Position numbers and translations under genes: made by a program. Shown here piece by piece: positions 1 through 64,000 of a stretch of DNA of 64,000 bases. The notes beneath the pieces are model-generated. The model saw only the letters and a list, made by a program, of their open reading frames with translations, did no database searches and was not told the DNA's origin. This stretch comes from Variovorax sp. PBL-H6 (GTDB lineage: Bacteria > Pseudomonadota > Gammaproteobacteria > Burkholderiales > Burkholderiaceae_C). The DNA lies in the NCBI RefSeq assembly GCF_901827155.1, contig NZ_LR594660.1, forward strand, positions 744,001-808,000. Direction: 5' to 3'. Position 1 is the stretch's first letter. Each line of letters starts with the position of its first letter.

Positions 1-258
1 TTCAAGCGCCCCATCTTTCACGCGAGTGACGCGCTCATCAGCCGCTTCCAAGTGAAGTATCTGCCTGCCCTGGTCTACCCGGGCACGGGCGTGAACTCCA
101 AATACATCGCGGTTACTTCCTTCGGCCAGCCATTTCAGACCGACGAGGTCCTGCACGCCTGGGATGAGCTCAAGCCGAAGCAGTCAGAGCTGTCGGCAGG
201 GGCGTTGGCCGTTTCCGTGCCTGCCTCCGCGCCATCTTCCTCTGGAGTGACCCAATGA
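1..258 (+). CDS. traW: F-type conjugation protein TraW, C-terminal part
   Basis: The frame is open from the left edge and ends in TGA at 256-258, so only the last 85 codons are present and the start lies outside the window. The segment reads as the thioredoxin-like C-terminal part of TraW/TrbC-type proteins: a phenylalanine-rich start, then RFQVKYLPALVYPGTG, where TraW has a similar 'RFGI..VPALV' stretch. TraW is a periplasmic F-pilus assembly protein. Its stop overlaps the traU start (ATGA), which fits the traW-traU-trbC order of F-type systems. The last ~30 residues are low-complexity Ala/Ser/Pro. The TraW name leans on gene order as well as sequence. Confidence 0.65.
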   Translation, partial: FKRPIFHASDALISRFQVKYLPALVYPGTGVNSKYIAVTSFGQPFQTDEVLHAWDELKPKQSELSAGALAVSVPASAPSSSGVTQ

Positions 259-1301
259 ACGTCTTCAAGAAGCTTTTTGCCGCTGTTCTGATGTGCTGCG
301 CCTTCGGCGCTTCTGCGCAGCAGGATGAATCTGGGGTTACGGGCGAGGCGCAGGCTGCCATCTGCACGGGCGAGATGTTCAATCCGATGAACATCGACTG
401 GAACAACCTGTACCCCATCACGATTGTCGGCATGCAAATCAACGGGTCCGGCTACAACGAGAACCCGGTGTTGATGCAGGCGATGCCCCCCATCTGCTAC
501 TGCCCTTCCGTCATGACCTACGGGTACCCGACCATGGGCGAGGGCCTCACTTACTGGGAGCCGATGTACCTGGTGGAGGTGGAACGCCGCCCCGGGTGCA
601 TGCCCTCAATGGGCGGCATGCAGGTTCTCAAGACCTATGCGAACCAGGGCTCCGAGAAGTCGACGGGTGAAGGCCTGGAAAAGCGGCAAGCCAACCGCAT
701 GAACGTCCACTTCATCACCTACCCCGTGCTGGACATGATTGACCAGGAGCTTCTCGCGTACTGCAAGAACCCCTCGGGCGTGGACGTCACGTACATGACC
801 GAGGTCGACCCAATGTGGCAGGACGATACCTGGAGCGGCATCTTCACCCCAGAAGCTTCCATCTTTACGGGGCTCACCGCTCACGCCGCATGCGCGGTCG
901 ACGCCGCGGCCTCGACCCTCGGCCACACCATTGATGCCCTGTTCTGGTGTGCCGGAGCATGGGGAAATCTGTACCCCTTATCCGGCAACACGTCCCATGC
1001 CGGCCAGGACTTTGCAGAGAACAACCTCATTGCGGCCAAGTTCATCGCACGCTTCAGCCGTCTGGGATTGCTGTTCACCACCATCGGTCCCTCGGCTATC
1101 TGCGCGTCACATCCGAATCCCATGGTCGTTAAGGGTCAGTACCGGTTCAACCAGGTTGGCCCTATCAACCGTACCGGCCGAGCAGTGGTCTTCGGCGATA
1201 TGGCCGAATTCCAATATCCGCCGACGTCGAACGCCCCTACCCAGGAGCACACCATCAACATGATTTGGCAAGGCAAACAATGCTGCTACCGCGTACCGTG
1301 A
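255..1301 (+). CDS. traU: F-type conjugation protein TraU
   Basis: Encodes 348 residues with an N-terminal signal peptide (MNVFKKLFAAVLMCCAFGASA). The mature part carries TraU hallmarks: FNPMNIDWNNLYPITIVG near residues 40-60, a cysteine pair ICYCPS, then YWEPMYLVEVERRPGCM. TraU is a periplasmic disulfide-rich protein needed for DNA transfer and pilus assembly in F-type type IV secretion. The ATG overlaps the upstream stop and the TGA overlaps the trbC ATG, so translation is probably coupled. Length is close to the family norm (~330). Confidence 0.93.
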   Translation: MNVFKKLFAAVLMCCAFGASAQQDESGVTGEAQAAICTGEMFNPMNIDWNNLYPITIVGMQINGSGYNENPVLMQAMPPICYCPSVMTYGYPTMGEGLTYWEPMYLVEVERRPGCMPSMGGMQVLKTYANQGSEKSTGEGLEKRQANRMNVHFITYPVLDMIDQELLAYCKNPSGVDVTYMTEVDPMWQDDTWSGIFTPEASIFTGLTAHAACAVDAAASTLGHTIDALFWCAGAWGNLYPLSGNTSHAGQDFAENNLIAAKFIARFSRLGLLFTTIGPSAICASHPNPMVVKGQYRFNQVGPINRTGRAVVFGDMAEFQYPPTSNAPTQEHTINMIWQGKQCCYRVP

Positions 1302-2302
1302 TGAACAAGTGCTTGACCGTATCGATGGCTGCAGCCATCGTGGCCTTCGCCCTGAGCGCCCAGCAGGCCCGCGCCCAAGACACTGCCGACGGAACCGAAG
1401 CGCCCGCCGAGAAGCAAGATGCCGGAGCCCTCTACGTGCCATACGGCAACCTCAAGGACGCGGACCCCCAACAGGTTGAGGCGGCCCGAAAGCTCGGCGA
1501 GACCCTGGCTGTTGACCTGCTCACCGCATATGAGAAGGCTGTTCCCGACCCGGAGTTCGCCGAGCGAGTGGCCCGCGGTAAGAAGAATGCCGACGACATC
1601 GCGGACCAGTCAATCGCTGGCGAGCGTGACAAGGTTCTGGAGTTCCTGGGCATCAGCCCCAAGCGGAGGTCCAACCTTTACTACTTCGTGTCTTGGTCAA
1701 TGCCGCTGGAAATGCTGCGGTCTTACGCCGTCGAGGCCATGTGGTCTGGCGGCACGCTGATTTTCCGGGGCGCGCCTCCGGGGCGAAGCCTCGGAGACTT
1801 TGTGAGCGAAGACCTCACGAAGCTGAACTACGGCAAGGGTGCGTCAGCCAATATTTCGATTGACCCGCGCATGTACGACGCCTACCAGGTCACCACGGTT
1901 CCGACCATCGTGCTGACCACCTATCGCGTGGAGATGCAGTGCACCGGAATCGAGCCGCGCAAGTTCAAATACCGCGGGCAGGACCTGCAGTACAACACCT
2001 GCCCGCCGCTGGACCCGGCCAAATACTCGAAGGTTTCGGGTGCCGTCACTGCAAACTATGCCCTCCAACAGTTCCTCGACGACGGCATGGAGGATGCAAC
2101 GCCCTACATCAAAGCTCTGGCGCGCGGATTCGCCCTGGGCGATACTCCTGCAAAAGAGCAAAAGCCGTTCACGGGCAAATGGGAAGACTTTAAGTCGCCA
2201 TCGGAGCGCTTGAAGGAAGAGGAAGGCATCCGCAAGGCCATGGCTGATGCCCTCGCCGCGAAGGCGCTGCAGAACGCCTCAGCACTTCCACCCCAGAAAT
2301 GA
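1301..2302 (+). CDS. trbC: F-type pilus assembly protein TrbC
   Basis: I start this at ATG 1301, which overlaps the traU stop and gives a clear signal peptide (MNKCLTVSMAAAIVAFALSA); an upstream in-frame ATG at 1265 would spoil it. The product is 333 residues. The TrbC_Ftype core is visible: YYFVSWSMPLEMLRSY, GGTLIFRGAPPG and later DAYQVTTVPTIVL, a thioredoxin-like fold with a cis-Pro-like VPT. TrbC works in the periplasm in pilus assembly. The C-terminal ~100 residues are charged and helical and have no clear counterpart in F TrbC. Confidence 0.88.
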   Translation: MNKCLTVSMAAAIVAFALSAQQARAQDTADGTEAPAEKQDAGALYVPYGNLKDADPQQVEAARKLGETLAVDLLTAYEKAVPDPEFAERVARGKKNADDIADQSIAGERDKVLEFLGISPKRRSNLYYFVSWSMPLEMLRSYAVEAMWSGGTLIFRGAPPGRSLGDFVSEDLTKLNYGKGASANISIDPRMYDAYQVTTVPTIVLTTYRVEMQCTGIEPRKFKYRGQDLQYNTCPPLDPAKYSKVSGAVTANYALQQFLDDGMEDATPYIKALARGFALGDTPAKEQKPFTGKWEDFKSPSERLKEEEGIRKAMADALAAKALQNASALPPQK

Positions 2303-2369
2303 TGCGCAAAGGCTAAGTGGGGTCTCTGTACCTATACGTTGGAGCAACCTATAGGCCGGAGACTACCCA

Positions 2370-5300
2370 ATGCGTGTCGCAAACTACCTTCTGGGCGCCA
2401 TGTGCGCCCTTTTCACGTTCACCACAGCGGCGCAAGCCCCTACCGCGGAGGAGATTGCGCAGGCGAAGAAAGTAGCCACCCAAGCTGCAACCCAGATGCG
2501 CAGCGTCAGCGTGAACCGGGATGCGGGGGGAGACACAATCCTGAACGAGGACGGAACGGCGCAGCTGGCGCCGAGGTCGTCTTTTACCCAGGCCGCAGGC
2601 CTCGACTACTTCAAAAGCATCACCGGACTGGAGGGCCTCGAGCAAGTTGCCTCCCCCGGCCAGAAGCAACAGGCAGGCATCGCCGTCGTCACTGCCACGG
2701 CGAAGTTCGACCTCAACTGCCGCGCCAAGGTCGAAGGTGAAATCCGCTCGGGTGGCAACCTCACGTTCCGGGCAGTCGCGTGCGAGGGCGCTCCGGTTCA
2801 ATCGCTGCTCTTCAAGGTTTGTGACAACCAGCAGCGACTGGGGCAGTGCGCGGCTGATAGCGACTTCTCGCAAGAGATTTCCGTGCCCGTCGGCTCCTTC
2901 ACCACGGTGAGCGGAGTTCAGGTCGGGGCTGGCTGCAACAGCACCGACAGCTGCCGCATCTCGGTCCGCGGGACGTCGGTCATTGGCGGCAGCGACGCCA
3001 CTCTGAAGGTCACCGGCCAACAGATTGCTTCCAACAGCACACTGATTTCGGACCTCCGCACCAACGTCGAAAACGGCAGCTACGCCGACAAGACCAGGGA
3101 GACCGGCGAGCACCTGCGGGCAAATCCGGCCCAAGCCGCCGAAGGAGGAACCGAGACCAAGCTCACCCAGGCGGATGCTCAGTGCTCCGGCCCGCGCAGC
3201 TGCACGAAATGGAGCACGACTTCGCAGAAGTTCACCACGAGCTGCACGCGCACGTTCCCCCTCACTGAGCGCATCACGAAGTACAAGCTCGAGACCGCAC
3301 AATGCGACATCAAGGTCAAAATCGACAAGGACGGCAAGGTGGCGACCACGGACACATGCCTCACCTCGGAAGGCGTAGACCTGCGCAAGGACAAGTCGAA
3401 GATTGGCGAGACCGCCAAGGTCTGCTCGCAGCTCGCAGAGGACGGCACGACGTGCCTGGACCAGAGCTGGACCGAGTACTTCGCCACGAGCGACCCCGCC
3501 GTCCTGTCGGTGGAGGCATCGCCCTCGCCGGTCGCTGGCGCCTGCGACTTGAGCCCTCTCTCAGAAAGCCGGTACAACACCTACCAAGGCGGCGAGTGGT
3601 TCGGCCGCACGCTAGACGACGCCCAATGCCTAGTCGCGGCCGTCGATGAGGCTACTGGCTTCCCGACGGGTGTTGTCCTGCAGCTCACCAACGCTGAGAA
3701 AGCGGGTTGTGGCATCTACACGACGCCGACCACCGGTGTCGTCTGCTACGGGCAGCCCAGCGCGACCGACGACCTCGATTCCTGCAAGAGCGTTGACCTG
3801 GCGCACTGCAGCATGACCTCTGCCGAGCCAGCCTCCTACACCGGCGGCAACGGCGGCCTCGTCATGTCCCAGAACGAGACCTACCAATGCACGCACGCTC
3901 AGGATATCTGCGTCGAGTGGTCCAAGAGTTCCGAAGACAACGCCTGCCTGAACACGGACGACATCACGTTCGGCAATGCCGTGAAGCAAGACCAAACCGT
4001 CGACGTCGAGAAGATGAACGCCGCCCTGGTCTCGGCCGCGATTGCGGACGCTGCGGGCGAAGGCATTGACGACATGAGCGACAACCCGACCATCCCGAAG
4101 ATTTTCACGGGCAAGGATATGCGCTGCAAGCGGGCGACAGGCGGCATCGGCCAGTTGTTCGGGCGGAACTGCTGCCGGATGGACATGGAGCGCCCGAAGT
4201 CAGGACAGATGATGCGTGACGGCTGCGAAATGCCCACGGTCGAGCTCGCCGCAGCCCGGCGCTCGAAATACACCGTCTACATTGGCGAGTACTGCTCCAA
4301 CAGGGCTAAGTGGCCGCTGAAGTCCTGCCTGGAATACACCCAGACCTACTGCTCATTCAACGGCATTCTGCCGCGCGTCATCCACGAGCAGGGCCGCGGC
4401 CAGCTGCTGCAGATGGCCATGTCCGGGCAAGGCGCGGACATCGTCAGCCAGAATCTGAACTTCACCTATCTCGACCAGGGCAACGGGCGGTGGACGTCGC
4501 CGGTGGACGTCAACGGCGTCAAGGTCGCTGCGTGGCAGTGGCCCAGCTACTGCGCGGACCCCGTCAAGGCCGGCGAAATTTTTGCGACGGACCCGGAATC
4601 GTTCGAATGCCCTGGCGTCGTTCGGACCATCATTGCCAGCTGCGATAACTCGAACGGGTGCGCCGAAATGCCAAAGGCACCTGAGTTCGGCCCGAATTCG
4701 TGGAACCTGGTGGAACTCGACCCGCTGGTCAACGAGTCCCGGGGTGTCAGCCGTTACACCGCCGTGAAGGGCGCATGCTCGCCCGAATCGGGCAATTGCA
4801 CCTATGAAGCACGAGGATGGCCGATGGGTCAGGGTGGCAAGGCTATCGTCACCCGTGACCTGTCATGGCACCTTTACTCGAACGAAGAGTCAGAAGGCCG
4901 CTCCGCCGGCGCGTTGAACCAGATGTCGAACATCGCCGACCTGGTGTTCCGCACCTGGTCCGTAAAGGGCGCCTCGGACGGAAAGACCGTGCCGGAACGC
5001 ATCCGCATCGACTACAGCCAGGATGGCGGCCAGACTTGGAAAACCGTGCAAGTCCCAACCGACCTGCGCACCTCGGAGTTCACCTTTCCGAACTCTGACA
5101 CGCGCCTCACGGGCCGTTGCGATGCCCTGACGAACCTGTGCAGCTTTCGGGTGACTGCGACCTCGGCCGTTGCCCTCAAGCTGTGGGGATTCCCTCAGTT
5201 CCCCGACTGCACGGGCTTCACGCCGGGTCAACTGTCTGCCATGGACTTCGGCAAGATGGACCTGTCCGAATGGTTGACGTCGGTCATGGACAAGGTCGCG

Positions 5301-5846
5301 GCTTCGGCCGGCAGCCCGAGCGAAATCGGCCGGGCGGCTGCTGAGCAGTTCCAGCAGTTCAACAGCCAGTATGCGGATGGTAAGGGCACCATCACGGTTA
5401 CCGCGCCATCTGCGGCGCACTACGCCCGCATCAGCCCATCGCAAGGCTTCGGACCGTTCCACACGCGACTCATCGCGAGCGGATACTGGCCTGAGACGAC
5501 AGGCGACAAGGCCAAGGACGTGGACCGCGTGACCGCGGTAGAAGTGGACTGGGGGGACTGCACGATGACCGAAACCCTTCAACCGCTGTCCCTCTCCGAG
5601 CCCGGCTCGGGCTACTACGGAATCCACGTCTTCAAGGCTCCTAACGAGCTGGCCTGCGGCAAGCGCGAAGGCAACGTGACCCAAACCGTCACGATGACTG
5701 TGCACACCACCAAGAGCGGCGTGCAGAAGCGCACAGTCACGGTCGAGAACGCATACAACAAGTTCCCGGGCGGCAGCGGCGGTCGCAACGATAACGTCCC
5801 AGTAACGGTGACCGTCCCGGCGAGCCAAGGCACGATGCCGAAATGA
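2370..5846 (+). CDS. traN: Mating-pair stabilisation protein TraN
   Basis: A 1158-residue, cysteine-rich exported protein. ATG 2370 is preceded by GGAG and followed by a signal peptide (MRVANYLLGAMCALFTFTTA). Dozens of Cys residues, the CSGPRSCTKWSTTSQ region and the conserved block RNCCRMDMERPKSG, then YIGEYCSNR and TYCSFNG, match the C-terminal TraN domain. TraN is an outer-membrane adhesin that stabilises mating pairs by binding recipient porins. It is roughly twice the length of F TraN (602 aa); the extra N-terminal and C-terminal parts look like beta-rich extensions. It ends in a strong terminator, so it is the last gene of this transfer operon. Confidence 0.9.
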   Translation: MRVANYLLGAMCALFTFTTAAQAPTAEEIAQAKKVATQAATQMRSVSVNRDAGGDTILNEDGTAQLAPRSSFTQAAGLDYFKSITGLEGLEQVASPGQKQQAGIAVVTATAKFDLNCRAKVEGEIRSGGNLTFRAVACEGAPVQSLLFKVCDNQQRLGQCAADSDFSQEISVPVGSFTTVSGVQVGAGCNSTDSCRISVRGTSVIGGSDATLKVTGQQIASNSTLISDLRTNVENGSYADKTRETGEHLRANPAQAAEGGTETKLTQADAQCSGPRSCTKWSTTSQKFTTSCTRTFPLTERITKYKLETAQCDIKVKIDKDGKVATTDTCLTSEGVDLRKDKSKIGETAKVCSQLAEDGTTCLDQSWTEYFATSDPAVLSVEASPSPVAGACDLSPLSESRYNTYQGGEWFGRTLDDAQCLVAAVDEATGFPTGVVLQLTNAEKAGCGIYTTPTTGVVCYGQPSATDDLDSCKSVDLAHCSMTSAEPASYTGGNGGLVMSQNETYQCTHAQDICVEWSKSSEDNACLNTDDITFGNAVKQDQTVDVEKMNAALVSAAIADAAGEGIDDMSDNPTIPKIFTGKDMRCKRATGGIGQLFGRNCCRMDMERPKSGQMMRDGCEMPTVELAAARRSKYTVYIGEYCSNRAKWPLKSCLEYTQTYCSFNGILPRVIHEQGRGQLLQMAMSGQGADIVSQNLNFTYLDQGNGRWTSPVDVNGVKVAAWQWPSYCADPVKAGEIFATDPESFECPGVVRTIIASCDNSNGCAEMPKAPEFGPNSWNLVELDPLVNESRGVSRYTAVKGACSPESGNCTYEARGWPMGQGGKAIVTRDLSWHLYSNEESEGRSAGALNQMSNIADLVFRTWSVKGASDGKTVPERIRIDYSQDGGQTWKTVQVPTDLRTSEFTFPNSDTRLTGRCDALTNLCSFRVTATSAVALKLWGFPQFPDCTGFTPGQLSAMDFGKMDLSEWLTSVMDKVAASAGSPSEIGRAAAEQFQQFNSQYADGKGTITVTAPSAAHYARISPSQGFGPFHTRLIASGYWPETTGDKAKDVDRVTAVEVDWGDCTMTETLQPLSLSEPGSGYYGIHVFKAPNELACGKREGNVTQTVTMTVHTTKSGVQKRTVTVENAYNKFPGGSGGRNDNVPVTVTVPASQGTMPK

Positions 5847-5877
5847 GGCACTGACAGGCCCTGCGCAAGCGGGACGT

Positions 5878-5910
5878 AAAGCGGCAGGACCTCGGTCTTG
5901 CCGCTTTTCT
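5878..5910 (+). terminator. Rho-independent terminator after traN
   Basis: Inverted repeat AAAGCGGCA-GGACC / GGTCT-TGCCGCTTT with a very short loop, followed by TTTTCTTT. It lies 32 bases after the traN stop. Confidence 0.9.
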
Positions 5911-5984
5911 TTGTGAATCCTGACCAACCAGCCCATATAAATGACTGGTTCCTAGACGAACCAGCATAAAGGGAGACGTTTTAC

Positions 5985-7718
5985 ATGCTGGTAGGTCGAA
6001 AAGACGCTTGGGCGTTGATGGGGATTGGTGCAGGCGTCGCGGCGTCAAGCCCTTGGGTTGCGGGCAACCCCTATGTACTCCCCGCATTGGTGGGGCCCGC
6101 TGTGGGCGCCGGGTGGTTCGCGTTTAAGCGAGCACGGGAGTGGCTCGACCGAACGGACACGGTCAGTCGCGAAAACTTCGTTCTTCCGTCGGATGAGACG
6201 TTTGGCGACCTCATGTCGACCAAGGAGGGAATTCGGTTCGGCTACACGCGTGACAACGGTATGCCCGTCGATATCAGCGACAACTTCCTGACTCGGCATA
6301 CCGCCATCATCGGCCAGTCAGGTGTCGGCAAGACCACTCTGGGCGAGTTCCTTCTTTGGCAGCAGGCTATCCGCGGTGGCGGCTTCATCTTCATCGACGC
6401 TAAGCTCGATGCGGCGACGCGCGACAAGTTGAACATGATGATGCAGCTCTGCGGCCGCGGGGATGAGTTCTACGTCCTCAACGTCGACCAACCGCACAAC
6501 AGCAACACCTACAACCCCATCCTCAAGGGCGACGCCGATGAGGTGGCCAGCCGGCTCCTCAACCTGATTCCGGGAACGGAAAACTCGCCAGGCGCCGACT
6601 ACTTCCGCCAGCAGGCGAACTATGCCTTAACAGTGCTCACAGGCGCGCTGAAGTCAGCCAAGCGCCGCTACAACTTCAGCGACCTCGCCATCCTCTTGCA
6701 ATCGGACCGGGCGCTGGAATCGCTGCTGCGGTTGCGCTTGGGCGATGAGGAACGCATGACCCTGGAGATGTTCCTCAATCAGTTTCGCAAGAAAGACAAG
6801 AACGGCGTTGGAATTGACATCAAGATGGTCAAGGATTTGCTGGGTGGCATCTCCGGGCGAATTGCACTCTTCGCGCAAGGAAAGTTCGGCGAGGTCTTCA
6901 ACACCTACACGCCGGAAATTGACCTCACGGACATCGTGATGAACAACAAGTGTCTGTACGTCATGCTTCCGACCATGGGGAAGGATACGGCAGCGCTGAA
7001 CCTCGGGAAAATCATTCTTTCCGACCTCCGCACTGCGGTCTACAACGTGCAGGGCGTGCACAAGGACAAGCGCCCGAAGCCCCCGTTCCTCGTCTTTGCT
7101 GACGAAATGGGCAGCTACGTCATGAGCGGTATCGCACGACTTTTCGAGCAAGCTCGAAGCGCAGGCATCTGCATGATTCCAGCCTTCCAGACCTTTGCGA
7201 ACCTGCGCACGGTCGGTCCAGACTTCGAAGACATCATCATTGGCAACACCTGGAACAAGGTCTGTTTCAAGTTCGCATCCAAGGACTCTCCCGAGACGGC
7301 CGCTGACATCATCGGCAAGACCAAGAAGTTCGCGAAGTCCCTCTCGCTGAGCAAGAACGAGGGCGAATCCTCCTCCAACATCCGAACGACTCCCCAGGGC
7401 AACGCGTCGGACGGCGCCGGCATGTCCGAGTCCTGGAAGGAATCCGAGGAGTATCGCGTCAGCCCCGAGCATCTGAAGTCCCTGGGCCTCGGAGAGGCGG
7501 TCCTGCTGTCGGGCTCCCGCGTGTTCCACATCAACACGCCGATGCTCAACTTCCCGGAGCCTATTCCGGAGTTCAAGGTGACCAGGCACAAGGTCACGAT
7601 GCCGCCTGATGAGCTGGGCCTTGACCTTACCGACGAGTACGAGCAGTTCCTGATGGTGGGGTCTGACGAGAGCCGAGCCGCCTCGGCTGAAAGCAGCTTC
7701 ACCACCGCCGGCGCTTAA
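5985..7718 (+). CDS. traD: Type IV coupling protein, TraD/VirD4 family
   Basis: Encodes 577 residues. A hydrophobic N-terminal stretch (residues ~10-45) suggests membrane anchoring. Walker A is GQSGVGKT at 110-117 and Walker B is FLVFADE at 368-374. The surrounding pattern (FIFIDAKLD, ARSAGICMIPAFQTFANL, GNTWNKVCFKF) is typical of TraD/TraG/VirD4 ATPases that bring relaxase-DNA to the secretion channel. It lies directly behind the traN terminator and has its own upstream region, so it is probably a separate transcript. It lacks a long acidic TraM-binding tail like that of F TraD. The symbol is by family, not by orthology. Confidence 0.85.
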   Translation: MLVGRKDAWALMGIGAGVAASSPWVAGNPYVLPALVGPAVGAGWFAFKRAREWLDRTDTVSRENFVLPSDETFGDLMSTKEGIRFGYTRDNGMPVDISDNFLTRHTAIIGQSGVGKTTLGEFLLWQQAIRGGGFIFIDAKLDAATRDKLNMMMQLCGRGDEFYVLNVDQPHNSNTYNPILKGDADEVASRLLNLIPGTENSPGADYFRQQANYALTVLTGALKSAKRRYNFSDLAILLQSDRALESLLRLRLGDEERMTLEMFLNQFRKKDKNGVGIDIKMVKDLLGGISGRIALFAQGKFGEVFNTYTPEIDLTDIVMNNKCLYVMLPTMGKDTAALNLGKIILSDLRTAVYNVQGVHKDKRPKPPFLVFADEMGSYVMSGIARLFEQARSAGICMIPAFQTFANLRTVGPDFEDIIIGNTWNKVCFKFASKDSPETAADIIGKTKKFAKSLSLSKNEGESSSNIRTTPQGNASDGAGMSESWKESEEYRVSPEHLKSLGLGEAVLLSGSRVFHINTPMLNFPEPIPEFKVTRHKVTMPPDELGLDLTDEYEQFLMVGSDESRAASAESSFTTAGA

Positions 7719-7722
7719 TCCC

Positions 7723-8058
7723 TTGAGCGGCGAACACGCTCCCACGGGTACGTACGACAAGCTGGTGCAACAGGCCATCGCGTTGCTTCGGGACCATCAG
7801 GCAAGTGCGGGGCCCCAAGCTGTCGCGGTCCTGGCATGTGTCGGCTACGGCGAAGGAAGCGTCGTGTCGACCGCGGTCAGGGCAGCGGACGGGCATGAAG
7901 CCGTTCCCCTCGCCATGCTGCTGTCGTTCACCCGGTCGTTTGCGGCGGCTGAGAGCTGTCCCAGGGCGATGCGCGAGCTGCAAATGGCGGAAGCCGCGCT
8001 CCAACGCGCTATCGAAGCGAAGCTGCTCCCAGAGCGCGTCGCGCTCTCTCTACACTGA
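7723..8058 (+). CDS. Hypothetical protein in the coupling-protein operon
   Basis: A 111-residue frame starting at TTG 7723, four bases after the coupling-protein stop, with no clear ribosome site, so it is probably translationally coupled. The product looks mostly helical and soluble (VQQAIALLRDHQ, AMRELQMAEAALQRAIEAK). I do not recognise a family. It ends two bases before the next ATG, which supports a real three-gene operon. An alternative start further in cannot be excluded. Confidence 0.6.
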   Translation: MSGEHAPTGTYDKLVQQAIALLRDHQASAGPQAVAVLACVGYGEGSVVSTAVRAADGHEAVPLAMLLSFTRSFAAAESCPRAMRELQMAEAALQRAIEAKLLPERVALSLH

Positions 8059-8060
8059 CC

Positions 8061-8321
8061 ATGAGCACCGTCCTCTTCATCCTCGCCTGTGGCGTTCTCT
8101 GCCTGGTGGTCTTGTCCAAGATTCCCGGGCTCGAGCACCTCGTCAAGCCTCTCATCGACCTCGTCTTCACCGGCGTAAAGGTCGGCGCTGCCAGCGGCTC
8201 CTACTGGGCCATCTGGCTCACGAAGCTCCTGCTGGCCTCGCACACGGACCTCATTCGACATCTGTTCCTCTCCGCTGAGGCCATCGACCCCTCGATGGCA
8301 GTGCGCGACAACGAGGCCTGA
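8061..8321 (+). CDS. Small membrane protein
   Basis: An 86-residue protein starting two bases after the previous stop. It begins with a hydrophobic helix (MSTVLFILACGVLCLVVL), followed by a second amphipathic or membrane segment around residues 25-65 and a polar tail. No family recognised. Its position behind the coupling protein and before a terminator suggests an accessory role in transfer, but nothing in the sequence proves it. Confidence 0.65.
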   Translation: MSTVLFILACGVLCLVVLSKIPGLEHLVKPLIDLVFTGVKVGAASGSYWAIWLTKLLLASHTDLIRHLFLSAEAIDPSMAVRDNEA

Positions 8322-8344
8322 CCGAATCGCGCCCCGGCCCGCAG

Positions 8345-8369
8345 GCCACCCCATCCGGGGTGGCTTTTT
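8345..8369 (+). terminator. Rho-independent terminator
   Basis: Perfect stem GCCACCCC/GGGGTGGC with a four-base loop, followed by TTTTT. It closes the coupling-protein operon. Confidence 0.92.
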
Positions 8370-8371
8370 CG

Positions 8372-8620
8372 TTTAACGGCTCCTCCTGTTGGCACCCTTA
8401 AAGCAGGCCTCCAGACCGGGCTAGCTATAGGTTGCGTACCCCTCCAGCACAGCGTTGCGCCCCCAGGCGCAGGCGCTGTCGTCCTTTAGATGGTCAATTG
8501 CCTCTCGCTATACGCGGAGAGGACAACCAACCCGCTTGCGACTGGCTTCAAGCCTGCTACGCGTGCGGACCAACTTCAACATCGAGGCCCCAGGGGCCTC
8601 GGAATCTACGAAAGAAACAG
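8372..8620 (+). promoter_or_regulatory. Leader of the ribonucleotide reductase gene
   Basis: A 249-base untranslated stretch. It contains two promoter-like CTATAG/CTATAC hexamers (8424-8429, 8506-8511) and a near-perfect hairpin CGAGGCCC/GGGCCTCG (8583-8601) about 20 bases before the start codon, where it could shield the weak ribosome site GAAAG. I see no B12-box, so a cobalamin riboswitch is not supported even though the enzyme uses B12. Confidence 0.4.
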
Positions 8621-10852
8621 ATGAAAAACGCTCTGATGTCTCCCCTTGGCCAAAAGATGCTCTCCGAGTCGAAGTTCTTCATGGGCTACTCCCGCTGGGT
8701 AGATGCCCGGGGCTCCTACGAGACCTGGGACGAAGCCGTAGCACGCGTCATGGACATGCACCGCGACAAGTACGCGGAACGCATGACGCCGGAGCTCGAG
8801 AAGTATTTCGCCAAGGCTGAAGTGGCATACGAAAGCCAACTGGTGCTGGGTGCTCAACGTGCCTTGCAGTTCGGTGGCGAACAGCTGCGCAAACACGAGG
8901 CCCGCATGTACAACTGCTCGGTCAGCCACTGCGACCGTGCGGCTTTCTTCCAGGAAGCGATGTACCTGCTTTTGTGCGGCTGCGGCGTCGGCTTCTCGGT
9001 GCAGAAGCACCACGTGGCCAAGCTGCCCCCAATCGCTCGTCCGTCGAGCGAGAAAATCAAGGTCTTCCAGATTCCCGACAGCATCGAGGGCTGGGCCGAC
9101 GCGTTTGGCGTCCTCTTGAGCTCGTACTTCGATGGCGAAGGCACGTTCCCGGAATATCAGGGCCACCAGGTTCATTTCGACTTCAGCCTAATCCGCGCGA
9201 AGGGTTCGGAAATCTCGGGCGGCTTCAAGGCCCCGGGCCCGGACCCCCTGCGCCAGGCACTCATCAAGTGCGAGGCGCTGTTGCAGAAGGCTCTCGGAGC
9301 TGCTGAATCGGTCGCCGTGCGTCCCATCGTCGCATACGACTTCGTCATGCACATGTCCGACGCAGTTCTGGCCGGCGGCGTTCGTCGCTCCGCGACGATT
9401 TGCCTGTTCGACAAGGACGACCAGGAGATGATGAAGGCGAAGACTGGCGACTGGTTTGTCGACAACCCGCAGCGCGGCCGCAGCAACAACTCCGTTGTGC
9501 TGCTTCGCGACGAGCTGACCCGCGAAGAGTGGGCGCAAATCATGACCTCCGTGCGCGACTTCGGCGAGCCGGGCTTCATCTTTGTCGACGACAAGGAGTT
9601 CGCTTACAACCCGTGCGTGGAAATCGGCATGCGTCCGGTCACCATCGACGGCGTGTCGGGGTTCCAGTTCTGCAACCTGACCGAAATCAACGGCGGCAAG
9701 TGCGTGAACAAGGAGCTGTTCTTCGCCGCTTGCGAGGCCGGCGCCATTCTGGGCACGCTCCAAGCAGGCTACACGAACTTCAAGTATGTGTCCGAAGCCA
9801 CCCGCCGAATCACCGAGCGCGAAAGCCTCATCGGCGTGAGCATCACGGGCTGGATGAACAATCCGCACATCCTGTTCGACGAAGCCATCCTCAAGGAGGG
9901 CGCTGAAATCGTCAAGCGGGTCAACCGTGAAGTGGCGATGCTCATCGGGGTCAATCCGGCCGCGCGCACGACCTGTGCGAAGCCCTCGGGCAACGCGTCG
10001 GTCCTGCTGGGCACTGCCTCGGGAATCCACGGCGAGCACTCGCCGATGTACTTCCGCAACGTTCAGATGAACGCCGATGACGAAGTGGCCAAGCTCATCC
10101 TGCAGCGCAACCCGAAAATGGTGGAGAAGTCCGTATGGTCGGCAAACGGCAGCGACATCGTTGTCAGCTTCCCGGTCGTCTCGAAGGACACGTCCATCTT
10201 CAAGCAGGACCTCATGGGCGTTCGCCAGCTGGAGTTCGTGAAGAAGGCACAGCAGCACTGGGTCGAAAACGGCACCAATGTGGAACTGTGCGTGCATCCA
10301 AAGCTGCGTCACAACATCTCGAACACCATCGGGGTGGATGACTGGAGCGCGGTCGAGCAGTACATTTTCGACAATCGCCAGTGGTTCGCCGGCATCTCGT
10401 TGCTGGCAGGCGAAGGCGACAAGGCATACCCGCAAGCTCCGTTCACGGAAGTGACGTCGGCCGAACAAATCGTCGGACTCTACGGCGAGGCCAGCATGTT
10501 CGCCTCAGGTCTCATTGTCGACGGGCTGCACGCCTTCAACGACAACCTGTGGATGGCATGCGACACCGCAATGGGCAAGGGTCTGCAACTGTCGGACGAG
10601 GATTCCAAGGACCTGCTCAAGCGTGACTGGGTGCGTCGCTTCAAGAAGTTCGCGAAGCACTTCGACGGCGACATGCAGAAGGCCTCCTTCTGTCTGAAGG
10701 ACTGCTACAACCTGCACAAGTGGGTGGGCATCCAGACCTCTTTGCAAGACATCGACTTCGCGTCGGTTCTGTCGGAAGTCCGTCAGGTGGACATCAACAC
10801 CCTCGGCTCGCAGGCCTGCGCCGGCGGCATGTGCGAAGTTAGCTTCAACTAG
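8621..10852 (+). CDS. nrdJ: Adenosylcobalamin-dependent ribonucleoside-triphosphate reductase (class II, monomeric)
   Basis: Encodes 743 residues, matching the ~740 aa monomeric class II enzyme. I use ATG 8621 rather than the longer open frame from 8432, because homology begins at MKNALMSPLGQKM. Visible motifs: MYNCSVSHCD (first redox Cys), NPCVEIG (active-site Asn-Cys-Glu), FQFCNLTEI (second redox Cys), ARTTCAKPSGNASVLLG, and the C-terminal thiol pair CAGGMCE. It reduces ribonucleotides to deoxyribonucleotides using coenzyme B12 and needs no oxygen or second subunit. On a mobile element it would supply dNTPs during replication or transfer. A good terminator follows, so it is monocistronic. 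Confidence 0.95.
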   Translation: MKNALMSPLGQKMLSESKFFMGYSRWVDARGSYETWDEAVARVMDMHRDKYAERMTPELEKYFAKAEVAYESQLVLGAQRALQFGGEQLRKHEARMYNCSVSHCDRAAFFQEAMYLLLCGCGVGFSVQKHHVAKLPPIARPSSEKIKVFQIPDSIEGWADAFGVLLSSYFDGEGTFPEYQGHQVHFDFSLIRAKGSEISGGFKAPGPDPLRQALIKCEALLQKALGAAESVAVRPIVAYDFVMHMSDAVLAGGVRRSATICLFDKDDQEMMKAKTGDWFVDNPQRGRSNNSVVLLRDELTREEWAQIMTSVRDFGEPGFIFVDDKEFAYNPCVEIGMRPVTIDGVSGFQFCNLTEINGGKCVNKELFFAACEAGAILGTLQAGYTNFKYVSEATRRITERESLIGVSITGWMNNPHILFDEAILKEGAEIVKRVNREVAMLIGVNPAARTTCAKPSGNASVLLGTASGIHGEHSPMYFRNVQMNADDEVAKLILQRNPKMVEKSVWSANGSDIVVSFPVVSKDTSIFKQDLMGVRQLEFVKKAQQHWVENGTNVELCVHPKLRHNISNTIGVDDWSAVEQYIFDNRQWFAGISLLAGEGDKAYPQAPFTEVTSAEQIVGLYGEASMFASGLIVDGLHAFNDNLWMACDTAMGKGLQLSDEDSKDLLKRDWVRRFKKFAKHFDGDMQKASFCLKDCYNLHKWVGIQTSLQDIDFASVLSEVRQVDINTLGSQACAGGMCEVSFN

Positions 10853-10873
10853 CCCCGCGTCAGCGTAATTCCC

Positions 10874-10905
10874 AAACCCCGAGGAGCAATCCCCGGGGTT
10901 TTTTA
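10874..10905 (+). terminator. Rho-independent terminator after nrdJ
   Basis: Stem AACCCCG/CGGGGTT, followed by TTTTTT. Confidence 0.9.
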
Positions 10906-11037
10906 TTGGGCGGGCTCCTGCCGTGGCCCACTTAGCGGATGTGGCGGTTCGCCGGGCCGTTTCAAGCGGGCTGCCATCGCGGGAGCTTCAAGGGAGCGAG
11001 GGCGCGGGGCTCACAGCCGCCAAGACAGGACCCAACC

Positions 11038-11066
11038 AAAAAAGCCAGAGGCTGTGCCTCTGGCTT
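11038..11066 (-). terminator. Rho-independent terminator of the radA operon
   Basis: Stem AGCCAGAGGC/GCCTCTGGCT with a three-base loop. Read on the minus strand it is followed by a T run. It lies just beyond the last radA-operon gene. The region 10906-11037 between the two terminators holds no recognisable gene. Confidence 0.88.
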
Positions 11067-11088
11067 CCAGGTCACTGCTTCGCCGGGC

Positions 11089-11655
11089 TCAAGACATCGG
11101 ATTGTGAGGGTCCGAATCCAACCCCATGGGGGCGACGTAGGCGTTGTTTTCTGCGACGAACCCACCCGTCTGCTCGTTGAACAGGCCGCCTGCACCGCCG
11201 CCAAACACGCCGTACGGGTTGCCGTTGATGTCCGTCAGGCCACCGGGCATCATCGGCGTGCCGTCGACGTTGACCAGAGGTGCAGTTGCGGAGTTTTGTA
11301 CCGCGGCAAGGCTCGCTGCGTAGACCGCGCCCTCCATGCCTTGATTTCGCAGCAACTGCTGGCGGTCCGCCCGCACCCTGTCGGATGGCGCGGAAGCAAT
11401 CCAGTCCTTCACGAAGCCGAAATGGCGCGCCTTCTCGTCTTTGCGGGCAAGCGTGACGAGCCAGACGAGGCTTGCGACATACAGCACAGCGACGGCAACC
11501 GCTACGGAGCTCAGGGCGGGGAACTTCAGTCCGAGCAGCAGGAAAAACCCGCACGATACCCCAGCGAACAAGTGCCCGTTGAACTCCCCCATCCGACGGA
11601 AGGCCGCCACCACCCAAACCCACTTGAACTTCTTGTTGACAACTTTTTGCTTCAT
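11089..11655 (-). CDS. Membrane protein downstream of radA
   Basis: A 188-residue protein. ATG at 11655 has a strong GAGGAG site on the minus strand, 12 bases after the radA stop; the longer open frame is rejected for lack of such a site. Two hydrophobic helices (HLFAGVSCGFFLLLG, VAVAVAVLYVASLVWLV) are followed by a charged region and a Gly/Asn/Pro-rich C-terminus (GGLTDINGNPYGVFGGGAGG). No family recognised. It shares its transcript with radA, but a functional link is not evident. Confidence 0.75.
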   Translation of the reverse strand: MKQKVVNKKFKWVWVVAAFRRMGEFNGHLFAGVSCGFFLLLGLKFPALSSVAVAVAVLYVASLVWLVTLARKDEKARHFGFVKDWIASAPSDRVRADRQQLLRNQGMEGAVYAASLAAVQNSATAPLVNVDGTPMMPGGLTDINGNPYGVFGGGAGGLFNEQTGGFVAENNAYVAPMGLDSDPHNPMS

Positions 11656-11666
11656 GACATTTCTCC

Positions 11667-13052
11667 TCAGGCAGCTGCCTTCAATTCTCGCAGCAGCCCG
11701 ATTGCTTGGTCGACGCGTGACACGTACGTCACGTCGATTCCCTTTACCGATGCCAAATTGTTGTGCTTGCACGCCAGTGGCACCATCGCCTGGGTGAAGC
11801 CCAGCTTCGCGGCTTCCTTCAGCCTGGTCAGAGCATCAGTTACGGGCCGAATCTCTCCGGCCAGGCCTACCTCCCCGAAAGCGACCATCCCCTTGGGCAG
11901 CGGCCGGTCCACGAGGGACGAATGTGCCGCAAGCATCAACGGCAGGTCCGCCGCTGGCTCCGTGAGCCGCACGCCCCCCACAATCTTGACATAGACGTTC
12001 TGGTCGAACGCAACGACGCTCGCGTGCTTGTTGAGCACTGCCAACAGCATCTGCAGCCGGTTCGTATCCACGCCGGCGGCGAAGCGCTTCGGATTCGGCG
12101 TCGGAGCGTCCTCCACCAGCGCCTGGACTTCAACCAGGAACGGTCGATTGCCCTCAAGCGCAGCAAGGATGCACGTACCCGGGACCGGATGCTCGTGCGC
12201 CGTGAGGAACAGCGATGACGGGTTGCTGACCTCCTCCAAGCCCTTCTCTCCCATCGCGAACACGCCGAGCTCGTTCACGGAGCCGAACCGGTTCTTGAAC
12301 GCCCGAACCATGCGGAACGCGGAACCCGACTCGCCCTCGAAGTAGAGGACCGCGTCCACGATGTGCTCCAGGACGCGCGGGCCGGCCAGGTTGCCTTCCT
12401 TCGTCACGTGCCCGACCAGGAACAGGGCAATGCCCATGCTCTTGGCCTTCTTGTTCAGCTGCGCAGCGCATTCCTTAACCTGCGCGACGTTGCCCGGCGC
12501 CGACGTGAGCTGGCTCGAGAACACGGTTTGAATCGAGTCCACAACCATGATGTCTGGGCGCTGCTCATCCATCATGGCCAGAATCTCCTCCAGCTCCGTC
12601 TCGGGAAACACCTGGATGGATGCCTCACCGAGCCCGAGGCGCTCAGCGCGCATTCTCAGCTGGTCGGGCGACTCCTCGCCGGAGACATAGAGCGTCTTCG
12701 CGCGGGGGCTCAGATGCCCAACCACCTGCATCAACAGGGTCGACTTGCCAATGCCAGGGTCGCCACCGACGAGCACCACGGAGCCCTTGACCAGCCCGCC
12801 TCCCAGGACGCGGTTGAACTCGGTCAGGCCGGTGTCCCAACGCACGTGGGTGACCGTCTTGGCATTGCGGAGGTCAACGAGCGTTGCCTTCGTGCCCGAC
12901 CAGTTCGAGTAGCGGTGGCTGTTGGCCGGCTCCTCGCGCTCGACGACCTCTTCCATCGTGTTCCAGGCGTTGCAGCCGGAGCATTTGCCACCCCAAACCA
13001 CAGCCTTTTGCCCGCATGCGTTGCATGCGTAGCTCGACTTCTTCTTAACCAT
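11667..13052 (-). CDS. radA: DNA repair ATPase RadA (Sms)
   Basis: Encodes 461 residues from ATG 13052 (MVKKKSSYACNACGQ), the normal RadA length. The N-terminal zinc finger is CNACG...CSGCNAW (residues ~10-30). Walker A is GGDPGIGKST (96-105), Walker B lies near PDIMVVDSIQ, and the RadA signature KNRFGSVNELGVF is present. A Lon-like C-terminal domain (SLVDRPLPKGMVAFGEVGLAGEI, written here in parts: SLVDRPLPKG, FGEVGLAGEI) completes the family layout. RadA is a branch-migration helicase acting with RecA, and a recA gene lies at 40.6 kb in this window. A sigma70-like promoter with an inverted repeat lies upstream. Confidence 0.96.
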   Translation of the reverse strand: MVKKKSSYACNACGQKAVVWGGKCSGCNAWNTMEEVVEREEPANSHRYSNWSGTKATLVDLRNAKTVTHVRWDTGLTEFNRVLGGGLVKGSVVLVGGDPGIGKSTLLMQVVGHLSPRAKTLYVSGEESPDQLRMRAERLGLGEASIQVFPETELEEILAMMDEQRPDIMVVDSIQTVFSSQLTSAPGNVAQVKECAAQLNKKAKSMGIALFLVGHVTKEGNLAGPRVLEHIVDAVLYFEGESGSAFRMVRAFKNRFGSVNELGVFAMGEKGLEEVSNPSSLFLTAHEHPVPGTCILAALEGNRPFLVEVQALVEDAPTPNPKRFAAGVDTNRLQMLLAVLNKHASVVAFDQNVYVKIVGGVRLTEPAADLPLMLAAHSSLVDRPLPKGMVAFGEVGLAGEIRPVTDALTRLKEAAKLGFTQAMVPLACKHNNLASVKGIDVTYVSRVDQAIGLLRELKAAA

Positions 13053-13074
13053 TGGAGTGCTCCATCTTAGTTGC

Positions 13075-13111
13075 ATTTTAGCATACATACGATTTAGGTC
13101 CAAGCTAAATC
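13075..13111 (-). promoter_or_regulatory. radA promoter with operator-like inverted repeat
   Basis: On the minus strand, TTGGAC (complement of 13098-13103), a 17-base spacer and TAAAAT (complement of 13075-13080) form a good sigma70 promoter. GATTTAG (13091-13097) and CTAAATC (13105-13111) form a 7-bp inverted repeat across the -35 box, where a repressor could act. Confidence 0.7.
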
Positions 13112-13186
13112 GCAGTCCTGTGCCTAAAAGGCTAAAACTCAAATCCTACATGCACGGTTACCCCCTCTGCATCACAGGAGAACTCA

Positions 13187-13444
13187 ATGGCAGACGAAAT
13201 CGACATGGCCAATGAACAGGCTGAACTGTTCCTGCGCCAATCCCTGGCAAATCGGGCTACCGGCCCCAAGTTGCTCCCCCGTGGCAGTTGCTACAACTGC
13301 GACACCCACTTCGTGGCTTTGGGCAAGGATGCCCAAGGCCGAGACGTCGACGAGCGCGGCGTAGCCATCGACGAGAAACTCTTCTGCGACAAGGACTGTG
13401 CAGACGACTTCACCGAGCGCGAGCGCCTGAAAGCACGACGCTGA
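13187..13444 (+). CDS. Small cysteine-rich (zinc-ribbon-like) protein
   Basis: Encodes 85 residues, with ATG 13187 preceded by CAGGAGAACTCA. Four cysteines in CYNC (around 31-34) and CDKDC (around 65-69) could bind zinc, and the C-terminus is basic (RERLKARR). It is divergent from radA with a shared 134-bp promoter region. No named family recognised; a DNA-binding or adaptor role is only a guess from the zinc-ribbon look. Confidence 0.8.
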   Translation: MADEIDMANEQAELFLRQSLANRATGPKLLPRGSCYNCDTHFVALGKDAQGRDVDERGVAIDEKLFCDKDCADDFTERERLKARR

Positions 13445-13470
13445 AGCGTTAGGCGCCTGCAGAGGGAAAC

Positions 13471-13500
13471 GGCCGCCGGCAACCCCGGCGGCCTCTTTTT
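13471..13500 (+). terminator. Rho-independent terminator
   Basis: Stem GGCCGCCGG/CCGGCGGCC followed by TCTTTTT. Confidence 0.92.
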
Positions 13501-13577
13501 GCGCGCCTCAGCGCTAAATCTCAAGCGCACCGCGCCCGCTCCCTACACCTGTCAGGTCAACTACACAGGAGCATCAA

Positions 13578-14210
13578 ATGGGATGGAGCAGCGTTTCCAA
13601 CCAACGTGGCAAATCGACGCTTGAGATGCTGCGAGACCACACCTCGTACCGCGAAGGCGCCAAGTGGGACGGCAGCGAGGGCGTCACCTACCACATCGAG
13701 AGGATGGTCAGCGGTGCCGGTGGCGCCTATGGCATTCTTGCGAAAATCGACGCCAGGTCGGAGAAGACGACGCGCTGTGCGCTGGTCATCGCTGTTTCGC
13801 GAGGCCGCACGGATTTCGCCTGGAAGTCGATGACTGAGCAGGAAGGCCCCGTCATCTGCGGAATGCCCAAGGGCATGCTTTCCAAGCTGACTCCGGTGGC
13901 CGAACTCGACTGTAGCGAGTCCAGCATCGAGAATGCACGAGAGTGGCGGGCGCGTGTCCTCGCACGGTCAGCGCCAGCCTCCCTTGTGGTAAATGTCGGC
14001 GACGTCCTCGAGTTCACCAGTCCGCTAAGGTTCAACCTCCCCTCTGGAAGCGTAGCGGTTAGCCAACTGCGCGTCGAGAGCTGGGGCCGGCGAAAGCGCT
14101 TCCTTGCGCTCAACCCGACGGGTGGCAGCTTTGTCGCCAGGCTTTCGCGGCGAGCGCTGAGTGAACCGTTCAAGATAAATCCACAGAGCACCGCGGCCGC
14201 AACGCCGTGA
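13578..14210 (+). CDS. Hypothetical soluble protein (210 aa)
   Basis: ATG 13578 has AGGAG upstream. The N-terminus is MGWSSVSNQRGKSTLEMLRD. The protein has alternating beta-like stretches and no membrane segment or signal peptide. The ~120-residue middle resembles small proteins that start with MGW and interpret a cell-state parameter, but I cannot name a family with confidence. It is flanked by terminators on both sides, so it is its own transcript. CCTACAC at 13542-13548 may be part of its promoter. Confidence 0.75.
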   Translation: MGWSSVSNQRGKSTLEMLRDHTSYREGAKWDGSEGVTYHIERMVSGAGGAYGILAKIDARSEKTTRCALVIAVSRGRTDFAWKSMTEQEGPVICGMPKGMLSKLTPVAELDCSESSIENAREWRARVLARSAPASLVVNVGDVLEFTSPLRFNLPSGSVAVSQLRVESWGRRKRFLALNPTGGSFVARLSRRALSEPFKINPQSTAAATP

Positions 14211-14217
14211 TTTTCCG

Positions 14218-14246
14218 AAAGCCGCTTCATGCGGCTTTCCTTTTTC
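14218..14246 (+). terminator. Rho-independent terminator
   Basis: Stem AAAGCCGC/GCGGCTTT with a TTCAT loop and downstream TTTTT; it can also act in reverse. Confidence 0.88.
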
Positions 14247-14587
14247 ATAGGGTCTGGGTCACTAGCGGCCCAAGCTTGTGAATTAGGCTAGAGTCCTGTG
14301 GTCAGGTCTGGCGGCAATCCAATGGGGTTGTCCATAGAGCTGTCCATCGGAAGCAGCCGGTGACGGACAAGGATGGGAAGGGCTCGAGCTGAGAAGCTTG
14401 GCAGGATTCACGACTCAGGGCCGGGCCCGCGAAGCGCGTGCTCACTACATGATTCGCCGACATTCTCCTTCGAGCTTCGGCGCTTAAACAGGGCGCAGGC
14501 TCTCCCGCATCGGCAGGCAATGGCCTCTGTGTCGGGCCAATGCAACGGACACGTGCATGCGGGACAGAACAAGTCAGAATCGTCTTT
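14247..14587 (+). other. Intergenic region with no recognisable gene
   Basis: About 340 bases between a terminator and the glycosylase-like gene. Short overlapping frames occur on both strands, but none has a good start or protein-like composition. It probably carries the promoter of the next gene; I cannot place it. Confidence 0.4.
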
Positions 14588-15376
14588 ATGTATCAATTTC
14601 CTTTTGGGCAGCCTCTGCAGAGAGTCGAGCAGGTGCCTCATACAAGTGCCCGTGTATTCGTTTTGGGCGTCTACTCAAGTGCCGTGCATGCACGCTGGCT
14701 AGGCCGCGACGGAAAGCAGCGTGCCGCGGCACTTGCTGTGGCCTCAGAGCCCTATATCTTCTGGCGAGGCGAGGGAGCGGGGGCCATCATCGACGCAATC
14801 CACATTCCGCCAGAAGCCGGCAGGTTGGTCGAAGCGGACCAGCGTTTCAACGGCCCGTCGGGTAAGTCTCTGGATGAAGACTATCTTGCTCCGTTGGGCC
14901 TTGTGCGCGACGACGCTTGGCTATGCGACTTGCTCCCAGAAAGTCGGATGAACAAAGGGCAGGCCGCCCGGGTCCTCAGTGACTACGCCCCAGTTGCAAA
15001 GGCGCTGGGCCTGCCTGCGGCTAATGTCCCCCTGGTTTCCACCGGGTACGCTGACCACCTGCGGGTCGAGGCCGTCCTGGAGGAGCTTCTCACTTCTGGC
15101 GCCAATACCCTCATCACCTTGGGCGACGCGCCCCTGCGGGAGTTCGTCGCTGCACTGTCTCTCGGGCACCCCAAGCTCAGAATGTACGGGACGCAGCCGG
15201 GCCAATACGGCAAACGTCACCCGTTCAGCATTCGCGGCCGCCATCTGCAGTTGCTACCGTTAACGCATCCGCGACAGGCACGGGCTCTTGGGAATTCGGA
15301 CAAGGAATGGGGTGACCTGCATCGGCACTGGGTACAACACACGGCTGGCGAAATCACTGGCGTATTGGGGCGCTAG
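14588..15376 (+). CDS. Uracil-DNA-glycosylase-superfamily-like protein
   Basis: Encodes 262 residues from ATG 14588; an in-frame ATG at 14540 is possible but lies in unrelated-looking sequence. The start of the homologous part, ARVFVLGVYSSAVHARW, resembles the glycine-proline loop region of UDG-like folds. Later blocks WLCDLLPESRMN, ITLGDAPLREF and LLPLTHPRQ resemble the substrate-binding and His-containing motifs near the C-terminus. UDG-fold enzymes remove uracil or sense damaged bases. The catalytic Asp and His of true UDGs cannot be assigned by eye, so enzyme activity is uncertain. It lies in a stretch rich in DNA-repair genes. Confidence 0.5.
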   Translation: MYQFPFGQPLQRVEQVPHTSARVFVLGVYSSAVHARWLGRDGKQRAAALAVASEPYIFWRGEGAGAIIDAIHIPPEAGRLVEADQRFNGPSGKSLDEDYLAPLGLVRDDAWLCDLLPESRMNKGQAARVLSDYAPVAKALGLPAANVPLVSTGYADHLRVEAVLEELLTSGANTLITLGDAPLREFVAALSLGHPKLRMYGTQPGQYGKRHPFSIRGRHLQLLPLTHPRQARALGNSDKEWGDLHRHWVQHTAGEITGVLGR

Positions 15377-15802
15377 CGCAATGTTGTTCCGAACTTCGCC
15401 TCTACGGGGTTGGACCAGCGTGTGCTTCGCCGGCGCTGCTGGTATCGGACAGGCGAGGGTACCGCTGCGCTCTTGAGGCAACACCTGCAGCAACTTGAGC
15501 TGGCGCGTAGCAGGCCCGCTGTCAAGCGCCGACCTGCTGTCATGTCGTGCTGACGCCGGGTCGCTAATTCGCGCAGCAGGGAGTCAAAGAACACACGTAC
15601 GGCGCTCGGGTAGGTGCGCTGCGACGCTGCCCATACGCCCCGTTCCAGCGTGCACCTTTCGGACAGCCGAAGTCCCGACCATTCCCCCAAGTCCTTCGCG
15701 CAAGGAAAACCCGTGCACACCGAACGTTCAAGAAGTTTCGGTGAACGTGGCTAAGTCCCCTGCCTATACGGGGCTTCGTCATCAAAATCCCGCGATTTCT
15801 CT
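15377..15802 (+). other. Intergenic region with no clear gene
   Basis: About 425 bases. Several frames are open but none has convincing coding character or a ribosome site. CTATAC at 15763-15768 (after GGCTAA at 15751) resembles the promoter-like hexamers found elsewhere in the window and is ~35 bases before the HerA-like gene. Confidence 0.35.
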
Positions 15803-17296
15803 ATGGAGCTCAACTTCGGGGTGGACTACTTCGGCGCCCGTGAAGGGCGGAAGACCCCTGTCCAACTCAACACAAAGCGCCTCATCAACGGCCACATGCT
15901 CATCCTCGGCTCGAGCGGCGTTGGGAAGTCGCACACCATCCGGCGCCTCATCGCGCAGGCGATGAAGGCTGGCACCAAGGTTCGCTTCCACGTGTTCGAC
16001 GTCCATGGCGACCTTGAGATTGAAGGGGCGAGCGTTGTCCAGTTCTCCGAACAGGCCCCCTTCGGCCTCAACCCCTTCCGTGTCAACCCGTCCTTCGAGT
16101 TCGGCGGCGTACGCAAGGCGATTCAAGCTTTCATCCGTACGGTCGACCAGGCATCGCGGACGCCGCTCGGCCTGAAGCAGGAAGCCGTCATCCGCGAACT
16201 CGCGCTGGACGTCTACCGCGAGTTCGGCTTTCAAAAGGATGACCCCTCGACCTGGTCGCTCAACGCTTACGAGTCGCGCCTGATTTCAGGGGGCTCGGAC
16301 AACCGCATCTACCTGAACGTGCCCTTTGTCGACAAGGACAGGGCCCGCGGCTTCGGCGCGCGGTTCTGTGGAGAGCGCAAGCTTTGGTACGTCCACACCC
16401 AGAACTACAAGGGCGGCATCACCGAGTTCCCGCCGGCGTTCAAGGAGCGTGACTACCCCACCCTTGCCGACATCCTGGCCTACGCCAAGCAGATTCACCT
16501 TGAAAAGTTCCTCGGCTCGGACCAAAAGGCCATCCGGGCGCTTGGTTACCTCAACAAGACCGCGCGGACCATGCAACGCAAGATGCTCGACTCCGTCAAA
16601 CGCAAGCGCCACGACGAAAGCGTATTCGACGAGGACGAAGAGGTTGCCCTGGAGGCAGCAAAGGAAAGCGCTATCGATGCGTTCACCGACTATGCCAATT
16701 CGATTCAAACCGGGCTCGAGCTCGAAAACCTCATCAAGTACGACAGCCCCGAGGTGCTCAAGTCGGTGGTAGACCGCCTGAACAACCTGAACTCAACCGG
16801 CATCTTCAAGAACACGCCCCCGCCGTTCGACGAGACCCTGCCGGTGTGGCGATACAAGCTGAACGCTCTCAGCCTGGAAGAAAAGAAGATGCTCGTCCTC
16901 TTCCTGCTGCTCGACATCTTCTACAAGTCGGTGCAGCGTGGCGAGCAGTCCGACGTGCTTGAAATTTGCGTCCTCGACGAGCTCGGAACTTACGTCAGCG
17001 GGGCGGACGAGCGTGGTGACGGCGTCATCGGAACCATTGCTCGTGAGGCGCGCAAATTCGGCCTAGCACTATGGGCCGCCAATCAATCGACCGAGAACGT
17101 ACCGGACAGTCTCATCAGCTCTGTCGGGACTAAGGTGGTCCTGGGTGTCGACGAGATGTACTGGCCAGACATGGTGAAGAAGCTTCGGATGGACGCGAAG
17201 CTCTTGAACTTCATCCAGCCCCACCACACGATGGCTGTACAGCTCAAGGAGAAGGGCTCGACCAAGACCAAGTGGTGGTGGACGGCCATCAGCTAG
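15803..17296 (+). CDS. HerA/VirB4-like ATPase with an inserted DUF5710-like domain
   Basis: Encodes 497 residues. Walker A is GSSGVGKS (36-43) after HMLILG, the Walker B region is LEICVLDELGTY, and a distal FGLALWAANQST block is typical of HerA/FtsK-type DNA-translocating ATPases. Residues ~169-200 (IYLNVPFVDKDRARGFGARF...ERKLWYV) match the pattern of the DUF5710 domain, a short module best known attached to primases and other plasmid proteins, here set inside the ATPase. No transmembrane helix is seen, so a cytoplasmic DNA pump or helicase is likely. It is not adjacent to a NurA-like nuclease, and its link to conjugation is unproven. A strong terminator follows. Confidence 0.75.
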   Translation: MELNFGVDYFGAREGRKTPVQLNTKRLINGHMLILGSSGVGKSHTIRRLIAQAMKAGTKVRFHVFDVHGDLEIEGASVVQFSEQAPFGLNPFRVNPSFEFGGVRKAIQAFIRTVDQASRTPLGLKQEAVIRELALDVYREFGFQKDDPSTWSLNAYESRLISGGSDNRIYLNVPFVDKDRARGFGARFCGERKLWYVHTQNYKGGITEFPPAFKERDYPTLADILAYAKQIHLEKFLGSDQKAIRALGYLNKTARTMQRKMLDSVKRKRHDESVFDEDEEVALEAAKESAIDAFTDYANSIQTGLELENLIKYDSPEVLKSVVDRLNNLNSTGIFKNTPPPFDETLPVWRYKLNALSLEEKKMLVLFLLLDIFYKSVQRGEQSDVLEICVLDELGTYVSGADERGDGVIGTIAREARKFGLALWAANQSTENVPDSLISSVGTKVVLGVDEMYWPDMVKKLRMDAKLLNFIQPHHTMAVQLKEKGSTKTKWWWTAIS

Positions 17297-17316
17297 GCCG
17301 CGGCACAGCCATGCAA

Positions 17317-17353
17317 GAAGCCCCCGCACTCTCACGAGGCGGGGGCTTTCTTC
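17317..17353 (+). terminator. Rho-independent terminator
   Basis: Stem GAAGCCCCCGC/GCGGGGGCTTTC followed by TTC; the mirrored arms can serve both converging genes. Confidence 0.85.
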
Positions 17354-17385
17354 AATAAGGGCGGGTAGGCTACCGCACCTCAGGG

Positions 17386-17832
17386 TTACACGCTGTCATG
17401 CAGGCCGGTAACGTCATCTGGCACATTGCGCTTCTCCTTGGGTCCCGAGTCGCGCACGTTCTTCTGCACGGTCACCGCAGCGGACAGGCTGAGCACGTAC
17501 CCCATCGCATAGAAGCCCTTCTCCGAGCGCTGGAAGTTCGCGTTGAACAGTCCCACTGCCAGCAGCGTGAGGGAGCAAACGATGGCAAACCAACAAATTC
17601 CAAAGTACAGGTCGGTCACCGGAATACCTTCTGCTCGGTCGCGCACGCTCTTCTGGAGCGACACGGCCGAGAACAAGCCGAACATCAGAATCGCGAAGTA
17701 GTATCCCTTCTCGTTGACCTGCAGTTCGCTGTTCCAGAGCCCGACCAGGTATGCGAGTATGCCGATGAGGAGGGCAGCCCATGAGGCGCCGATGAAGGCC
17801 GAGGTCGGTTTGTGGTGCGTGAGGATTGTCAT
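17386..17832 (-). CDS. YiaA/YiaB-family inner-membrane protein
   Basis: Encodes 148 residues starting at ATG 17832 (MTILTHHKPTSAF) with an AAGGAAAC site. Four hydrophobic helices form two copies of the YiaAB two-helix unit: ASWAALLIGILAYLVGLW...EKGYYFAILMFGLFSAVSLQKSVRD and ICWFAIVCSLTLLAVGLFN...EKGFYAMGYVLSLSAAVTVQKNVRD (each written in parts). The duplicated 'EKG(Y/F)Y...VQK(S/N)VRD' ending is diagnostic. The function of the family is not well defined. It converges on the ATPase gene above. Confidence 0.88.
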   Translation of the reverse strand: MTILTHHKPTSAFIGASWAALLIGILAYLVGLWNSELQVNEKGYYFAILMFGLFSAVSLQKSVRDRAEGIPVTDLYFGICWFAIVCSLTLLAVGLFNANFQRSEKGFYAMGYVLSLSAAVTVQKNVRDSGPKEKRNVPDDVTGLHDSV

Positions 17833-18017
17833 GAGTTTCCTTGTGGTGCCCTCTATAGGGATAGCTGCCCGAGCCTGCTGGCGGGCGCCCAACGCACCTA
17901 AAACACAACATTGCGGATGAATGCGGGTTTCTACCTACGCAAAAATGGTTGCGACGGATAAAACATGCGGCTACACTCGCCATCCACGTCACCGACTGAT
18001 AATTTTGTAAGAAGTTG

Positions 18018-18045
18018 TTGACGTATAAACCCAGTGAGCTATAAT
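18018..18045 (+). promoter_or_regulatory. Strong sigma70-like promoter of the tRNA array
   Basis: TTGACG (18018-18023), 16-base spacer and TATAAT (18040-18045). It reads towards the tRNA genes and is the best promoter in this region. The -10 context GAGCTATAATGCT is shared with the recA promoter at 40.5 kb. Confidence 0.8.
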
Positions 18046-19007
18046 GCTCATCACCGCCTTAAAACGGAAACCGCAGCGAAAGCTGCACAACCAAACTCTT
18101 TCAACGAACGACGACTTTTCAGCCATGAAAACGCAGATGACCAACCTGACAACCGCGATGTGCTCCTTGCACAGCGTGGTTGCGCACGCCCCCAGGGCGC
18201 TGCCAGGCGGTTATCAGCAACCGTCGCTTCCCTCAACGCCCAAGTGCTCCGTCCTCGCAGTCGCCTCGATTGGCAACAGCATCCAGGGATGGTTTAACAG
18301 CAACAACCGGCTTACCTGACGAATAAGACTCCAGCAGTCCCGTCAGGTTAGCACCGGCGGGACCCGCAAAGAGTTGATTCCAGGTTTCACACCAGCCCCC
18401 AGCGGGCGGAATCCCCGAAGAGCGTATCCCGACCGGCAGAACCGAAGAGGTTCAGCCCGAAGCTTCATTGCTTCGTGACCGAAAGGTCAGTCGCATCGTC
18501 GACATCCGGCCTAACAGCCGCGCTCTTTAAAAATTCATTGCGGGAATTACCCGCGGAGTCCTGGTACGGTGACCTGCCGTAGCTGCGGAAACACATCATG
18601 CTTCGAGGGCGTGGTGCCGTGGCGTGCCCCTCCAGCCGCAACTTTCGACAGAAAGCGGTCGCGACTGGATGCCACACCAGATAGGACGATGCGAACATTC
18701 CCCAAGCAACACAAGGGACCGGCCTGGCATCTATAACGGATGTCGAGCCTGCACACCGCAGGAGGTGGTCCCCGGAAGGGTTCGCAAGAGCCCTTTCGTA
18801 GCAGCGCATGCAAAAATCCCAAGGCGAAGTGCACCTGGTAACAGGAACGGGCGCTCAAGGGGCCCATCCATCGGGTTTATAGCTCCGCACCAGGCCCGCA
18901 CCCTGGACGGTTGGTGAGTTTTCACCGTGAAACAGATGGAGCGCTGCTACGAGAGGAACTTCCGATACTGGCGGGCACAGTTTGGCGCCCGGTAGTTCGA
19001 AAATCAC
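18046..19007 (+). other. Structured leader of the tRNA array
   Basis: About 960 bases with no convincing gene and no canonical tRNA. It has several good hairpins: ACCTGACG/CGTCAGGT around 18312-18347, CGAAGC/GCTTCG near 18460, TGACC-GAAA-GGTCA with a GNRA loop near 18477, GCGGG/CCCGC near 18538, and AAGGGTT/AGCCCTTT near 18777. A short frame from ATG 18125 (MKTQMTNLTTAMCSLHSVVA...) is open for 64 codons but its composition is not convincing. Confidence 0.5.
18521..18535 (+). promoter_or_regulatory. boxA-like antitermination site
   Basis: CGCTCTTTAAAAATT closely resembles the rRNA-operon boxA (TGCTCTTTAACAAT). It follows two hairpins in the leader. In rRNA operons NusB/NusE bind boxA to keep polymerase going; here it would help transcription of a 12-kb array of structured RNAs. 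Confidence 0.55.
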
Positions 19008-19083
19008 GCGGATGTAGCTCAGTTGGTAGAGCGCGACCTTGCCATGGTCGAGGCCAGGGGTTCGAACCCCCTCATCCGCTCCA
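19008..19083 (+). tRNA. tRNA-Gly(GCC)
   Basis: Cloverleaf with acceptor GCGGATG/CATCCGC, loop TTGCCAT between CGACC/GGTCG, T arm with TTCGAAC, encoded CCA. First tRNA of the array. Confidence 0.95.
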
Positions 19084-19171
19084 CAACCTGGTCGCCGGCA
19101 GTAGCTGGCGACTGCTAAACCGGCCATGTAGACAAGGTGGCATCCGGAACCGTAACCGGAGCGAAAAACGC

Positions 19172-19258
19172 GGGTGTCGAGCAGCATGGGTTGACTGCAT
19201 CGGACTGTAAATTCGACGCCTTACGGCACACGGGGTTCGAACCCCTGGACACCCACCA
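19172..19258 (+). tRNA. tRNA-Tyr(GTA)
   Basis: Acceptor GGGTGTC/GACACCC, anticodon loop CTGTAAA, long variable region, A73 and encoded CCA. The D arm is unusual. One of two Tyr genes. Confidence 0.85.
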
Positions 19259-19268
19259 TCATCAACAC

Positions 19269-19343
19269 GCGGATGTAGCTCAATGGCAGAGCTGAAGCCT
19301 TCCAAGCTTAAGACGTAGGGTTCGATTCCCTCTATCCGCTCCA
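19269..19343 (+). tRNA. tRNA-Gly(TCC)
   Basis: Acceptor GCGGATG/TATCCGC, anticodon loop CTTCCAA, TTCGATT T loop, encoded CCA. One mismatch at the top of the anticodon stem. Confidence 0.92.
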
Positions 19344-19429
19344 GATTGCTCGAGTAGCTCGAGACCGAAGCCTGTGCAGGTTGGCTCCACGCCACGTCAC
19401 CAGGCCGCCCGCCAGCGTCAAAGGCACCT

Positions 19430-19518
19430 GGAAGATTGGTCGAGTGGACTATGGCGCCTGTTTCGAAAACAGGCGGCTCTGCGAGGGGACCGGGGTTCGA
19501 ATCCCTCATCTTCCGCCA
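19430..19518 (+). tRNA. tRNA-Ser(CGA)
   Basis: Class II tRNA with anticodon stem CCTGT/ACAGG and loop TTCGAAA, long variable arm, G73 and encoded CCA. Confidence 0.95.
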
Positions 19519-19556
19519 CATACAAGTCGTCGCAAGACGCATCGAGAGTACTTTGT

Positions 19557-19640
19557 GGGCAGTTGGCAGAGTGGCTGATTGCGGCAGGCTGTAACCCTGC
19601 TTCCCCAAAGGACGCGGTGGTTCGAATCCATCACTGCCCA
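19557..19640 (+). tRNA. tRNA-Tyr(GTA), second copy, no encoded CCA
   Basis: Acceptor GGGCAGT/ACTGCCC, anticodon stem GCAGG/CCTGC with loop CTGTAAC, A73 followed by CAA instead of CCA. Its sequence differs strongly from the other Tyr gene, so it is not a recent copy. Confidence 0.88.
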
Positions 19641-19662
19641 CAAAGTGCTTTCGAGGTTTTCT

Positions 19663-19740
19663 AGGGGAGTCGCCAAGCTGGTCCAAGGCACCTGATTTTG
19701 ATTCAGGCATCCGCAGGTTCGAATCCTGCCTCCTCTGCCA
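19663..19740 (+). tRNA. tRNA-Gln(TTG)
   Basis: Anticodon stem CCTGA/TCAGG with loop TTTTGAT, acceptor AGGGGAG/CTCCTCT, encoded CCA. Confidence 0.95.
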
Positions 19741-19776
19741 ATTCGTCTCGTCGCACTGCGGCGAGCCTGTCAACAC

Positions 19777-19853
19777 GGTCGGCTAGCTCAGTCGGTTAGA
19801 GCAATCGCTTGATAAGCGATAGGTCCCCAGTTCGAGTCTGGGGCTGACCACCA
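19777..19853 (+). tRNA. tRNA-Ile(GAT)
   Basis: Acceptor GGTCGGC/GCTGACC, anticodon stem ATCGC/GCGAT with loop TTGATAA, encoded CCA. Confidence 0.96.
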
Positions 19854-19955
19854 ACACTTCGGGAGCGATAAACGCTCTTGATACACGTGAAAAGAAGGAC
19901 TTGGAAGTACGGGGCCGGGGTCATCCCGCTGCACTTCACTCGTCCGCATCGTAAT

Positions 19956-20031
19956 GCGGGTGTAGCTCAGCTGGTAGAGCTCCAGCCTCCCAAGCTGGTT
20001 GTCGCGAGTTCGAATCTCGTCGCCCGCTCCA
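19956..20031 (+). tRNA. tRNA-Gly(CCC)
   Basis: Acceptor GCGGGTG/CGCCCGC, anticodon stem CCAGC/GCTGG with loop CTCCCAA, encoded CCA. Confidence 0.95.
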
Positions 20032-20046
20032 ATACGATTCCCATTT

Positions 20047-20133
20047 GCCCGGGTGGTGGAACTGGTAGACACGCTATCTTGAGGGGGTAGTGGCCGTAAG
20101 GCCGTGCGGGTTCGAGTCCCGCCTCGGGCACCA
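20047..20133 (+). tRNA. tRNA-Leu(GAG)
   Basis: Class II, acceptor GCCCGGG/CTCGGGC, anticodon stem CTATC/GGTAG with loop TTGAGGG, encoded CCA. Confidence 0.95.
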
Positions 20134-20526
20134 GAATAGTCTCGGAACGCTCGCATGGCTCCAACGGGCCGTGCGATACAGCGCAACACCTCGCCTGGAT
20201 TTACAGGCTAACCCTGCGGACGCGCAGGGCGACGAGACCTCTCAGTGGCGACAAGCCGCGGGCACCCGGGGAAGACCGGGTGCGTGACGCCCTGAAGGGG
20301 CTTCATGCAGGAGTGCTCAGCTCACGAGCGCTGCTGCATGAACAGAAGTGTTCTATGAGCCGCACCACGGTATGAACGTGCGTTCCTTTGGAGGTCGAAG
20401 GGGGAGCGTCGGATGCAGGCATGGGGGTTCGACGTCCCATGCTCCGCGGATTCTGATTCCAGGTCCGAAAACCGGTGCACGGGGCCGCAATCCCACAATC
20501 CGGTCGGCTCATAAAACACCTTTTCC
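20134..20526 (+). ncRNA. Structured spacer RNA, tRNA-like fragments
   Basis: A 393-base spacer with dense pairing potential: GCACCCGG/CCGGGTGC (20258-20281); TTCATGCAG/CTGCATGAA (20302-20341) with an inner AGTGCTC/GAGCGCT; and a long-range pair GTGTTCTATGAGCCG (from ~20349) with CGGCTCATAAAACAC (from ~20504), one mismatch, enclosing a GGTTCGA-containing hairpin GCATGGG/CCCATGC. No full cloverleaf is found. It may be one or more structured RNAs or decayed tRNAs. Confidence 0.4.
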
Positions 20527-20616
20527 GGAGGGCTGGCCGAGCGGCTTAAGGCTCCAGTCTTGAACACTGGCGAGGGTGAGAATCCTCCATCGGTTCGAAT
20601 CCGATGCCCTCCTCCA
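20527..20616 (+). tRNA. tRNA-Ser(TGA)
   Basis: Class II, anticodon stem CCAGT/ACTGG with loop CTTGAAC, encoded CCA. Confidence 0.95.
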
Positions 20617-20639
20617 AACATCATCGATGTCATCCCTGT

Positions 20640-20715
20640 AGGGGTATGGCGCAACTGGCAGCGCAGCGGCCTCCAAAGCCGAAGGTTGTAGGTTCGATTC
20701 CTACTGCCCCTGCCA
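20640..20715 (+). tRNA. tRNA-Trp(CCA)
   Basis: Acceptor AGGGGTA/TGCCCCT, loop CTCCAAA, G73, encoded CCA. Confidence 0.95.
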
Positions 20716-20743
20716 ACAGGTTGACATCGCGCTTCACAACCCC

Positions 20744-20828
20744 GCGCTCGTGGTGGATTCGGTAGACACACCTGACTCAAAATCAGGCGCCGCAAGGCAG
20801 GCGAGTTCGACCCTCGCCGAGCGCACCA
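20744..20828 (+). tRNA. tRNA-Leu(CAA)
   Basis: Class II, acceptor GCGCTCG/CGAGCGC, loop CTCAAAA between CCTGA/TCAGG, encoded CCA. Confidence 0.95.
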
Positions 20829-20908
20829 ACACACGAGAACCCGTTCTCTGAACGCGGCCCTCAACTCTGGCAGCTCGGCTCAAAGGCCTCGAGCGCCGTC
20901 AACGTCAC

Positions 20909-20995
20909 GCCCCGGTGGTGGAACACTGGTAGACACACTGGTTTCAGGAACCAGCGCCGCAAGGCATACGGGTTCGAGTCCCGTCTGGGGCACCA
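20909..20995 (+). tRNA. tRNA-Leu(CAG)
   Basis: Class II, acceptor GCCCCGG/CTGGGGC, anticodon stem CTGGT/ACCAG with loop TTCAGGA, encoded CCA. Confidence 0.95.
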
Positions 20996-21020
20996 TCTCA
21001 ACTCACCCCAAACAACTCTC

Positions 21021-21097
21021 GCCTCGGTAGCTCAGCTGGTAGTAGCGGCGGATTGAAAATCCGTGCGTCGCAGGTTCGATTCCTGCCCTTGGCACCA
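21021..21097 (+). tRNA. tRNA-Phe(GAA)
   Basis: Anticodon stem CGGA/TCCG with loop TTGAAAA, acceptor GCCTCGG/CCTTGGC, A73, encoded CCA. Confidence 0.94.
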
Positions 21098-21108
21098 TCT
21101 CTTCGTAC

Positions 21109-21183
21109 GGGCGGTTGGTACAGTGGCCGTGCACTGGACTCCAAACCCAGCTTAGGAAGGTTCGAATCCTTCACCGCCTGCCA
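21109..21183 (+). tRNA. tRNA-Trp(CCA)-like, second copy
   Basis: Acceptor GGGCGGT/ACCGCCT, loop CTCCAAA in a CTGGA/CCCAG stem with one mismatch, G73, encoded CCA. The 3' end of the HNH gene on the other strand overlaps it. Confidence 0.8.
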
Positions 21184-22132
21184 TTGTCTGGTCGACTGCT
21201 GCACCCACTGAGCAAAGCCTCCTCGCTTCGAAGCGGTCTACCATGGCCACAAGCTCATCGTAGGCCATGCTGCTCTTTGTCTTCTTCCGGTTGTTTGCAT
21301 GCCACGTCATGAGCTCGCAGTTGATTGGGTGGGCGATATAGAACGGGTCAAGGTTTCGTCTGATGGCCTCGTTCACGGATACTCGATGGTCCCTTGTAAG
21401 ACCCTCAGGATTCGCGGGAGACCAGAACCCTTTTTCGGCCAAGCTGCGCAGCGTTGTCTCGCCGAACACCTCAGGAAGCGAGAAGGGATTGAACGTGAAG
21501 GCGTAGCGGTAGCGACCTTCCCTTCCGTACAAACCGACATGTTCCACGCAAAACTTAGACTTACAGCGGCCTACGGTGACCTTGCCGCAATGTGAGCACG
21601 AGCAGTGGAACAGCTGGCTGTATGGACCGGCGACCAAGGCTTTGTTGAGGCGGTCGAGCCGAACTAACCGCCTTACTGCCTTAGCCGGCACGGTCTTTGG
21701 CGCAGAGCGCTCAATGGTTACGCGGCGGCGCTTCGAAGCGACGGGTAGTCTCGGAGGCGATTTGGCGCGCCGATAAGCTGAAACGGCGGCCGCAATCTTG
21801 TGCCGCGTCTCCTGGCTTCGGCTACCACGTGCGCTGTTGGTGCACTTTGCAGCGCAGGACCTGCCGCAGAACCGCGTCGAAGGTTCGTCCCGAATCACCT
21901 TGTACGGAAGCACTTCAGAGCACTGGAGGCAGCGCTTCGGGTTCGCCTGATGCGCAATTTCTTCCGCTTCGAACCGCAACGCTGCCCTATGCCTGTTGGC
22001 CCTCGCTGAGTTCACGAGGAAGGCTTCATGGCTAGGAAGATGAACCCTCAGGTGTCCATTCAGGGCGCTGAGCGTTCCAAAGTGACGGCGGCACTCAAAG
22101 CAATGCACGAAGACTTCTGGCATAGGGAGCAT
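21152..22132 (-). CDS. HNH-type (homing-like) endonuclease within the tRNA array
   Basis: Encodes up to 326 residues on the strand opposite to the tRNAs; ATG 22123 is an alternative start. The N-terminus has a C2H2-like finger (CFECRRHFGTLSALNGHLRVH). A middle CxxC-rich part (CLQCSEVL...FCGRSCAAKC) looks like a zinc ribbon. The C-terminal part LTRDHRVSVNEAIRRN...HPINCELMTWHANNRK has the DH...H...N spacing of phage-type HNH nucleases. It ends inside the tRNA-Trp gene, so its last residues are read from tRNA antisense. Such genes behave as homing elements in phage tRNA clusters; active-site integrity is inferred by eye only. Confidence 0.75.
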   Translation of the reverse strand: MLPMPEVFVHCFECRRHFGTLSALNGHLRVHLPSHEAFLVNSARANRHRAALRFEAEEIAHQANPKRCLQCSEVLPYKVIRDEPSTRFCGRSCAAKCTNSARGSRSQETRHKIAAAVSAYRRAKSPPRLPVASKRRRVTIERSAPKTVPAKAVRRLVRLDRLNKALVAGPYSQLFHCSCSHCGKVTVGRCKSKFCVEHVGLYGREGRYRYAFTFNPFSLPEVFGETTLRSLAEKGFWSPANPEGLTRDHRVSVNEAIRRNLDPFYIAHPINCELMTWHANNRKKTKSSMAYDELVAMVDRFEARRLCSVGAAVDQTMAGGEGFEPS

Positions 22133-22204
22133 AGAGAGCCAAGTTTAAGCGGCAGGTCGTGCCTGCAAGTCGTGTTGGCCACAAGTCAGGGCGCAGAGTT
22201 CTGT

Positions 22205-22284
22205 CGGGGAGTGTGTGCAAGTGGTCTAAGCCGCCTGGTTCTGAGCCAGGATGTTCGTCAGTTCGAATCTGACCTCCCCTGCCA
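22205..22284 (+). tRNA. tRNA-Gln(CTG)
   Basis: Anticodon stem CCTGG/CCAGG with loop TTCTGAG, acceptor CGGGGAG/CTCCCCT with a 1-72 mismatch, encoded CCA. Confidence 0.9.
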
Positions 22285-22316
22285 CCGTCATCATCAACCG
22301 CTCACAAGGAGACGAA

Positions 22317-22382
22317 ATGTCCAACAAGCGAAAACGTGGCTCGGCACGAAAACCGAAAGCACGAAAACACGAGGAGGCGTAG
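22317..22382 (+). CDS. Highly basic micro-peptide before tRNA-Lys(TTT)
   Basis: A 21-codon frame with a good AAGGAGA site 7 bases before ATG 22317. The product MSNKRKRGSARKPKARKHEEA is about half Lys/Arg. It ends in TAG inside the start of tRNA-Lys(TTT). Its composition suggests an RNA-binding peptide, but a chance frame is possible. Confidence 0.45.
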   Translation: MSNKRKRGSARKPKARKHEEA

Positions 22383-22449
22383 CTCAGCAGGTTCAGAGCA
22401 TCCGGCTTTTACCCGGACGACGAGGGTTCGATTCCCTACGCCTCCACCA
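22373..22449 (+). tRNA. tRNA-Lys(TTT)
   Basis: Acceptor GGAGGCG/CGCCTCC, anticodon stem TCCGG/CCGGA with loop CTTTTAC, encoded CCA. Confidence 0.94.
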
Positions 22450-22544
22450 GTGTCCTGTGCCAAGCAGCCAGAAGACGGCTTCTTCGTACAGCGCAATGGG
22501 ACACCATTGCCAACAAGCTCGCCTCCGGCGGGCTACCCATTACG

Positions 22545-22622
22545 GGTGCGTTAGCTCAGCCTGGTAGAGCACCGGTCATTTGGGACCGGTGGCCGGACGT
22601 TCGAATCGTTCACGCACCCCCA
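22545..22622 (+). tRNA. tRNA-Pro(TGG), odd anticodon loop
   Basis: Acceptor GGTGCGT/ACGCACC, Pro-type D loop with CCTGG, C73 and CCA. The anticodon arm ACCGGT-CATTTGGG-ACCGGT leaves an 8-base loop containing TGG, one base longer than normal. Confidence 0.8.
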
Positions 22623-22727
22623 ACAATCATCCATCGGCGCGCCGGCGCCGCGGAGTACCAGCTTCGGGCCGATGCACTGACGGAAGGTGCCCTCGTAGAA
22701 CGGAACGAGGCCCGGTAACACGGTACG

Positions 22728-22897
22728 GCGAGCTCGCAAGGCAGATACGTGGCACGGTTGCAGAAGCACCTATAGCGGCCTTGGCAACAAGGTGGCCTTC
22801 AACAAGCAAGGGAAGCGCGTCATCCAACACAAGTCTGCGCCCGGAGTAGTTCCCGGGTAGCCCCGTAAGGCGGGTTCGAATCCCGCCGGCTCGACCA
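22728..22897 (+). ncRNA. tRNA 3'-half-like element without a normal 5' half
   Basis: GCGGG-TTCGAAT-CCCGC (22870-22886) followed by CGGCTCG, A and CCA (22895-22897) is a perfect T arm plus acceptor 3' strand. No cloverleaf fits directly upstream. CGAGC near 22730 can pair with GCTCG, which would leave a ~90-base insertion with hairpins such as CCTTG-GCAA-CAAGG. It may be a decayed tRNA, one split by an insertion, or a structured RNA with a tRNA-like end. Confidence 0.45.
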
Positions 22898-22952
22898 CTC
22901 GCACGGCAGCTCGTCCTGAGGCACGCGCGCCGGATTTAACAACAATACCCAT

Positions 22953-23028
22953 CCAACCATAGCTGAGAGAGGCATAGCAGCGGCTTGAAACCCCGCAGAC
23001 GGACGTTCGAATCGTTCTGGTTGGGCCA
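22953..23028 (+). tRNA. tRNA with anticodon GAA but atypical identity elements
   Basis: Acceptor CCAACCA/TGGTTGG, T loop TTCGAAT, encoded CCA. The loop TTGAAAC gives anticodon GAA (Phe), yet it begins with C1-G72, has G73 instead of A73 and a C-C mismatch at 31-39. It may be charged poorly or by another synthetase. Confidence 0.72.
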
Positions 23029-23047
23029 CTTCTTAATCATCAACTCT

Positions 23048-23133
23048 CGGGGTGTAGACCGTAACCTGGTAGCGGGCCGCGTTTGGGACGCGGTGCGAAA
23101 GCCTTGCAGGTTCAAATCCTGTCTCCCCGACCA
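23048..23133 (+). tRNA. tRNA-Pro(TGG), second
   Basis: Anticodon stem CCGCG/CGCGG with normal loop TTTGGGA, enlarged D and variable regions (86 bases), CTCCCCG acceptor strand, encoded CCA. Confidence 0.88.
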
Positions 23134-23156
23134 ACATCAACCACAACAAGGACATC

Positions 23157-23225
23157 ATGGAACAAGTCATCGACGACATCCTGGCCAAGGCGGCCAAGCA
23201 TTTCGGCCTCAGCCCTCAGGGCTGA
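23157..23225 (+). CDS. Micro-peptide between tRNA genes
   Basis: A 22-codon frame from ATG 23157 with AAGGACA upstream, giving MEQVIDDILAKAAKHFGLSP plus QG. It has the pattern of an amphipathic helix. It fills the gap between two tRNA genes exactly. Its reality is uncertain, but the ribosome site and composition are protein-like. Confidence 0.4.
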   Translation: MEQVIDDILAKAAKHFGLSPQG

Positions 23226-23237
23226 CACCAAGAACAC

Positions 23238-23315
23238 GGAGAGTTAGCTGAGTTGGTTTCAAGCGCTGGCCTCATAAGCCAGGGTACGTCGGTTCGAATC
23301 CGTCACTCTCTACCA
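23238..23315 (+). tRNA. tRNA-Met(CAT), elongator type (or tRNA-Ile2)
   Basis: Acceptor GGAGAGT/ACTCTCT, loop CTCATAA in TGGC/GCCA, A73, encoded CCA. The 1-72 pair is formed, unlike in the initiators. Whether the wobble C becomes lysidine (Ile) cannot be told by eye. Confidence 0.88.
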
Positions 23316-23380
23316 TCACCGGCCGCCGCGGCACACCCCGCAGCGCGCGGCCTCATCCCTCCCTTGGGCAACCACTCAAT

Positions 23381-23457
23381 CGGCCTGTAGCGCAGCCTGG
23401 TAGCGCACCTGCATGGGGTGCAGGGGGTCAGAGGTTCGAACCCTCTCAGGCCGACCA
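23381..23457 (+). tRNA. tRNA-Pro(GGG)
   Basis: Acceptor CGGCCTG/CAGGCCG, anticodon stem CCTGC/GCAGG with loop ATGGGGT, encoded CCA. Confidence 0.95.
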
Positions 23458-23511
23458 ATTCGCCTCTCACCAAGGCACCACGACCCGGACCCCGGTCCGG
23501 CCCAACAACCA

Positions 23512-23589
23512 CGGCGCGTGGGAAAGTCTGGTCAATCCGCCTCGTTCGGGACGAGGAGACCGCCGGTTCGAATCCGGCCGCGCCGACCA
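23512..23589 (+). tRNA. tRNA-Pro(CGG)
   Basis: Acceptor CGGCGCG/CGCGCCG, anticodon stem CCTCG/CGAGG with loop TTCGGGA, encoded CCA. Confidence 0.93.
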
Positions 23590-23646
23590 TCTCAGCAACG
23601 GATAAAACCGGCTTCTAAACCATCAACAACGTCTCGAAGAGAGACT

Positions 23647-23766
23647 CCAAATAGCTGTGCACCAGTGCCCGTCGCTAGCCGGACCCGGCTTCCTGAGGGG
23701 TGTCCCCTCATACCGGGGGTGGCGTGGACCGAGGTAGCGGACGCGTTCTGGTGTTCAGCTATTTGG
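23647..23766 (+). ncRNA. Rod-shaped structured RNA between tRNA-Pro and tRNA-Leu
   Basis: Four nested helices: P1 CCAAATAGCTG...CACCAG (23647-23665) with CTGGTG...CAGCTATTTGG (23748-23766), 17 of 19 paired; P2 CGTCGCTA (23670-23677) with TAGCGGACG (23735-23743), one bulge; P3 CCCGG (23684-23688) with CCGGG (23713-23717); P4 TGAGGGG/CCCCTCA (23694-23710) with a 3-base loop. No open frame. It is either a distinct small RNA or an RNase III-type processing hairpin. Confidence 0.6.
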
Positions 23767-23775
23767 AACGGAAAT

Positions 23776-23862
23776 GCGCGTGTGGCGGAATTGGTAGACG
23801 CACCAGGTTTAGGTCCTGATGCCCGCAAGGGCGTGGGGGTTCGATTCCCTTCACGCGCACCA
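23776..23862 (+). tRNA. tRNA-Leu(TAG)
   Basis: Class II, acceptor GCGCGTG/CACGCGC, loop TTTAGGT in CAGG/CCTG, encoded CCA. Confidence 0.95.
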
Positions 23863-23880
23863 CATGTTTCAACGGATTTC

Positions 23881-23956
23881 GGGGGTGTAGCTCAATTGGT
23901 AGAGCGCCTGCTTTGCAAGCAGATTGTCGCAAGTTCGATTCTTGTCACCTCCACCA
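23881..23956 (+). tRNA. tRNA-Ala(TGC)
   Basis: Acceptor GGGGGTG/CACCTCC with a G-U pair, anticodon stem CTGC/GCAG with loop TTTGCAA, encoded CCA. Confidence 0.95.
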
Positions 23957-24106
23957 GATTTCGATAGGTAAGGCAAGCCCGACAGGGGCGCAGCGGTCAG
24001 AATCCCCGCACGGGTGTTAATGTGCACGCTGCGCAAACGGAGGATGGGAAGGAGCCTGGTGGAAGCCGGGTGACGGATACCCCACCGGCCTATTGAATCC
24101 CTCGAT

Positions 24107-24180
24107 GGCGGCATGCCCGAGCGGTTAGGGAGCGGATTGCAAATCCGTGTAGCCCGGTTCGACTCCGGGTGCCGCCTCCA
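24107..24180 (+). tRNA. tRNA-Cys(GCA)
   Basis: Acceptor GGCGGCA/TGCCGCC, loop TTGCAAA in CGGA/TCCG, T73, encoded CCA. Confidence 0.96.
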
Positions 24181-24212
24181 TCTCAGCCCACGTCTCTTGA
24201 ACGGACCGCACC

Positions 24213-24482
24213 ATGACCACATCGGCGCAGCTTCCCGAAGCTACATCGCATGCCTTCGCGGCCTGGCTCTCCAAAGAGCACGCCCAGGGCCTCCAAAGCA
24301 TCCATCTCACCGTCGCCGCCAAGGCTGACGTCTCCCCGGTCGTTGTTATCGACGAGCTCCTGCGAGCAGAAGCTGCACTGGCCTTAGGCCATGTCGTCGC
24401 CGCTCCCCGCGCTCAGTCCGAACTGCCGGCAAGCGTCAAGGCCTTCTTGGCCACACTGACCCTGCCCCGTCCCCTTCATTGA
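24213..24482 (+). CDS. Small hypothetical protein (89 aa)
   Basis: ATG 24213 directly follows tRNA-Cys; the ribosome site is weak. The sequence is helical and slightly hydrophobic (FAAWLSKEHAQGLQ, VVVIDELLRAEAALALGHVV). No family recognised. It is followed by a GC-rich hairpin (CCCGCGCAG/GCGCGGG, 24482-24501) and by two more small genes in the same direction. Confidence 0.55.
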   Translation: MTTSAQLPEATSHAFAAWLSKEHAQGLQSIHLTVAAKADVSPVVVIDELLRAEAALALGHVVAAPRAQSELPASVKAFLATLTLPRPLH

Positions 24483-24523
24483 CCCGCGCAGGTGCTGCGC
24501 GGGCATAGACCCCGGAGCACAAC

Positions 24524-24688
24524 ATGATGGACCTCGGATTCGACATCTACGCGATGGTGAAGCCCAAGACCAAGGCTGACTACATCGCCCTCCTCGACGA
24601 GGCGCTCAGCCTCATCCAGCAGGTGAACGAACAACTTGACGCTGTCTTCGAGGCCTGCCAGGCCGAGCAGGACAAGAAGCGCCAATGA
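24524..24688 (+). CDS. Small helical protein, paralogue A (54 aa)
   Basis: Starts at ATG 24524 (or 24527) and ends at TGA 24686-24688. The core KADYIALLDEALSLIQQ...LDAVFEACQA is strongly helical and could form a coiled coil. It is clearly related to the next gene (A..VALI...N...L.EQF..IFQACAA), so the pair arose by tandem duplication. No known family. The 12-base gap to the next ATG suggests co-translation. Confidence 0.65.
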   Translation: MMDLGFDIYAMVKPKTKADYIALLDEALSLIQQVNEQLDAVFEACQAEQDKKRQ

Positions 24689-24700
24689 CAGGAGCACACG

Positions 24701-24880
24701 ATGCAAGACTTTGACCTCAGCACCGCGCCGGCGCACCGGCCCACCACCCGGGCCGAGTGCGTGGCGCTCATCAAGCGGATGAACATGGTTGCCGACAAGC
24801 TCGTCGAGCAGTTCACCGGAATCTTCCAGGCCTGCGCGGCCGGCTCCGGCCAGCCTCGCGGAGACGCTGCCCGCGTATAA
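24701..24880 (+). CDS. Small helical protein, paralogue B (59 aa)
   Basis: ATG 24701 has AGGAG ten bases upstream. The helix RAECVALIKRMNMVADKLVE followed by QFTGIFQACAAG mirrors the upstream paralogue. A short charged N-terminus and Gly/Arg tail differ. Its TAA lies inside the promoter-like motif GTATAAAAC...CTATAG (24875-24895) that precedes tRNA-Thr(GGT). Confidence 0.65.
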   Translation: MQDFDLSTAPAHRPTTRAECVALIKRMNMVADKLVEQFTGIFQACAAGSGQPRGDAARV

Positions 24881-24924
24881 AACGGCGCCCTATAGGTTGC
24901 TCGCTGCTCGCAAGAGCGGCAAAC

Positions 24925-25000
24925 GCTGATGTGGCTCAGTTGGTAGAGCACTCCCTTGGTATGGGAGAGGTCAGGGGTTCGAAGCCCTTCGTCAGCACCA
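24925..25000 (+). tRNA. tRNA-Thr(GGT)
   Basis: Acceptor GCTGATG/CGTCAGC, anticodon stem TCCC/GGGA with loop TTGGTAT, encoded CCA. Confidence 0.95.
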
Positions 25001-25134
25001 AGTTTTGAGAAGCCGGAATCGCCGATTCGCCGAACGCTCGCAAGAGCCTTCCCCGACAAGCAGGCCCGCGTCTCACACCTGACCCGATGGCAGGTGCACC
25101 TTAGGGTGAGTGTCCACGGGAGGCCGCGAGGCCT

Positions 25135-25256
25135 CTGATGCGCAATAGCTCAATCACGGCCGCGGTGTGCGCGGACAAGTTCGGCAAACCTTGCCGGATG
25201 GTCAGAGCGGGGCGATTGGCCCAGGACGCAGGTGCGAGCCCTGCTTGCAGCATCAG
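25135..25256 (+). ncRNA. tRNA-like RNA with extended acceptor and large D-loop insertion
   Basis: CTGATGC (25135-25141) plus GCAA pairs with TTGC plus GCATCAG (ending 25256), an 11-bp stem with one bulge. Inside are a D-arm-like GCTCAAT...GGTCAGAGC with a ~45-base insertion holding TCGGCAA/TTGCCGGA, and a T-arm-like GCAGG-TGCGAGC-CCTGC. No normal anticodon loop with U33 and no CCA. Possibly a decayed tRNA, possibly a purpose-built RNA. Confidence 0.45.
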
Positions 25257-25315
25257 TTAACCCAGTCGGCGGGGGAGTTGTCGACAGGTCGTCCGTAAGT
25301 CACGACCTCCACGCA

Positions 25316-25384
25316 TTGAGATAGCTCAAGGAAGCTCAGAGCACCGGACAAGTCCGGAGGTCCCAAGTTGAACTCTTGGCTCAG
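25316..25384 (+). ncRNA. Anticodon-less tRNA-like RNA
   Basis: TTGAG/CTCAG acceptor-like stem, D arm GCTC/GAGC (25324-25342), T arm CCAAG-TTGAACT-CTTGG (25363-25379), but the anticodon arm is CCGGA-CAAG-TCCGG (25344-25357): a perfect stem with only a 4-base loop, so it cannot decode. No CCA follows. Confidence 0.5.
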
Positions 25385-25647
25385 AAGGCGTGGTTGAGGT
25401 GATGTAAGCCGCGGGAAAGCCCGCTTCCGCTCAGATGCACACGCTGAGACTGTAGGGAGCAGGGTGAGTACCGCGCCGCGCCGAGACTTCATACGTAGCT
25501 CCGGAGAGACGTTGTCGGCAACGCCAGCGACACCCGGAGGGTACTCAGCCAGGGGGGATTCGCGATACCGCCTGGTGCCTGGAAACAGGCAATGAAGGTT
25601 ACCCATCCCCCGTGCTAACAAGACGGGCCCTATCTCCCCCCTCTCAC
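25385..25647 (+). other. Structured spacer
   Basis: About 260 bases without a convincing gene. Pairing elements: GCGGG-AAA-GCCCGC, GGTGAGTACC with GGTACTCAGCC enclosing ~85 bases, and CGTTG-TCGG-CAACG. Its density of hairpins matches the other odd spacers in the array. Confidence 0.35.
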
Positions 25648-25723
25648 GGGGCTGTAGCTCAACTGGAAGAGCGCATCGCCGGCAGCGATGAGGTCGTCGG
25701 TTCAACTCCGGTCAGCTCCACCA
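25648..25723 (+). tRNA. tRNA-Ala(GGC)
   Basis: Acceptor GGGGCTG/CAGCTCC, anticodon stem CATCG/CGATG with loop CCGGCAG; position 33 is C rather than the near-universal U. T loop TTCAACT, encoded CCA. Confidence 0.85.
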
Positions 25724-25739
25724 TCCACAACGTTTCCAT

Positions 25740-25815
25740 TCCAAGGTAGCTCAGCTGGTAGAGCATGCGACTGTTACTCGCGTGGTCGGGGGTTCGATGC
25801 CCTCCCTTGGAGCCA
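25740..25815 (+). tRNA. tRNA-Asn(GTT)
   Basis: Acceptor TCCAAGG/CCTTGGA, loop CTGTTAC in GCGA/TCGC, G73, encoded CCA. Confidence 0.95.
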
Positions 25816-25912
25816 TACATCAACCTGCCCAGGCCCGTGGAGGTCCCACACCTGGCAATTGAAGTCAGCCTTGTCGTCCTGACGGGCTTGGGCAGCTTTG
25901 ATTCCCTGCAAC

Positions 25913-25990
25913 GCCCGGTTAGCTCAGTTGGTTAGCAGCACCCGCCTTACATGCGGGGGGTCGTCTGTTCGAATCAGACACCGGGTACCA
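25913..25990 (+). tRNA. tRNA-Val(TAC)
   Basis: Acceptor GCCCGGT/ACCGGGT, anticodon stem CCCGC/GCGGG with loop CTTACAT, encoded CCA. Confidence 0.95.
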
Positions 25991-26072
25991 CCGTTCCGAA
26001 GTCCGCGCCATTGTTGAGCCCAGGCGCATCCTTGCCGTTCACCGGCGGCTAAATCGACACGCTTCACGATGG

Positions 26073-26807
26073 GTGTCTCGCAAGCCACCACTATCCCTGC
26101 CCGGTCCGCCTCGCTTCGTCGAGAAGAGCGGAAGGTCCCGACCGGGCGAATGGCACGAGTGTGAACACTGCTCAAAGAGTTTCGTGCGCCGCTTGACGGT
26201 GTCGGCAAGTCGGCCGAAGCAAGCGTTTTGTTCGCTGGCGTGTTCGACCGCCGCGGGCCTCGCAAGAAGCCGCTTCAGTGTCCCCTGCCCAGTCTGCGGC
26301 ACGACCGTGAGCGCCACGAAAAGCCGAATTGATGCGGCGAAGTCTGGCCTGGTGTTCTGCTCGCACCGATGCCTGTCAGCCGCCAAGAAGATTGGTGGAG
26401 CGGTGCCTCAGGTAAAGCCTTCTCATTACGGCACCGCGAAGTCGCGATACGGAGACCTGGCGAAAACCCCAGGAGCGAAATGCGCGGACTGCGGGTGCGC
26501 GTTCCGGCCGGTACTGCACGTACACCATATTGACGGCAACCGCAGGCACAACGAAAAGGAGAATCTTGAGGTGCTCTGCCTTCTGCACCATCAGCTGAGG
26601 CACCTTCACCAAGTTGCCGGCGTGTGGTGCTTCAACAGTTCAGTTCTGACGCCGCGCGACAGGCTCCCTGAACTTCGAGCGATGCTCCTGGCATCGACCT
26701 TGTCTCCAGTCGGTGCCGAAAATCCCACGGCCCTTGCCGCCGCCCCAACAAAGGCGCACCGGCCTGGCTGGGTCAGCCCGCACCGACACAACCGTCGGCC
26801 AGGCTAG
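26073..26807 (+). CDS. HNH endonuclease with zinc-binding knuckles
   Basis: Encodes 244 residues; GTG 26073 is the best start and no ATG fits better. Two Cys-rich units occur (CEHCSKSF...FCSLACS and CPVCGTTV...FCSHRCL), then a CxxC and the HNH core: KCADCGCAF, LHVHHIDGNRRHNEKENLEV, CLLHHQLRH. HH and N of the motif and the flanking cysteines are intact. The C-terminal ~50 residues are low complexity. It lies between tRNA-Val and tRNA-Ser and is one of three HNH genes in the array, a pattern known from phage tRNA clusters with homing-type nucleases. Confidence 0.8.
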   Translation: MSRKPPLSLPGPPRFVEKSGRSRPGEWHECEHCSKSFVRRLTVSASRPKQAFCSLACSTAAGLARSRFSVPCPVCGTTVSATKSRIDAAKSGLVFCSHRCLSAAKKIGGAVPQVKPSHYGTAKSRYGDLAKTPGAKCADCGCAFRPVLHVHHIDGNRRHNEKENLEVLCLLHHQLRHLHQVAGVWCFNSSVLTPRDRLPELRAMLLASTLSPVGAENPTALAAAPTKAHRPGWVSPHRHNRRPG

Positions 26808-26818
26808 AACATGTTTTT

Positions 26819-26910
26819 GGAAGTGTGCTCGAGAGGCCTATGAGGGCTGTTTGCTAAACAGCTGGCCGTCGCAAGACGGCCCGGGGGTTCGAATCCCTCC
26901 ACTTCCGCCA
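26819..26910 (+). tRNA. tRNA-Ser(GCT)
   Basis: Class II, loop TTGCTAA in CTGT/ACAG, variable arm GGCCGTC/GACGGCC, G73, encoded CCA. Confidence 0.95.
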
Positions 26911-26938
26911 ATTCAGGGGTAGCGCCCTTACACCACAC

Positions 26939-27029
26939 GGAGAGCGGGCAGGACGGTCAATGCACCTGCTTGGAAAGCAGGCGTCTGTGATGAATAGGCG
27001 ACAGGGTTCGACTCCCTGGCTCTCCGCCA
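26939..27029 (+). tRNA. tRNA-Ser(GGA)
   Basis: Class II, anticodon stem CCTGC/GCAGG with loop TTGGAAA, acceptor GGAGAGC/GCTCTCC, encoded CCA. Confidence 0.95.
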
Positions 27030-27068
27030 TCAATCTTGCGCAAGAGAAACGACCGCCGCGAGGCCGCC

Positions 27069-27128
27069 GGGAGGGTGGTCTGAAAAGCGAACAAGCGGAA
27101 GGGTAAGACGCCCGATTCCCTCCCACCA
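27069..27128 (+). ncRNA. 60-base mini-tRNA-like RNA ending in ACCA
   Basis: A perfect 7-bp acceptor GGGAGGG (27069-27075)/CCCTCCC (27118-27124) followed by A and CCA, but only 42 bases lie between the strands. A GGG-TAAGACG-CCC hairpin with a 7-base loop sits where the T arm should be. There is no room for full D and anticodon arms. It looks like an end-mature tRNA mimic rather than random decay, because acceptor and CCA are intact. Confidence 0.5.
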
Positions 27129-27185
27129 ATTTGCTGTCAGCGCACCGTCGCGCTGGCCTCCCCTCCCCGTTCGAGAGTTTTTTGG

Positions 27186-27262
27186 GTTGGACGTCGCCTA
27201 GCGGTCCAAGGCTGAAGGCTGTGACCCTTCCATCGCGAGTTCGAATCTCGTCGTTCAACCCA
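27186..27262 (+). tRNA. tRNA-His(GTG)
   Basis: Has the extra G-1 opposite C73 that marks tRNA-His, anticodon stem GAAGG/CCTTC with loop CTGTGAC, encoded CCA. Confidence 0.95.
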
Positions 27263-27289
27263 AAGCACTCTCTTGCTTCCAAATTTCGT

Positions 27290-27365
27290 GGGTCGCTAGC
27301 TCAGCTGGAAGAGCGGCGGACTCTTACTCCGTAGGTCCCCGGTTCGAGCCCGGGGCGGCCCACCA
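27290..27365 (+). tRNA. tRNA-Lys(CTT), copy 1
   Basis: Acceptor GGGTCGC/GCGGCCC, loop CTCTTAC in CGGA/TCCG, encoded CCA. Differs from copy 2 at only about seven or eight positions. Confidence 0.95.
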
Positions 27366-27417
27366 CACCAACATTTCTTTCGGACGGCGCCCTTGCGCGT
27401 TCGAGTCTCACCACATC

Positions 27418-27493
27418 GGGTCGCTAGCTCAGCTGGCAGAGCAACGGACTCTTAATCCGAAGGTCCCCGGTTCGAAACCGGGGCGGCCCACCA
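27418..27493 (+). tRNA. tRNA-Lys(CTT), copy 2
   Basis: Acceptor GGGTCGC/GCGGCCC, loop CTCTTAA in CGGA/TCCG, encoded CCA. Tandem duplicate of the preceding Lys gene. Confidence 0.95.
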
Positions 27494-27500
27494 CCCTCGC

Positions 27501-27576
27501 GCGCCATTAGTTCAGTGGATAGAACAAGGGCCTCCTAGACCCTCGGTCGCAAGTTCAAACCTTGCATGGCGCTCCA
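27501..27576 (+). tRNA. tRNA-Arg(CCT)
   Basis: Acceptor GCGCCAT/ATGGCGC, loop CTCCTAG, encoded CCA. Reads AGG, a rare codon in GC-rich hosts. Confidence 0.92.
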
Positions 27577-27636
27577 CACATCGGCAGCTGTAACCAGCAG
27601 CTGCTGCTAAACCCCCTCCCTTCACGACCCATACCC

Positions 27637-27711
27637 GCCCCCGTAGCACAGTGGTAGTGCTCCTGCATCGTAGGCAGGCTTACGTCTGTTCGATTCAGAC
27701 CGTGGGCACCA
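27637..27711 (+). tRNA. tRNA-Thr(CGT)
   Basis: Anticodon stem CCTGC/GCAGG with loop ATCGTAG, acceptor GCCCCCG/CGTGGGC with one mismatch, encoded CCA. Confidence 0.92.
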
Positions 27712-27717
27712 TTCCTC

Positions 27718-27792
27718 GCGCGACTAGCTCAGGGGTAGAGCGCTTGGTTGACATCCAAGAGGTCGGTGGTTCGAGACCACCGTCGCGTACCA
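27718..27792 (+). tRNA. tRNA-Val(GAC)
   Basis: Acceptor GCGCGAC/GTCGCGT, anticodon stem CTTGG/CCAAG with loop TTGACAT, encoded CCA. Only six bases after the previous tRNA. Confidence 0.95.
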
Positions 27793-27809
27793 ATTCACCG
27801 GAGAACACC

Positions 27810-28169
27810 ATGACGACAGCGACCCTGACCCCAGCCGAGCTCGAACATGCAAAGAACGTGTTCTGCGAACTGACGCCCGACCCGGCCATCCAGGCCCACG
27901 TCAAGGAGAGCGACTACGCCACATTTGCTCTCAAGCTTCGCGACCCCAAGGTTGCCGCCGGCGTTGACCGCACCCTCTCCATCATCAGACTGCTGACAAG
28001 CTGGACGCCGGCCACGGCGCAGGACTATGACTCTGTGGTCAGGCTTCACCGCGCTATCGACTGCGGCTGGTGCTCCGCGCGCCTTGCTGCTCGCAAGACC
28101 GGCATGACCATCCATGCGCTGCAGCAGCTTTTTGTCACCAATGGGCTGCCGGCGCCTTTCGAACTCTAA
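27810..28169 (+). CDS. Hypothetical helical protein (119 aa)
   Basis: ATG 27810 with GGAG upstream, 17 bases after tRNA-Val. The product is helical; its C-terminal half (WCSARLAARKTGMTIHALQQ) has the look of a helix-turn-helix, with an 'ARKTG' turn. No family recognised. It could be a small DNA-binding protein, but this is a guess from one segment. Confidence 0.65.
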   Translation: MTTATLTPAELEHAKNVFCELTPDPAIQAHVKESDYATFALKLRDPKVAAGVDRTLSIIRLLTSWTPATAQDYDSVVRLHRAIDCGWCSARLAARKTGMTIHALQQLFVTNGLPAPFEL

Positions 28170-28325
28170 GGCGCACGCGTGCGACGCCTCTCATCAACCT
28201 AACCCGGAGCCCCACTTTTCGCAGCTCCAGTCGCTAGACGAGGCAGGGGGTAGCCGAACTTTTCTCGCAGTCCTCGCCAGCCGGCGTGGGCGCGAATCTC
28301 TCCCCACCTGAACCTGGAGCCAAGT

Positions 28326-28889
28326 ATGGAACCCCGTATCCTGGCCGTCGACCGCGCATATACGCCTGACCGGTGGATTGGAGCGGCTGAGGCCCTGAAC
28401 CTCTTCTCTCGAGGCATCGTGCAGACGTCCTTCGGCGACGTCGCGATGACACTGCGCGGCGGCATGAACGCGAAGACCGGCAAGCAGTCGATTCTTGAAG
28501 TCCATTCCATCCTGGTTGTGGACAGCAAGTCGCATGTCGTCACCGACTTCAACTACGCGCCCCTCGACCGCCGGCGCCTCTTCAAGCGTGACCTGCACAT
28601 CTGCGCGTACTGCGGGGAACGCTTCAGCCACGACAAGCTCGAGGCAGAGCACGTCACCCCTGACGCGCAGGGCGGGGCCTACTCGTGGGAGAACCTCGTG
28701 AGTGCGTGCCACCCCTGCAACCAACGCAAGGGGTGCCGCACGCCGGAACAGGCAGGCATGCCGTTGCTCTACCTACCGTACAGGCCGAGCCGCTTTGAGT
28801 CGCTCATCCTTGAGAGCCGGAACATCTTGGCTAGCCAAGCAGATTTCCTGCTCGCACGTGTGCCGAAGCACAGCCGGCTGCACTCCTAA
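28326..28889 (+). CDS. HNH endonuclease, phage type
   Basis: Encodes 187 residues from ATG 28326. The C-terminal half holds the zinc-stabilised HNH module: CAYCGERFSHDKLEAEHV (CxxC, then E-H), SWENLVSACHPCNQRKG (N and CxxC) and RTPEQAGMPL. The N-terminal ~90 residues (MEPRILAVDRAYTPDRW...) are typical of a broad group of phage and bacterial HNH proteins. Third HNH gene in the tRNA array. Followed by a strong terminator. Confidence 0.85.
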   Translation: MEPRILAVDRAYTPDRWIGAAEALNLFSRGIVQTSFGDVAMTLRGGMNAKTGKQSILEVHSILVVDSKSHVVTDFNYAPLDRRRLFKRDLHICAYCGERFSHDKLEAEHVTPDAQGGAYSWENLVSACHPCNQRKGCRTPEQAGMPLLYLPYRPSRFESLILESRNILASQADFLLARVPKHSRLHS

Positions 28890-28891
28890 GT

Positions 28892-28923
28892 GCAAAAGCG
28901 GGGCCGAAGCCCCGCTTTTTCTT
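28892..28923 (+). terminator. Rho-independent terminator inside the array
   Basis: Stem AAAGCGGGGC/GCCCCGCTTT followed by TTTCTTTT. tRNA-Arg(TCT) starts five bases later, so that tRNA needs readthrough, antitermination or its own promoter. Confidence 0.9.
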
Positions 28924-28927
28924 TTGC

Positions 28928-29004
28928 GCGCCCTTGGCCGAATGGACTGAGGCATCCCTCTTCTACAGGGAAACATGCGGGTTCGACTCCTGCAGGGCGC
29001 TCCA
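28928..29004 (+). tRNA. tRNA-Arg(TCT)
   Basis: Acceptor GCGCCCT/AGGGCGC, anticodon stem TCCCT/AGGGA with loop CTTCTAC, encoded CCA. Reads AGA. Confidence 0.94.
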
Positions 29005-29040
29005 TTTTTCGCAACACGACCTACAGGCAAGGAGGCCCCC

Positions 29041-29259
29041 ATGGTCACCCTCCCATCAAAACAAGCCCGTAGCGCCCTCTATCGACGCGACGCGGCCTAT
29101 CGAGCGGGAACGCCCTGCGCCTCCAGTACTGCGTTGCGCTCTCACGTTGAGCGCGACCTCAGGCGCATCACGAGTGAGACTCTCGACGCGCTGAAGCACC
29201 CTGCTGCGATTCCCAGCAACGTCATTCTTGAGGCGCTGCTCAGGGCGCGCCAGGTATAA
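29041..29259 (+). CDS. Small basic protein (72 aa)
   Basis: ATG 29041 has an excellent AAGGAGG site. The N-terminus is basic (MVTLPSKQARSALYRRDAAYR) and the C-terminal half is helical (ITSETLDALK...VILEALLRARQV). No family recognised. The stop overlaps a promoter-like motif for the next gene. Confidence 0.65.
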   Translation: MVTLPSKQARSALYRRDAAYRAGTPCASSTALRSHVERDLRRITSETLDALKHPAAIPSNVILEALLRARQV

Positions 29260-29297
29260 GACGGGGGCCTACACGGGAGAACTCACATATTCTCGCT

Positions 29298-29795
29298 ATG
29301 GCCTATTCCCCCAAATCGACCCGCCGCCTCCCCGCGACTCCGCCGAAGGCCAAGAGTCCCTTCGCTGGGGCCAACGACGACAACTGGCGCCTGCCGTACT
29401 GGGGGAGCGTAGCGGCCATCCCTGCCGCCTACTTGATGCTTTCATTCCTCGTGGGCATCCTTCCTTTTCCTCTTCTCTGGGTCTGGCTCATCGCCGTCCC
29501 GGGTGCAGCCTGCGCCGGGTTGCTCGTCTACCGACGTCTTAGCATGTCTTCAAGCTACAGTTGGATGCAGACCTTCATTGCCTGCAGCCTCGGCTTTGGC
29601 TCCCTCCTTGTCTGGTCTTCGCTCAGTCTCCTGTTTCGCGCGGTGGGCCTCATGGATTTCGGCTTCAGCGAAGCAGCCGAACTGGCTACCGACGAAGGCT
29701 TGGTTTGGATGGCCGGCGCATTGCTCGGCGTCCTATTTGCCCAGTTTCTGATTGGCTTCGCTGCCATCAGCGCGCTCGAGCGAGCCCTCGACTAG
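29298..29795 (+). CDS. Multi-spanning membrane protein (165 aa)
   Basis: ATG 29298 follows a Ser/Pro/Lys-rich N-terminus and about four hydrophobic helices (VAAIPAAYLMLSFLVGIL, LLWVWLIAVPGAACAGLLV, MQTFIACSLGFGSLLV, GLVWMAGALLGVLFAQFLIG). CTACAC at 29269-29274 may be its -10. The topology is similar to the 204-aa protein that follows, so they may be distant relatives. No function assigned. Confidence 0.7.
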   Translation: MAYSPKSTRRLPATPPKAKSPFAGANDDNWRLPYWGSVAAIPAAYLMLSFLVGILPFPLLWVWLIAVPGAACAGLLVYRRLSMSSSYSWMQTFIACSLGFGSLLVWSSLSLLFRAVGLMDFGFSEAAELATDEGLVWMAGALLGVLFAQFLIGFAAISALERALD

Positions 29796-29808
29796 ACCAC
29801 CTTCTCCC

Positions 29809-29884
29809 GCCGCTTTAGCTCAGAGGCCAGAGCAGCTCCTTTGTAAGGAGTTGGACGTCCGTTCGAATCGGACAAGTGGCACCA
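29809..29884 (+). tRNA. tRNA-Thr(TGT)
   Basis: Acceptor GCCGCTT/AAGTGGC, loop TTTGTAA in CTCC/GGAG, encoded CCA. Confidence 0.95.
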
Positions 29885-29963
29885 TCTTCCAGCCCGTTCG
29901 CGGCCCGTCCACCATCTCATCCGTAGCTCCAAACCCTCCCGTGCGCTTCGAAGCCCTTCCACC

Positions 29964-30578
29964 ATGCAATCCAACTCCGACCAGTGGCGCGAGACCGCCG
30001 AACAAGCTGCCGCGCAAGCAACCGAGGCCGGCCGCCGCGTGTTCGACGTTGCAGCCAGAACCGGGTCCTTCCTCAAGCAAGGCGCCGAGTTCGTTGCTGC
30101 TGACAAGGCGAGCTATGCCGGTCGGGCGTTCTGGGCTACCGCGGCGGCTATCGGCCTGAGCGCCTTCCTACTGCGCTTCCCGTTGCTCTCGCTTCCGCTG
30201 GGTGACATCCTCGTGGTCGCGCTCGGCGTGCCCCTAGCCGCACTTATTGGCCAGCTCGCATTTCGCCAACTTGCGCCGAGCCAGACGCTGACGGTTCGTC
30301 AGGCGTTCGTAGCCAGCGCCACCGGCTTCGCCCCATCCCTGGTTTACGACATCCTATTCTTGGGAGGCCGCGCCAGCCTGTTGTATGTGACGACGCTCCT
30401 GGTCGTCTCCTGGGTCATCCAGGTCTTCTTCGGCACGGCTGCCTTGCACTTTTGGCAGAACCGCCTTGCTGAGCTTTTGACGGCACTCAATACTCCTCTG
30501 GAGGATGAGGGAGAATCGTTGGCTGAGACGCTCCGGGTCCGCGTTGCTGAAGCGCAGGCCAGGTTCCGTAAGGGCTGA
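29964..30578 (+). CDS. Membrane protein with phasin-like N-terminus (204 aa)
   Basis: ATG 29964. The first ~50 residues form a polar amphipathic helix (WRETAEQAAAQATEAGRRVF), followed by four or so hydrophobic helices (residues ~55-155) and a charged C-terminal helix (EGESLAETLRVRVAEAQARF). No family recognised. It lies between tRNA-Thr(TGT) and tRNA-Leu(TAA) with a GC-rich hairpin (30602-30620) behind it. Confidence 0.7.
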   Translation: MQSNSDQWRETAEQAAAQATEAGRRVFDVAARTGSFLKQGAEFVAADKASYAGRAFWATAAAIGLSAFLLRFPLLSLPLGDILVVALGVPLAALIGQLAFRQLAPSQTLTVRQAFVASATGFAPSLVYDILFLGGRASLLYVTTLLVVSWVIQVFFGTAALHFWQNRLAELLTALNTPLEDEGESLAETLRVRVAEAQARFRKG

Positions 30579-30673
30579 GACCCACCGGGGTTCGTTGCAT
30601 CGGGCCGCCCTCGGGCGCCCTTCTCGTTCCTAAGCCTTCCCCTGGTCCGCCGACCCGGTCTAGGGCTTTCATC

Positions 30674-30751
30674 CTCCGCGTGGCGCAATTGGCAGACGCG
30701 CTCGCTTTAAAAGCTTGTTGGTTGCCGGTTCGAAGCCGGCCGCGGAGACCA
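30674..30751 (+). tRNA. tRNA-Leu(TAA)-like with short variable region
   Basis: Acceptor CTCCGCG/CGCGGAG, Leu-like D arm (GGCGCAATTGGCAGACGCG), loop TTTAAAA, A73 and CCA. Unlike normal bacterial tRNA-Leu it has only about six variable-region bases, and the anticodon stem CTCGC/GCTTG has two mismatches. Last tRNA of the main array. Confidence 0.7.
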
Positions 30752-30770
30752 ATGCGGCCAATGAGAAGCC

Positions 30771-30791
30771 GACCCGGAAGGGTCGGCTGAA
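30771..30791 (-). terminator. Hairpin at the end of the minus-strand gene
   Basis: AGCCGACC/GGGTCGGCT stem with a short loop, just beyond the stop of the 130-aa minus gene; on the minus strand it is followed by TCTC, so it is a modest terminator. Confidence 0.55.
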
Positions 30792-30792
30792 T

Positions 30793-31185
30793 TCAAGTGA
30801 GCGAGAAGCCCAGGGCTACTGCCTTTTCAACGTTGACCTGGCGCGCGTGCATCTTCGAGAAGCGCACTTCGCCTTGGTCTGACACGACATACCGGTGGTA
30901 GCCGCCTTCACCGTAGATGACGGGCTCGGCGACGATGTCTCGGATGCCTGCAGCGGGCTCCAGCGGGTCCAGAGCTTGAAGCTCCTGCCAAGCCGTCAGC
31001 AAGACATGGAACCCGTAGCGCTGATTGGGATTGGCCAGTTGAGCCTTTCGCCAGGCGTCACCCTCCATCTCGACCATCCGTTCGAAAGTCTGCTTTTCCG
31101 CAATGTGCAAGTCGATGCTCCTTTGTTTTCCTGCGTCGTGTAGCCATTGGCCGGCCTCCCGTACCGCACCCACGTGGCGCCACAT
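30793..31185 (-). CDS. Hypothetical protein (130 aa)
   Basis: ATG at 31185 on the minus strand. Soluble protein with a helical middle (SIDLHIAEKQTFERMVEME, FHVLLTAWQELQAL) and a beta-like C-terminus (GGYHRYVVSDQGEVRFSK). No family recognised. It runs against both neighbours, and its promoter region is shared with the coiled-coil gene at 31.26 kb. Confidence 0.65.
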   Translation of the reverse strand: MWRHVGAVREAGQWLHDAGKQRSIDLHIAEKQTFERMVEMEGDAWRKAQLANPNQRYGFHVLLTAWQELQALDPLEPAAGIRDIVAEPVIYGEGGYHRYVVSDQGEVRFSKMHARQVNVEKAVALGFSLT

Positions 31186-31261
31186 CGCGCCTGAGCAAGC
31201 GCGGCCGGACTGCTTGCAAGGCCTCCCCTATACGCCGTAGGCCAACTCACAACGCTACACC

Positions 31262-31849
31262 ATGACCAAAAAGAAACCTTCCGCTCCCGTGACCGCACCA
31301 CGCAACGCCGCAGCCAAGCCTCCGAAGGCGCCGGAGCGCGCCAAGCCGACCACCCTCGAGCAGGCCCAGGAAATCCTCGCCCAGCGACGTAGCGCGGTGG
31401 ACGCAGCCATTGCTGCCACCTCGACGGCGCGAGCCGAAACGCAGGAGGCTACCAGCCTCCTTCGCGTTGCCGTGCGCGATGAGAAGTACGCAGAGGCGGC
31501 ACGGCTCAAGAACCTGCGCGATAACGGCGAGCAGGTCATCGGCCAGCTTCGCGCAACCGAAACTGCCGCTCGCACCGCGTTCGGTGAGGCGCTCCAGGAT
31601 GCAGAAAACCTGTTTTTTGCGGACCAAGGCGACTTCTCGGAGCAGGTGCGCCTCTGCCGCGTCGTCGTTGCCGACCCTGTGACCGGCGCGACCGACAGCG
31701 AGGTCTACACAGACTCCAGCGAGACCATCCAGCTGCGCCTCGGCGACGAGCGCAACCAGCAGTTCGAATCGGAGGCCTACCATGTCAGTGAATGGGCCGC
31801 TCAGCACGGCTACTTCGTGAAGGTCTTCGAGACCAACGTTCGCGTCTGA
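31262..31849 (+). CDS. Coiled-coil protein with UVR-like motif
   Basis: ATG 31262. Lys/Pro/Ala-rich N-terminus, then a long helix (residues ~30-115) containing EKYAEAARLKNLRDN, which resembles the UVR motif found in UvrB, UvrC and McsA. The C-terminal third is beta-like (CRVVVADPVTGATDSEVY). A protein-protein interaction role is likely; the exact function is unknown. CTATAC at 31226-31231 is a possible -10 box. Ends in a textbook terminator. Confidence 0.7.
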   Translation: MTKKKPSAPVTAPRNAAAKPPKAPERAKPTTLEQAQEILAQRRSAVDAAIAATSTARAETQEATSLLRVAVRDEKYAEAARLKNLRDNGEQVIGQLRATETAARTAFGEALQDAENLFFADQGDFSEQVRLCRVVVADPVTGATDSEVYTDSSETIQLRLGDERNQQFESEAYHVSEWAAQHGYFVKVFETNVRV

Positions 31850-31856
31850 CCATTCC

Positions 31857-31883
31857 AGAGGACCTTCGGGTCCTCTTTTTCTT
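31857..31883 (+). terminator. Rho-independent terminator
   Basis: AGAGGACC-TTCG-GGTCCTCT followed by TTTTTCTTT. Confidence 0.95.
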
Positions 31884-31964
31884 TCTCGTGTCACTACACC
31901 CTTTGGGTCCCTCGTAAGCCAACCAGCAGCGAGGACCCGTTCACCTCCTTCAAATGGACTCATC

Positions 31965-32669
31965 ATGAAACTGAAATCGTCTACCGAAACCATGTTGACG
32001 CTCAACGTTGAGCTCAATGCCGCCGAAGGCGGCGAAGATGCGGCCCTCTTGGTCGAAGACCAAGCTCGCATTCTGTCGAACCACATCGTCCGCGCCGGCG
32101 GGAAGGTTCATCACGTCTCCCGCGCCAAGGGCTGACTCAACCTCGAGGTTGTGGTCAGCGAAGCGCTCGCAGCAGACCTGAGCCTCGAAGCCGGCGGCCA
32201 CCGCTGGCAACGTGTCCCGCCCACGGAAAGGCGCGGAAGGGTGCACAGTTCAACTGTCACCATTGCCGTTCGGCAAACGAGCAAGCTGGCCTTCGTTCTC
32301 GACGAGGCTGAGCTCGATGAGCGGTTTAAGCGCTCCACCGGACCAGGTGGCCAGCACCGGAACAAGTCCGACTGCTGCGTGGTCCTCACTCACCGCGCGA
32401 CCGGCATCACCGTTACCGTCGATTCCCGCTCTCAGGCCGACAACCGGCGCGAGGCGCGGGTGGAAATGGCCCGGCGCTTGAAGCAGTTGTGGGACTCCGG
32501 TCTGTCGGCCGCGGCCGCCTCGGACAAGCGGCGCCAGGTCGGCACCGGCCAACGCGGGGACAAAGTTCGCACATACAGCGCGCAGCACGGCATCGTCACT
32601 GACCACAGGACTGGGCGCAAGGCGCCACTGGAGGCAGTTCAGGCCGGCAGACTGGACTTGCTGAGGTAA
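31965..32669 (+). CDS. RF1-like peptide chain release factor interrupted by in-frame UGA
   Basis: The frame starts at ATG 31965 and is open to 32669 except for TGA at 32133-32135 (followed by CTC). The first 56 codons (LTLNVELNAAEGGEDAALL) match the release-factor start of domain 2 ('GGDEAAL'), and the part after TGA continues in the same frame with GGHRWQRVPPTERRGRVHSS and the catalytic GPGGQHRNKSD (GGQ). The codon-reading tripeptide is PPT, as in RF1 (P-x-T), not SPF of RF2. Domain 1 is missing, as in short RF-like/PrfH proteins. Read through, the product is 234 residues plus the UGA residue. Possibilities: regulated readthrough, two separate polypeptides (second start GTG 32151), or a decaying gene. 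It differs from prfB, which uses a +1 frameshift. Confidence 0.72.
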
Positions 32670-32713
32670 GTCGCCCATCGGGCCCAGCTAAAACCACTTG
32701 CTTCACAGGGGAC

Positions 32714-32738
32714 GGGCGCCGCCGCTTGGCGCCTTTTC
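32714..32738 (+). terminator. Rho-independent terminator
   Basis: GGGCGCC/GGCGCC stem with a 7-base loop followed by TTTT, between the release-factor gene and the SecB-like gene. Confidence 0.65.
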
Positions 32739-32751
32739 CCCTCAATCTGCG

Positions 32752-33195
32752 ATGACCCAGCCTACCCTGAACCTGCACGCCATCCTCACGCGTACGTCCC
32801 GCCTTGAAACCAAGAAGCTTCCGCAGGAGGCCGTCGGAAAGTTCGAGTTCGACGTCAACATTGCGAACACCTGGCGCGCGCTTGCCGAAAAGAACCGGTA
32901 CGCCGCCTCGGTGGCGTTGACCCTGAAGGGGCGTGTCGAAGGCGCCGAGGTCCTGACGGGCGAGTACGTCGTCGAAGGCATCGTGGAAATCGTCGACCAT
33001 GACGAGGCCTCGAAGCAACACATCCTGGCCATCTGGGTGCCCAACCAGCTCGTACCCTACATCCGGGAGCTCCTGTCCAGCTCGACGTCGCGCAGCGGCT
33101 TCCCGACCATCCTGCTGCCCCCTGTGGTGTTCCAGCCGCCGACCATCATCCCAGAGCGCGCTATGTTGCCTGGCTCGCCTAAGCAACTGCACTAA
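32752..33195 (+). CDS. SecB-like chaperone 1
   Basis: Encodes 147 residues from ATG 32752 (MTQPTLNLHAIL), the SecB length. The C-terminal part LVPYIRELLSSSTSRSGFPTILLPPVVF matches the SecB consensus 'YARE.I...VSRG.FP.L.L.PVNF' (given here in overview: YIRELLSS, SGFPTILLPP). The central beta strands (YAASVALTLKG) are also in register. SecB keeps exported proteins unfolded and passes them to SecA; relatives also act in toxin-antitoxin-chaperone systems. Residues for SecA binding cannot be judged. A second SecB-like gene lies at 43.1 kb next to the pilus genes. Confidence 0.8.
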   Translation: MTQPTLNLHAILTRTSRLETKKLPQEAVGKFEFDVNIANTWRALAEKNRYAASVALTLKGRVEGAEVLTGEYVVEGIVEIVDHDEASKQHILAIWVPNQLVPYIRELLSSSTSRSGFPTILLPPVVFQPPTIIPERAMLPGSPKQLH

Positions 33196-33210
33196 GCACT
33201 AACCCCTCTG

Positions 33211-33241
33211 AAGCCCCACGCGCCAAGCGGTGGGGCTTTCC
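33211..33241 (+). terminator. Rho-independent terminator
   Basis: Stem AAGCCCCAC/GTGGGGCTT followed by TTCC. Confidence 0.85.
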
Positions 33242-33331
33242 TGCTTGTGGCGCGGGCGCCAGCGTGCCGCTGCGGTGGACGACAGCGGGACGGGCTCAGA
33301 TACTGCGTCGACCAGCCTGGAAGGAGGTCAC

Positions 33332-33763
33332 GTGGAGGACCTGATTGCGGCACTTCAAGTTCAGCATGCCGTCATCTTCGGCATTCCGTTGGCTTTCTAC
33401 CTTTGCGGCGGCCTCGGGAAGACGCTGGCCCGAAACTCACGGGGATTGCTGGTCCGCCAGGACTGGTTCTTGGCGACAGACGCGCTACTGGCGACAGTGG
33501 CGGCTTGCGTCGGCTTTTTGGGCGACGAAGTTATTAAGGCGCAGCGCGACGGCTGTACACAGGCGATGGCAAAGACCTTGGCCGCGCTGGCGGTCCTCGC
33601 CGCAGCTTCAATTCTCTTTTACCTCGGTATCCTGGCTGCGCATCGCCACCTGGAACACGAGGGTAGCGCGCGACAGCAGCGATGGGTCCTAGTGTTCGGC
33701 TGCAACGCGGTTGCAATTGCCCTTTCGGTGATTTTTCTAATCATGACGAAGTTTGGGAGCTGA
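33332..33763 (+). CDS. Membrane protein (143 aa)
   Basis: GTG 33332 with GGAGGT six bases upstream is the best start, since the longer frame runs through the terminator. About four hydrophobic helices (HAVIFGIPLAFYLCGGLG, ALLATVAACVGFLG, ALAVLAAASILFYLGILA, VFGCNAVAIALSVIFLI). No family recognised. Its stop is one base from the GTG of the next gene, so the two are coupled. Confidence 0.7.
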   Translation: MEDLIAALQVQHAVIFGIPLAFYLCGGLGKTLARNSRGLLVRQDWFLATDALLATVAACVGFLGDEVIKAQRDGCTQAMAKTLAALAVLAAASILFYLGILAAHRHLEHEGSARQQRWVLVFGCNAVAIALSVIFLIMTKFGS

Positions 33764-33764
33764 T

Positions 33765-34316
33765 GTGGCCACGACTGAAAGGGGCGCACCACAAGGCAAG
33801 CTCACACTCGCCCAGCTGAAAGCGGTTTTGAGCGCGACGGATTCATTGCGAGCCATCTCCGGGCTCACCGCGCTTCCAGACGAAGCGCGCACCACTATCC
33901 AGTGGGCTCGCATGCATTTAATGCGGATGGCAGAGGACGCAACAGCCCCGAAGCCGAGCTTTTTGAACGAGGTGTTGATTCCTTGGGGGCCAACCTTCTT
34001 CTTCGCTGCAATTGGCCTCGGCCTCCTGGGCTGGATGGTCCGGCTTAGCCTTGGCGCGGGTGAATTGGCTACCGTCCTCGCCTTTGGTCTAGGCGGCTTG
34101 CTGGCGGTCAGTGTGGCGGCCATTGCTGCCTTCAAAGCGACGGCACCAGAGCGGGTTGCACTGGAGGCCCCTGCACCACCTACCCCGCCACTGCAGTCCG
34201 TAGAGCCGATGGCGCCCCAAGTGGTATTCGGTGCCGAGCCCACGGGGTTTTGGGACGAGAAACCCTCAGCCCCCGTACCGTCCGGACCGTCGTCGCCCTC
34301 ATCTGCCTCAAGCTGA
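33765..34316 (+). CDS. Membrane protein with Pro/Ser-rich tail (183 aa)
   Basis: GTG 33765 follows the upstream stop directly. Soluble helical N-terminus (residues 1-65), two hydrophobic helices (WGPTFFFAAIGLGLLGWMV, VLAFGLGGLLAVSVAAIAAF) and a ~60-residue tail rich in Pro, Ser and Ala. Unknown function; probably acts with its coupled partner in the membrane. Confidence 0.7.
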   Translation: MATTERGAPQGKLTLAQLKAVLSATDSLRAISGLTALPDEARTTIQWARMHLMRMAEDATAPKPSFLNEVLIPWGPTFFFAAIGLGLLGWMVRLSLGAGELATVLAFGLGGLLAVSVAAIAAFKATAPERVALEAPAPPTPPLQSVEPMAPQVVFGAEPTGFWDEKPSAPVPSGPSSPSSASS

Positions 34317-34343
34317 AAAAGAGCCCCGCAAAGTGCGGGGCTC
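34316..34343 (-). terminator. Rho-independent terminator (minus strand)
   Basis: GAGCCCCGC/GCGGGGCTC stem preceded by AAAAA on the plus strand, i.e. followed by T's on the minus strand; ends the SLOG-family gene. Confidence 0.85.
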
Positions 34344-34353
34344 GTGAATAGCG

Positions 34354-34977
34354 TCAGAACAGGCCGACCTGAACCGGCGAAGGTCGCTTGAACTCGGTCG
34401 GCACCTGGTAGTCGATGCCGGCCGAATGAAGCCAGACGTTCAAACGATGGCGACTGTCGTCGTTGCGCAGGTTGAAAACGGGAATGCCGCGGTCCGATGC
34501 GATGACGATGGCCGTGGCGGTTCCGCCGGTACCACGGTTTCGCGTCTTGCGCGACTCACAACCATCACGCGTCCAGCAAATCACAAGGTCCGTAGGCTCG
34601 TCGAGCTCTCGGCCGAGCACCTGGTACGCATTCCGGCTGTGCATCTTCTTGGGCCCTTGGCCCAGCGTGTCCCATGCGGGATGAACAGTCGACGCGAGGT
34701 GCATCGCATCGCTGTCGTCACCGCCATAGTGCGGCGAAGTACGGCCGTTGAAACCCTTCCAGGGCAGGAAGATGGTCATCGCGCCATCGACAGCGAAACA
34801 TCCCTGCTCAAAGGCGTCGTCTGCGCCGTCGGCCCCGCCTGAACGGAGCGTCCAGCCCGCTTTTGCGAAAGCGACCCCGAGCTCTTCCATGAGCTGCAGG
34901 ACCTCCGAGGGCGTCTCCCGTGAGCCGATGCCCGTATAGATTTTCCTCAAATGATTGTCCTCCGTGTGTGACACCAT
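34354..34977 (-). CDS. SLOG/DprA-like Rossmann protein (YspA type)
   Basis: Encodes 207 residues. IYTGIGSRETPSEVLQLMEELG, then GWTLRSGGADGADDAFEQG (given in parts: YTGIGSRETP, LRSGGADGAD) is the SLOG signature: a Rossmann GIGSR turn and GGAxGAD nucleotide-binding loop. A later GTGGTATAIVIASDRGIPVFNL (GTGGT) completes the pocket. Members bind nucleotide or ADP-ribose derivatives and include phage proteins and predicted sensors in defence systems. Its proximity to a NADAR-like gene (35.96 kb) is notable. Start at ATG 34977 with GGAGGAC-like spacing. Confidence 0.8.
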   Translation of the reverse strand: MVSHTEDNHLRKIYTGIGSRETPSEVLQLMEELGVAFAKAGWTLRSGGADGADDAFEQGCFAVDGAMTIFLPWKGFNGRTSPHYGGDDSDAMHLASTVHPAWDTLGQGPKKMHSRNAYQVLGRELDEPTDLVICWTRDGCESRKTRNRGTGGTATAIVIASDRGIPVFNLRNDDSRHRLNVWLHSAGIDYQVPTEFKRPSPVQVGLF

Positions 34978-35058
34978 TTATAGCGAGAAGCGGACTAACG
35001 AAGCGCTAACAGCGCCGGCACTGCCCTCCACTCGCTACACCACATAGGAGGACACCCC

Positions 35059-35541
35059 ATGATTGAAGAACTGGTTTTTCTGTCGCTTGATGGCATGAAG
35101 CGTGTGCGCCCTGCGCTTGACACCCTGGTCATCTCCATCCTTGACAGGTCGGAGGAATACGCCAGGCCCCCACTCGGTGGGTTTCGAAGCGTCCTTGTTC
35201 TCAATTTCGAGGACACGTACGAAGAGTTGAAGCTGGCTGCGCCCGGAGCTTGGCCAGACGAGCCAACACCAGAAGAGCACGCGCGCTTTTGCCAGGGGGC
35301 CGGCGAGCTGGTGCCAACGCTCACGGATGCGAAGCGAATCTTCGACTTCCTGACGCTGCACAGGTTCAGCGACGAGAAGTTGAAGCTGGTTGTGCACTGC
35401 CATGGCGGCATCAGCAGGTCCGCCGCGGTGGCCGAATGGATTTCGGTGAATCTTTGGCTACCGATTGCCAACGGTCGGAGTACCGAATACGCCAACCTGC
35501 GCCTCATGCGCTTGCTGGACAAGGCCGCGGGTAAGCGGTAG
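35059..35541 (+). CDS. Cysteine-dependent protein phosphatase (DSP/PTP fold)
   Basis: Encodes 160 residues, ATG 35059 with AGGAGG upstream. VVHCHGGISRSAA (around residues 112-124) is the PTP P-loop HC(X5)R(S/T) with an intact Cys and Arg. SVLVLNFEDTYEE is the likely general-acid region. The enzyme should remove phosphate from tyrosine, serine/threonine, or RNA/nucleotide ends; the exact substrate cannot be told. CTACAC at 35035-35040 may be part of its promoter. Terminator follows. Confidence 0.8.
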   Translation: MIEELVFLSLDGMKRVRPALDTLVISILDRSEEYARPPLGGFRSVLVLNFEDTYEELKLAAPGAWPDEPTPEEHARFCQGAGELVPTLTDAKRIFDFLTLHRFSDEKLKLVVHCHGGISRSAAVAEWISVNLWLPIANGRSTEYANLRLMRLLDKAAGKR

Positions 35542-35555
35542 CAGCTGCGATTCTC

Positions 35556-35580
35556 AAGAGCGCCTTCGGGCGCTCTTTTC
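35556..35580 (+). terminator. Rho-independent terminator
   Basis: AAGAGCGCC-TTCG-GGCGCTCTT followed by TTC. Confidence 0.93.
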
Positions 35581-35772
35581 CACGTGTGCCGTCGCAGCGC
35601 GGCAGCACACAATCCAGGAGCTCGGACCCGTAGGCGGCCGCGATTTTCGGCGAGCTGCCCGGGAAGGTGGCTGGCCCCTGAAACCTCGCAAAAGCGCGTC
35701 GAGGTTGTGGAATATGCGGATAAAACCCGTGCGTACACGAAGTGTCGGAGACGCTTGAAGCCTCCAAGAATT

Positions 35773-35849
35773 CGCGGGATGGCGCAGTCGGTCAGCGCGC
35801 TGGGTTCATATCCCAGAGGTCAGAGGTTCGAGTCCTTTTCCCGCAACCA
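35773..35849 (+). tRNA. Initiator-like tRNA-fMet(CAT)
   Basis: Acceptor CGCGGGA/TCCCGCA with the unpaired C1-A72 that marks bacterial initiators, anticodon stem CTGGG/CCCAG (three G-C pairs) with loop TTCATAT, encoded CCA. It stands alone ~5 kb outside the array. The upstream motif CGGATAAAAC-N6-GTACAC (35717-35738) may be its promoter. Confidence 0.92.
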
Positions 35850-35960
35850 GCTCGGCCCCGCAGGCATTGCGCCTCACGGGGCCTTTCTGTTGCCTCTGCG
35901 ACCCCCGGGGTCCCTACACGCCTCATCAGGAACTCCAGGGCACCTCGCCCGAAACAGACC

Positions 35961-36404
35961 ATGACCAACCTGGCCCCTCCTCTCAACATCTTTTCCGGTG
36001 CGGAAATCCCCTTGGGCGCTGCCCTGACGAACCCAACGGAGCTGGCCCGTCAAAAGGGTGTACTCAAGCAGTCCTACCCCCTCCACTACAACGGCCGGCG
36101 TTTCCCTGATGCGGAGACGGCCTATCAGGTGTCAAAGCAGGTTGCCCCCGACCGGGACGAAATGATGGTTGAAATCATTGCAGCCAAATTTCGCCAGCAC
36201 CCCGCCCTCGCTGCCGAGGTCGAAGCCCGCGGCGGCTCTGAGTGGCTCGCGACCTGTTCGCACTTCACCCAGGCCCGCAGCGAGGCTGCGCGAGCATGGG
36301 AAGGCGCAGGCCTCGAGTCGCGCTACATTCGCAACCTGGTCGCAGGCTTCCGCCGCTTCGAGGCGGGCTTGGACACGGCGCTAGGACAATCCACGCTGTT
36401 TTGA
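35961..36404 (+). CDS. NADAR-like protein (predicted ADP-ribose-related N-glycosidase fold)
   Basis: Encodes 147 residues from ATG 35961. YNGRRFPDAETAYQ matches the NADAR 'y.G..F.saE.ayq' core, and AAKFRQHPALAAEV, EWLATCSH, AWEGAGLESRYIRNL match its later blocks. NADAR enzymes (YbiA family) cleave N-glycosidic bonds of ADP-ribose adducts or riboflavin intermediates and can reverse ADP-ribosylation. The normal N-terminal 'F..f.P.SNF' is only loosely kept. The catalytic residues need structural checking. Confidence 0.6.
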   Translation: MTNLAPPLNIFSGAEIPLGAALTNPTELARQKGVLKQSYPLHYNGRRFPDAETAYQVSKQVAPDRDEMMVEIIAAKFRQHPALAAEVEARGGSEWLATCSHFTQARSEAARAWEGAGLESRYIRNLVAGFRRFEAGLDTALGQSTLF

Positions 36405-36423
36405 CAGCTACTCACGCATCTTC

Positions 36424-36687
36424 ATGACAACATTGCAATTCGAAACCCAGGTCTCCGGCAGCCGGGACACGGTCTGGGTGAATGCCTCCGACGGCTCATG
36501 CGTTGCACGTTTCAGCAAGAAGTTCGGCATCGACGTTCACAACTCAGCCACCGCCCAGATGCAGGGAGCCAAGGAGTGCCTCATGTGCACCCATGCGCCC
36601 GCCGGGGAGGATGAGTGGGAGCGCTTCCGGGCCGCAGTCTTGGAACACTACGGCGTGAAGGTCAGAAAGAACCTCCTTCGCTTCTGA
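36424..36687 (+). CDS. Conserved-type hypothetical protein (87 aa)
   Basis: ATG 36424, 20 bases after the NADAR-like stop. CVARFSKKFGIDVHNSATAQ and KECLMCTHAPAGEDEWERF give it a small-domain look with a CxxC pair; similar short proteins are widespread in bacteria without assigned function. Probably co-transcribed with the preceding gene. Confidence 0.7.
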   Translation: MTTLQFETQVSGSRDTVWVNASDGSCVARFSKKFGIDVHNSATAQMQGAKECLMCTHAPAGEDEWERFRAAVLEHYGVKVRKNLLRF

Positions 36688-36718
36688 GCAACGAGCCTCC
36701 AGCTCCCCTGCCTCATTC

Positions 36719-36750
36719 AAGCCCTGGCTGCAATCGCCGGGGCTTTTCCA
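36719..36750 (+). terminator. Rho-independent terminator
   Basis: AAGCCC-GGC / GCC-GGGCTT stem with TTTT. Confidence 0.8.
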
Positions 36751-36770
36751 TTTCGGAGGTTGAGGCGAGA

Positions 36771-36803
36771 AAAGAGCAGGGCGCCCCTTAGGGCGCCCCT
36801 TTT
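36771..36803 (-). terminator. Rho-independent terminator (minus strand)
   Basis: GGGCGCC/GGCGCCC-type stem (36780-36798) with an A run upstream on the plus strand, ending the secreted-protein gene. Confidence 0.7.
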
Positions 36804-36833
36804 GAGCGTTCTCAGTCGCCCAGCGGCGCTGCC

Positions 36834-37895
36834 TCAGTTCACGGTCACTGCGATGGGAATCGTCACCTTGCCGACATTGGTCACGATGGACATGCTCGGG
36901 TTCACGGGGGCGACACCGGTCGTGTTCGTGTACGTGACCTTGAACCTGCAGCTGCCGCCAAAGCCAGTAAGCGCGGACGTGCAGGTGTAGTAGTCGAGAG
37001 CCCAGCCTGGCCCTGCCGGCAACGCCCAGGATTTGAAGGTGGCACCCATGCTGCCATCCGCGCGGAGGTCGACCGACGCGGTACCCGACGCCCCCAAAGC
37101 GAGGGGGCCGATAGCCACGGCTCCGCTCGTTACTCGAACCTGGCTGGCCAAAGGCGTCCCCTTGACAGGAATCGAGAAAAGCGAGCTCACCTGCAGGACG
37201 TCATTCCCCGGAAGGTCGCCTGCCGTGTACTTGACTCCGATGGTGCAGGAATGAGGCGCTGGGAGCACAGACCCGTTCGGTGGGCAAGTCCCTAGGGACG
37301 GGTCGAGCTCCCAGCCCTGATTGCCGTCCAGCATGGCAAGCGTCAAGGGCTGAGGCTTGCCGTTCGGCGGGTTGTGAATCTCCACGGTCGTAGAGAACGG
37401 GACACCGTAGAAGGTAGACGCCGTGTATGGCGAGCGAGTGGCCCAGATGTTCTGCCGGGTATCGGCCGTCACGGGAATATCGAGCGAGACCGCCGGGTCC
37501 TCCGCAGCGACCGACAACGTACCGGAGCGCGGACCGGTAAGGGTCGCGACGGGGGTATAGCTCACCGACACGTCACAGGAACTCTTCGCTGCGAGGGCTC
37601 CCCCAGCGCAGCCGGACAGCCCGAACTCACCTCCACCATTGACGGAGAGGCCCGTTACGGGGCTATCGCCTGTGTTTGACAGCGTCACGGTCCGCGTGTA
37701 TGGGCCGGTGCCGCCGACCTCGATGCCGAAATCAATAGCGGCCAGGCTCGCTCTGAGGCTGGCGGGCGTGGTCGGCGACGCGACCGCCATGCCGCGGGTA
37801 GGGACGCGAAGCGTATACCTTGTCTGGGCAAAGGCCGGGGCAAGGACAGAAGCTCCAAGCAAAAGGGCAAATAGGGAACGGTTGAGGGATTTCAT
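36834..37895 (-). CDS. Secreted protein with ASH/choice-of-anchor-D-type domains
   Basis: Encodes 353 residues if started at ATG 37895, which gives a clean signal peptide (MKSLNRSLFALLLGASVLAP ending AFA). Three beta-sandwich repeats of the ASPM/SPD-2/Hydin kind follow: IDFGIEVGGTGPYTRTVTLS...GDSPVTGLSV...CDVSVSYTP, then two more Cys-containing units (CTIGVKYTAG, CRFKVTYTNT). Such proteins are exported to the periplasm or cell surface. The start is not certain; an ATG at 37916 would add seven residues. Confidence 0.75.
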   Translation of the reverse strand: MKSLNRSLFALLLGASVLAPAFAQTRYTLRVPTRGMAVASPTTPASLRASLAAIDFGIEVGGTGPYTRTVTLSNTGDSPVTGLSVNGGGEFGLSGCAGGALAAKSSCDVSVSYTPVATLTGPRSGTLSVAAEDPAVSLDIPVTADTRQNIWATRSPYTASTFYGVPFSTTVEIHNPPNGKPQPLTLAMLDGNQGWELDPSLGTCPPNGSVLPAPHSCTIGVKYTAGDLPGNDVLQVSSLFSIPVKGTPLASQVRVTSGAVAIGPLALGASGTASVDLRADGSMGATFKSWALPAGPGWALDYYTCTSALTGFGGSCRFKVTYTNTTGVAPVNPSMSIVTNVGKVTIPIAVTVN

Positions 37896-38137
37896 TGTGG
37901 CATCCGGGAGGAACATGTTTGCACGTGTAGTAACGTGCGTTAAACGCCGCGCCGAACCATCTGAAAGGCGGGTTAGCCTGGACCGCTTCGAGTGCTGCAC
38001 CTACGAGCTGTGGAACTCCGTCCCTCCGTTTGCACGCGGCGGCCTGAACAGCATCCAAGTCCGGCCGGCACCGGGGGCAAGGAATCTCCAACGCGAAAAA
38101 TGCGCCGCCCAGACAGACTGGGCGGCGCGGAAGAATG

Positions 38138-40432
38138 CTACAGAACGAGTTCGCGAATTAACGCGAGCTTCTCTTGCTCGTCGCGCTGAAGGATGGCCTC
38201 CAGCGAAAACTTTGTCGTCAAAGTATCGACGAGAGAGTAAAACTCCTCATCGATTCGCAGCTTGAAGGAAGCGGGATTTGCGAACAGGTGCTTCCATTTG
38301 CCGTCAGACATGCGAGCGAGAAATTTTGAAGTCAGGTACACGGGGCCCTTAAGCTTCAAAACCATCGTCTCTTGGTCGTCGAGCAACCGCACCATGTGGC
38401 CTTCGTGGTGACAAGCGGCGTTGAGCTTCAGCAGCTCACCGAACGTCGTCTCAAAGTGCTCCGGCCGGCGGAAGCCCAGCTCTGCGGCCAGGTCGTCCAG
38501 CTCACCTTCTGTCAGCAGCGACGACCCTTGTCGGATTTCGCGCGCGCCGATGAGGTGCAAGCCGTGGTCTTCCTTCTCGTAGGGAACGATATGTGGGTCC
38601 TTTTCGTGCAGAACTTCGAACATCAGCGTCAAGGGACGCTTGCTGAACAGCTTTAGCATCTTCCCGCGAACCGGGCCGGTAATGAAGTCCTTGATGTAGC
38701 CGACGAAATCGCTTTCGAAGCTACCGGTCGTGTGCACCAGCAGGTCGGACCGCATCACAGGGTGGGGGCTCACGACTCCGAGGAATCCGTTGAGTTTCAC
38801 CACCGCGCGCACCCGAGTCTCGGGCGCCAGGTCGAGACCCGCCCCCTCCTCCTTGTAGTTGAAAACCTTGTCGAACGGCTGCGAGACGACGTTGCCCGCC
38901 ACGTCGTAGACATGGCCGCGCGCCCGCAGAAGTGCACTGTTCGTACCCCACAGGTGCTCGTAAAACACCGACTTTGCGTACTTGAAGAGGCGCAAGCCGT
39001 AGCGGGTGTCAGTCGACACTGTTGCCAGCTTGTTTGTCACCAGTTCCTGCAGGCCAACGTAGGGTGCAACCCGGGCAGCTTGCACTGCATTAAAGTCGTA
39101 CGTCGTGGGCAGAGGCACGACCGAGCTCTTGCCCTTCAGGTAGTCATCCAGCCGCATTGCGAGCAACGAGCCGTTCTGAAACGCGTGTGCGTCCAGGCTC
39201 ACCACCTTCACCTGCCAGCTCGTACCCGGGATGTGCCCGCGGATGTAGTACTGGCGTTTGGTTGGCGGCACCAGCTCGGCAGAGCAGAAGTCGTACGTGT
39301 CGAGGTAGCGCTGCATGGCCGCGTCTGAGTCGAATCGGCCCCAGTTCGATGCGCCGTGAAGCACTTCGTCGCGCGGGGTTCGCATCAGATTGAACGCCTT
39401 GGCGTCGGCATGGGCGAACACCACCCGCTGGGTGTCGTTCTCGTACATTGCGAAGTGCGGCAACGAGCGCAGGAACGCGATGATGCGCTCCCCCTCGTCC
39501 TCAGGCAGGCGCAGCAGCTCCATGCCGGTCTGGGCATTGCTGAAGGAGCGCCAGAAGTCCAGCTTCTCCTGCTTGGCCGTGTCCCAGAACGCGACGAGCT
39601 TTGCGTCATGGTTACCCATGACCACCTTTGCCAGCCCAGCCGCGCACATACGCATCACGAAACGCAGCGTCTCGATGCTCTCCGGACCCCGGTCGACCAG
39701 GTCGCCCAGGAAAAGGAGCCGGCGCCCGTCGCGATGGCGATGGAGTCCGTCTGGGCACTCCTCGTACCCCAGCTTCTCGAGCAGGGCACGCAGTTCGCGC
39801 AGCAGGCCATGAATGTCGCCGACAATGTCCCAGTTTTCGCCCTCCAGCTGAAGAGGCGCCACCACGCGGACTACCGCGTCGGACGTCACGACTTCGTGAG
39901 GAAAGCGAGAGGTGCGCTGATAGCCGCCAAGCACGTACGCGGGGGCCTTGCCCTGCGCTGGCACCGTGACACCTTCGAGGAACTCTTGGATGGCGCGCTC
40001 AGGCACACGAGCGCTTCGGCTCGCGTTCTGGGCGAGCACCCGCTCCATCGGAGTATCGACGATGATGACCTTGAACGGCACGCCGGCTTGCTGGGCCATC
40101 TTGGCGAAGCGAGCGCGGTCGAAGCTTCCGGGGATTTCGTCCGCCACGAGCGTGGCGTCGACGATGGTCGTGAGCCCCTGCTTCAGGCGCTCCTCAACCA
40201 CCTTTTCGATGGTCTCCCACACAAGGAGGCTTACCGATTGAAGCGGCTCGGAAACCACGTGGCCATCGGCCGCGATGAAGACCGATTCACCACCGAACGC
40301 GCGACGCAGAGCGTCACTCGACTGCACGATGCCGTGCGGCAAACGACTGTTTTGCAACAGGTGCGATTTTCCTGCCCCGGGCAGCCCGGACAGAACGGCC
40401 AGGCTACCTGCGGGAATGTTGATGACTTGCAT
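38138..40432 (-). CDS. Bacterial Pnkp: polynucleotide kinase-phosphatase-RNA ligase
   Basis: Encodes 764 residues from ATG 40432 (AAGGAG upstream). Three modules in the order of bacterial Pnkp: kinase with P-loop GLPGAGKSH (16-24); calcineurin-type phosphatase with GDIHG (205-209), GDLVDRGP (243-250) and GNHD (273-276); ligase/adenylyltransferase with lysine motif KLNGFLG (546-552), FEVLHEKDPHIVPY (605-618) and a LKLKG motif further on. The KVFNYKEEG stretch also fits an RNA-ligase layout. Pnkp heals and seals broken RNA, with 5'-kinase, 2',3'-phosphatase and ligation. No Hen1 methyltransferase is seen in the window. It is divergent from recA. Ends 144 bases before the neighbouring minus gene's region. 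Confidence 0.92.
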   Translation of the reverse strand: MQVINIPAGSLAVLSGLPGAGKSHLLQNSRLPHGIVQSSDALRRAFGGESVFIAADGHVVSEPLQSVSLLVWETIEKVVEERLKQGLTTIVDATLVADEIPGSFDRARFAKMAQQAGVPFKVIIVDTPMERVLAQNASRSARVPERAIQEFLEGVTVPAQGKAPAYVLGGYQRTSRFPHEVVTSDAVVRVVAPLQLEGENWDIVGDIHGLLRELRALLEKLGYEECPDGLHRHRDGRRLLFLGDLVDRGPESIETLRFVMRMCAAGLAKVVMGNHDAKLVAFWDTAKQEKLDFWRSFSNAQTGMELLRLPEDEGERIIAFLRSLPHFAMYENDTQRVVFAHADAKAFNLMRTPRDEVLHGASNWGRFDSDAAMQRYLDTYDFCSAELVPPTKRQYYIRGHIPGTSWQVKVVSLDAHAFQNGSLLAMRLDDYLKGKSSVVPLPTTYDFNAVQAARVAPYVGLQELVTNKLATVSTDTRYGLRLFKYAKSVFYEHLWGTNSALLRARGHVYDVAGNVVSQPFDKVFNYKEEGAGLDLAPETRVRAVVKLNGFLGVVSPHPVMRSDLLVHTTGSFESDFVGYIKDFITGPVRGKMLKLFSKRPLTLMFEVLHEKDPHIVPYEKEDHGLHLIGAREIRQGSSLLTEGELDDLAAELGFRRPEHFETTFGELLKLNAACHHEGHMVRLLDDQETMVLKLKGPVYLTSKFLARMSDGKWKHLFANPASFKLRIDEEFYSLVDTLTTKFSLEAILQRDEQEKLALIRELVL

Positions 40433-40519
40433 TTGTTGCTCCTTGAGAAATATGTCCTGCAAGGTGTAGGGACGCGGCACCGGCGCCCTCAAGGCGACTC
40501 ATCTAAAACGCAACTTTGC

Positions 40520-40548
40520 TGGACTTTAAAACGCTTGGGAGCTATAAT
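40520..40548 (+). promoter_or_regulatory. recA promoter
   Basis: TGGACT (40520-40525), 17-base spacer, TATAAT (40543-40548). No LexA-type CTGT-N8-ACAG box is visible, so SOS control is not supported. The -10 context GAGCTATAATGCT is shared with the tRNA-array promoter. Confidence 0.65.
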
Positions 40549-40614
40549 GCTTCTCTGCCCGAAGGCCCTGCCTACTGGGTCCCTCCTCCATTTTTCCTAC
40601 CGTACGCACCCCCC

Positions 40615-41655
40615 ATGAACGAAGCCAAGCAAAAAGCCCTCGCCGCCGCCCTCCAACACATCGAAAAGCAGTTCGGCAAGGGGAGCATCATGAAGTTCTC
40701 CGACGACGCACCGCCGGTGGCTATTGAGGTGGTGTCGACGGGCTCGTTGGGTGTGGACATCGCGCTTGGCATCGGCGGCCTGCCCCGCGGCCGCGTGGTT
40801 GAGATTTATGGTCCGGAAAGCTCGGGCAAGACCACCCTCACCCTGCAGACCATCGCCGAAGGCCAGCTACAGGGCCTGCAGTGCGCTTTCGTGGACGCAG
40901 AACACGCGCTGGACGTGCAGTACGCCCAAAAGCTCGGCGTCAACCTCTCTGACCTGCTCATCAGCCAGCCGGACACCGGCGAACAAGCCCTGGAAATCGT
41001 TGACTCCCTGGTCCGCTCCGGCGCAGTCGACATCATCGTCGTCGACTCGGTAGCCGCGCTGACGCCCAAGGCTGAAATCGAGGGCGAGATGGGTGACTCC
41101 CTGCCCGGTCTGCAAGCCCGCCTGATGAGCCAGGCGCTGCGGAAGCTGACCGCTGTGGTCAAACAAAACAACTGCCTCGTCATCTTCATCAACCAACTCC
41201 GTATGAAGATAGGCGTCATGTTCGGCTCGCCCGAGACGACCACCGGTGGCAATGCACTGAAGTTCTACGCCTCGGTGCGCCTGGACATCCGCCGCATCGG
41301 CACCATCAAGAAGGGTGACGAGGCCATCGGCAACGAGACGAAGGTCAAGGTCGTGAAGAACAAGGTCTCGCCCCCGTTCAAGACTGCAGAGTTCGACATC
41401 CTCTTCGGGCAGGGCGTGCGACGGGCCGGTGAGGTGCTCGACCTGGCCGTGACCCACAAGCTGGCGGAGAAGTCGGGCGCATGGTACAGCTACAAGGGCG
41501 AGAAGATTGGCCAAGGCCGTGACAACACTTGCGACTTCCTGCGCGACAACCCCACCCTGCTGGCAGAAATCGAAGGCAAGGTGCGCGCCCTGGTGATGCC
41601 GAAGCCGGGCGCCGTGTCTGCGAACGACGAGGCCACCAGCGCGCTCGATGCCTGA
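40615..41655 (+). CDS. recA: Recombinase RecA
   Basis: Encodes 346 residues from ATG 40615 ([20 protein letters not shown]), the normal RecA length and start; the longer frame upstream overlaps the promoter. Walker [10 protein letters not shown], the E96 region VDAEHALD, Walker B and loops ([22 protein letters not shown], here given by its parts [10 protein letters not shown] and PETTTGG) are intact. The C-terminus is short and acidic. RecA performs strand exchange; on a mobile element it may drive recombination during establishment, with the element's own RadA. Confidence 0.97.
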
Positions 41656-41675
41656 CCGACTCGCCGGGCATCAGC

Positions 41676-41700
41676 AAGGGGGCTTCGGCCCCTTTTTATT
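41676..41700 (+). terminator. Rho-independent terminator after recA
   Basis: AAGGGGGC-TTCG-GCCCCTTTTT hairpin with one bulge. Confidence 0.85.
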
Positions 41701-41794
41701 GACCGCCGCGCCGCAACCCCGTGTTGCACAAAGGCGGAAAGCAACACAGCATCCAACCGCGGAGGACCCCTTCGCTTGCCTAGCGCTGGCTGGA

Positions 41795-42436
41795 CTATTC
41801 GCCGATGAGATTGGCTTTTGCTCTATCTTTTTCTCTGGCCACGCTGTAGAGGTCCCGCACCCTTTTCCATTCCTCTTCAGCCGCGTCGCCGTAGTCGAGC
41901 GACTCATAAAGTCTCGCCACCTTGCTGCGCAACGTGGCTGCCTCCACCAAAGACGCGGTGCTGTCGTCTCGCCACTCAACGCCTCGGGCGGCTACCCGGT
42001 ACGCACGCGCCGCTCGATAGGCTTCACCCGCACTCTCGAAGTAGTCGCCGGCCTTCAGCGCGTATTCAATAGACCGCTCGTCGTCTCTGACCGGTGAACC
42101 CGGCACGCACAGCACTTCCGCCGCCGCAACCCAAGCGTTTGCCAGACCTACCGTATCGTTGAGTCGCCGGAGCAGCTCCATAGCCTCTTCAAGCTTGCCA
42201 AGACGCAACTCCTCTGATGACTCTGCGTCGAACGCCAACAGCTCGGCTGCCCGGGCCTTGAGCTGCTCTCGGCTTGACCGCTTGAGTTCTTCAGCATGCT
42301 CGGCTCGGCGCTTCCACCAGGGCACAAACCACCTGCGGGCCGCGATGGCGACTACAACTACGGCGACAACTGCCTCCACTCCCTGCGCAGGCCCGCTCCA
42401 GTCTTCTAAGAAATGTCGGACGTCGTCAATGCCCAT
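41795..42436 (-). CDS. Membrane-anchored helical-repeat protein (213 aa)
   Basis: ATG at 42436. One hydrophobic helix near the N-terminus (VEAVVAVVVVAIAARRWFV) followed by a long charged helical region (LKRSSREQLKARAAELLAF...) and TPR-like repeats (YALKAGDYFESAGEAYRAARAYRVAARG). It should act as an inner-membrane protein with a cytoplasmic or periplasmic scaffold. No family recognised. Confidence 0.7.
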   Translation of the reverse strand: MGIDDVRHFLEDWSGPAQGVEAVVAVVVVAIAARRWFVPWWKRRAEHAEELKRSSREQLKARAAELLAFDAESSEELRLGKLEEAMELLRRLNDTVGLANAWVAAAEVLCVPGSPVRDDERSIEYALKAGDYFESAGEAYRAARAYRVAARGVEWRDDSTASLVEAATLRSKVARLYESLDYGDAAEEEWKRVRDLYSVAREKDRAKANLIGE

Positions 42437-42540
42437 ACAGACCCCCTCGGGTGGGATTGTGCGCCGTCAGCGGCAGGCAGAAAAGCGGTTACACAGCAGG
42501 CGCTCCAACAACCGCTTCGACGCGCGTGCTTGGTCCGCAG

Positions 42541-43086
42541 TCAGCGGCAGGACGCCGGGAACCCGCGGAGCAGTTGCTTCAGCTGGTGGGTGTCGAACAC
42601 CACGGTCTGCTTCCCAAGGTCCCGGAAGGAAAGCGTCAATGAAACGCTCGGCTTGCTGGCAAGGTAGCGCGTGAACTCGACCGGATTCGGCGGGAAGATG
42701 TTCAGGCCGCTCCCCTTCTGCCATTCGGCGGCCTTGCCGTCGACTTCCACCGGAGTCGTCTTGACACCAGTCGTAGCCATACGCGAGTCGATGCGGGCAT
42801 CGGGTGCGCCGGCGTTGCAGAGCAAGCCGAACGAGGGAACGTCGTACGAGGTTCCGTTGACGACCATGTCGCCCGTTGCTCGGCGTGTAGCCTCCAACAC
42901 GGGGCCTTGCTGGCGAATTGTCCAGCCATCGAGCTGCTCTTCCTTGAGCTGCTCCGGGAGCGGACCCTCTACGATGTCGCCCCCGCTCTTGAGGAACGCC
43001 AGCTCCTCCGGAACTTTATCCTGAATGCTGACGAAGGCCATCAAGCCGAAGGCCAGCGCGACGAAAATCCAGAGTATTGCGTTCAT
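42541..43086 (-). CDS. Membrane-anchored protein, possibly VasI-like (181 aa)
   Basis: ATG at 43086 overlaps the SecB-like stop (ATGA), which argues for real coupling. The N-terminus MNAILWIFVALAFGLMAFVS is a membrane or signal segment. The rest has beta structure with conserved-looking features: CNAGAPDARIDS (one Cys) and, at the end, VVFDTHQLKQLLRGFPASCR (split: LLRGFPASC). The ending and layout recall VasI-type (type VI-associated) proteins, but no other type VI genes are here, so the similarity is weak evidence. Confidence 0.6.
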   Translation of the reverse strand: MNAILWIFVALAFGLMAFVSIQDKVPEELAFLKSGGDIVEGPLPEQLKEEQLDGWTIRQQGPVLEATRRATGDMVVNGTSYDVPSFGLLCNAGAPDARIDSRMATTGVKTTPVEVDGKAAEWQKGSGLNIFPPNPVEFTRYLASKPSVSLTLSFRDLGKQTVVFDTHQLKQLLRGFPASCR

Positions 43087-43508
43087 TCGCCGGTTTTCTT
43101 GCGGGCAAGCGCCAGCAGTTGGTCGCCCGACAGGGGCGGCAGGGTGATGGGGCCGTAACCTGTCTGCATGGTGGCAGTGGAGATGGCGGCGCGGATGTTT
43201 CCGATGAGCAGGCCTGGAATCTGCCGCTCGAGCATGGCAGCGAGCTCTTCGTCGGTGAGGTTTGCGTGCGCAACGATGGCTTCCAGGGCGGCGCCGGCCT
43301 CGAAGCAAAGAACGCCTTCTTCATTGGTGGCCTCGACCGTCACCGACAACTCCACGCGATGGTGACCCGGGTGCTCCAGCGCCTCCGAGGTGAGCTCGAC
43401 ACTGACGGCGTTGCTCACCTGGCTCTTGTTCTCATAGGGGCGAACGTGCGCGGTCGCATACAGCGCCTGTACGTACTGAGCAACGATGTTGCAGGTCTTG
43501 TCTTGCAC
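43083..43508 (-). CDS. SecB-like chaperone 2
   Basis: Encodes 141 residues. LLIGNIRAAISTATMQTGYGPITLPPL (key part NIRAAISTATMQTG) resembles the SecB 'R..IS..V...G..P..L.P' ending, and the preceding beta strands (HRVELSVTVEATNEEGVLCF) fit the SecB fold. It lies beside the pilus genes and is translationally coupled to the membrane-anchored gene behind it. It may serve export of pilus components or act as a chaperone for a toxin; no toxin gene is evident. Start ATG 43508. Confidence 0.7.
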   Translation of the reverse strand: MQDKTCNIVAQYVQALYATAHVRPYENKSQVSNAVSVELTSEALEHPGHHRVELSVTVEATNEEGVLCFEAGAALEAIVAHANLTDEELAAMLERQIPGLLIGNIRAAISTATMQTGYGPITLPPLSGDQLLALARKKTGE

Positions 43509-43559
43509 GGTGAGTCCTTCTGGTTCGATTGAGGTCGTTCGAACCTTTAGCCTACGGGT

Positions 43560-43922
43560 TTAGCCGGCGTGCACTTCGGCGGCATCCTGCGCTTTGAGCT
43601 CACGAATGGACGCGTGGCTGGCGTTGCGAGCAATGCGTAGGAGCATCCCGGCGACCTCCTCCCCCTTGTTCGACAGGGCGAAGAAGCTCTCCTTGCCATG
43701 ACGGTCGGTACCCCAGTCGGCCAGGCCGTGGGCAGACAGGCGCATCGCGAGGTCCGGCTGAGTTTTCAGCTCCTTCAGCACCTGTCGCTTCAGCAGGCCG
43801 AACTCCCCTGCGTCCAACAGGACGAGCATGAAGCGCTTCTCGTCGTCAGTCATCCAGTCCAGCTCATGCGGAACCTTGGTCTGGCGAAGGATGCCAAGGT
43901 TGTCGAGCTCTACGTTTTCCAT
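43560..43922 (-). CDS. Hypothetical helical protein (120 aa)
   Basis: ATG at 43922 (MENVELDNLGILRQTKVPHE); the longer frame is rejected because it overlaps the divergent promoter. Helical: DEKRFMLVLLDAGEFGLLKRQVLKEL suggests a winged-helix-like N-terminal part, LSAHGLADWGTDRHG a short beta hairpin. It is divergent from the pilB-like gene and could regulate it, a position-based guess. Confidence 0.6.
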   Translation of the reverse strand: MENVELDNLGILRQTKVPHELDWMTDDEKRFMLVLLDAGEFGLLKRQVLKELKTQPDLAMRLSAHGLADWGTDRHGKESFFALSNKGEEVAGMLLRIARNASHASIRELKAQDAAEVHAG

Positions 43923-44024
43923 GGGGCTGCGCCTCAAATTCAGTGTGGTGTGTGTTCTTTTTAGCCTTTGGGTTTTAAACGCGGTCCCGTTTAAAGATTT
44001 AAACGCTGGACTTATACGCTCCAC

Positions 44025-45569
44025 ATGGATACGAGCGCATCATCAATGAACGACACGCCCCCTGCCCCAGCACCCGCGAAACGAACCGGCTTCGGTGAAT
44101 ACCTGATTCAGAAGGGGTACATCACCCAGCAGGTTCTGCATGCCGCCAAAGCAGAGCAAGCAATCACGCAGGAGCGCCTGGGGCTCATCCTGTGCCGGGG
44201 TGGCTTCATTTCGCGAGCCACGCTCCTCGAGACGATTCTTGCCACCAATCCCGACATGATTCACGGGGAGTCGCTCTTTACCGCGCGAATCCCGGCCGAC
44301 GTGCTGATGGGCACGCGCACAATGGTGGTCGCTGAAGCGGCGGGCAAGGTCTACCTGGCTACTCTCGAGTCCGAGCGCCAGGCGGCGGCAGAAATAAAGC
44401 CCTACTACCCCGAAGCTGAGCTCGTCTTCGTTGCGGCGGACTTCGAGAAGGTCGACTCCTACCTCGAGCAGGTGCGCGCCATGGAGCAGGACGACGACTC
44501 TCTTGTTGACAAGATTCTGCGGCGCGCCTTCGCTGACGGCGTCTCCGACTTGCACATCGTGCCGCGGTATGACTCCTACACCATCTTCAGCCGGTACCTC
44601 GGTCGCCGGGCGCACACCCACGAGGGCACGCTCGACGAGTACAACACCCTCTCTGCGCGAATCAAGGACCTTTCCCGCATGGACTTGGCCGAGCGGCGCG
44701 TCCCGCAGGATGGGGGCTTTCAGATGGAATACAACGGGAAGCTGGTCGACCTCCGGGTCTCGGCAATCCCGACCGGCAACAGCGAGTACATCGTCATCCG
44801 GTTGCTGGACCCTGACCGCGTGCAGCCTTCGCTGGACGGCCTGGGTGTCACCCGCATTTCGGAATGGCGCAAGGGCGTGTCCCGCCCGGACGGCCTGTGC
44901 CTCATCGCCGGCCCCACGGGCTCGGGCAAGACCTCGACACTGAACGCCTCCATCCGCGAGATGGACCGTTTTGGCAGCTCCATCTTCACCATGGAAGACC
45001 CTGTCGAGTACCGTATCCCGTACGTTGGCCAGGTCAACAAGAACGAAACCCTCGGCCTGGACTTCTCGCGCGGTATCCGCGCCTTCATGCGGTCTGACCC
45101 GGACGTCATCGTGGTAGGTGAAATCCGGGACGCGGAAACCGCCCGGAATGCCATCAAGGCCGGCGAAACGGGCCACCTGGTGCTGGGCACCCTGCACACG
45201 GGCTCCATCTTCGGCGTGGTCGCGCGTCTACGGGACCTGGAGGTGCCTCAGCACGAACTGCTGTACCTGCTGCGCTCCATCCTTGTGCAGCGCCTCATTC
45301 GGACTACCTGCGTGCACTGCAAGGGCGACGGGTGCCCTGCCTGCTACCACAGTGGGTATGGCGGCCGGACCGTGATTTCTGAGAGTGCCTACTTCTCGAC
45401 TGAAGAAGACGTGAAGAAGCTGCTCGCCGGCGAGCGCTCATGGCCGACGATGCTCGAAGATGCCATCCTGAAGTGCCAGCAAGGCATCACGACCCGCAAG
45501 GAAGTAATCCGCGTTTTCGGTGAAGAAGCGCTGATGCTCTTCGAGAAGCTGGACAAGGGAGAAGCATAA
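44025..45569 (+). CDS. Type IV pilus assembly ATPase, GspE/PilB family (first copy)
   Basis: Encodes 514 residues from ATG 44025. N-terminal T2SSE_N-like helical part (residues ~10-120), then the ATPase core: GPTGSGKTS (Walker A), EDPVEYRIPYVGQVN (Asp box), DPDVIVVGEIRD (Walker B), and H of GHLVLGTLHT (His box). A CxxC...CxxC zinc element (CVHCKGDGCPACYHSGYGG) is present as in GspE/PilB. It powers assembly of a type IV pilus with the platform protein behind it (start next to its stop). A second such ATPase lies at 61-63 kb. Confidence 0.93.
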   Translation: MDTSASSMNDTPPAPAPAKRTGFGEYLIQKGYITQQVLHAAKAEQAITQERLGLILCRGGFISRATLLETILATNPDMIHGESLFTARIPADVLMGTRTMVVAEAAGKVYLATLESERQAAAEIKPYYPEAELVFVAADFEKVDSYLEQVRAMEQDDDSLVDKILRRAFADGVSDLHIVPRYDSYTIFSRYLGRRAHTHEGTLDEYNTLSARIKDLSRMDLAERRVPQDGGFQMEYNGKLVDLRVSAIPTGNSEYIVIRLLDPDRVQPSLDGLGVTRISEWRKGVSRPDGLCLIAGPTGSGKTSTLNASIREMDRFGSSIFTMEDPVEYRIPYVGQVNKNETLGLDFSRGIRAFMRSDPDVIVVGEIRDAETARNAIKAGETGHLVLGTLHTGSIFGVVARLRDLEVPQHELLYLLRSILVQRLIRTTCVHCKGDGCPACYHSGYGGRTVISESAYFSTEEDVKKLLAGERSWPTMLEDAILKCQQGITTRKEVIRVFGEEALMLFEKLDKGEA

Positions 45570-46745
45570 ATGCCAGTCTTCGAAGGGCGCGTAAAGCTCA
45601 AGAACAACTCAGTCAAGCGGGTTGAGCTCCAGGCCCGTACGGCCGAGGAGGCGCGGCACCATCTGGGCAAGATGGGTCGCATTGTCACGGTCAAGAAGAA
45701 GGTCGGCATGGACCTCGGCCGCGGCCTCACGGTCGCTGACCGCCAAATCTTCTTTAGCCGCCTGGCAGCCATGCTGAGTTCGCGCGTGGGTACCTCCGCA
45801 GCGCTGGCCCTGCTTCGCGATACGTTCAAGGGCCGCATTCAGGAGGTCTCTGCCCGCCTGCTTGCCCAGGTGGAAGCCGGCAAGGACCTCTCGGACGCCA
45901 TGGAAGCTGTCGGCGCACCAGATTTCCCAGAAGCTACTGTGGCGCTCATCAAGGCTGGCGCTCGCTCAGGCGAGACCTGGCGCGCGCTGCGCGACGCTGC
46001 CGAGTTTGAGCGCGAGCTCGTGAAGGTCAAGAAGGGTGCGGCCAAGGGCCTGGCGACCGGCATCTTCTCATTCGTCTTCGCGGGCGTCATCACGGTCGTG
46101 AGTACGCTCTACGTCGGGCCAAAAATCATGGGGTCCGACCTAATCAAGGCCGCGGGTGATTCCGTGAACATCGACTTCATCAACACCACGGCCTTTGTGG
46201 TCGGCTGCATCATGGCCGTGCTGATGGTCATAGGATTGTTCTTCTTTCTGCTTGCAGCCGTGGGCCGGCAAATCAGTCCCGTCCACGCAGACCGCTTCAT
46301 CCTTAAGATTCCGTACTACAAGGACCTTATCCTTGCCAAGAACAACTTCATAGTTCTGTACGGGCTGAGCTTGCTCGTGAAGTCCGGGGTACGCACCGAA
46401 GAAGCGCTGCGCCTCTCTGCTGTAGGTGCTCCTAAGGGCGCTTTGCGCACCGACCTGATGAACGCGACTACCGCGGTAAAAACGGGGCGCAGTTGGCCCC
46501 AGGTGATGACCACATTTCATCCGACCGACAAGGCATCCCTAATGAGCGCATCGGACCGAGAACAAGTGGCCGGAACACTGGGCACGCTAGCAAATCAGTA
46601 TCGTGAGCTATACGCACAGCGGCTAGCGTCGTTCGTGCCAATGCTGAACCTCATCGCTGCCCTCTTCATGTGTATTGCCGGAGGCATTCTGTTCGGCCAA
46701 GCAATCCTTCCAATGCTTATGGCCTCCGGCGGAGTATTCGGCTAA
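45570..46745 (+). CDS. Type IV pilus platform protein, GspF/PilC family (first copy)
   Basis: Encodes 391 residues; its ATG directly follows the stop of the ATPase. Two cytoplasmic GspF domains (residues ~55-175 and 255-375) flanking three hydrophobic segments (GIFSFVFAGVITVVSTLYVG, GCIMAVLMVIGLFFFLLAAV, LNLIAALFMCIAGGILFG). This inner-membrane protein couples the ATPase to pilin insertion. Paired with the pilin-like gene that follows. Confidence 0.92.
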   Translation: MPVFEGRVKLKNNSVKRVELQARTAEEARHHLGKMGRIVTVKKKVGMDLGRGLTVADRQIFFSRLAAMLSSRVGTSAALALLRDTFKGRIQEVSARLLAQVEAGKDLSDAMEAVGAPDFPEATVALIKAGARSGETWRALRDAAEFERELVKVKKGAAKGLATGIFSFVFAGVITVVSTLYVGPKIMGSDLIKAAGDSVNIDFINTTAFVVGCIMAVLMVIGLFFFLLAAVGRQISPVHADRFILKIPYYKDLILAKNNFIVLYGLSLLVKSGVRTEEALRLSAVGAPKGALRTDLMNATTAVKTGRSWPQVMTTFHPTDKASLMSASDREQVAGTLGTLANQYRELYAQRLASFVPMLNLIAALFMCIAGGILFGQAILPMLMASGGVFG

Positions 46746-46820
46746 ACGCGTTCCTATACGTGCAAGCAGCATCAACCCTCAAGCAACACAAGCAACCGAA
46801 CCAGGTTTGGAGTCTTCAAT

Positions 46821-47234
46821 ATGTTCTCGCTCATCGTCACAATCCTAGCCATTGCTCTAGTGGCAGTGCTTGCCGTTGCCACCCTCCTCTATCTGAAGGA
46901 TGCGGGCAAAGGTAGCTCGGCAGCCGCCCAAAGTGCGCGGTACCTTCAAGAGGGCAGCCAATTGGTCGGCGCACTCGAACTCTACAAGCTTCACAACGAT
47001 GGCCAGATGCCCACCGGCGATGAGCAGCAAATCAAGGACACACTGCTTCAAGACGGCAAGTACCTGAAGGCATGGCCGCAGGAGTCGTGGAGGTTCTCGA
47101 CCGACTACGCCTTCCGTGCCGAGGTGTCCAGCGAAGCTTGCGCAGCCGTCAACAAAAAGCTCGGGATTGAAGGCGTCCCGCAGTGCAGCGATACGGCCTA
47201 TGAGGCCAAGTCTGTCTGCTGTGCTATCGACTGA
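46821..47234 (+). CDS. Pilin-like protein with minimal leader
   Basis: Encodes 137 residues from ATG 46821 with GGAG upstream. It begins MFSLIVTILAIALVAVLAVA, a hydrophobic helix like mature type IV pilins but preceded by only Met, with no G-cleavage leader and no Glu5. The remainder is soluble and holds three Cys, with one pair near the C-terminus (CSDTAYEAKSVCC). It is close in layout to the minus-strand pilin at 47.7-48.2 kb (MFSLI start). It may be a minor pilin or pilin-like protein inserted without processing, or the true start lies elsewhere. Confidence 0.7.
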   Translation: MFSLIVTILAIALVAVLAVATLLYLKDAGKGSSAAAQSARYLQEGSQLVGALELYKLHNDGQMPTGDEQQIKDTLLQDGKYLKAWPQESWRFSTDYAFRAEVSSEACAAVNKKLGIEGVPQCSDTAYEAKSVCCAID

Positions 47235-47257
47235 AGCGCAGTCCCATCAAAGCTTAC

Positions 47258-47335
47258 CGCGGAATGGAGAAGGCTGGCCATCTCGCCTGGCTCATTACCA
47301 GGAGACCGTAGGTTCGAATCCTACTTCCGCTACCA
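47258..47335 (+). tRNA. Initiator-like tRNA-fMet(CAT), second
   Basis: 1-7 CGCGGAA pairs 2-7 with TTCCGCT, leaving C1-T72 unpaired; A11-U24 in the D arm (GGAG...CTC) is another initiator hallmark. Loop CTCATTA in CCTGG/CCAGG, A73, encoded CCA. It follows a pilin gene and precedes a terminator. Confidence 0.88.
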
Positions 47336-47340
47336 ACTGC

Positions 47341-47373
47341 AAAGCGGCACGCATCGCGTGCCGCTTTCTCTTT
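47341..47373 (+). terminator. Rho-independent terminator after tRNA-fMet
   Basis: AAAGCGGCAC/GTGCCGCTTT stem followed by TCTCTTT. Confidence 0.9.
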
Positions 47374-47648
47374 GCGCTCGTGCCGCTGTCGCAAGGCTTG
47401 AAACACCCCTTTGCATGGCAACGTCGGGGGGGCATAAGCCAGAGGCCTTCTGAGTTGTATTGTTCTTCCTCAACGCTGGGCTTGGCCGCGAACTGCGGCG
47501 ACCGGCGCGCTACCGGGCCGGTAAACGACCCGCGCGACCAGCACTATGGACATGCATAGGAGAATGCGGCCTAGCTGGCCTGCTAGTGACCGACGAGAGT
47601 CTGCAGGGTTCCCGGGACGTCAGGTGGTGTGTCAGGAGGACGCAAACG
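47374..47648 (+). other. Intergenic region with no recognisable gene
   Basis: About 270 bases between two converging terminators. No good frame, tRNA or strong repeat seen. Confidence 0.5.
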
Positions 47649-47676
47649 AGAAAGCGGCCCAAGGGGCCGCTTCTGT
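47649..47676 (-). terminator. Rho-independent terminator of the pilin gene
   Basis: AAGCGGCCC/GGGCCGCTT stem; on the minus strand it is followed by TTTCTC. Confidence 0.8.
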
Positions 47677-47711
47677 GCGCTGTACGTGTGCGGGGCATGC
47701 CCCGCATGCGA

Positions 47712-48155
47712 TTACAGCTTGTAGGTGATGGTGTACACCGGAGTTGCAGCGCCGTCGCCCTTGCAGAAGAAGGCCTTGGCTGCTTCTTCGGCTGCGTCGG
47801 CCGGGCCGGCTTCCGGCAGGCCTGCCTTCACGTTGATGGCGTCGCACACCTTCTTGCTGGGCACGACCGAGGTTGCGAGAGTCATGTCGGCCGACGCCCA
47901 GGTGCCGGGGACTTGCGCCAGGTATGCCGGTGCTAGGTCGTCGATGGTGGCCGGGGCAGCCACGAGCGTGCCGGCTTCGACGTCGGTCTTGGCCAGTTGC
48001 GAAGCGCCATTCAGCTGCTGGCCTTCGTTGATGAACTGCGAGGCCTTGGCTTCAGCGGCACCCTTGTTAAAGGCGGTACCGCCGTAGTAGATGGTGGCGA
48101 GAGCCAGAGCAGCGACCAGAGCGATGGAGATGATGGTGATGATGAGGGAGAACAT
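47712..48155 (-). CDS. Probable major pilin, MFSLI type
   Basis: Encodes 147 residues if started at ATG 48155, which has AAGGA upstream; an in-frame ATG 33 bases upstream would add MNFPLHQGFDT and a possible G-cleavage site. MFSLIITIISIALVAALALATI forms a pilin-like hydrophobic N-terminal helix without Glu5. The rest is Ala/Gly/Thr-rich with two Cys (VCDAINV, FFCKGD) that could form the C-terminal disulfide. It is separated from other pilus genes by its own promoter and terminator, as for a highly expressed major pilin. Related to the smaller pilin on the other strand. Confidence 0.78.
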   Translation of the reverse strand: MFSLIITIISIALVAALALATIYYGGTAFNKGAAEAKASQFINEGQQLNGASQLAKTDVEAGTLVAAPATIDDLAPAYLAQVPGTWASADMTLATSVVPSKKVCDAINVKAGLPEAGPADAAEEAAKAFFCKGDGAATPVYTITYKL

Positions 48156-48200
48156 GGTGTCGAATCCTTGATGGAGTGGAAAATTCACCAGCCGGTCGGT

Positions 48201-48216
48201 TGACGCACATGCGTCA
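48201..48216 (-). promoter_or_regulatory. Operator-like inverted repeat in the pilin leader
   Basis: TGACGCA-CA-TGCGTCA, a perfect 7-bp inverted repeat, in the leader 46 bases before the pilin start. A TATACG-type -10 (CTATACGG on the minus strand, ~48237-48244) lies upstream of it. Confidence 0.5.
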
Positions 48217-48343
48217 CTCGCAGCCTGCTGATACTCCGTATAGAAAGTCGACTAAGAAACGAATATCAGTTTTTATATGGTTGAGGCCTATTTGCGTACA
48301 GCCCCAATCGGATTGAAAAGGCCCGCTAGTGCGGGCCGTTGTC

Positions 48344-48826
48344 TTAAGATTTGGGCAACGCCTTTGGAGGCATCAACTTCGACCCGGAGGCCGCGGGTCC
48401 CGGGTTCGCGGCCGCTGCAGCCGCGTCAGGCTTCGCCTTTGCCGCTTCTCTCATGGCCTGCGGACGGGCCACGGTCAAGCTCATCCCAGGGCGCGCACAG
48501 GCCTCTCCCATGCAGAACGACTTCATCTCGAGCTTGCACACGGTGGCTGCCAGCGTGGCGCGCTCCAACTGCTCCTTCGGGGCGTCGGAGAGTTCTTCGA
48601 AGATGATGATGTCATCGCCTTTCATGGCGACATCCCTGTAGCCCAGGCTGCGTAGAGTGCCCGCGCACGACTGTAGGTCGACGACTGCTCCGCTATAGGT
48701 CGGCGCGGGGCGTGCCTGGCTCGGGGTCACCGCAAAATAGGAGGTCAGCGCCCATGCGAACACGCCGATGGCGATGAACGTCGAGCCAGCCGCGGTGTTG
48801 AACTTGCGTTTTTGTTCTGGAGACAT
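48344..48826 (-). CDS. Periplasmic single-pass protein of the pilus operon (160 aa)
   Basis: ATG at 48826 with AAGGA upstream. N-terminal membrane helix (AGSTFIAIGVFAWALTSYFA), then a small Cys-containing domain (SCAGTLRSLGYRDVAMKGDD, VCKLEMKSFCMGEACARPGM). C-terminal low-complexity Ala/Pro tail. It sits behind the 336-aa pilus protein in a minus-strand operon. Possibly a minor assembly factor. Confidence 0.65.
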   Translation of the reverse strand: MSPEQKRKFNTAAGSTFIAIGVFAWALTSYFAVTPSQARPAPTYSGAVVDLQSCAGTLRSLGYRDVAMKGDDIIIFEELSDAPKEQLERATLAATVCKLEMKSFCMGEACARPGMSLTVARPQAMREAAKAKPDAAAAAANPGPAASGSKLMPPKALPKS

Positions 48827-48836
48827 GTATCGGTCC

Positions 48837-49847
48837 TTATTGCCCGGCGGGAGTCGTAGGGGGAGCGGGAGGCGGCGTAAGGTCTGGAGCTGGCGGCGCC
48901 ACCTGCGGCGGGGGCGGCGCACCGACGGGCGCAGCCTGCGTCATCCGGGCGTCCCGAATATCAAGCGCCTTCCATCGCTTGTCGGCGTACTCCACCTTTG
49001 CAACGTACGAGTTCGGCTGCAAGGACTGCAGGCGCGGCCAGCGCGAGATTGGCAGGTCGTCATAGTTCACGCGGCTCACGGCGGAGGCTACCGGTGCGTC
49101 GTACGGCTGGTATCGCGTCACCATGGAGCCCACCAGGGCAAAGAAGCCGGTCACGAAGAACACGGCGCCCAGCACCAGAAAACGAGTTCGCTGGTTCAGG
49201 GCAGGCGACATGCGCTCGCGCGGCGCCAGCCAGGCGGTCGGTTCCTTCGTGGACGATTCCGGCAGAAGAATGGCCGACAGTCCCGTGGCCTGGCGCTCCA
49301 CTTCGACGAGGCGCGTGCCCGTGCGGATGGTCACCTTCGCCGGCTCGTCCGCGCGATAGGGGCCGAGGCTGTCGAAGTACTTGATGATTTGCGGCAGGTA
49401 GGCGACGCCGTCGCCGCCTTCGTGCACTTCGTAGGCGTAGCCGTCCCCGAGCTTGAAGGCGTCGTAGAAAGCCATGGCCGGCTGGTCGAAGTGCTTTTCC
49501 GCCACGCCGAGCGCGTACTCGCGGGCGTCACGCTCGCGGACCTCCGGCAGGTAGCCGATGAGGATTCGAATGGGAGCCGAGCGCAGCACGGTCGTTGGCT
49601 CGCCCGGGGACGCGGCGGTCGGGTCTTCGCTCACGGCGGACTTCATGCGGCTGCCGAAGAAGCGCTTCCTCGGCTTCATGACCGGCAGCGCGTCTGCGGC
49701 CTGGGCGGTCGCCTCCTCTGCGATGGGCTCCAGGGCCTGGCTCACCGGCTGCTCTCCCGTGGGGAGGAAGTCGCTCTCGCGCCACTCCTCATCGAACGAA
49801 GGCTCCGAAGGTTGCTTCGGGGCGGGGGATTCTTGGAGGTTGTTCAT
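48837..49847 (-). CDS. PilO/PilP-type pilus assembly protein (336 aa)
   Basis: ATG at 49847. Cytoplasmic Pro/Glu-rich N-terminal 200 residues, one membrane helix (TRFLVLGAVFFVTGFFALVG), and a periplasmic C-terminal part ending in a Pro/Ala tail. The layout (long cytoplasmic part, single helix, Pro-rich tail) fits inner-membrane assembly proteins of plasmid pilus operons. It overlaps neither neighbour but spacing (8 bases to the secretin gene's stop) suggests one operon. Confidence 0.6.
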   Translation of the reverse strand: MNNLQESPAPKQPSEPSFDEEWRESDFLPTGEQPVSQALEPIAEEATAQAADALPVMKPRKRFFGSRMKSAVSEDPTAASPGEPTTVLRSAPIRILIGYLPEVRERDAREYALGVAEKHFDQPAMAFYDAFKLGDGYAYEVHEGGDGVAYLPQIIKYFDSLGPYRADEPAKVTIRTGTRLVEVERQATGLSAILLPESSTKEPTAWLAPRERMSPALNQRTRFLVLGAVFFVTGFFALVGSMVTRYQPYDAPVASAVSRVNYDDLPISRWPRLQSLQPNSYVAKVEYADKRWKALDIRDARMTQAAPVGAPPPPQVAPPAPDLTPPPAPPTTPAGQ

Positions 49848-49855
49848 CTGCGTCC

Positions 49856-51523
49856 TTACTCCGCCTTGCCCGCGTTCAGGCGGCCGCCGGCCTTGCGCTT
49901 CTCGGCGGCGGTCGGGTTGGCCTTGCCGGGCGCGAGCTCGAGGTAGTCCTCCATGCCAGGCTCCGACTCCTCGACGAGCTGGCCGATGCGAACCACGCTC
50001 GAGCGCACGACGATGAACATGCTCTGGCGGTCCAGCTTCAGGGTCTGCGATTCAGCCTTGGTGCCCTGCAGGAACAGGGGTGAGCCGAAGCTGTTCGAAA
50101 TAGAGTCGTAGGCCAGGCCGCCGACGACCACGGTCTGGCCGGGGCGCATGCGCAGGATATCGTTGAAGCTGCGTTCCGCCGTCGTCGGCTGGGTCAGCTT
50201 GCCGAGCTGGTTGCCCGCGGACAGCTCGTTGAAGGCAATCACGGCCTTGATGGCAAGCTTCATGTCCACCGTCACCGTGTTGGCAGCCGAGTCATAGGTC
50301 GGCGTCATTTCGACGGTGATGCCGTCGTCAGCCTTCTCCGTCTGCGTCGAGCCCAGCGCGGTGTTGTTGTTCGCGCCGGTCGATTGCGTCACGCCGATTT
50401 CCTTCACGTAGGGAATCTGGGTGAGCGACTTGAACTCGACCTTGTTGCCGGCCACCGTCTTCAGCAGGACGTTCTGCTTGGTCTCGGCGTTGCCGTACGT
50501 TTGCAGGAAGTTGAACATCCCGGAGAAGTTGAAGCGCTGCGTGAAGATGAGGCCTTGCAGAGCGCCGCCAGCGAAGCCTGCCTGGGACACTGCGCCTGCG
50601 ATGCTGCCCACAGCGTTGGCTGCATCGGCGACGGCGTTGCCGGTCGTGCCCGTCGTGCCCGTCGTGCCGGTCGCTCCGGTCGTGCCGTTGGTCCCGGTTG
50701 TGCCGGTTTGTCCGTTGATGCCGGTGCCGGTCGTGGGCTGGTTCAGGTTGAGCGCTTTCTGCCAGGCCTGGATATCCTGGACGTTGCCGCCAGTCAGTGC
50801 CGCCAGCTGGAGCTTCTCCCAGTCCACGCCCTGCTTGGCGTTCTGGTTCAGGGTCACGTTCACCACCGCCACCTGCAGCGTCACGAAGGCCGAGTTGTCC
50901 GTCATGCGGCCGAGGTAGTGGCGAACCTTGCGGTACTGCGAAGGGGTGACGTCCAGCGAGGCCATGCCGGCTTGCCACGTAACCGCACGCTCCTTGATGC
51001 CAATGGCGTCCAGGCCTTTGACCAGCACCTCACCGAAGGTGTTGTCCTGGGGGACGCTCACGGCGATGCGCTCGGTGCTCGAGACAAGGACGGCGCCTTC
51101 GTTCCAGGTGAACCAGACATCCGTTGCGCGACCGATGGCGCTCAGCAGCTGGCCGAGGGTGCCGTTGAAGCGCGGCATGTAGAAGCTCTTGCCGGCGGCC
51201 TGTTCATCCGAAATCAGAATGGGAACGCCCATCTCGCCCAGCACGGCGACCACGTCCTTGACGGTTGCACCCGGCTCGAGGCTCAGCTGCACCTTGCGGT
51301 TCTTGACTTCAGGCGGGAGGGAGAACGGCGTCATGATGACGATGGACGCCTTCCCCTCCTTCACCACCGGTGCCGCGTCCCAGCCCTCCGAGATGGACAT
51401 GGCCTGCTCCGCCTTCAGCGAGGTATTCGGAAGGTCCTCAGGAAAATCCTTGGGGGTGATGGTGGAGCAGCCCGCCAGCATGACGGCTGCGGCCACGGCG
51501 ACGAGTCGCAGGGTCTTGTTCAT
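49856..51523 (-). CDS. Outer-membrane secretin, PilN/PilQ type lipoprotein
   Basis: Encodes 555 residues from ATG 51523. Lipoprotein signal with lipobox LAGC, Cys at residue 19. Residues 70-220 resemble N-domains (VQLSLEPGATVKDVVAVLGE, VWFTWNEGAVLVSSTERI). The C-terminal ~250 residues form the secretin barrel, with IPYVKEIGVTQSTG, TVEMTPTYDSAANTVTVDMK and MRPGQTVVVGGL as core motifs. Residues 264-296 are a Gly/Thr repeat (GTTGTTG-like) unusual for secretins. Expected role: outer-membrane channel of the pilus. Confidence 0.9.
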   Translation of the reverse strand: MNKTLRLVAVAAAVMLAGCSTITPKDFPEDLPNTSLKAEQAMSISEGWDAAPVVKEGKASIVIMTPFSLPPEVKNRKVQLSLEPGATVKDVVAVLGEMGVPILISDEQAAGKSFYMPRFNGTLGQLLSAIGRATDVWFTWNEGAVLVSSTERIAVSVPQDNTFGEVLVKGLDAIGIKERAVTWQAGMASLDVTPSQYRKVRHYLGRMTDNSAFVTLQVAVVNVTLNQNAKQGVDWEKLQLAALTGGNVQDIQAWQKALNLNQPTTGTGINGQTGTTGTNGTTGATGTTGTTGTTGNAVADAANAVGSIAGAVSQAGFAGGALQGLIFTQRFNFSGMFNFLQTYGNAETKQNVLLKTVAGNKVEFKSLTQIPYVKEIGVTQSTGANNNTALGSTQTEKADDGITVEMTPTYDSAANTVTVDMKLAIKAVIAFNELSAGNQLGKLTQPTTAERSFNDILRMRPGQTVVVGGLAYDSISNSFGSPLFLQGTKAESQTLKLDRQSMFIVVRSSVVRIGQLVEESEPGMEDYLELAPGKANPTAAEKRKAGGRLNAGKAE

Positions 51524-51536
51524 TTTCAAGGGTTCC

Positions 51537-51998
51537 TTATTTCTTCGGGGCAGGCTTGCCGACGCTGGACGGCAGGTCGCGCGGAGTGGGCGCCGCGGGC
51601 ATCGGAACCGGAGCCCCGACGGTCGCGGCGGGAGCGCCAACCTGCGCGGCCGGGTTGGAGACTCTGCGGATGAGTTCCTTGTCAGCGGCCTTCTCGAACA
51701 CGTACGTGTTGGTGCCGCGGTAGATGCGCAGGCCGTTTACCGTGCCGACTCGACTTGCGTCCACTTCTTCTTCAATGGTGGGTTTGGAAAGCACGATGGG
51801 CATTGCCGGCGCAGCCGGTACGGGTGCCTGAACGACGCCCGGCGTGGCCAGCGGCATTCCCGGTTGCGACTGCTCCACCACGGGGGCCGGCTGCGCGGGC
51901 TCCACGGGGCGCGCGAAGGGATTTGGTGCGGACTGTGCGAGCGCAACGCCGGAGGCGGTGGCCAGCAGCGCCGCGACGGCAAGGTGAAGTTTTTTCAT
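51537..51998 (-). CDS. Exported PilP-like protein (153 aa)
   Basis: ATG at 51998 with signal peptide (MKKLHLAVAALLATASGVAL). Pro/Ala-rich mature part with a small beta domain (ASRVGTVNGLRIYRGTNTYV). In pilus operons an exported lipoprotein-like PilP aligns the secretin with the inner-membrane complex; here it lies 13 bases before the secretin start, so it likely does the same. Confidence 0.65.
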   Translation of the reverse strand: MKKLHLAVAALLATASGVALAQSAPNPFARPVEPAQPAPVVEQSQPGMPLATPGVVQAPVPAAPAMPIVLSKPTIEEEVDASRVGTVNGLRIYRGTNTYVFEKAADKELIRRVSNPAAQVGAPAATVGAPVPMPAAPTPRDLPSSVGKPAPKK

Positions 51999-52039
51999 CG
52001 GTAGAGAGGGGCGAGGTTCATAGTTCTAGGCACAGGCGT

Positions 52040-53509
52040 TTAAACCTCGGCCGGCGGCGCAGGCGGCTTTTCTCTCGGCGTAGCTGGCTTGAGCACGCTG
52101 CCCAGCAGGTCCCCCTTCGAGATGGCGGTCCCTGCGACGGTCGCGGCGTTTGTAGAAGCCGATGGCGTGAAGAGCGTCCCGGAGATGGCAACGTCGTACA
52201 TGCTGTCCTCCTTCGGGAGCTGCGTCATGTACTCCTCAGGCACGTCGATGATGATGACGCCCTTGAACTCCAGCTTGCCTGCCTTGACGTTCCACAGCGC
52301 CTCCTTGACCTCAAGCTTCGTACTCTCGTGCTTGCGCACGAGCCAACCCTTTTCGTCCAGGGCCTTCAAGAGTGCCAGGGTGAATGGCTGGAGGCGGCTG
52401 CGCTCCTTCGGATTGGGGGCAAGTGCGCCGCGCACTTCCTGTGGCAGCTTCGCGAGCACGGTGTCGCGCAGCTTGATTTCAAGCATGTAGACGCGGTTCT
52501 TCACTTTCCAGGCGACGGCCTGCACGCCCTTGGGCAAGCCGCGGCTCTGGAACGAGAGTTGCGGAAGCGCCTGGAGGAAGCCCTCCAGGATGAGGTCCGG
52601 CAACTCGAGCTTCTCCAGGGTCTGGGTCTTCTGCTCGGTCAGGGCTTCAGCCTGGGCGCCATCGGCTGCATCCAGGATTTCGCGCGCTTGCCGGTAGATG
52701 GCAGGGTCGCCGTTGACATCAGGAATCTGGCGCGGGCGGCTGTGGAACTTGACGGCCATCATCACCGCATTGCGGTCAGCTTCCGGCAGGGCCCACCACG
52801 AGGTCAGCGTACCGAGGATGCGGGAGGCCTCGCGGTCATGGTCCTTGATGGCCGTCCAGGTATCGCCACGCTTCACGTACGCCTCAATTTTCCCGAGCTC
52901 GTGGGCTGCTGCGACCACTGCCGACAGGCCAGGGTACCGGCGATGGGTCAATGCCTTGGAGGCAAGGTTGAGGGCGTGCTCGAGAAGGCTGACCCTCACG
53001 CCTTCTCCGGGGTATGCGTCAGGGTGCGCCGAAAGCGTCCCGAGGACGTCGCCGAGCAGCACACGCTCTTTTTCCGTCATGCGCGACAGCGCCGAGTCGT
53101 CGTCGGCGCCCAAGTCCAATTCATCGCGCGGCCAGGTCTTGGGCAGCGGGAGCTCGCCGCGGGTGATAGTGACCTCGCGGAAGGAGCCCGAACCCGCTTC
53201 CCGCTCTGCCCGTTCCTTGCTCTGGCGCGCCGCCTGCGTCCATACCAGGCCCAGGCCAACAGCTCCGAACATGGCAGACCCCAACAGGATGGGAGCGGTC
53301 CAGTATGCGAGCACCGAGATTTGCACCCGCCAGGCCCCCATGATGGAGATTTCCGCCGGGACCTTCAGGTTGATGAAGGGCAGGAGCTTCTGCAGGGCGA
53401 CCAAGGCCTTGTAGTTCGTCTCTGGCGAGGCCAGGGTCCACCAGACGGTGGAGAAGAGGAACCAGAACAGCAGGACGACGATGAAACTTTTAAGGAGCTT
53501 GGGGCGCAT
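52040..53509 (-). CDS. Membrane-bound HD-domain-like protein (489 aa)
   Basis: ATG at 53509. Two N-terminal membrane helices (SFIVVLLFWFLFSTVWWTLA, VLAYWTAPILLGSAMFGAVG) followed by a cytoplasmic HD-like helical domain: VSLLEHALNLASKAL (His-containing), VVAAAHELGKIEAYV (HE in place of HD), IKDHDREASRIL (HD). The C-terminal ~170 residues are beta/helical with KGWLVRKHESTKLEVKE. It could be a metal-dependent phosphohydrolase acting on a nucleotide, or a TraI_2-type relaxase relative; the altered metal motif argues for caution. It is the first gene of the minus-strand pilus operon. Confidence 0.6.
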   Translation of the reverse strand: MRPKLLKSFIVVLLFWFLFSTVWWTLASPETNYKALVALQKLLPFINLKVPAEISIMGAWRVQISVLAYWTAPILLGSAMFGAVGLGLVWTQAARQSKERAEREAGSGSFREVTITRGELPLPKTWPRDELDLGADDDSALSRMTEKERVLLGDVLGTLSAHPDAYPGEGVRVSLLEHALNLASKALTHRRYPGLSAVVAAAHELGKIEAYVKRGDTWTAIKDHDREASRILGTLTSWWALPEADRNAVMMAVKFHSRPRQIPDVNGDPAIYRQAREILDAADGAQAEALTEQKTQTLEKLELPDLILEGFLQALPQLSFQSRGLPKGVQAVAWKVKNRVYMLEIKLRDTVLAKLPQEVRGALAPNPKERSRLQPFTLALLKALDEKGWLVRKHESTKLEVKEALWNVKAGKLEFKGVIIIDVPEEYMTQLPKEDSMYDVAISGTLFTPSASTNAATVAGTAISKGDLLGSVLKPATPREKPPAPPAEV

Positions 53510-53601
53510 AGGTGGTGTCGGGGCTTAAAGGCGGCATCACCGTATAGCTGAATCGTTTATGTGCAGCGGTGCCTACACGTCCGAGCGATACCACTAGCCG
53601 C

Positions 53602-53658
53602 TTGACTGATACTGACAGTGCTCGTATAATTCGTAACACTGACAGAATTCGACTGTCA
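53602..53658 (+). promoter_or_regulatory. Strong promoter with repeated TGACAG operator-like sites
   Basis: TTGACT (53602-53607), 17-base spacer, TATAAT (53625-53630): a near-consensus sigma70 promoter. TGACAG occurs inside the spacer (53613-53618) and after the -10 (53640-53645), and CTGTCA (53653-53658) is its inverted copy, a layout expected for repression by a dimeric regulator. Confidence 0.82.
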
Positions 53659-53696
53659 CTCGTTTTAGGCCCAACCCCAACCGCCGAAGGAATCAC

Positions 53697-54017
53697 ATGA
53701 CTGCAGCAGCCACCACCAAGCAACAGCCGAAAACCACGTACTTCTACAAACTGTTCCGCGTCAAGCGCAGCGACGGCCGCGTGACCACGGTTTCCCTGAA
53801 CCCCCTCCTGGTCACCCAGGCCTGCCGTGCGGTTCCTGGTGGTTTGCCTTCCGTGAACAAGCTGGTGCGCGAGGCTGCCGCCCGCTTCGAAACCGGCATG
53901 TACAAGAACTGCTCCGGGTACGTGAGCAAGCAGTTGACCGCTGCTGTCGAAGTGGCGCTGGTCGAACGCCGCTCCAATCGAGTCGCCAACGATGCCATGA
54001 ACGCCGTGGCCGCCTGA
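53697..54017 (+). CDS. Small protein with regulated strong promoter (106 aa)
   Basis: ATG 53697 with GAAGG upstream. YFYKLFRVKRSDGRVTTVSL, then an Ala-rich helical part (VNKLVREAAARFETG...VEVALVERRSNRVAND). No family recognised. It may bind the TGACAG sites in its own promoter (autoregulation), but this is an inference from position. Isolated by terminators. Confidence 0.7.
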   Translation: MTAAATTKQQPKTTYFYKLFRVKRSDGRVTTVSLNPLLVTQACRAVPGGLPSVNKLVREAAARFETGMYKNCSGYVSKQLTAAVEVALVERRSNRVANDAMNAVAA

Positions 54018-54035
54018 GCTCTAGCTCCCGCCTCG

Positions 54036-54060
54036 AACGCCGCCCTCGGGCGGCGTTTTG
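54036..54060 (+). terminator. Rho-independent terminator
   Basis: AACGCCGCCC/GGGCGGCGTT with a CTC-type loop followed by TTTT. Confidence 0.93.
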
Positions 54061-54074
54061 CATTTCCAGGACGC

Positions 54075-54105
54075 AAAAAAGCACCCGGACGTCAATCCGG
54101 GCGCT
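54075..54105 (-). terminator. Rho-independent terminator of folA
   Basis: GCACCCGGA/TCCGGGCGC stem preceded by AAAAAA on the plus strand. Confidence 0.88.
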
Positions 54106-54114
54106 TAAGCAGGG

Positions 54115-54612
54115 TCAGCGGGGGTTGCGCTGCCGTCGATAGGTCTCGAAGACCAGGTTCAAGCTGCCGTCCTTGACCGCGACTTGAGCATCGAGCTGAA
54201 ACACACTCGCGTCTATAGGAGGGCCGAATGCATCGGCATCTATAACGTTTGTGTCGACTTGTGTGACGTAAAGCGTATCCGCAACCCGAATCGCTCGCTC
54301 GTACAACGCCTGGCCACCGATGACGAAGACCTTGGCGGGGCGGGAGGTACCCGCCAGCGCAAGCGCGTCTTCGAGGCTGCTGCAGGCGAAGCCGCCTTCG
54401 TGCTGGAGCGGTTTGCTGGTGACCACGATGTTCAGCCGGCCTGGCAAGGGGTGCATCGGCAGCGACTCCCACGTCTTGCGCCCCATGATGACCGGGTATC
54501 CGCCGGTCAGGTCCTTGAAGTGCTTGAGGTCGGCCGGCGCGCGCCACGGCAGCGTGCCGGCTTTACCGATGGCTCGACTTCGGGCTTGCGCCCAGATGAG
54601 GCAGAGTTCCAT
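54115..54612 (-). CDS. folA: Dihydrofolate reductase
   Basis: Encodes 165 residues. Motifs in order: LIWAQARSRAIGKAGTLPWR (substrate loop), DLKHFKDLTGGYPVIMGRKTWESLP (GRKTW; given in parts), VFVIGGQALYERA (nucleotide loop). The active-site acid in loop 1 position is D (PADLKHF). DHFR regenerates tetrahydrofolate for thymidylate and purine synthesis. Sequence differs from classic trimethoprim-resistance dfr types in parts, but resistance cannot be judged. With class II RNR it would strengthen dNTP supply from the element. Confidence 0.95.
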   Translation of the reverse strand: MELCLIWAQARSRAIGKAGTLPWRAPADLKHFKDLTGGYPVIMGRKTWESLPMHPLPGRLNIVVTSKPLQHEGGFACSSLEDALALAGTSRPAKVFVIGGQALYERAIRVADTLYVTQVDTNVIDADAFGPPIDASVFQLDAQVAVKDGSLNLVFETYRRQRNPR

Positions 54613-54741
54613 GATTCCTTCGAGTGTCTGACGGGCTTTGGGTGCCCCGTGTAGGAATCAGCGACGCCGCACTCATAAGACAACGCCCGTTAGGGTTTTC
54701 GCAACGGGCGAGAGCAGTGTCGGCGAGCGATGTACGAGCGC

Positions 54742-55770
54742 TTACTGGAGGGCGACCGACGGCATGGTCTTGTTGGCGTTCGTCGTGTTCATCAAGCCGG
54801 CCGGCAGCGGGGGCGGCGGCAGCGTCGCGGCCTTGTTGGCCGGAATGGACGGCGGCAGCGCGGTCACGTTGGACCCGGGATTGAAGGAAGCACCGCCCAC
54901 CGGCATGCCCGCACCCAGTAGCACGGGGTCCTTCTTGGCGTCGGACACCACGAAGCGGCCGATGGTCTGGTCGTGAACCTTGAGCGTGCGGCCGCCGACG
55001 TTGGCGCTCTGCGTGTTGATGACCTTCACCGGGCCTGCGGGGCTCATCTCGCCGTCAGCGATGGTAGCCACGTTCCCGCGGATGTCGAGCACGACCGAGT
55101 TCTTGCCACCGACCGAGATGACCGACAGCAAGGTTGCCGGAGGAATCGCCGCGGCCTGGGCGGCTTGAATCTCCGCTGCGCGACGCGCAGCAGCTTCGGC
55201 CTCTGCCTTTTCCTTGGCGAGCGCCTTTGCCGACTTCTTGACCGGCTTTGGCTCGCCAGATTGCTCCTGTGCCGAAGGCTTGGGCTGCGGCTTCATGGAC
55301 TGCTCGACATCCCGCAGCTGGAGTTCTTCCTTTTTGGTCTGCGTCAATGCCTGAGCGGCTTCCACACCCTTGCGAATCGGGACGTTTTTGATTTCTGCTT
55401 CCGTGCTCGTCTGCTTCAACCGCTCTTCCAGCAGCTGGGAGCGGTAGCGCGCTACCTCGAGCTCACGCTGCAGCTGCTCGGTCGACAGCGGCTTGCCGTT
55501 GAACGGATTGACGAAGCTGCCAGCTTGGTCCGAGGAGGTGCCCGGCAATGCCACGGGGGCTTGCGAAGGCACTGCACCCAACGTGGCCACCGCGCCCGCG
55601 GTCAACGAGGACAGGGTCGGGGCTGCTGGCGCCACCGCAACTGCCGAAGCAGGGGTTGCAGCGGGCGCCGCGATGGCGGCGGGCGCATCGGGGGCCTTCG
55701 CAGGCGCCTGAGCGAACGCTACCGAGGACAAGCCAGCCAGGGCCAGGGCGAGGATGAGAGGTTTGGTCAT
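54742..55770 (-). CDS. Exported coiled-coil pilus protein (342 aa)
   Basis: ATG at 55770, signal peptide MTKPLILALALAGLSSVAFA, Ala/Pro-rich linker (residues 22-75), a coiled-coil stretch (LSTEQLQRELEVARYRSQLL) and a long Ala/Lys/Glu helix, then a beta domain near the C-terminus: LLSVISVGGKNSVVLDIRGN ... VGGRTLKVHDQ. This PilP-like beta domain binds secretins in other systems. CTATAG at ~55793 may be its -10. It is set apart from the second pilus block by a small gap. Confidence 0.65.
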   Translation of the reverse strand: MTKPLILALALAGLSSVAFAQAPAKAPDAPAAIAAPAATPASAVAVAPAAPTLSSLTAGAVATLGAVPSQAPVALPGTSSDQAGSFVNPFNGKPLSTEQLQRELEVARYRSQLLEERLKQTSTEAEIKNVPIRKGVEAAQALTQTKKEELQLRDVEQSMKPQPKPSAQEQSGEPKPVKKSAKALAKEKAEAEAAARRAAEIQAAQAAAIPPATLLSVISVGGKNSVVLDIRGNVATIADGEMSPAGPVKVINTQSANVGGRTLKVHDQTIGRFVVSDAKKDPVLLGAGMPVGGASFNPGSNVTALPPSIPANKAATLPPPPLPAGLMNTTNANKTMPSVALQ

Positions 55771-55807
55771 GAGATTTTCCGTTTGCTCGCAGCTATAGCG
55801 AATGGGT

Positions 55808-56773
55808 TTAGTAATTGCCGACTGCCACGCGGGTCACGTAGAGGTCTACGCCAGCCGGCGCAGGGACCCGGGCCGCCAGGATTGCCGTGTAAGGCAAGAT
55901 GCCCGTACCTGTCGTGGCGGGTGAGCGAACGCGCTGGCTGCCGAGCTGCTCGTCGTAGTTCGCGACGATGATGTTGTTGTTGCGCTCCCACGCGGTGAAG
56001 GCGTCACTGGCGCTCACGCCGATGTTTGCCAGTAGCGCGTCCGCGTTCGCCCAGCCGCCTTCCGTGCTGGCGACAGCGCTCGAGGCGTCATACCGCTGGC
56101 TGAAGTAGTCGCGCGTGATGTCGCGGTCCGCATAGGACAGGAAGCGCATGCTGAAGTACGCTTCATAAGATGTGGCGACGCGAGACATCCGGCGCAGCGT
56201 TTCTTTCAGCTTCGGGTACTGCACGTCGTAGCCAGAGACGGTGATGCCGACATCGTCGCCGCTGTAGTTCATCAAACCATCCGCAGCCATCCGCGTGCCC
56301 GGCGCCAAAAGGCTGTCCGAGCCCGCGGAGACGATGGAGATGTTGCGGTAGTAGAGCGTTGTGCCATCCACGGGCTTCTGGAGTTGTCCGGAGACGAATA
56401 CGCACCATGCGTTTCCGTAGCCGTCTTTCGCGGCCTGGGCCCCTGCGTCGCTGATGAGCGTATTGAGCTGGCGGAATGCGCTTGATTGCAGATTACAGTT
56501 GCCGGCGCCGTCGATGGTGCTGGTCACCAGGCCGAAGAACTGGCCGGCCGGGAGCGTCTCGGCTTCGTACGCACGCGTCTCGTACACGGCCTGAAGGCCC
56601 TGTCGAATGTCCTGCATACGGCGGTCGTTGTCGATGTTCTGCTTCAAGCCGAGCCAGGGGCCCACGGCTCCGATGACCATGAACGAGACGATGGTGATGA
56701 CCGAAAGCGCGATGAGCACCTCGGGGAGCGAGAAGCCTCGCTGGCGACGGGCGCCGAGGGTTGACTTAAGCAA
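55808..56773 (-). CDS. Prepilin-like minor pilin A
   Basis: Start chosen at TTG 56773, which has AAGGAG upstream and gives MLKSTLGARRQRG-FSLPEVLIALSVITIV, a class III prepilin leader with the G-F cleavage site and Glu5. The ATG at 56827 would overlap the upstream ATPase by 61 bases. About 300 mature residues with scattered Cys. Minor pilins with a large C-terminal part often form the pilus tip. The start overlaps the stop of the PilT-like gene. Confidence 0.78.
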   Translation of the reverse strand: MLKSTLGARRQRGFSLPEVLIALSVITIVSFMVIGAVGPWLGLKQNIDNDRRMQDIRQGLQAVYETRAYEAETLPAGQFFGLVTSTIDGAGNCNLQSSAFRQLNTLISDAGAQAAKDGYGNAWCVFVSGQLQKPVDGTTLYYRNISIVSAGSDSLLAPGTRMAADGLMNYSGDDVGITVSGYDVQYPKLKETLRRMSRVATSYEAYFSMRFLSYADRDITRDYFSQRYDASSAVASTEGGWANADALLANIGVSASDAFTAWERNNNIIVANYDEQLGSQRVRSPATTGTGILPYTAILAARVPAPAGVDLYVTRVAVGNY

Positions 56774-57848
56774 GGCCAAGCTCCTTTCGAAGGTTTGCGG
56801 GGTCGTAGGAGGCGTATAGCGCCTCATCTGCCGTGATGACCCCCGACCGAACGAAGTTGCGCAGCGTCGTGTTCAGGAGCACCTGGCCGAACGAGGAGCC
56901 GGTGTCCATGTGGTTGAAGATGGCGGACGTCTTGCCATCTCGGATGGCAGTCTTGATGTCGGGCGTGCAAATCATCAGCTCGGCGGCAAGCACACGGCCC
57001 TTCCCGTCCGCACGGGGAACGAGGGTCTGGGTCACGCAGCCAAGCAACGCCTGGGAGAGCACCATGTGGGCCCAGTCGCGGCGCTCGGCGCCGAACTCAC
57101 TGGTGAGCCGCTCCACACTTTGGCGTGCCGAGTTGGTGTGAAGCGAGCCGAGCACCAGGTGGCCCGTGGTCGCTGCCGCCAGCGCGGTCTTGATGGTCTC
57201 AAAGTCACGCAGCTCACCGATGAGCAGAATGTCGGGGTCTTCGCGCAGGGCAGCGCGCAAGCCGTTGGAGAACGAATTGGTGTCGCGGCCAATCTGGCGC
57301 TGGTCGACGAGGCAGGACTCCGAGGTGAGAAGGTACTCCACCGGGTCTTCCAGCGTGATGATGTGGGCGGACTTTGACTCGTTCAGGAAGTCGACGGTCG
57401 ATGCGAGCGTGGTGGTCTTGCCCGAGCCGGTGGCGCCCGTCACGAGCAGCAGCCCCTTCGATTGCGTAAGCAGGCGCTTCATGTAGCCGTCGGGCAGGCC
57501 AAGCTGCGCCAACGGCGGTGCCTTGTCCGGCAGGCGTCGCATTGCGACCGCCAGGCGGCGACCGTTGGTCAGATACAGGTTGCATCGGAAGCGGAACTGG
57601 CCAACCTTGATGGCGAAGTCGAGGTCCCCTGCTTTCTCCTCCAAAACACTCTGGATGTTTTCGGCGGGAACGCCGATATGCTGCTGGTGCTTCTTCAGCA
57701 GCGTCTGCATCTGGTCCCGCGTCACCTTGGACGATTCGGAGCGCACCACCTCGCCCTGGAGACGAACCCACATGGGGTCTCCTTCCTTCAGGATGATGTC
57801 GGTAACCTGCGGCTCGGCGGCGGCTTGCTGAATGAGTTCGGAGAGCAT
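56766..57848 (-). CDS. PilT-like retraction ATPase
   Basis: Encodes 360 residues. Core motifs: GATGSGKTTT (Walker A), LEDPVEYLLTSESCLVDQRQIG (Asp box; part LEDPVEYL), REDPDILLIGELRD (Walker B) and GHLVLGSLHTNSA (His box). The N-terminal half (QAAAEPQVTDIILKEGDPMW) is the PilT PAS-like domain. PilT ATPases disassemble type IV pili for retraction. Its presence suggests a dynamic pilus, perhaps for adhesion or DNA uptake or for pulling mating cells together. Confidence 0.92.
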   Translation of the reverse strand: MLSELIQQAAAEPQVTDIILKEGDPMWVRLQGEVVRSESSKVTRDQMQTLLKKHQQHIGVPAENIQSVLEEKAGDLDFAIKVGQFRFRCNLYLTNGRRLAVAMRRLPDKAPPLAQLGLPDGYMKRLLTQSKGLLLVTGATGSGKTTTLASTVDFLNESKSAHIITLEDPVEYLLTSESCLVDQRQIGRDTNSFSNGLRAALREDPDILLIGELRDFETIKTALAAATTGHLVLGSLHTNSARQSVERLTSEFGAERRDWAHMVLSQALLGCVTQTLVPRADGKGRVLAAELMICTPDIKTAIRDGKTSAIFNHMDTGSSFGQVLLNTTLRNFVRSGVITADEALYASYDPANLRKELGLA

Positions 57849-57860
57849 CAGAGGGGTGGT

Positions 57861-58814
57861 TTAGATTTGCTGGATGGCACGCATGGTCACGTAGCCCCCA
57901 AAGGGGTTGGGCGCGCGGAACACCATCGTGAAAGGCGGTTCGCTGGTCTCGCTGTCCTGCCAACTCGAGGCTTCGATGGGTGCTCCCCATCCGGACACGA
58001 GCTCATCTGAGGCCAAGCCGAGGACCAGAGGGAGATTGGTCTGGGGCACCCACGTGCTGCCGACCAGGGACACCAGCGGGCGGTACGTGTCGAGGCACTG
58101 AAGCTCGTTGATTGCTCGCAAGCTCGGGTTCGCAAGGTCAATGCTCTCGTCGGTCAGGCAGGGATTTCCGGCCACGCCCGGGCCCGACGGACCGAAAGGC
58201 GTGCGGAAGTAGTTGACCGAGATGTTCTTCTCGGCGTCCTGCAGCATGCGTGCCTTGAAGAAGGCCTGCGCCTTCAGGGCCACACGCTCCAGGCGGCGCT
58301 GCGTCTCCAGTAGGGCCGCCCGATGGATGTCGCGGGAGTCCATCGTGATGAACTGCCGGGGGCTGCACGGCAGCGACTCGTCTGTGCATGACTTGAATTC
58401 GCCAGTCGCGGCGAAGCTCGCCAGGTCGGGAGGATTCGTCTCGTCCGTCTCGCTTGGATAGAAGAGCACAATACGCCGGTAGAGCAACCCCGACTCGCCA
58501 GGCAGTAGGTTCGACATGGCGCCACTCAGCCCGTGCCGTACGGGGATGTTGGCGCCTGCGAAGATGTCTCCGAACGTGACGCCGTTTCCGGCCGACGGAT
58601 TGTCCAGCTCGGTCGCGTGCTGCTGGTACAGGCCCATGACCTGGGTCTTGTACTGCTCGAGCAGGGCCTGCATCTTGGCGGGGCGTCGATTGGCTTCCTC
58701 GCGAGTAAGCAGGCCGGAGTAGCCCAGAACGATGGACAGGGCCACCACGCTCGCCATCAAGACGAACACGAGCAGGCCGAAGCCCTCTTGGCGCACGGGC
58801 CGCAGCCTGCTCAT
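57861..58814 (-). CDS. Prepilin-like minor pilin B
   Basis: Start ATG 58814 gives MSRLRPVRQEG-FGLLVFVLMASVVALSIV, with a G-F cleavage-like site and a hydrophobic helix but no Glu5. About 305 residues follow, with Cys pairs (CTDESLPCSPR, NPCLTDE). Probably a minor pilin or pseudopilin of the pilus tip. Confidence 0.72.
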   Translation of the reverse strand: MSRLRPVRQEGFGLLVFVLMASVVALSIVLGYSGLLTREEANRRPAKMQALLEQYKTQVMGLYQQHATELDNPSAGNGVTFGDIFAGANIPVRHGLSGAMSNLLPGESGLLYRRIVLFYPSETDETNPPDLASFAATGEFKSCTDESLPCSPRQFITMDSRDIHRAALLETQRRLERVALKAQAFFKARMLQDAEKNISVNYFRTPFGPSGPGVAGNPCLTDESIDLANPSLRAINELQCLDTYRPLVSLVGSTWVPQTNLPLVLGLASDELVSGWGAPIEASSWQDSETSEPPFTMVFRAPNPFGGYVTMRAIQQI

Positions 58815-58837
58815 GATGGCGTCCTTCCCGGCTTGGA

Positions 58838-59440
58838 TTAGCGGGTTTCGTCGAACAGGATGTCGAACGTGCCCGGGGTGTCCGAGGACAGGTTCACGTC
58901 GGTGCGGCACTTGTCCGTGGAAAAGTCGCCCTTCGATTCCGGGTTGCCGTTGCACTCGTTCAGGCCTTGGCGCACGACGTCGACCGGAACGTTCGAGAAG
59001 CGCACGTAGTAGCGCTTCCACGTGGTCCCGCTGATGACGACCGATTCGGGCGCATCAGGGAACGATGCAGTGACTTCAGAGCCAAGCTTGTCGAACTTGA
59101 TGGCGCCCGTGGTGGTATCCGTCGGGTACTTGGCCATGTAGGCACTCGTCCAGTTGGTACCGAAGGTGCGCGCGCAGTAGTTGTTCGCGGGAACCGCGGC
59201 GGCGACGGGGTCGAACAGAGCCTTTGCGTTCTTGACGTAGCAGCCGGTGTCGAGCTTCAGCTTGATGTTGGCTTCGCCAATCTGCTTGCCCAGGTTCAGC
59301 ATGGCCTGTGCCTTCGTGCGCGCGCCGTCGAATGCGCTGGCCGCAAGCAAGGCCATGATGGTGAGAATCGTAAGCACGACCAGCGCTTCGATGAGGGAGA
59401 AGCCGCGCTGGCGCAGCGAACGATTGCGGGGGGTTTTCAT
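58838..59440 (-). CDS. Type IV prepilin-like protein C (with Glu5)
   Basis: Encodes 200 residues from ATG 59440. MKTPRNRSLRQRG-FSLIEALVVLTILTIM is a textbook class III leader: basic, ends in G, then F and E at mature position 5. The mature domain has about four Cys including C-terminal CNGNPESKGDFSTDKC, the typical disulfide loop. CCTACAC on the minus strand (59473-59479) could be the -10. This may be the main pilin or an initiating minor pilin for the second pilus locus. Confidence 0.88.
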   Translation of the reverse strand: MKTPRNRSLRQRGFSLIEALVVLTILTIMALLAASAFDGARTKAQAMLNLGKQIGEANIKLKLDTGCYVKNAKALFDPVAAAVPANNYCARTFGTNWTSAYMAKYPTDTTTGAIKFDKLGSEVTASFPDAPESVVISGTTWKRYYVRFSNVPVDVVRQGLNECNGNPESKGDFSTDKCRTDVNLSSDTPGTFDILFDETR

Positions 59441-59670
59441 GGAGGGTAATCCTTAGACCGATGTAGGCCTGTGGTGTAGGGAAGAACTTTTATGCATCCG
59501 CAATCACGGGCTATCAGGCCCGCACGCTGGAGCACCTTTGCACTCGCCTCGCGCTCTCACGCAGGACTCGCACCTGACGTCTAGCAACCACGCCTCAGAA
59601 ATCAGGGCAAGCTGGCCGCTTTTTTGCAATAGCTGCTCGAAACACGCCCTCATGCGCAGCGCACGGACAA

Positions 59671-59692
59671 AGGCCCCAACGAGGGGCCTTGA
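59671..59692 (-). terminator. Terminator-like hairpin after the GspF-type gene
   Basis: AAGGCCC/GGGCCTT stem; on the minus strand it is followed by TTGT. It lies beyond the stop of the 403-aa platform gene. The flanking 59693-59755 holds an AACCTAT/ATAGGTT repeat at 59746-59765. Confidence 0.6.
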
Positions 59693-59755
59693 CAAAGCTC
59701 ACGATAAGGCGCGGGATGTCTACTTGACAGTGCTATTAGGCTGAAACCTATGGCG

Positions 59756-60967
59756 TTATAGGTTCGACATTACCGAGGCCATCATGGGATAGTAGGTCAT
59801 CACAAAGACCAGCAGCAGGCCCAAGCCGACGAACAACACCGACAGCAACTTGACGTTTTCTTGCAGCAGGTCGGTCATCACTCGAACGTCTTCCTCGAGG
59901 TTCTTGGCCATCTCTGTCATGCCCTGCACGATGGAGCCCGAGGACACTGCGGCCTTGATACCGTTCATGACGACCGGCGGGAACCCCGCATTGGTCACGG
60001 CGTCGTCCAGCGGCCGGCCCGCGTCGATGAGCTTGCCCATCTTGTGAAAGGCGCGCTTGGAGTCCAGACGCTTTGCCGAGTCGCCAACGATGACCGCCGC
60101 CTCTTTCGCAGGAATCGCCGCGTCATAGAGCAGCACGAAGCTGTTCCAAAGTGCGGCGTGGTCCGACTTCACGGATAGCGTACGCAGCGACTCGATGCGG
60201 TCGAGCATGTCCTTGAAGGTCTGCGACCTCAGGAAGTATGCGATGCCTGCGAAGGCGCCGAAGTACAAGCACGACGAGATAACCGTCGTGGTCGTGTGTC
60301 GGGGCAGCCCACCATTGAACAACTTCACGAATTCAAAGTAGTTGGCGATGAAGGGCGAGAAGCTCAACCGCAGTCCGGTCTGCTTCAGGAAGGTCAACGT
60401 CATCGGGGCCATGAATACGATGGCAGCCCAGATGAAGAGAACCATGAAGACCGCCATCACCTTCGGGATGCGGAACGTCGAGCTCACCGAGCGACGGATG
60501 GCATCCGTGCGCTGGATTTCCTCGCCTAGCGAGATGAAGGACGTGGCCGCCTTGCCCGCCTCGGCGGTCGACTTGATGGAAAGGCAATCCCGGCGGGGAA
60601 ACCCGGCGGCCAGCATTGCCTGGTGCTCGGACTGACCGTCAATCATCGCCTGCCGCATAATCATCACGGCCTGACGCAGGCGCGGGTCGCTCACATAGTC
60701 GATGGCCGACTCAAGGCCATCGCCCAACGATTTGCCGTTCTGGATGCGGCGGCCCAGCGTGATGTAGAAGCGGGCAAGCTCCTGGGTGTCGAACTCTTTG
60801 CTGAAGACGCCCTTGATGGTGCCTCCAGCGTTGAGCGTCACGCGCAGTGGCTTGAAGCCAGCCCGCTTGAGACGAGCGTAAGCGAGCGGCTTGCTGGCTG
60901 CGTGCACCATCCCGTTGAGGACCATCCCCCGCCCGTTCTTAGCCGTGTAGTTGTATGCGCGTTCCAT
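59756..60967 (-). CDS. Type IV pilus platform protein, GspF/PilC family (second copy)
   Basis: Encodes 403 residues from ATG 60967. Two GspF domains (residues ~70-200, 265-380) with hydrophobic segments MAVFMVLFIWAAIVFMAPMT, SCLYFGAFAGIAYFL and LFVGLGLLLVFVMTYYPMM. It partners the second PilB-type ATPase. Shares only the family fold with the first copy at 45.6 kb. Confidence 0.92.
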   Translation of the reverse strand: MERAYNYTAKNGRGMVLNGMVHAASKPLAYARLKRAGFKPLRVTLNAGGTIKGVFSKEFDTQELARFYITLGRRIQNGKSLGDGLESAIDYVSDPRLRQAVMIMRQAMIDGQSEHQAMLAAGFPRRDCLSIKSTAEAGKAATSFISLGEEIQRTDAIRRSVSSTFRIPKVMAVFMVLFIWAAIVFMAPMTLTFLKQTGLRLSFSPFIANYFEFVKLFNGGLPRHTTTTVISSCLYFGAFAGIAYFLRSQTFKDMLDRIESLRTLSVKSDHAALWNSFVLLYDAAIPAKEAAVIVGDSAKRLDSKRAFHKMGKLIDAGRPLDDAVTNAGFPPVVMNGIKAAVSSGSIVQGMTEMAKNLEEDVRVMTDLLQENVKLLSVLFVGLGLLLVFVMTYYPMMASVMSNL

Positions 60968-61010
60968 TGAGTCGAAAGCCGATGTGTTGGTTGACGTCTA
61001 GCGCTGTGGC

Positions 61011-62987
61011 TTAAACGCTCTTGTTGGCAACGCGTTCGAGTTCCTCGCGACTGGTGATGCCCTGGGCAACGAGCCCCAGGCCGCAGGCCCACATCGACTT
61101 GCTCTCAGGAAGGCCCGCCCGCGCCACAGCGGTGGGCGTTGCGCCCTGCTCTACCAGCTCACGCACCGCTGGGGACATTTCGAGAAGCTCATAGACCATC
61201 CGGCGCCCACGGAATCCGGTGAAGTTGCAGTGAGGGCAGCCCCGGCCGGCGCGGCGAGGATTCTTCGCCATGTTCCCGAGGTAGCTCGCGTCTGCCAGCA
61301 GTTCGTGCGTTTCGACCGTGTCGTCGGGCACGGCGCAGGCGTCGCACAGCGTCTGGACCAGCCGCTGCGCCAGGATGCCCAGCAAGGAGGCGCCCAGCAG
61401 ATTCGAGTCGACCTGCAGTGCCTTCAGGCGCGCCAGAGCCGACACCGCGCTGTTCGTGTGCAGCGTGGCGAACACCAAGTGGCCAGTATTGGCCGCATCC
61501 ATACAGATGGATGCGACTTCCTTGTCCCGGACTTCGCCCACCAGAATCACGTCGGGCGCGTTCCGAAGGAGCGCCTTGAGCCAGACGTTGTACTCGTCCC
61601 CTTCGTTCGATGCGTCCTTGCGCACTTCGAATTGCAGCCAGAGCCCGTGCTTGTACTCAATTGGGTTTTCGATGGACTGGATGCTGCGCTCGACGGCATC
61701 GATGTCCTTTAGCAGCGCGTAGAGGGAGGTGGTCTTCCCTGAGCCGGTCGGGCCCGTCACCAGGAAGAATCCTGTGGCTGTGCGGGACACGCGAGACAGC
61801 GCCTTGCGGGTTTGGTCGTCGAAGGGCAGCCGAGACAGGTCCGTGGCGGCGGAGTTCTTGTCAAGAATCCGGATGACGGCACTGTTGATGCCGCGGGACT
61901 GGGCAAGCTCCAGGCGGAAGCCGAAGCGCGATGCGATGTCGTGGTGTTCCTTCTTGTCCTCGTCGGTGAACTCGACGACGGTTTCCTTCGGACGCAGCCG
62001 CAGCTCTTCCGCCTTGGTGTTGTCCTGGACCATCTTGGTCAGCAACCGCTTGTACATCGAGATGTCGATGGTGCGAAATATTTGGCCGACACCGTTCACC
62101 TTCAGGCGCACGATGCCCACGTGTTCCGACTGGTACAGGTAGAGGTCGGAGGCACCGGAATAGCACGCATGGCGCAGCAACGAGAAGTAGATGGTGCGAA
62201 TCAACCCAAGGGTCGAGTCGTCTTCGTCCTGACGCCGCGAGAGGGCGCTCTTCTCTGTGTACTCCTTGACCGCCAGGTCGAAGGCCTCAGCCGTGTTTGC
62301 GAAGAACTTCAGATAGACGTTCTGGATGGTGTGCTCGCTGGCCACCACCACCTCTGCGCGAGACTCCTGGTAGAAGGAGTTCAGTGCAGCGTTGACAGTG
62401 TCGGCGTCGGGGACAGCGACCATCAGCGTACCGTCCGGCCGGCGACCGACCGGGACGAACTTCTTGAAGTCCGTCAATTCGAGGCCAGCGAGGTCCTCTG
62501 CCTTGATGTCGTCGACCTTCTCGGCACCGAAGTACTCGAAGCCTGTCTGCAGGCTCACGGCCTCGGCCACGCGCTCCCCGGTGAGAAAGCCGAAGTCGCG
62601 CATGATTTGCGCTAGGGACTCCTTGGTTTCGCTCGCGCGGTTGAGCGCGATGTCGACGTGCGACTGCTTGACACCCATGCCCAGCAGAATCTTCTCCAGC
62701 GACTTCTTGGAGAAGATTTCGTCCGTGCGTGGCGCATGTTGGGGGCGCAATGCCACCGCACGGCCAGTCTCGAGCGCCGGTAGGGGCAGCACTTGTGCGG
62801 TGTTCACGACCACGGGTTCAGCGGAGAGAACCGTGCGCGCGGGAGCCTCCTCGCGCGACGAGGCCGGAGGCACGACGTGCTCGGGCTCCCGGGGGCGCGA
62901 GGCGGCGTGCGCCGGCCTGGCGGGGGAGAGTACGGACGTCTTGCTGCGCGAGCCGGAGAGGAAGTCGAAGGGAGAGGGTTTTGCCAT
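61011..62987 (-). CDS. Type IV pilus assembly ATPase, GspE/PilB family (second copy)
   Basis: Encodes 658 residues. Low-complexity N-terminus, a T2SSE_N domain (residues ~100-210, GFEYFGAEKVDDIKAEDL), then the ATPase: GPTGSGKTTSLYALL (Walker A), IENPIEYKHGLWLQF (Asp box), APDVILVGEVRD (Walker B), GHLVFATLHTNSA (His box), and the CxxC pair near the C-terminus (CDACAVPDDTV, CPHCNFTGFRG). Stop at 61011 lies 43 bases before the platform gene. The only clear PilB of the second locus. Confidence 0.95.
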   Translation of the reverse strand: MAKPSPFDFLSGSRSKTSVLSPARPAHAASRPREPEHVVPPASSREEAPARTVLSAEPVVVNTAQVLPLPALETGRAVALRPQHAPRTDEIFSKKSLEKILLGMGVKQSHVDIALNRASETKESLAQIMRDFGFLTGERVAEAVSLQTGFEYFGAEKVDDIKAEDLAGLELTDFKKFVPVGRRPDGTLMVAVPDADTVNAALNSFYQESRAEVVVASEHTIQNVYLKFFANTAEAFDLAVKEYTEKSALSRRQDEDDSTLGLIRTIYFSLLRHACYSGASDLYLYQSEHVGIVRLKVNGVGQIFRTIDISMYKRLLTKMVQDNTKAEELRLRPKETVVEFTDEDKKEHHDIASRFGFRLELAQSRGINSAVIRILDKNSAATDLSRLPFDDQTRKALSRVSRTATGFFLVTGPTGSGKTTSLYALLKDIDAVERSIQSIENPIEYKHGLWLQFEVRKDASNEGDEYNVWLKALLRNAPDVILVGEVRDKEVASICMDAANTGHLVFATLHTNSAVSALARLKALQVDSNLLGASLLGILAQRLVQTLCDACAVPDDTVETHELLADASYLGNMAKNPRRAGRGCPHCNFTGFRGRRMVYELLEMSPAVRELVEQGATPTAVARAGLPESKSMWACGLGLVAQGITSREELERVANKSV

Positions 62988-63003
62988 GGTTTCTGGTTTC
63001 GGC

Positions 63004-63543
63004 TCAGGGAGCGGGGGTCAGGTCGCCGTAGACGCGAAGCCCGAGTTCGTAGGCCTGGTCCTGGACCTTCAGGTGCACGACGCTCAGCGGATGTGCCTGC
63101 ATGTCCTTGATGTAGCGCAGCAGGCCCAGGTAGTCCGAGTAGGTGCCGCGAATATTGACCCGCATGCTCTGCACCTTGGTGCCAGGAATGACTTCGGTGA
63201 GCGTGTCCAGCGGCGACATGCTGCCGCTCGCGGCAAACTTGCCCGGCGCGACGGACGCCACAGTGACTGCGTGAGGCAGCCGACGGTTGTAGACGTCAAG
63301 CATCACCGCGGTGACCGCGTCCTGGAGCGACTTAGAAGACGTGTCGGGCGTGAGTTGACTGCTGAGCTCCTGATGGGCGCGCTCGGCTTCCTTCGCGGCG
63401 CGTTGCACGGATGCGAGGCGCGTTTTTGCGGACTCGGCCTCCTGCGACCACTGCTTGACGTAGTAGCCGCTAGTCGCTGCGATAGCGACCAGCGCTACCA
63501 ACAGGAGTTTCGCAGTTGACTGTGACTTGGATGACATTGACAC
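63004..63543 (-). CDS. PilO/GspM-like inner-membrane protein (179 aa)
   Basis: ATG at 63543 (or 63537). One N-terminal membrane helix (AKLLLVALVAIAATSGYYV), a coiled-coil linker (WSQEAESAKTRLASVQRAAKEA), then an alpha/beta domain (MRVNIRGTYSDYLGLLRYIK) typical of PilO or GspM-type assembly proteins. It overlaps the 5'-truncated upstream gene by 74 bases in another frame. Confidence 0.7.
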   Translation of the reverse strand: MSMSSKSQSTAKLLLVALVAIAATSGYYVKQWSQEAESAKTRLASVQRAAKEAERAHQELSSQLTPDTSSKSLQDAVTAVMLDVYNRRLPHAVTVASVAPGKFAASGSMSPLDTLTEVIPGTKVQSMRVNIRGTYSDYLGLLRYIKDMQAHPLSVVHLKVQDQAYELGLRVYGDLTPAP

Positions 63544-64000
63544 CTCCGCTCACCCCGGGCATTGTTTTCGTGCACTCTTCTGGAGGGGTGAGCTTCAGAA
63601 GCTGTTGAATCTCTTCGTTTCGCAGTTCGCTGAGCGCGCTGGGCTTGTTGTTCACGAAGCCGCCAGTGGTCAGGGGCATCGACACCACATAGGTTTCGCG
63701 CGCAGCGGTCGCATCGACCACCAAGGTGGAGCGAGGAGCCCAAATCGCAGCTGCACGTTCTGAGAGACGAGCAATATCTAGCGACTGGCTTTTGCCAAAA
63801 CTGACCAGTGAGCTTGCAATCAGCGTCTGGTTCTTTCGGTCGAAGGCATCTGCCTTCTTCTGAGAAAACGAAATGGACGACTTCGTACTGGCCAAGCCGG
63901 TCTTGAGCACCGCGGCATAACCGGCGGTACCGATGGCCGCAGCGGCAGCGACCATGACGGCGCCATTCAAGAGCGAACTGACAGAGATGCCGTTCCACTC
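63470..64000 (-). CDS. PilN-like inner-membrane pilus protein, 5' truncated
   Basis: The frame is open to the right edge of the window (177 codons without a start), so the beginning lies outside. It reads WNGISVSSLLNGAVMVAAA, then an N-terminal membrane segment (IGTAGYAAVLK), a Lys/Ser-rich linker and a small beta domain (STLVVDATAARETYVVSM...ECTKTMPGVSGG). PilN and PilO are usually adjacent, and this gene overlaps the PilO-like gene. Confidence 0.65.
   Translation of the reverse strand, partial: EWNGISVSSLLNGAVMVAAAAAIGTAGYAAVLKTGLASTKSSISFSQKKADAFDRKNQTLIASSLVSFGKSQSLDIARLSERAAAIWAPRSTLVVDATAARETYVVSMPLTTGGFVNNKPSALSELRNEEIQQLLKLTPPEECTKTMPGVSGGVNVIQVTVNCETPVGSAGRYRSD

Follow-up and report, generated by a model that had tools for sequence, protein, structure and literature searches.

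A near-complete tRNA set with ribosome-rescue genes on a giant plasmid of Variovorax sp. PBL-H6

The 839-kb replicon of Variovorax sp. PBL-H6 carries 48 tRNA genes for 20 amino acids in four places, and 41 of these form one dense array. The array lies in the 64,000-nucleotide stretch of DNA analysed here (the window, to which coordinates refer); part of the sequence of Variovorax sp. SRS16 plasmid 2 is near-identical to it. It is proposed, at roughly even chances, that the plasmid has a near-complete tRNA pool of its own, with the array as its main part, which would replace the host pool when the latter is damaged and which is coupled to ribosome rescue. The plasmid is a rich example of a kind already known from other giant plasmids.

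ARAGORN places the 41 array genes on the + strand at 19008-30751 (11.7 kb, 3.5 genes per kb), together with two Met(CAT) genes further downstream, as a preliminary description with about 41 genes and two initiator-like tRNAs had it; first-order random 13-kb sequences yielded matches in 0/100 cases. The gathering score was passed by 37 of the 43 window tRNAs in a whole-window Rfam scan, and with two Rfam scans joined 40/41 array genes reach at least 29 bits, Pro(TGG) at 23048 scoring 27.9. The locus-tag numbering of the SRS16 record, whose table lists no RNA genes, has gaps that would fit 41 plus two RNA genes. CCA is encoded by 40 of the 41 genes, in agreement with the claim that most do so. 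A tRNA array unit in the sense of Tran et al. and of Morgado and Vicente reportedly comprises about 20 genes at about 2 per kb, and the main array lies above this density. The tRNA genes and their presumptive signals are:

18018-18045, + strand: sigma-70-type promoter, TTGACG-16-TATAAT (11/12)
18522-18534, + strand: boxA-like antitermination site GCTCTTTAAAAAT, exact 13-mer in a long leader
19008-27792, + strand: 38 tRNA genes, Gly-GCC to Val-GAC, upstream of the terminator-like site (ARAGORN, Rfam)
22545-22622, + strand: tRNA with an 8-nt anticodon loop, anticodon not assignable (Rfam 52.6 bits)
22665-22897, + strand: 233-nt structure with tRNA-like ends (RF00023 25.8 bits, below the gathering score of 47; fold z -0.75)
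28894-28919, + strand: terminator-like hairpin after the 38-gene stretch (11 pairs, T-rich tail)
28928-30751, + strand: last three tRNA genes, Arg-TCT, Thr-TGT and Leu-TAA, with two ORFs between them (ARAGORN, Rfam)
35773-35849, + strand: initiator-like tRNA-Met (C1xA72, GGG/CCC stem)
47258-47335, + strand: second initiator-like tRNA-Met (C1xU72, U37)

The two Met tRNAs were called initiator-like by features that we take to be initiator hallmarks. A strong promoter and a boxA-like site had been described ahead of the array. The promoter-like site is the sole one found in 17300-31300, where shuffles average 2.7 such sites; the 13-mer is presumably similar to the boxA of E. coli rrn, and its exact match is post hoc, the query string having been chosen after GCTCTTTAAAAAT was seen. 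The strong terminator-like site splits the first 38 genes of the array from the last three. The structure at 22665-22897 was rejected as a true tmRNA, as RF00023 scores ordinary tRNAs similarly and its fold is no better than that of shuffles.

As described previously, the array covers 18 amino acids, with Asp and Glu absent and Arg represented by CCT and TCT only. This does not extend to the replicon, where a second locus of five genes holds exactly the missing isotypes (two Asp, one Glu, two Arg) and completes the set; a simple, post hoc draw model gives such an exact complement a chance of about 6e-5. The total corresponds to the near-full isotype coverage of pMPPla107/pBASL58-type plasmids. 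A further ARAGORN Ser(GCT) at 536105-536188 of the replicon, located in SRS16 inside an IS66 transposase gene, is excluded from the 48. By wobble rules, none of the plasmid tRNAs reads CGA, a codon used 1.8 times as often on the plasmid as in the host, and the plasmid pool is thus not fully autonomous. On the chromosome, 42 tRNAs were found in a sequence in which rRNA operons are not visible. Searches of it for 16S gave no match, with a model that also missed 5/14 control genomes, and a chromosomal loss of Ile-GAT and Ala-TGC is not claimed because 16S is likewise unseen there. A chromid would hold essential genes that its chromosome lacks; the plasmid duplicates 36 of 39 anticodons found in this chromosome sequence without visible rRNA operons.

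Mostly intact stems, encoded CCA ends and compensatory change in sibling arrays suggest, at the level of sequence, a functional shape of this pool. Standard pairs make up 755/782 stem positions in 46 plasmid tRNAs (the 46 of 48 with a CCA end) and 703/714 in 42 host tRNAs, and at least two stem mismatches occur in 5/46 versus 1/42. In homologous arrays of sibling plasmids (22 gene pairs from 23 and 27 genes), 71 of 90 changed stem pairs remain standard, 59 of them by two-sided change; the shuffle control gave a mean of 35.9 and a maximum of 52. Some plasmid tRNAs look weak, namely Ala-GGC with C33, Met 47258 with U37, one Asp with C37, 22545 with its 8-nt loop, and Leu-TAA, which lacks a long variable arm.

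The tRNA-by-tRNA comparison with the host chromosome that had been suggested gave 59-89% identity for genes with a same-anticodon counterpart in the host. Resistance to anticodon nucleases, as in phage-type tRNAs (PMC10264068), would be expected to show in anticodon loops that differ from the host tRNA where the nucleases cut. Among the 40 of 48 plasmid tRNAs other than Met(CAT) that have a same-anticodon host partner, anticodon stem-loops show no more change than the remaining tRNA (0.73 versus 0.72, n=40), so that the general excess of loop mutations predicted by evasion of anticodon nucleases is not seen. Evasion may still play a part, as anticodon loops are 0.90 identical against a chromosomal baseline of 0.97 (n=14, best-scoring tRNAs of one class relative) and position 38 differs, among the 14 rows listed, in Lys-TTT, Asn, Val-TAC, Arg-TCT, Arg-CCT, Thr-CGT and His. 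The Ser anticodons GGA, TGA and CGA are all present in the array, and an avoidance of anticodons that are cut within the anticodon is not observed.

Besides tRNAs, the replicon encodes factors for ribosome rescue and RNA repair. A two-piece tmRNA adjoins smpB (beta_tmRNA 109.7 bits, gathering score 84), while the host tmRNA is one-piece; an own tmRNA and SmpB also mark the giant-plasmid group. SmpB, TrpRS, CysRS and RtcR score above NCBIfam cut-offs, and Pth2 and an RNA ligase above those of Pfam; these six genes are found on the replicon at 100%. An IleRS-type ligase and Pth2 stay below NCBIfam cut-offs, and GluRS is a fragment. No sigma-54 (RtcR) site was detected in the window with up to one mismatch allowed. 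The genes around the array include:

15803-17296, + strand: ATPase (HerA/DUF87-DUF5710), upstream of the array; homologues occur on 241 plasmid records
32151-32669, + strand: RF1-derived GGQ protein of 172 aa, without the N-terminal part (RF-1, E 1.7e-20)
32752-33195, + strand: SecB-like chaperone (E 2e-14)

The best matches of the GGQ protein are RF1 models, themselves below cut-off, and its identity as PrfH was discarded (61.4 bits versus a cut-off of 166.65). The element had also been called conjugative. F-type genes (TraA/L/E/K/B/V/C/F, H/G, N/U) and annotated type IV pilus genes are present, but no relaxase is named in the annotation parts examined and MOB-suite classes the SRS16 record as non-mobilizable, so that self-transfer is putative. 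A scan of genome contigs for backbone proteins returned one locus, in strain WDL1.

In the proposed mechanism, the array would be transcribed like an rRNA operon and would thereby supply enough tRNA to replace, and not merely supplement, the host pool. Translation of plasmid genes could then continue despite cleavage or shortage of the host tRNAs, e.g. when the plasmid enters a new cell and meets nucleases of immune systems or competitors that attack tRNAs, and tmRNA-SmpB, Pth2 and the RF1-like protein would clear stalled ribosomes. Selection appears to keep near-completeness rather than codon bias. Phage tRNA-Tyr and tRNA-Lys are described to counteract tRNA-cleaving defences (PMC11555353, excerpt).

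Two further explanations are each considered unlikely. According to the first, the tRNAs adapt the host pool to plasmid codon usage, as preferred for pMP7017 by its authors (PMC10832533, excerpt). Plasmid genes indeed favour A/T-ending codons more (GC3 0.77 versus 0.86), and the plasmid/host amino-acid ratios of the duplicated isotypes rank 1 (Lys), 2 (Tyr), 7 (Phe), 9 (Trp) and 10 (Asp) of 20, with a combined p=0.015 in a post hoc test. Plasmid and host codon frequencies nevertheless correlate at r=0.96 (own gene calls, 600 kb of chromosome), which argues against codon compensation. Nearly everything is supplied, with 36/39 host anticodons duplicated, and among the assignable plasmid-only anticodons just Gln-CTG and Arg-GCG go beyond those expected in the unseen rRNA operons; CGA is left without a plasmid reader. 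The high correlation and the duplicated anticodons weaken compensation as the main reason, and the earlier emphasis on Arg tRNAs for AGA/AGG only, which implied a supply for rare codons, falls with the CGN-Arg tRNAs on the replicon and with a codon usage that follows the host.

The second, equally doubtful, explanation holds that the added tRNAs and rescue factors make up for the general load that about 800 additional genes place on translation, nucleases being irrelevant. In line with this, tRNAs are commoner on larger plasmids, where relief of burden has been suggested as their role (PMC8628078, excerpt), and much housekeeping is duplicated on the plasmid (SecA, SecB, gyrase A, LigA, RecA, ThyA and DHFR, as annotated). 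Burden relief alone, however, does not predict tmRNA, RtcR, RNA ligase and Pth2, and with about one host gene per anticodon another near-full set amounts to a large surplus.

Three ORFs in the array bear on the least favoured explanation, a selfish or neutral accumulation:

21152-22132, - strand: zinc/HNH-like ORF of 326 aa (phrog_23051, function unknown, E 2.6e-30); HNH-like in our reading
26073-26807, + strand: HNH endonuclease ORF (phrog_1271 HNH endonuclease, E 2.2e-21), missing from the PLSDB gene list of SRS16
28326-28889, + strand: HNH endonuclease (profile and phrog matches)

In this view the array came from a virus or plasmid, was spread and shuffled by resident HNH endonucleases and is of little use to plasmid or host. 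This would fit the three ORFs, the degraded look of some tRNAs, and the homologues of the 28326-28889 protein that directly follow, on the 3' side, the arrays of PM1 RPME01, RA8 plasmid 3 and WDL1 plasmid 3, but is very improbable given mostly intact stems and CCA ends, compensatory change in sibling arrays, two loci that complement each other in isotypes, and an HNH family that is common on chromosomes. This family is a chromosomal gene in 178/200 family genomes, by which it was ruled out as an array-specific marker, and it is rare on plasmids (11/72,556 records at E 1e-15).

The tRNA set with its ribosome-rescue genes has counterparts on other elements. The array had been regarded as unusual beside conjugation and pilus genes; it is less so, as 12 of 13 large plasmids show 12-76 Rfam tRNA matches and such sets are published for pMPPla107 (PMC4105467), Mycobacterium avium linear plasmids (PMC12803027) and Bifidobacterium pMP7017 (PMC10832533; all as excerpts). 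The panel is non-random (six plasmids chosen via an SmpB match, pS16 and PM1 via array-like matches, four via DUF87, and SRS16 as the subject). In all eight smpB-bearing plasmids, generally the larger ones, a tmRNA occurs alongside 37-76 Rfam tRNA matches; for the five without smpB there is no tmRNA and the matches number 0-21. Since these counts use stricter filters and undercount (PM1 17 versus 27 by ARAGORN), and ARAGORN finds 27, 23 and 27 tRNAs in array regions of three smpB-less plasmids, the gap is narrower than the Rfam counts imply. By ARAGORN, the arrays of WDL1 plasmid 3 and PM1 have 27 genes each for 20 amino acids, and that of RA8 plasmid 3 has 23 genes for 16; the WDL1 and RA8 plasmids were initially taken as lacking a nearby array, yet both have one. 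The Vibrio plasmid carries its tmRNA about 130 kb from smpB. Priestia p2, picked by SmpB, was near the top of the array search as well, and its rnr-smpB block may have moved there from a chromosome.

Closest are Pseudomonas pMPPla107 and pBASL58, with 52 and 44 Rfam tRNA matches and with tmRNA and smpB at most about 250 bp apart; an almost full complement with 38 tRNA loci is reported for pMPPla107 (PMC4105467, excerpt). Both differ in their MPF_I type, the Variovorax plasmid being F-type, and in tmRNAs that fit standard RF00023, in contrast to its two-piece betaproteobacterial form. Plasmid RPME01 of Methylibium petroleiphilum PM1 shares MPF_F and an HNH homologue directly after the array (43%, E 2e-49), but has a single array, and searches for SmpB and tmRNA found neither. 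According to excerpts of PMC10832533, pMP7017 is likewise a large plasmid with a tRNA array and a tmRNA, 17 of its 20 tRNAs are highly transcribed but span 12 amino acids, and Curtobacterium pCPAA3 is named as another tmRNA plasmid. The M. avium array units, termed a putative antidefence system, also sit on giant plasmids (26-27 tRNAs, 19-20 amino acids); these are linear, with a type VII/IV secretion hybrid and smaller sets, and the excerpt of PMC12803027 does not mention tmRNA. In Acidithiobacillus ferrooxidans and At. ferrivorans, likened here by description only, an array lies in a putative ICE of about 300 kb and, unlike the present one, is chromosomal; a cited title calls the set complete and dispensable (PMC5468388, excerpt).

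The purpose of whole tRNA sets on large plasmids and phages is a long-open question. We tentatively suggest, with less assurance than for the replacement pool itself, that giant plasmids of several bacterial groups may repeatedly have built their own decoding and ribosome-rescue layer (a near-full tRNA pool, an own tmRNA-SmpB, and RNA sensing and repair) against tRNA- and ribosome-damaging immunity. The Variovorax plasmid would be a rich case, since its tRNA genes are divided among separate loci and its tmRNA differs in architecture from that of the host. It offers separable parts (main array, five-gene locus, initiator-like tRNAs, tmRNA-smpB, RtcR) in a soil bacterium with named strains, whose sibling plasmids vary in completeness, and the codon-compensation, burden-relief and anti-tRNase models differ in their predictions for the loss of each part. 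In the small panel used here, large tRNA sets on giant plasmids go together with smpB and tmRNA, a simple rule open to genome-wide testing.

The window belongs to C2, an 839,194-bp replicon of strain PBL-H6 found alongside a chromosome of 5.99 Mb. ARAGORN identified 43 tRNA genes in the window, not the far smaller number that would have spoken against the preliminary description, and the array of about 41 tRNA genes claimed there is borne out: 41 lie in one array, 40 of these attain the Rfam gathering score of 29 bits (two scans combined), and none of 100 composition-matched random sequences yielded an ARAGORN tRNA match. CCA is encoded in 40 of the 41 array genes. Stem pairs are standard at 755 of 782 positions in the plasmid genes (46 genes, CCA-ending tRNAs only) vs 703 of 714 in the host (42 genes), i.e. 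slightly less often on the plasmid. The array is thus real, and the set is bigger than first reported. The features in and around it are as follows (window positions).

18018-18045, promoter-like site before the array, 11 of 12 consensus bases, the sole such site found in the region
18522-18534, boxA-like string preceding the array
19008-30751, plus strand, array of 41 tRNA genes
21152, HNH-like ORF in the array
26073, HNH ORF in the array
28326, HNH ORF in the array
28894-28919, strong terminator-like hairpin within the array
32151-32669, RF1-derived GGQ protein near the array
35773, Met(CAT) tRNA gene (ARAGORN)
47258, Met(CAT) tRNA gene (ARAGORN)

Given the position of the hairpin, 38 genes may form a single unit, with the other three beyond it. 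The three HNH or HNH-like ORFs occupy the longest inter-tRNA gaps. A SecB gene is located close to the array; the GGQ protein was considered as PrfH and rejected, scoring under the PrfH cut-off. Several tRNA-like features are irregular. The tRNA at 22545-22622 combines G-1/C73-like ends and a Pro-like body with an 8-nt anticodon loop (CATTTGGG); this might reflect gene decay or a frameshift-type tRNA. The 233 nt at 22665-22897 show a 7-bp acceptor-like pairing, a perfect T-arm, and an ACCA end, without a normal tRNA middle. The tRNA-Leu(TAA) at 30674-30751 lacks the long variable arm expected in Leu tRNAs, making its identity uncertain. Elsewhere in the window, 8621-10852 is annotated as a recombinase in SRS16, but its Pfam match (E 2.7e-7) is to the insertion domain of a B12-dependent ribonucleotide reductase.

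The array lacks readers for Asp, Glu, and CGN-Arg, in agreement with the preliminary description; the restriction to 18 amino acids does not extend to the whole plasmid, since a second C2 cluster encodes Asp, Arg-CCG, Asp, Arg-GCG, and Glu. This five-tRNA locus lies ~590 kb from the array in contig coordinates, or ~235 kb in the opposite direction if C2 is circular. Under a simple, post hoc draw model, five random draws from the 42 host tRNAs would all fall among the six types missing from the window with p = 6e-5; an old array later split by rearrangement would be expected to leave the same complementing loci. A weak tRNA-Sec-like match (26.7 bits, cut-off 47) was observed 1.5 kb from this locus (4114-4195 of L040, the sequence carrying it). 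Altogether, the plasmid harbors 48 tRNA genes for 20 amino acids, not counting a further ARAGORN prediction that falls within an IS66 transposase gene. The chromosome encodes 42, about one per anticodon; rRNA operons, the usual location of Ile-GAT and Ala-TGC tRNA genes, were not visible in the chromosome sequence examined. The plasmid carries 36 of the 39 host anticodons and, by wobble rules, presumably decodes every sense codon but CGA and possibly AUA, the latter being doubtful because the tRNA at 23238 may belong to either the Ile or the elongator Met type. Genes sharing an anticodon are 59-89% identical between plasmid and host, so most plasmid tRNAs are not recent copies. The distribution of the set over separate, mutually complementing loci is unusual.

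Also unusual is the plasmid tmRNA, whose architecture differs from that of the host. It is of the two-piece betaproteobacterial type (RF01850, 109.7 bits; gathering score 84), lies <100 bp from smpB, and has the tag ANESNFRLAA (ARAGORN); the host tmRNA is one-piece with the tag ANDERFALAA. Further genes were found on C2 at 100% over their full length, with names in part taken from annotation: the tRNA ligases TrpRS, CysRS, and an IleRS-type ligase, a GluRS fragment running into an IS21 element, Pth2, an RNA ligase, RNase R, RtcR, two AlkB, and a queuosine-salvage protein. Scores for two of them, Pth2 and the IleRS-type ligase, are below the respective NCBIfam cut-offs; that of Pth2 exceeds the Pfam cut-off.

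Among 72,556 plasmid records, 62 have SmpB matches, some of these replicons being as large as a chromosome. In a non-random panel of 13 large plasmids, where plasmid size confounds any smpB/tRNA association, the eight with smpB all encode tmRNA and show 37-76 Rfam tRNA matches; in the other five, each searched for SmpB, RF00023, and RF01850, tmRNA was not found and Rfam tRNA matches number 0-21. For three of the five plasmids without smpB, however, the array regions contain 27, 23, and 27 tRNAs by ARAGORN.

The window matches SRS16 plasmid 2 at 99.994% and 100% identity over two overlapping parts, and a 7.9-kb array stretch is 100% matched on plasmids of PBL-E5 and WDL1. Because the array stretch compared is identical across these strains, sibling arrays on RA8 plasmid 3 and WDL1 plasmid 3 were compared, which are homologous with a largely common gene order. 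Across 22 gene pairs, 71 of 90 changed stem pairs are still standard, 59 via two-sided change (shuffle control: mean 35.9, maximum 52), and anticodon loops are identical in 12 of the 22. This sequence comparison points to selection on tRNA structure in such arrays, indirectly so for the focal array, in which some genes appear weak. Genes for Val, Lys, Phe, and Thr are missing from the RA8 array, and coverage was therefore lost or gained in one lineage.

The proposed conjugative element with type IV pilus genes stands in part: SRS16 plasmid 2 encodes F-type transfer, type II/IV pilus, RepB, and ParAB functions, but no relaxase is named in the annotation parts examined, and MOB-suite classifies it as non-mobilizable. 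NZ_LR594667.1 is annotated with two NAD synthases, pncB, NADAR, and NUDIX genes (604983-616482 and 388699-389685), which might be useful against NAD-depleting defence, and with a type I-E CRISPR-Cas locus and a system of Wadjet type, both on the plasmid (437115-447688 and 509201-516124).

The array is less unusual than first thought, as comparable sets are described on pMPPla107 (PMC4105467), on large plasmids/ICEs of M. avium (PMC12803027) and acidithiobacilli (PMC5468388), and, together with tmRNA, on pMP7017 and pCPAA3 (PMC10832533); in a review, tRNAs are associated with greater plasmid size and with relief of burden (PMC8628078). The present set is thus a further example of something already known. 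Among the matches listed for Variovorax, linuron, megaplasmid, and tRNA, titles and abstracts do not describe it. A 2020 genome paper on linuron-degrading Variovorax, outside these search results, may mention it.

Compensation for codons poorly served by the host, with a set enriched accordingly, retains some room: the isotypes present in duplicate (Lys, Tyr, Phe, Trp, Asp) show a weak, post hoc trend (p=0.015), but codon frequencies of plasmid and host correlate at r = 0.96, and the set duplicates nearly all host readers yet lacks one for CGA. For evasion of anticodon nucleases through loop mutation, as proposed in mycobacteriophages (PMC10264068), a general mutation excess in the anticodon loops is not seen, although position 38 deviates from the host in several plasmid tRNAs. 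A replacement pool fits best, its functional step being one that we infer: a near-whole spare set, downstream of a strong promoter, would replace host tRNAs, and the ribosome-rescue and RNA-repair genes may act alongside it. Phage tRNAs are reported to counter tRNA-cleaving defences (PMC11555353).
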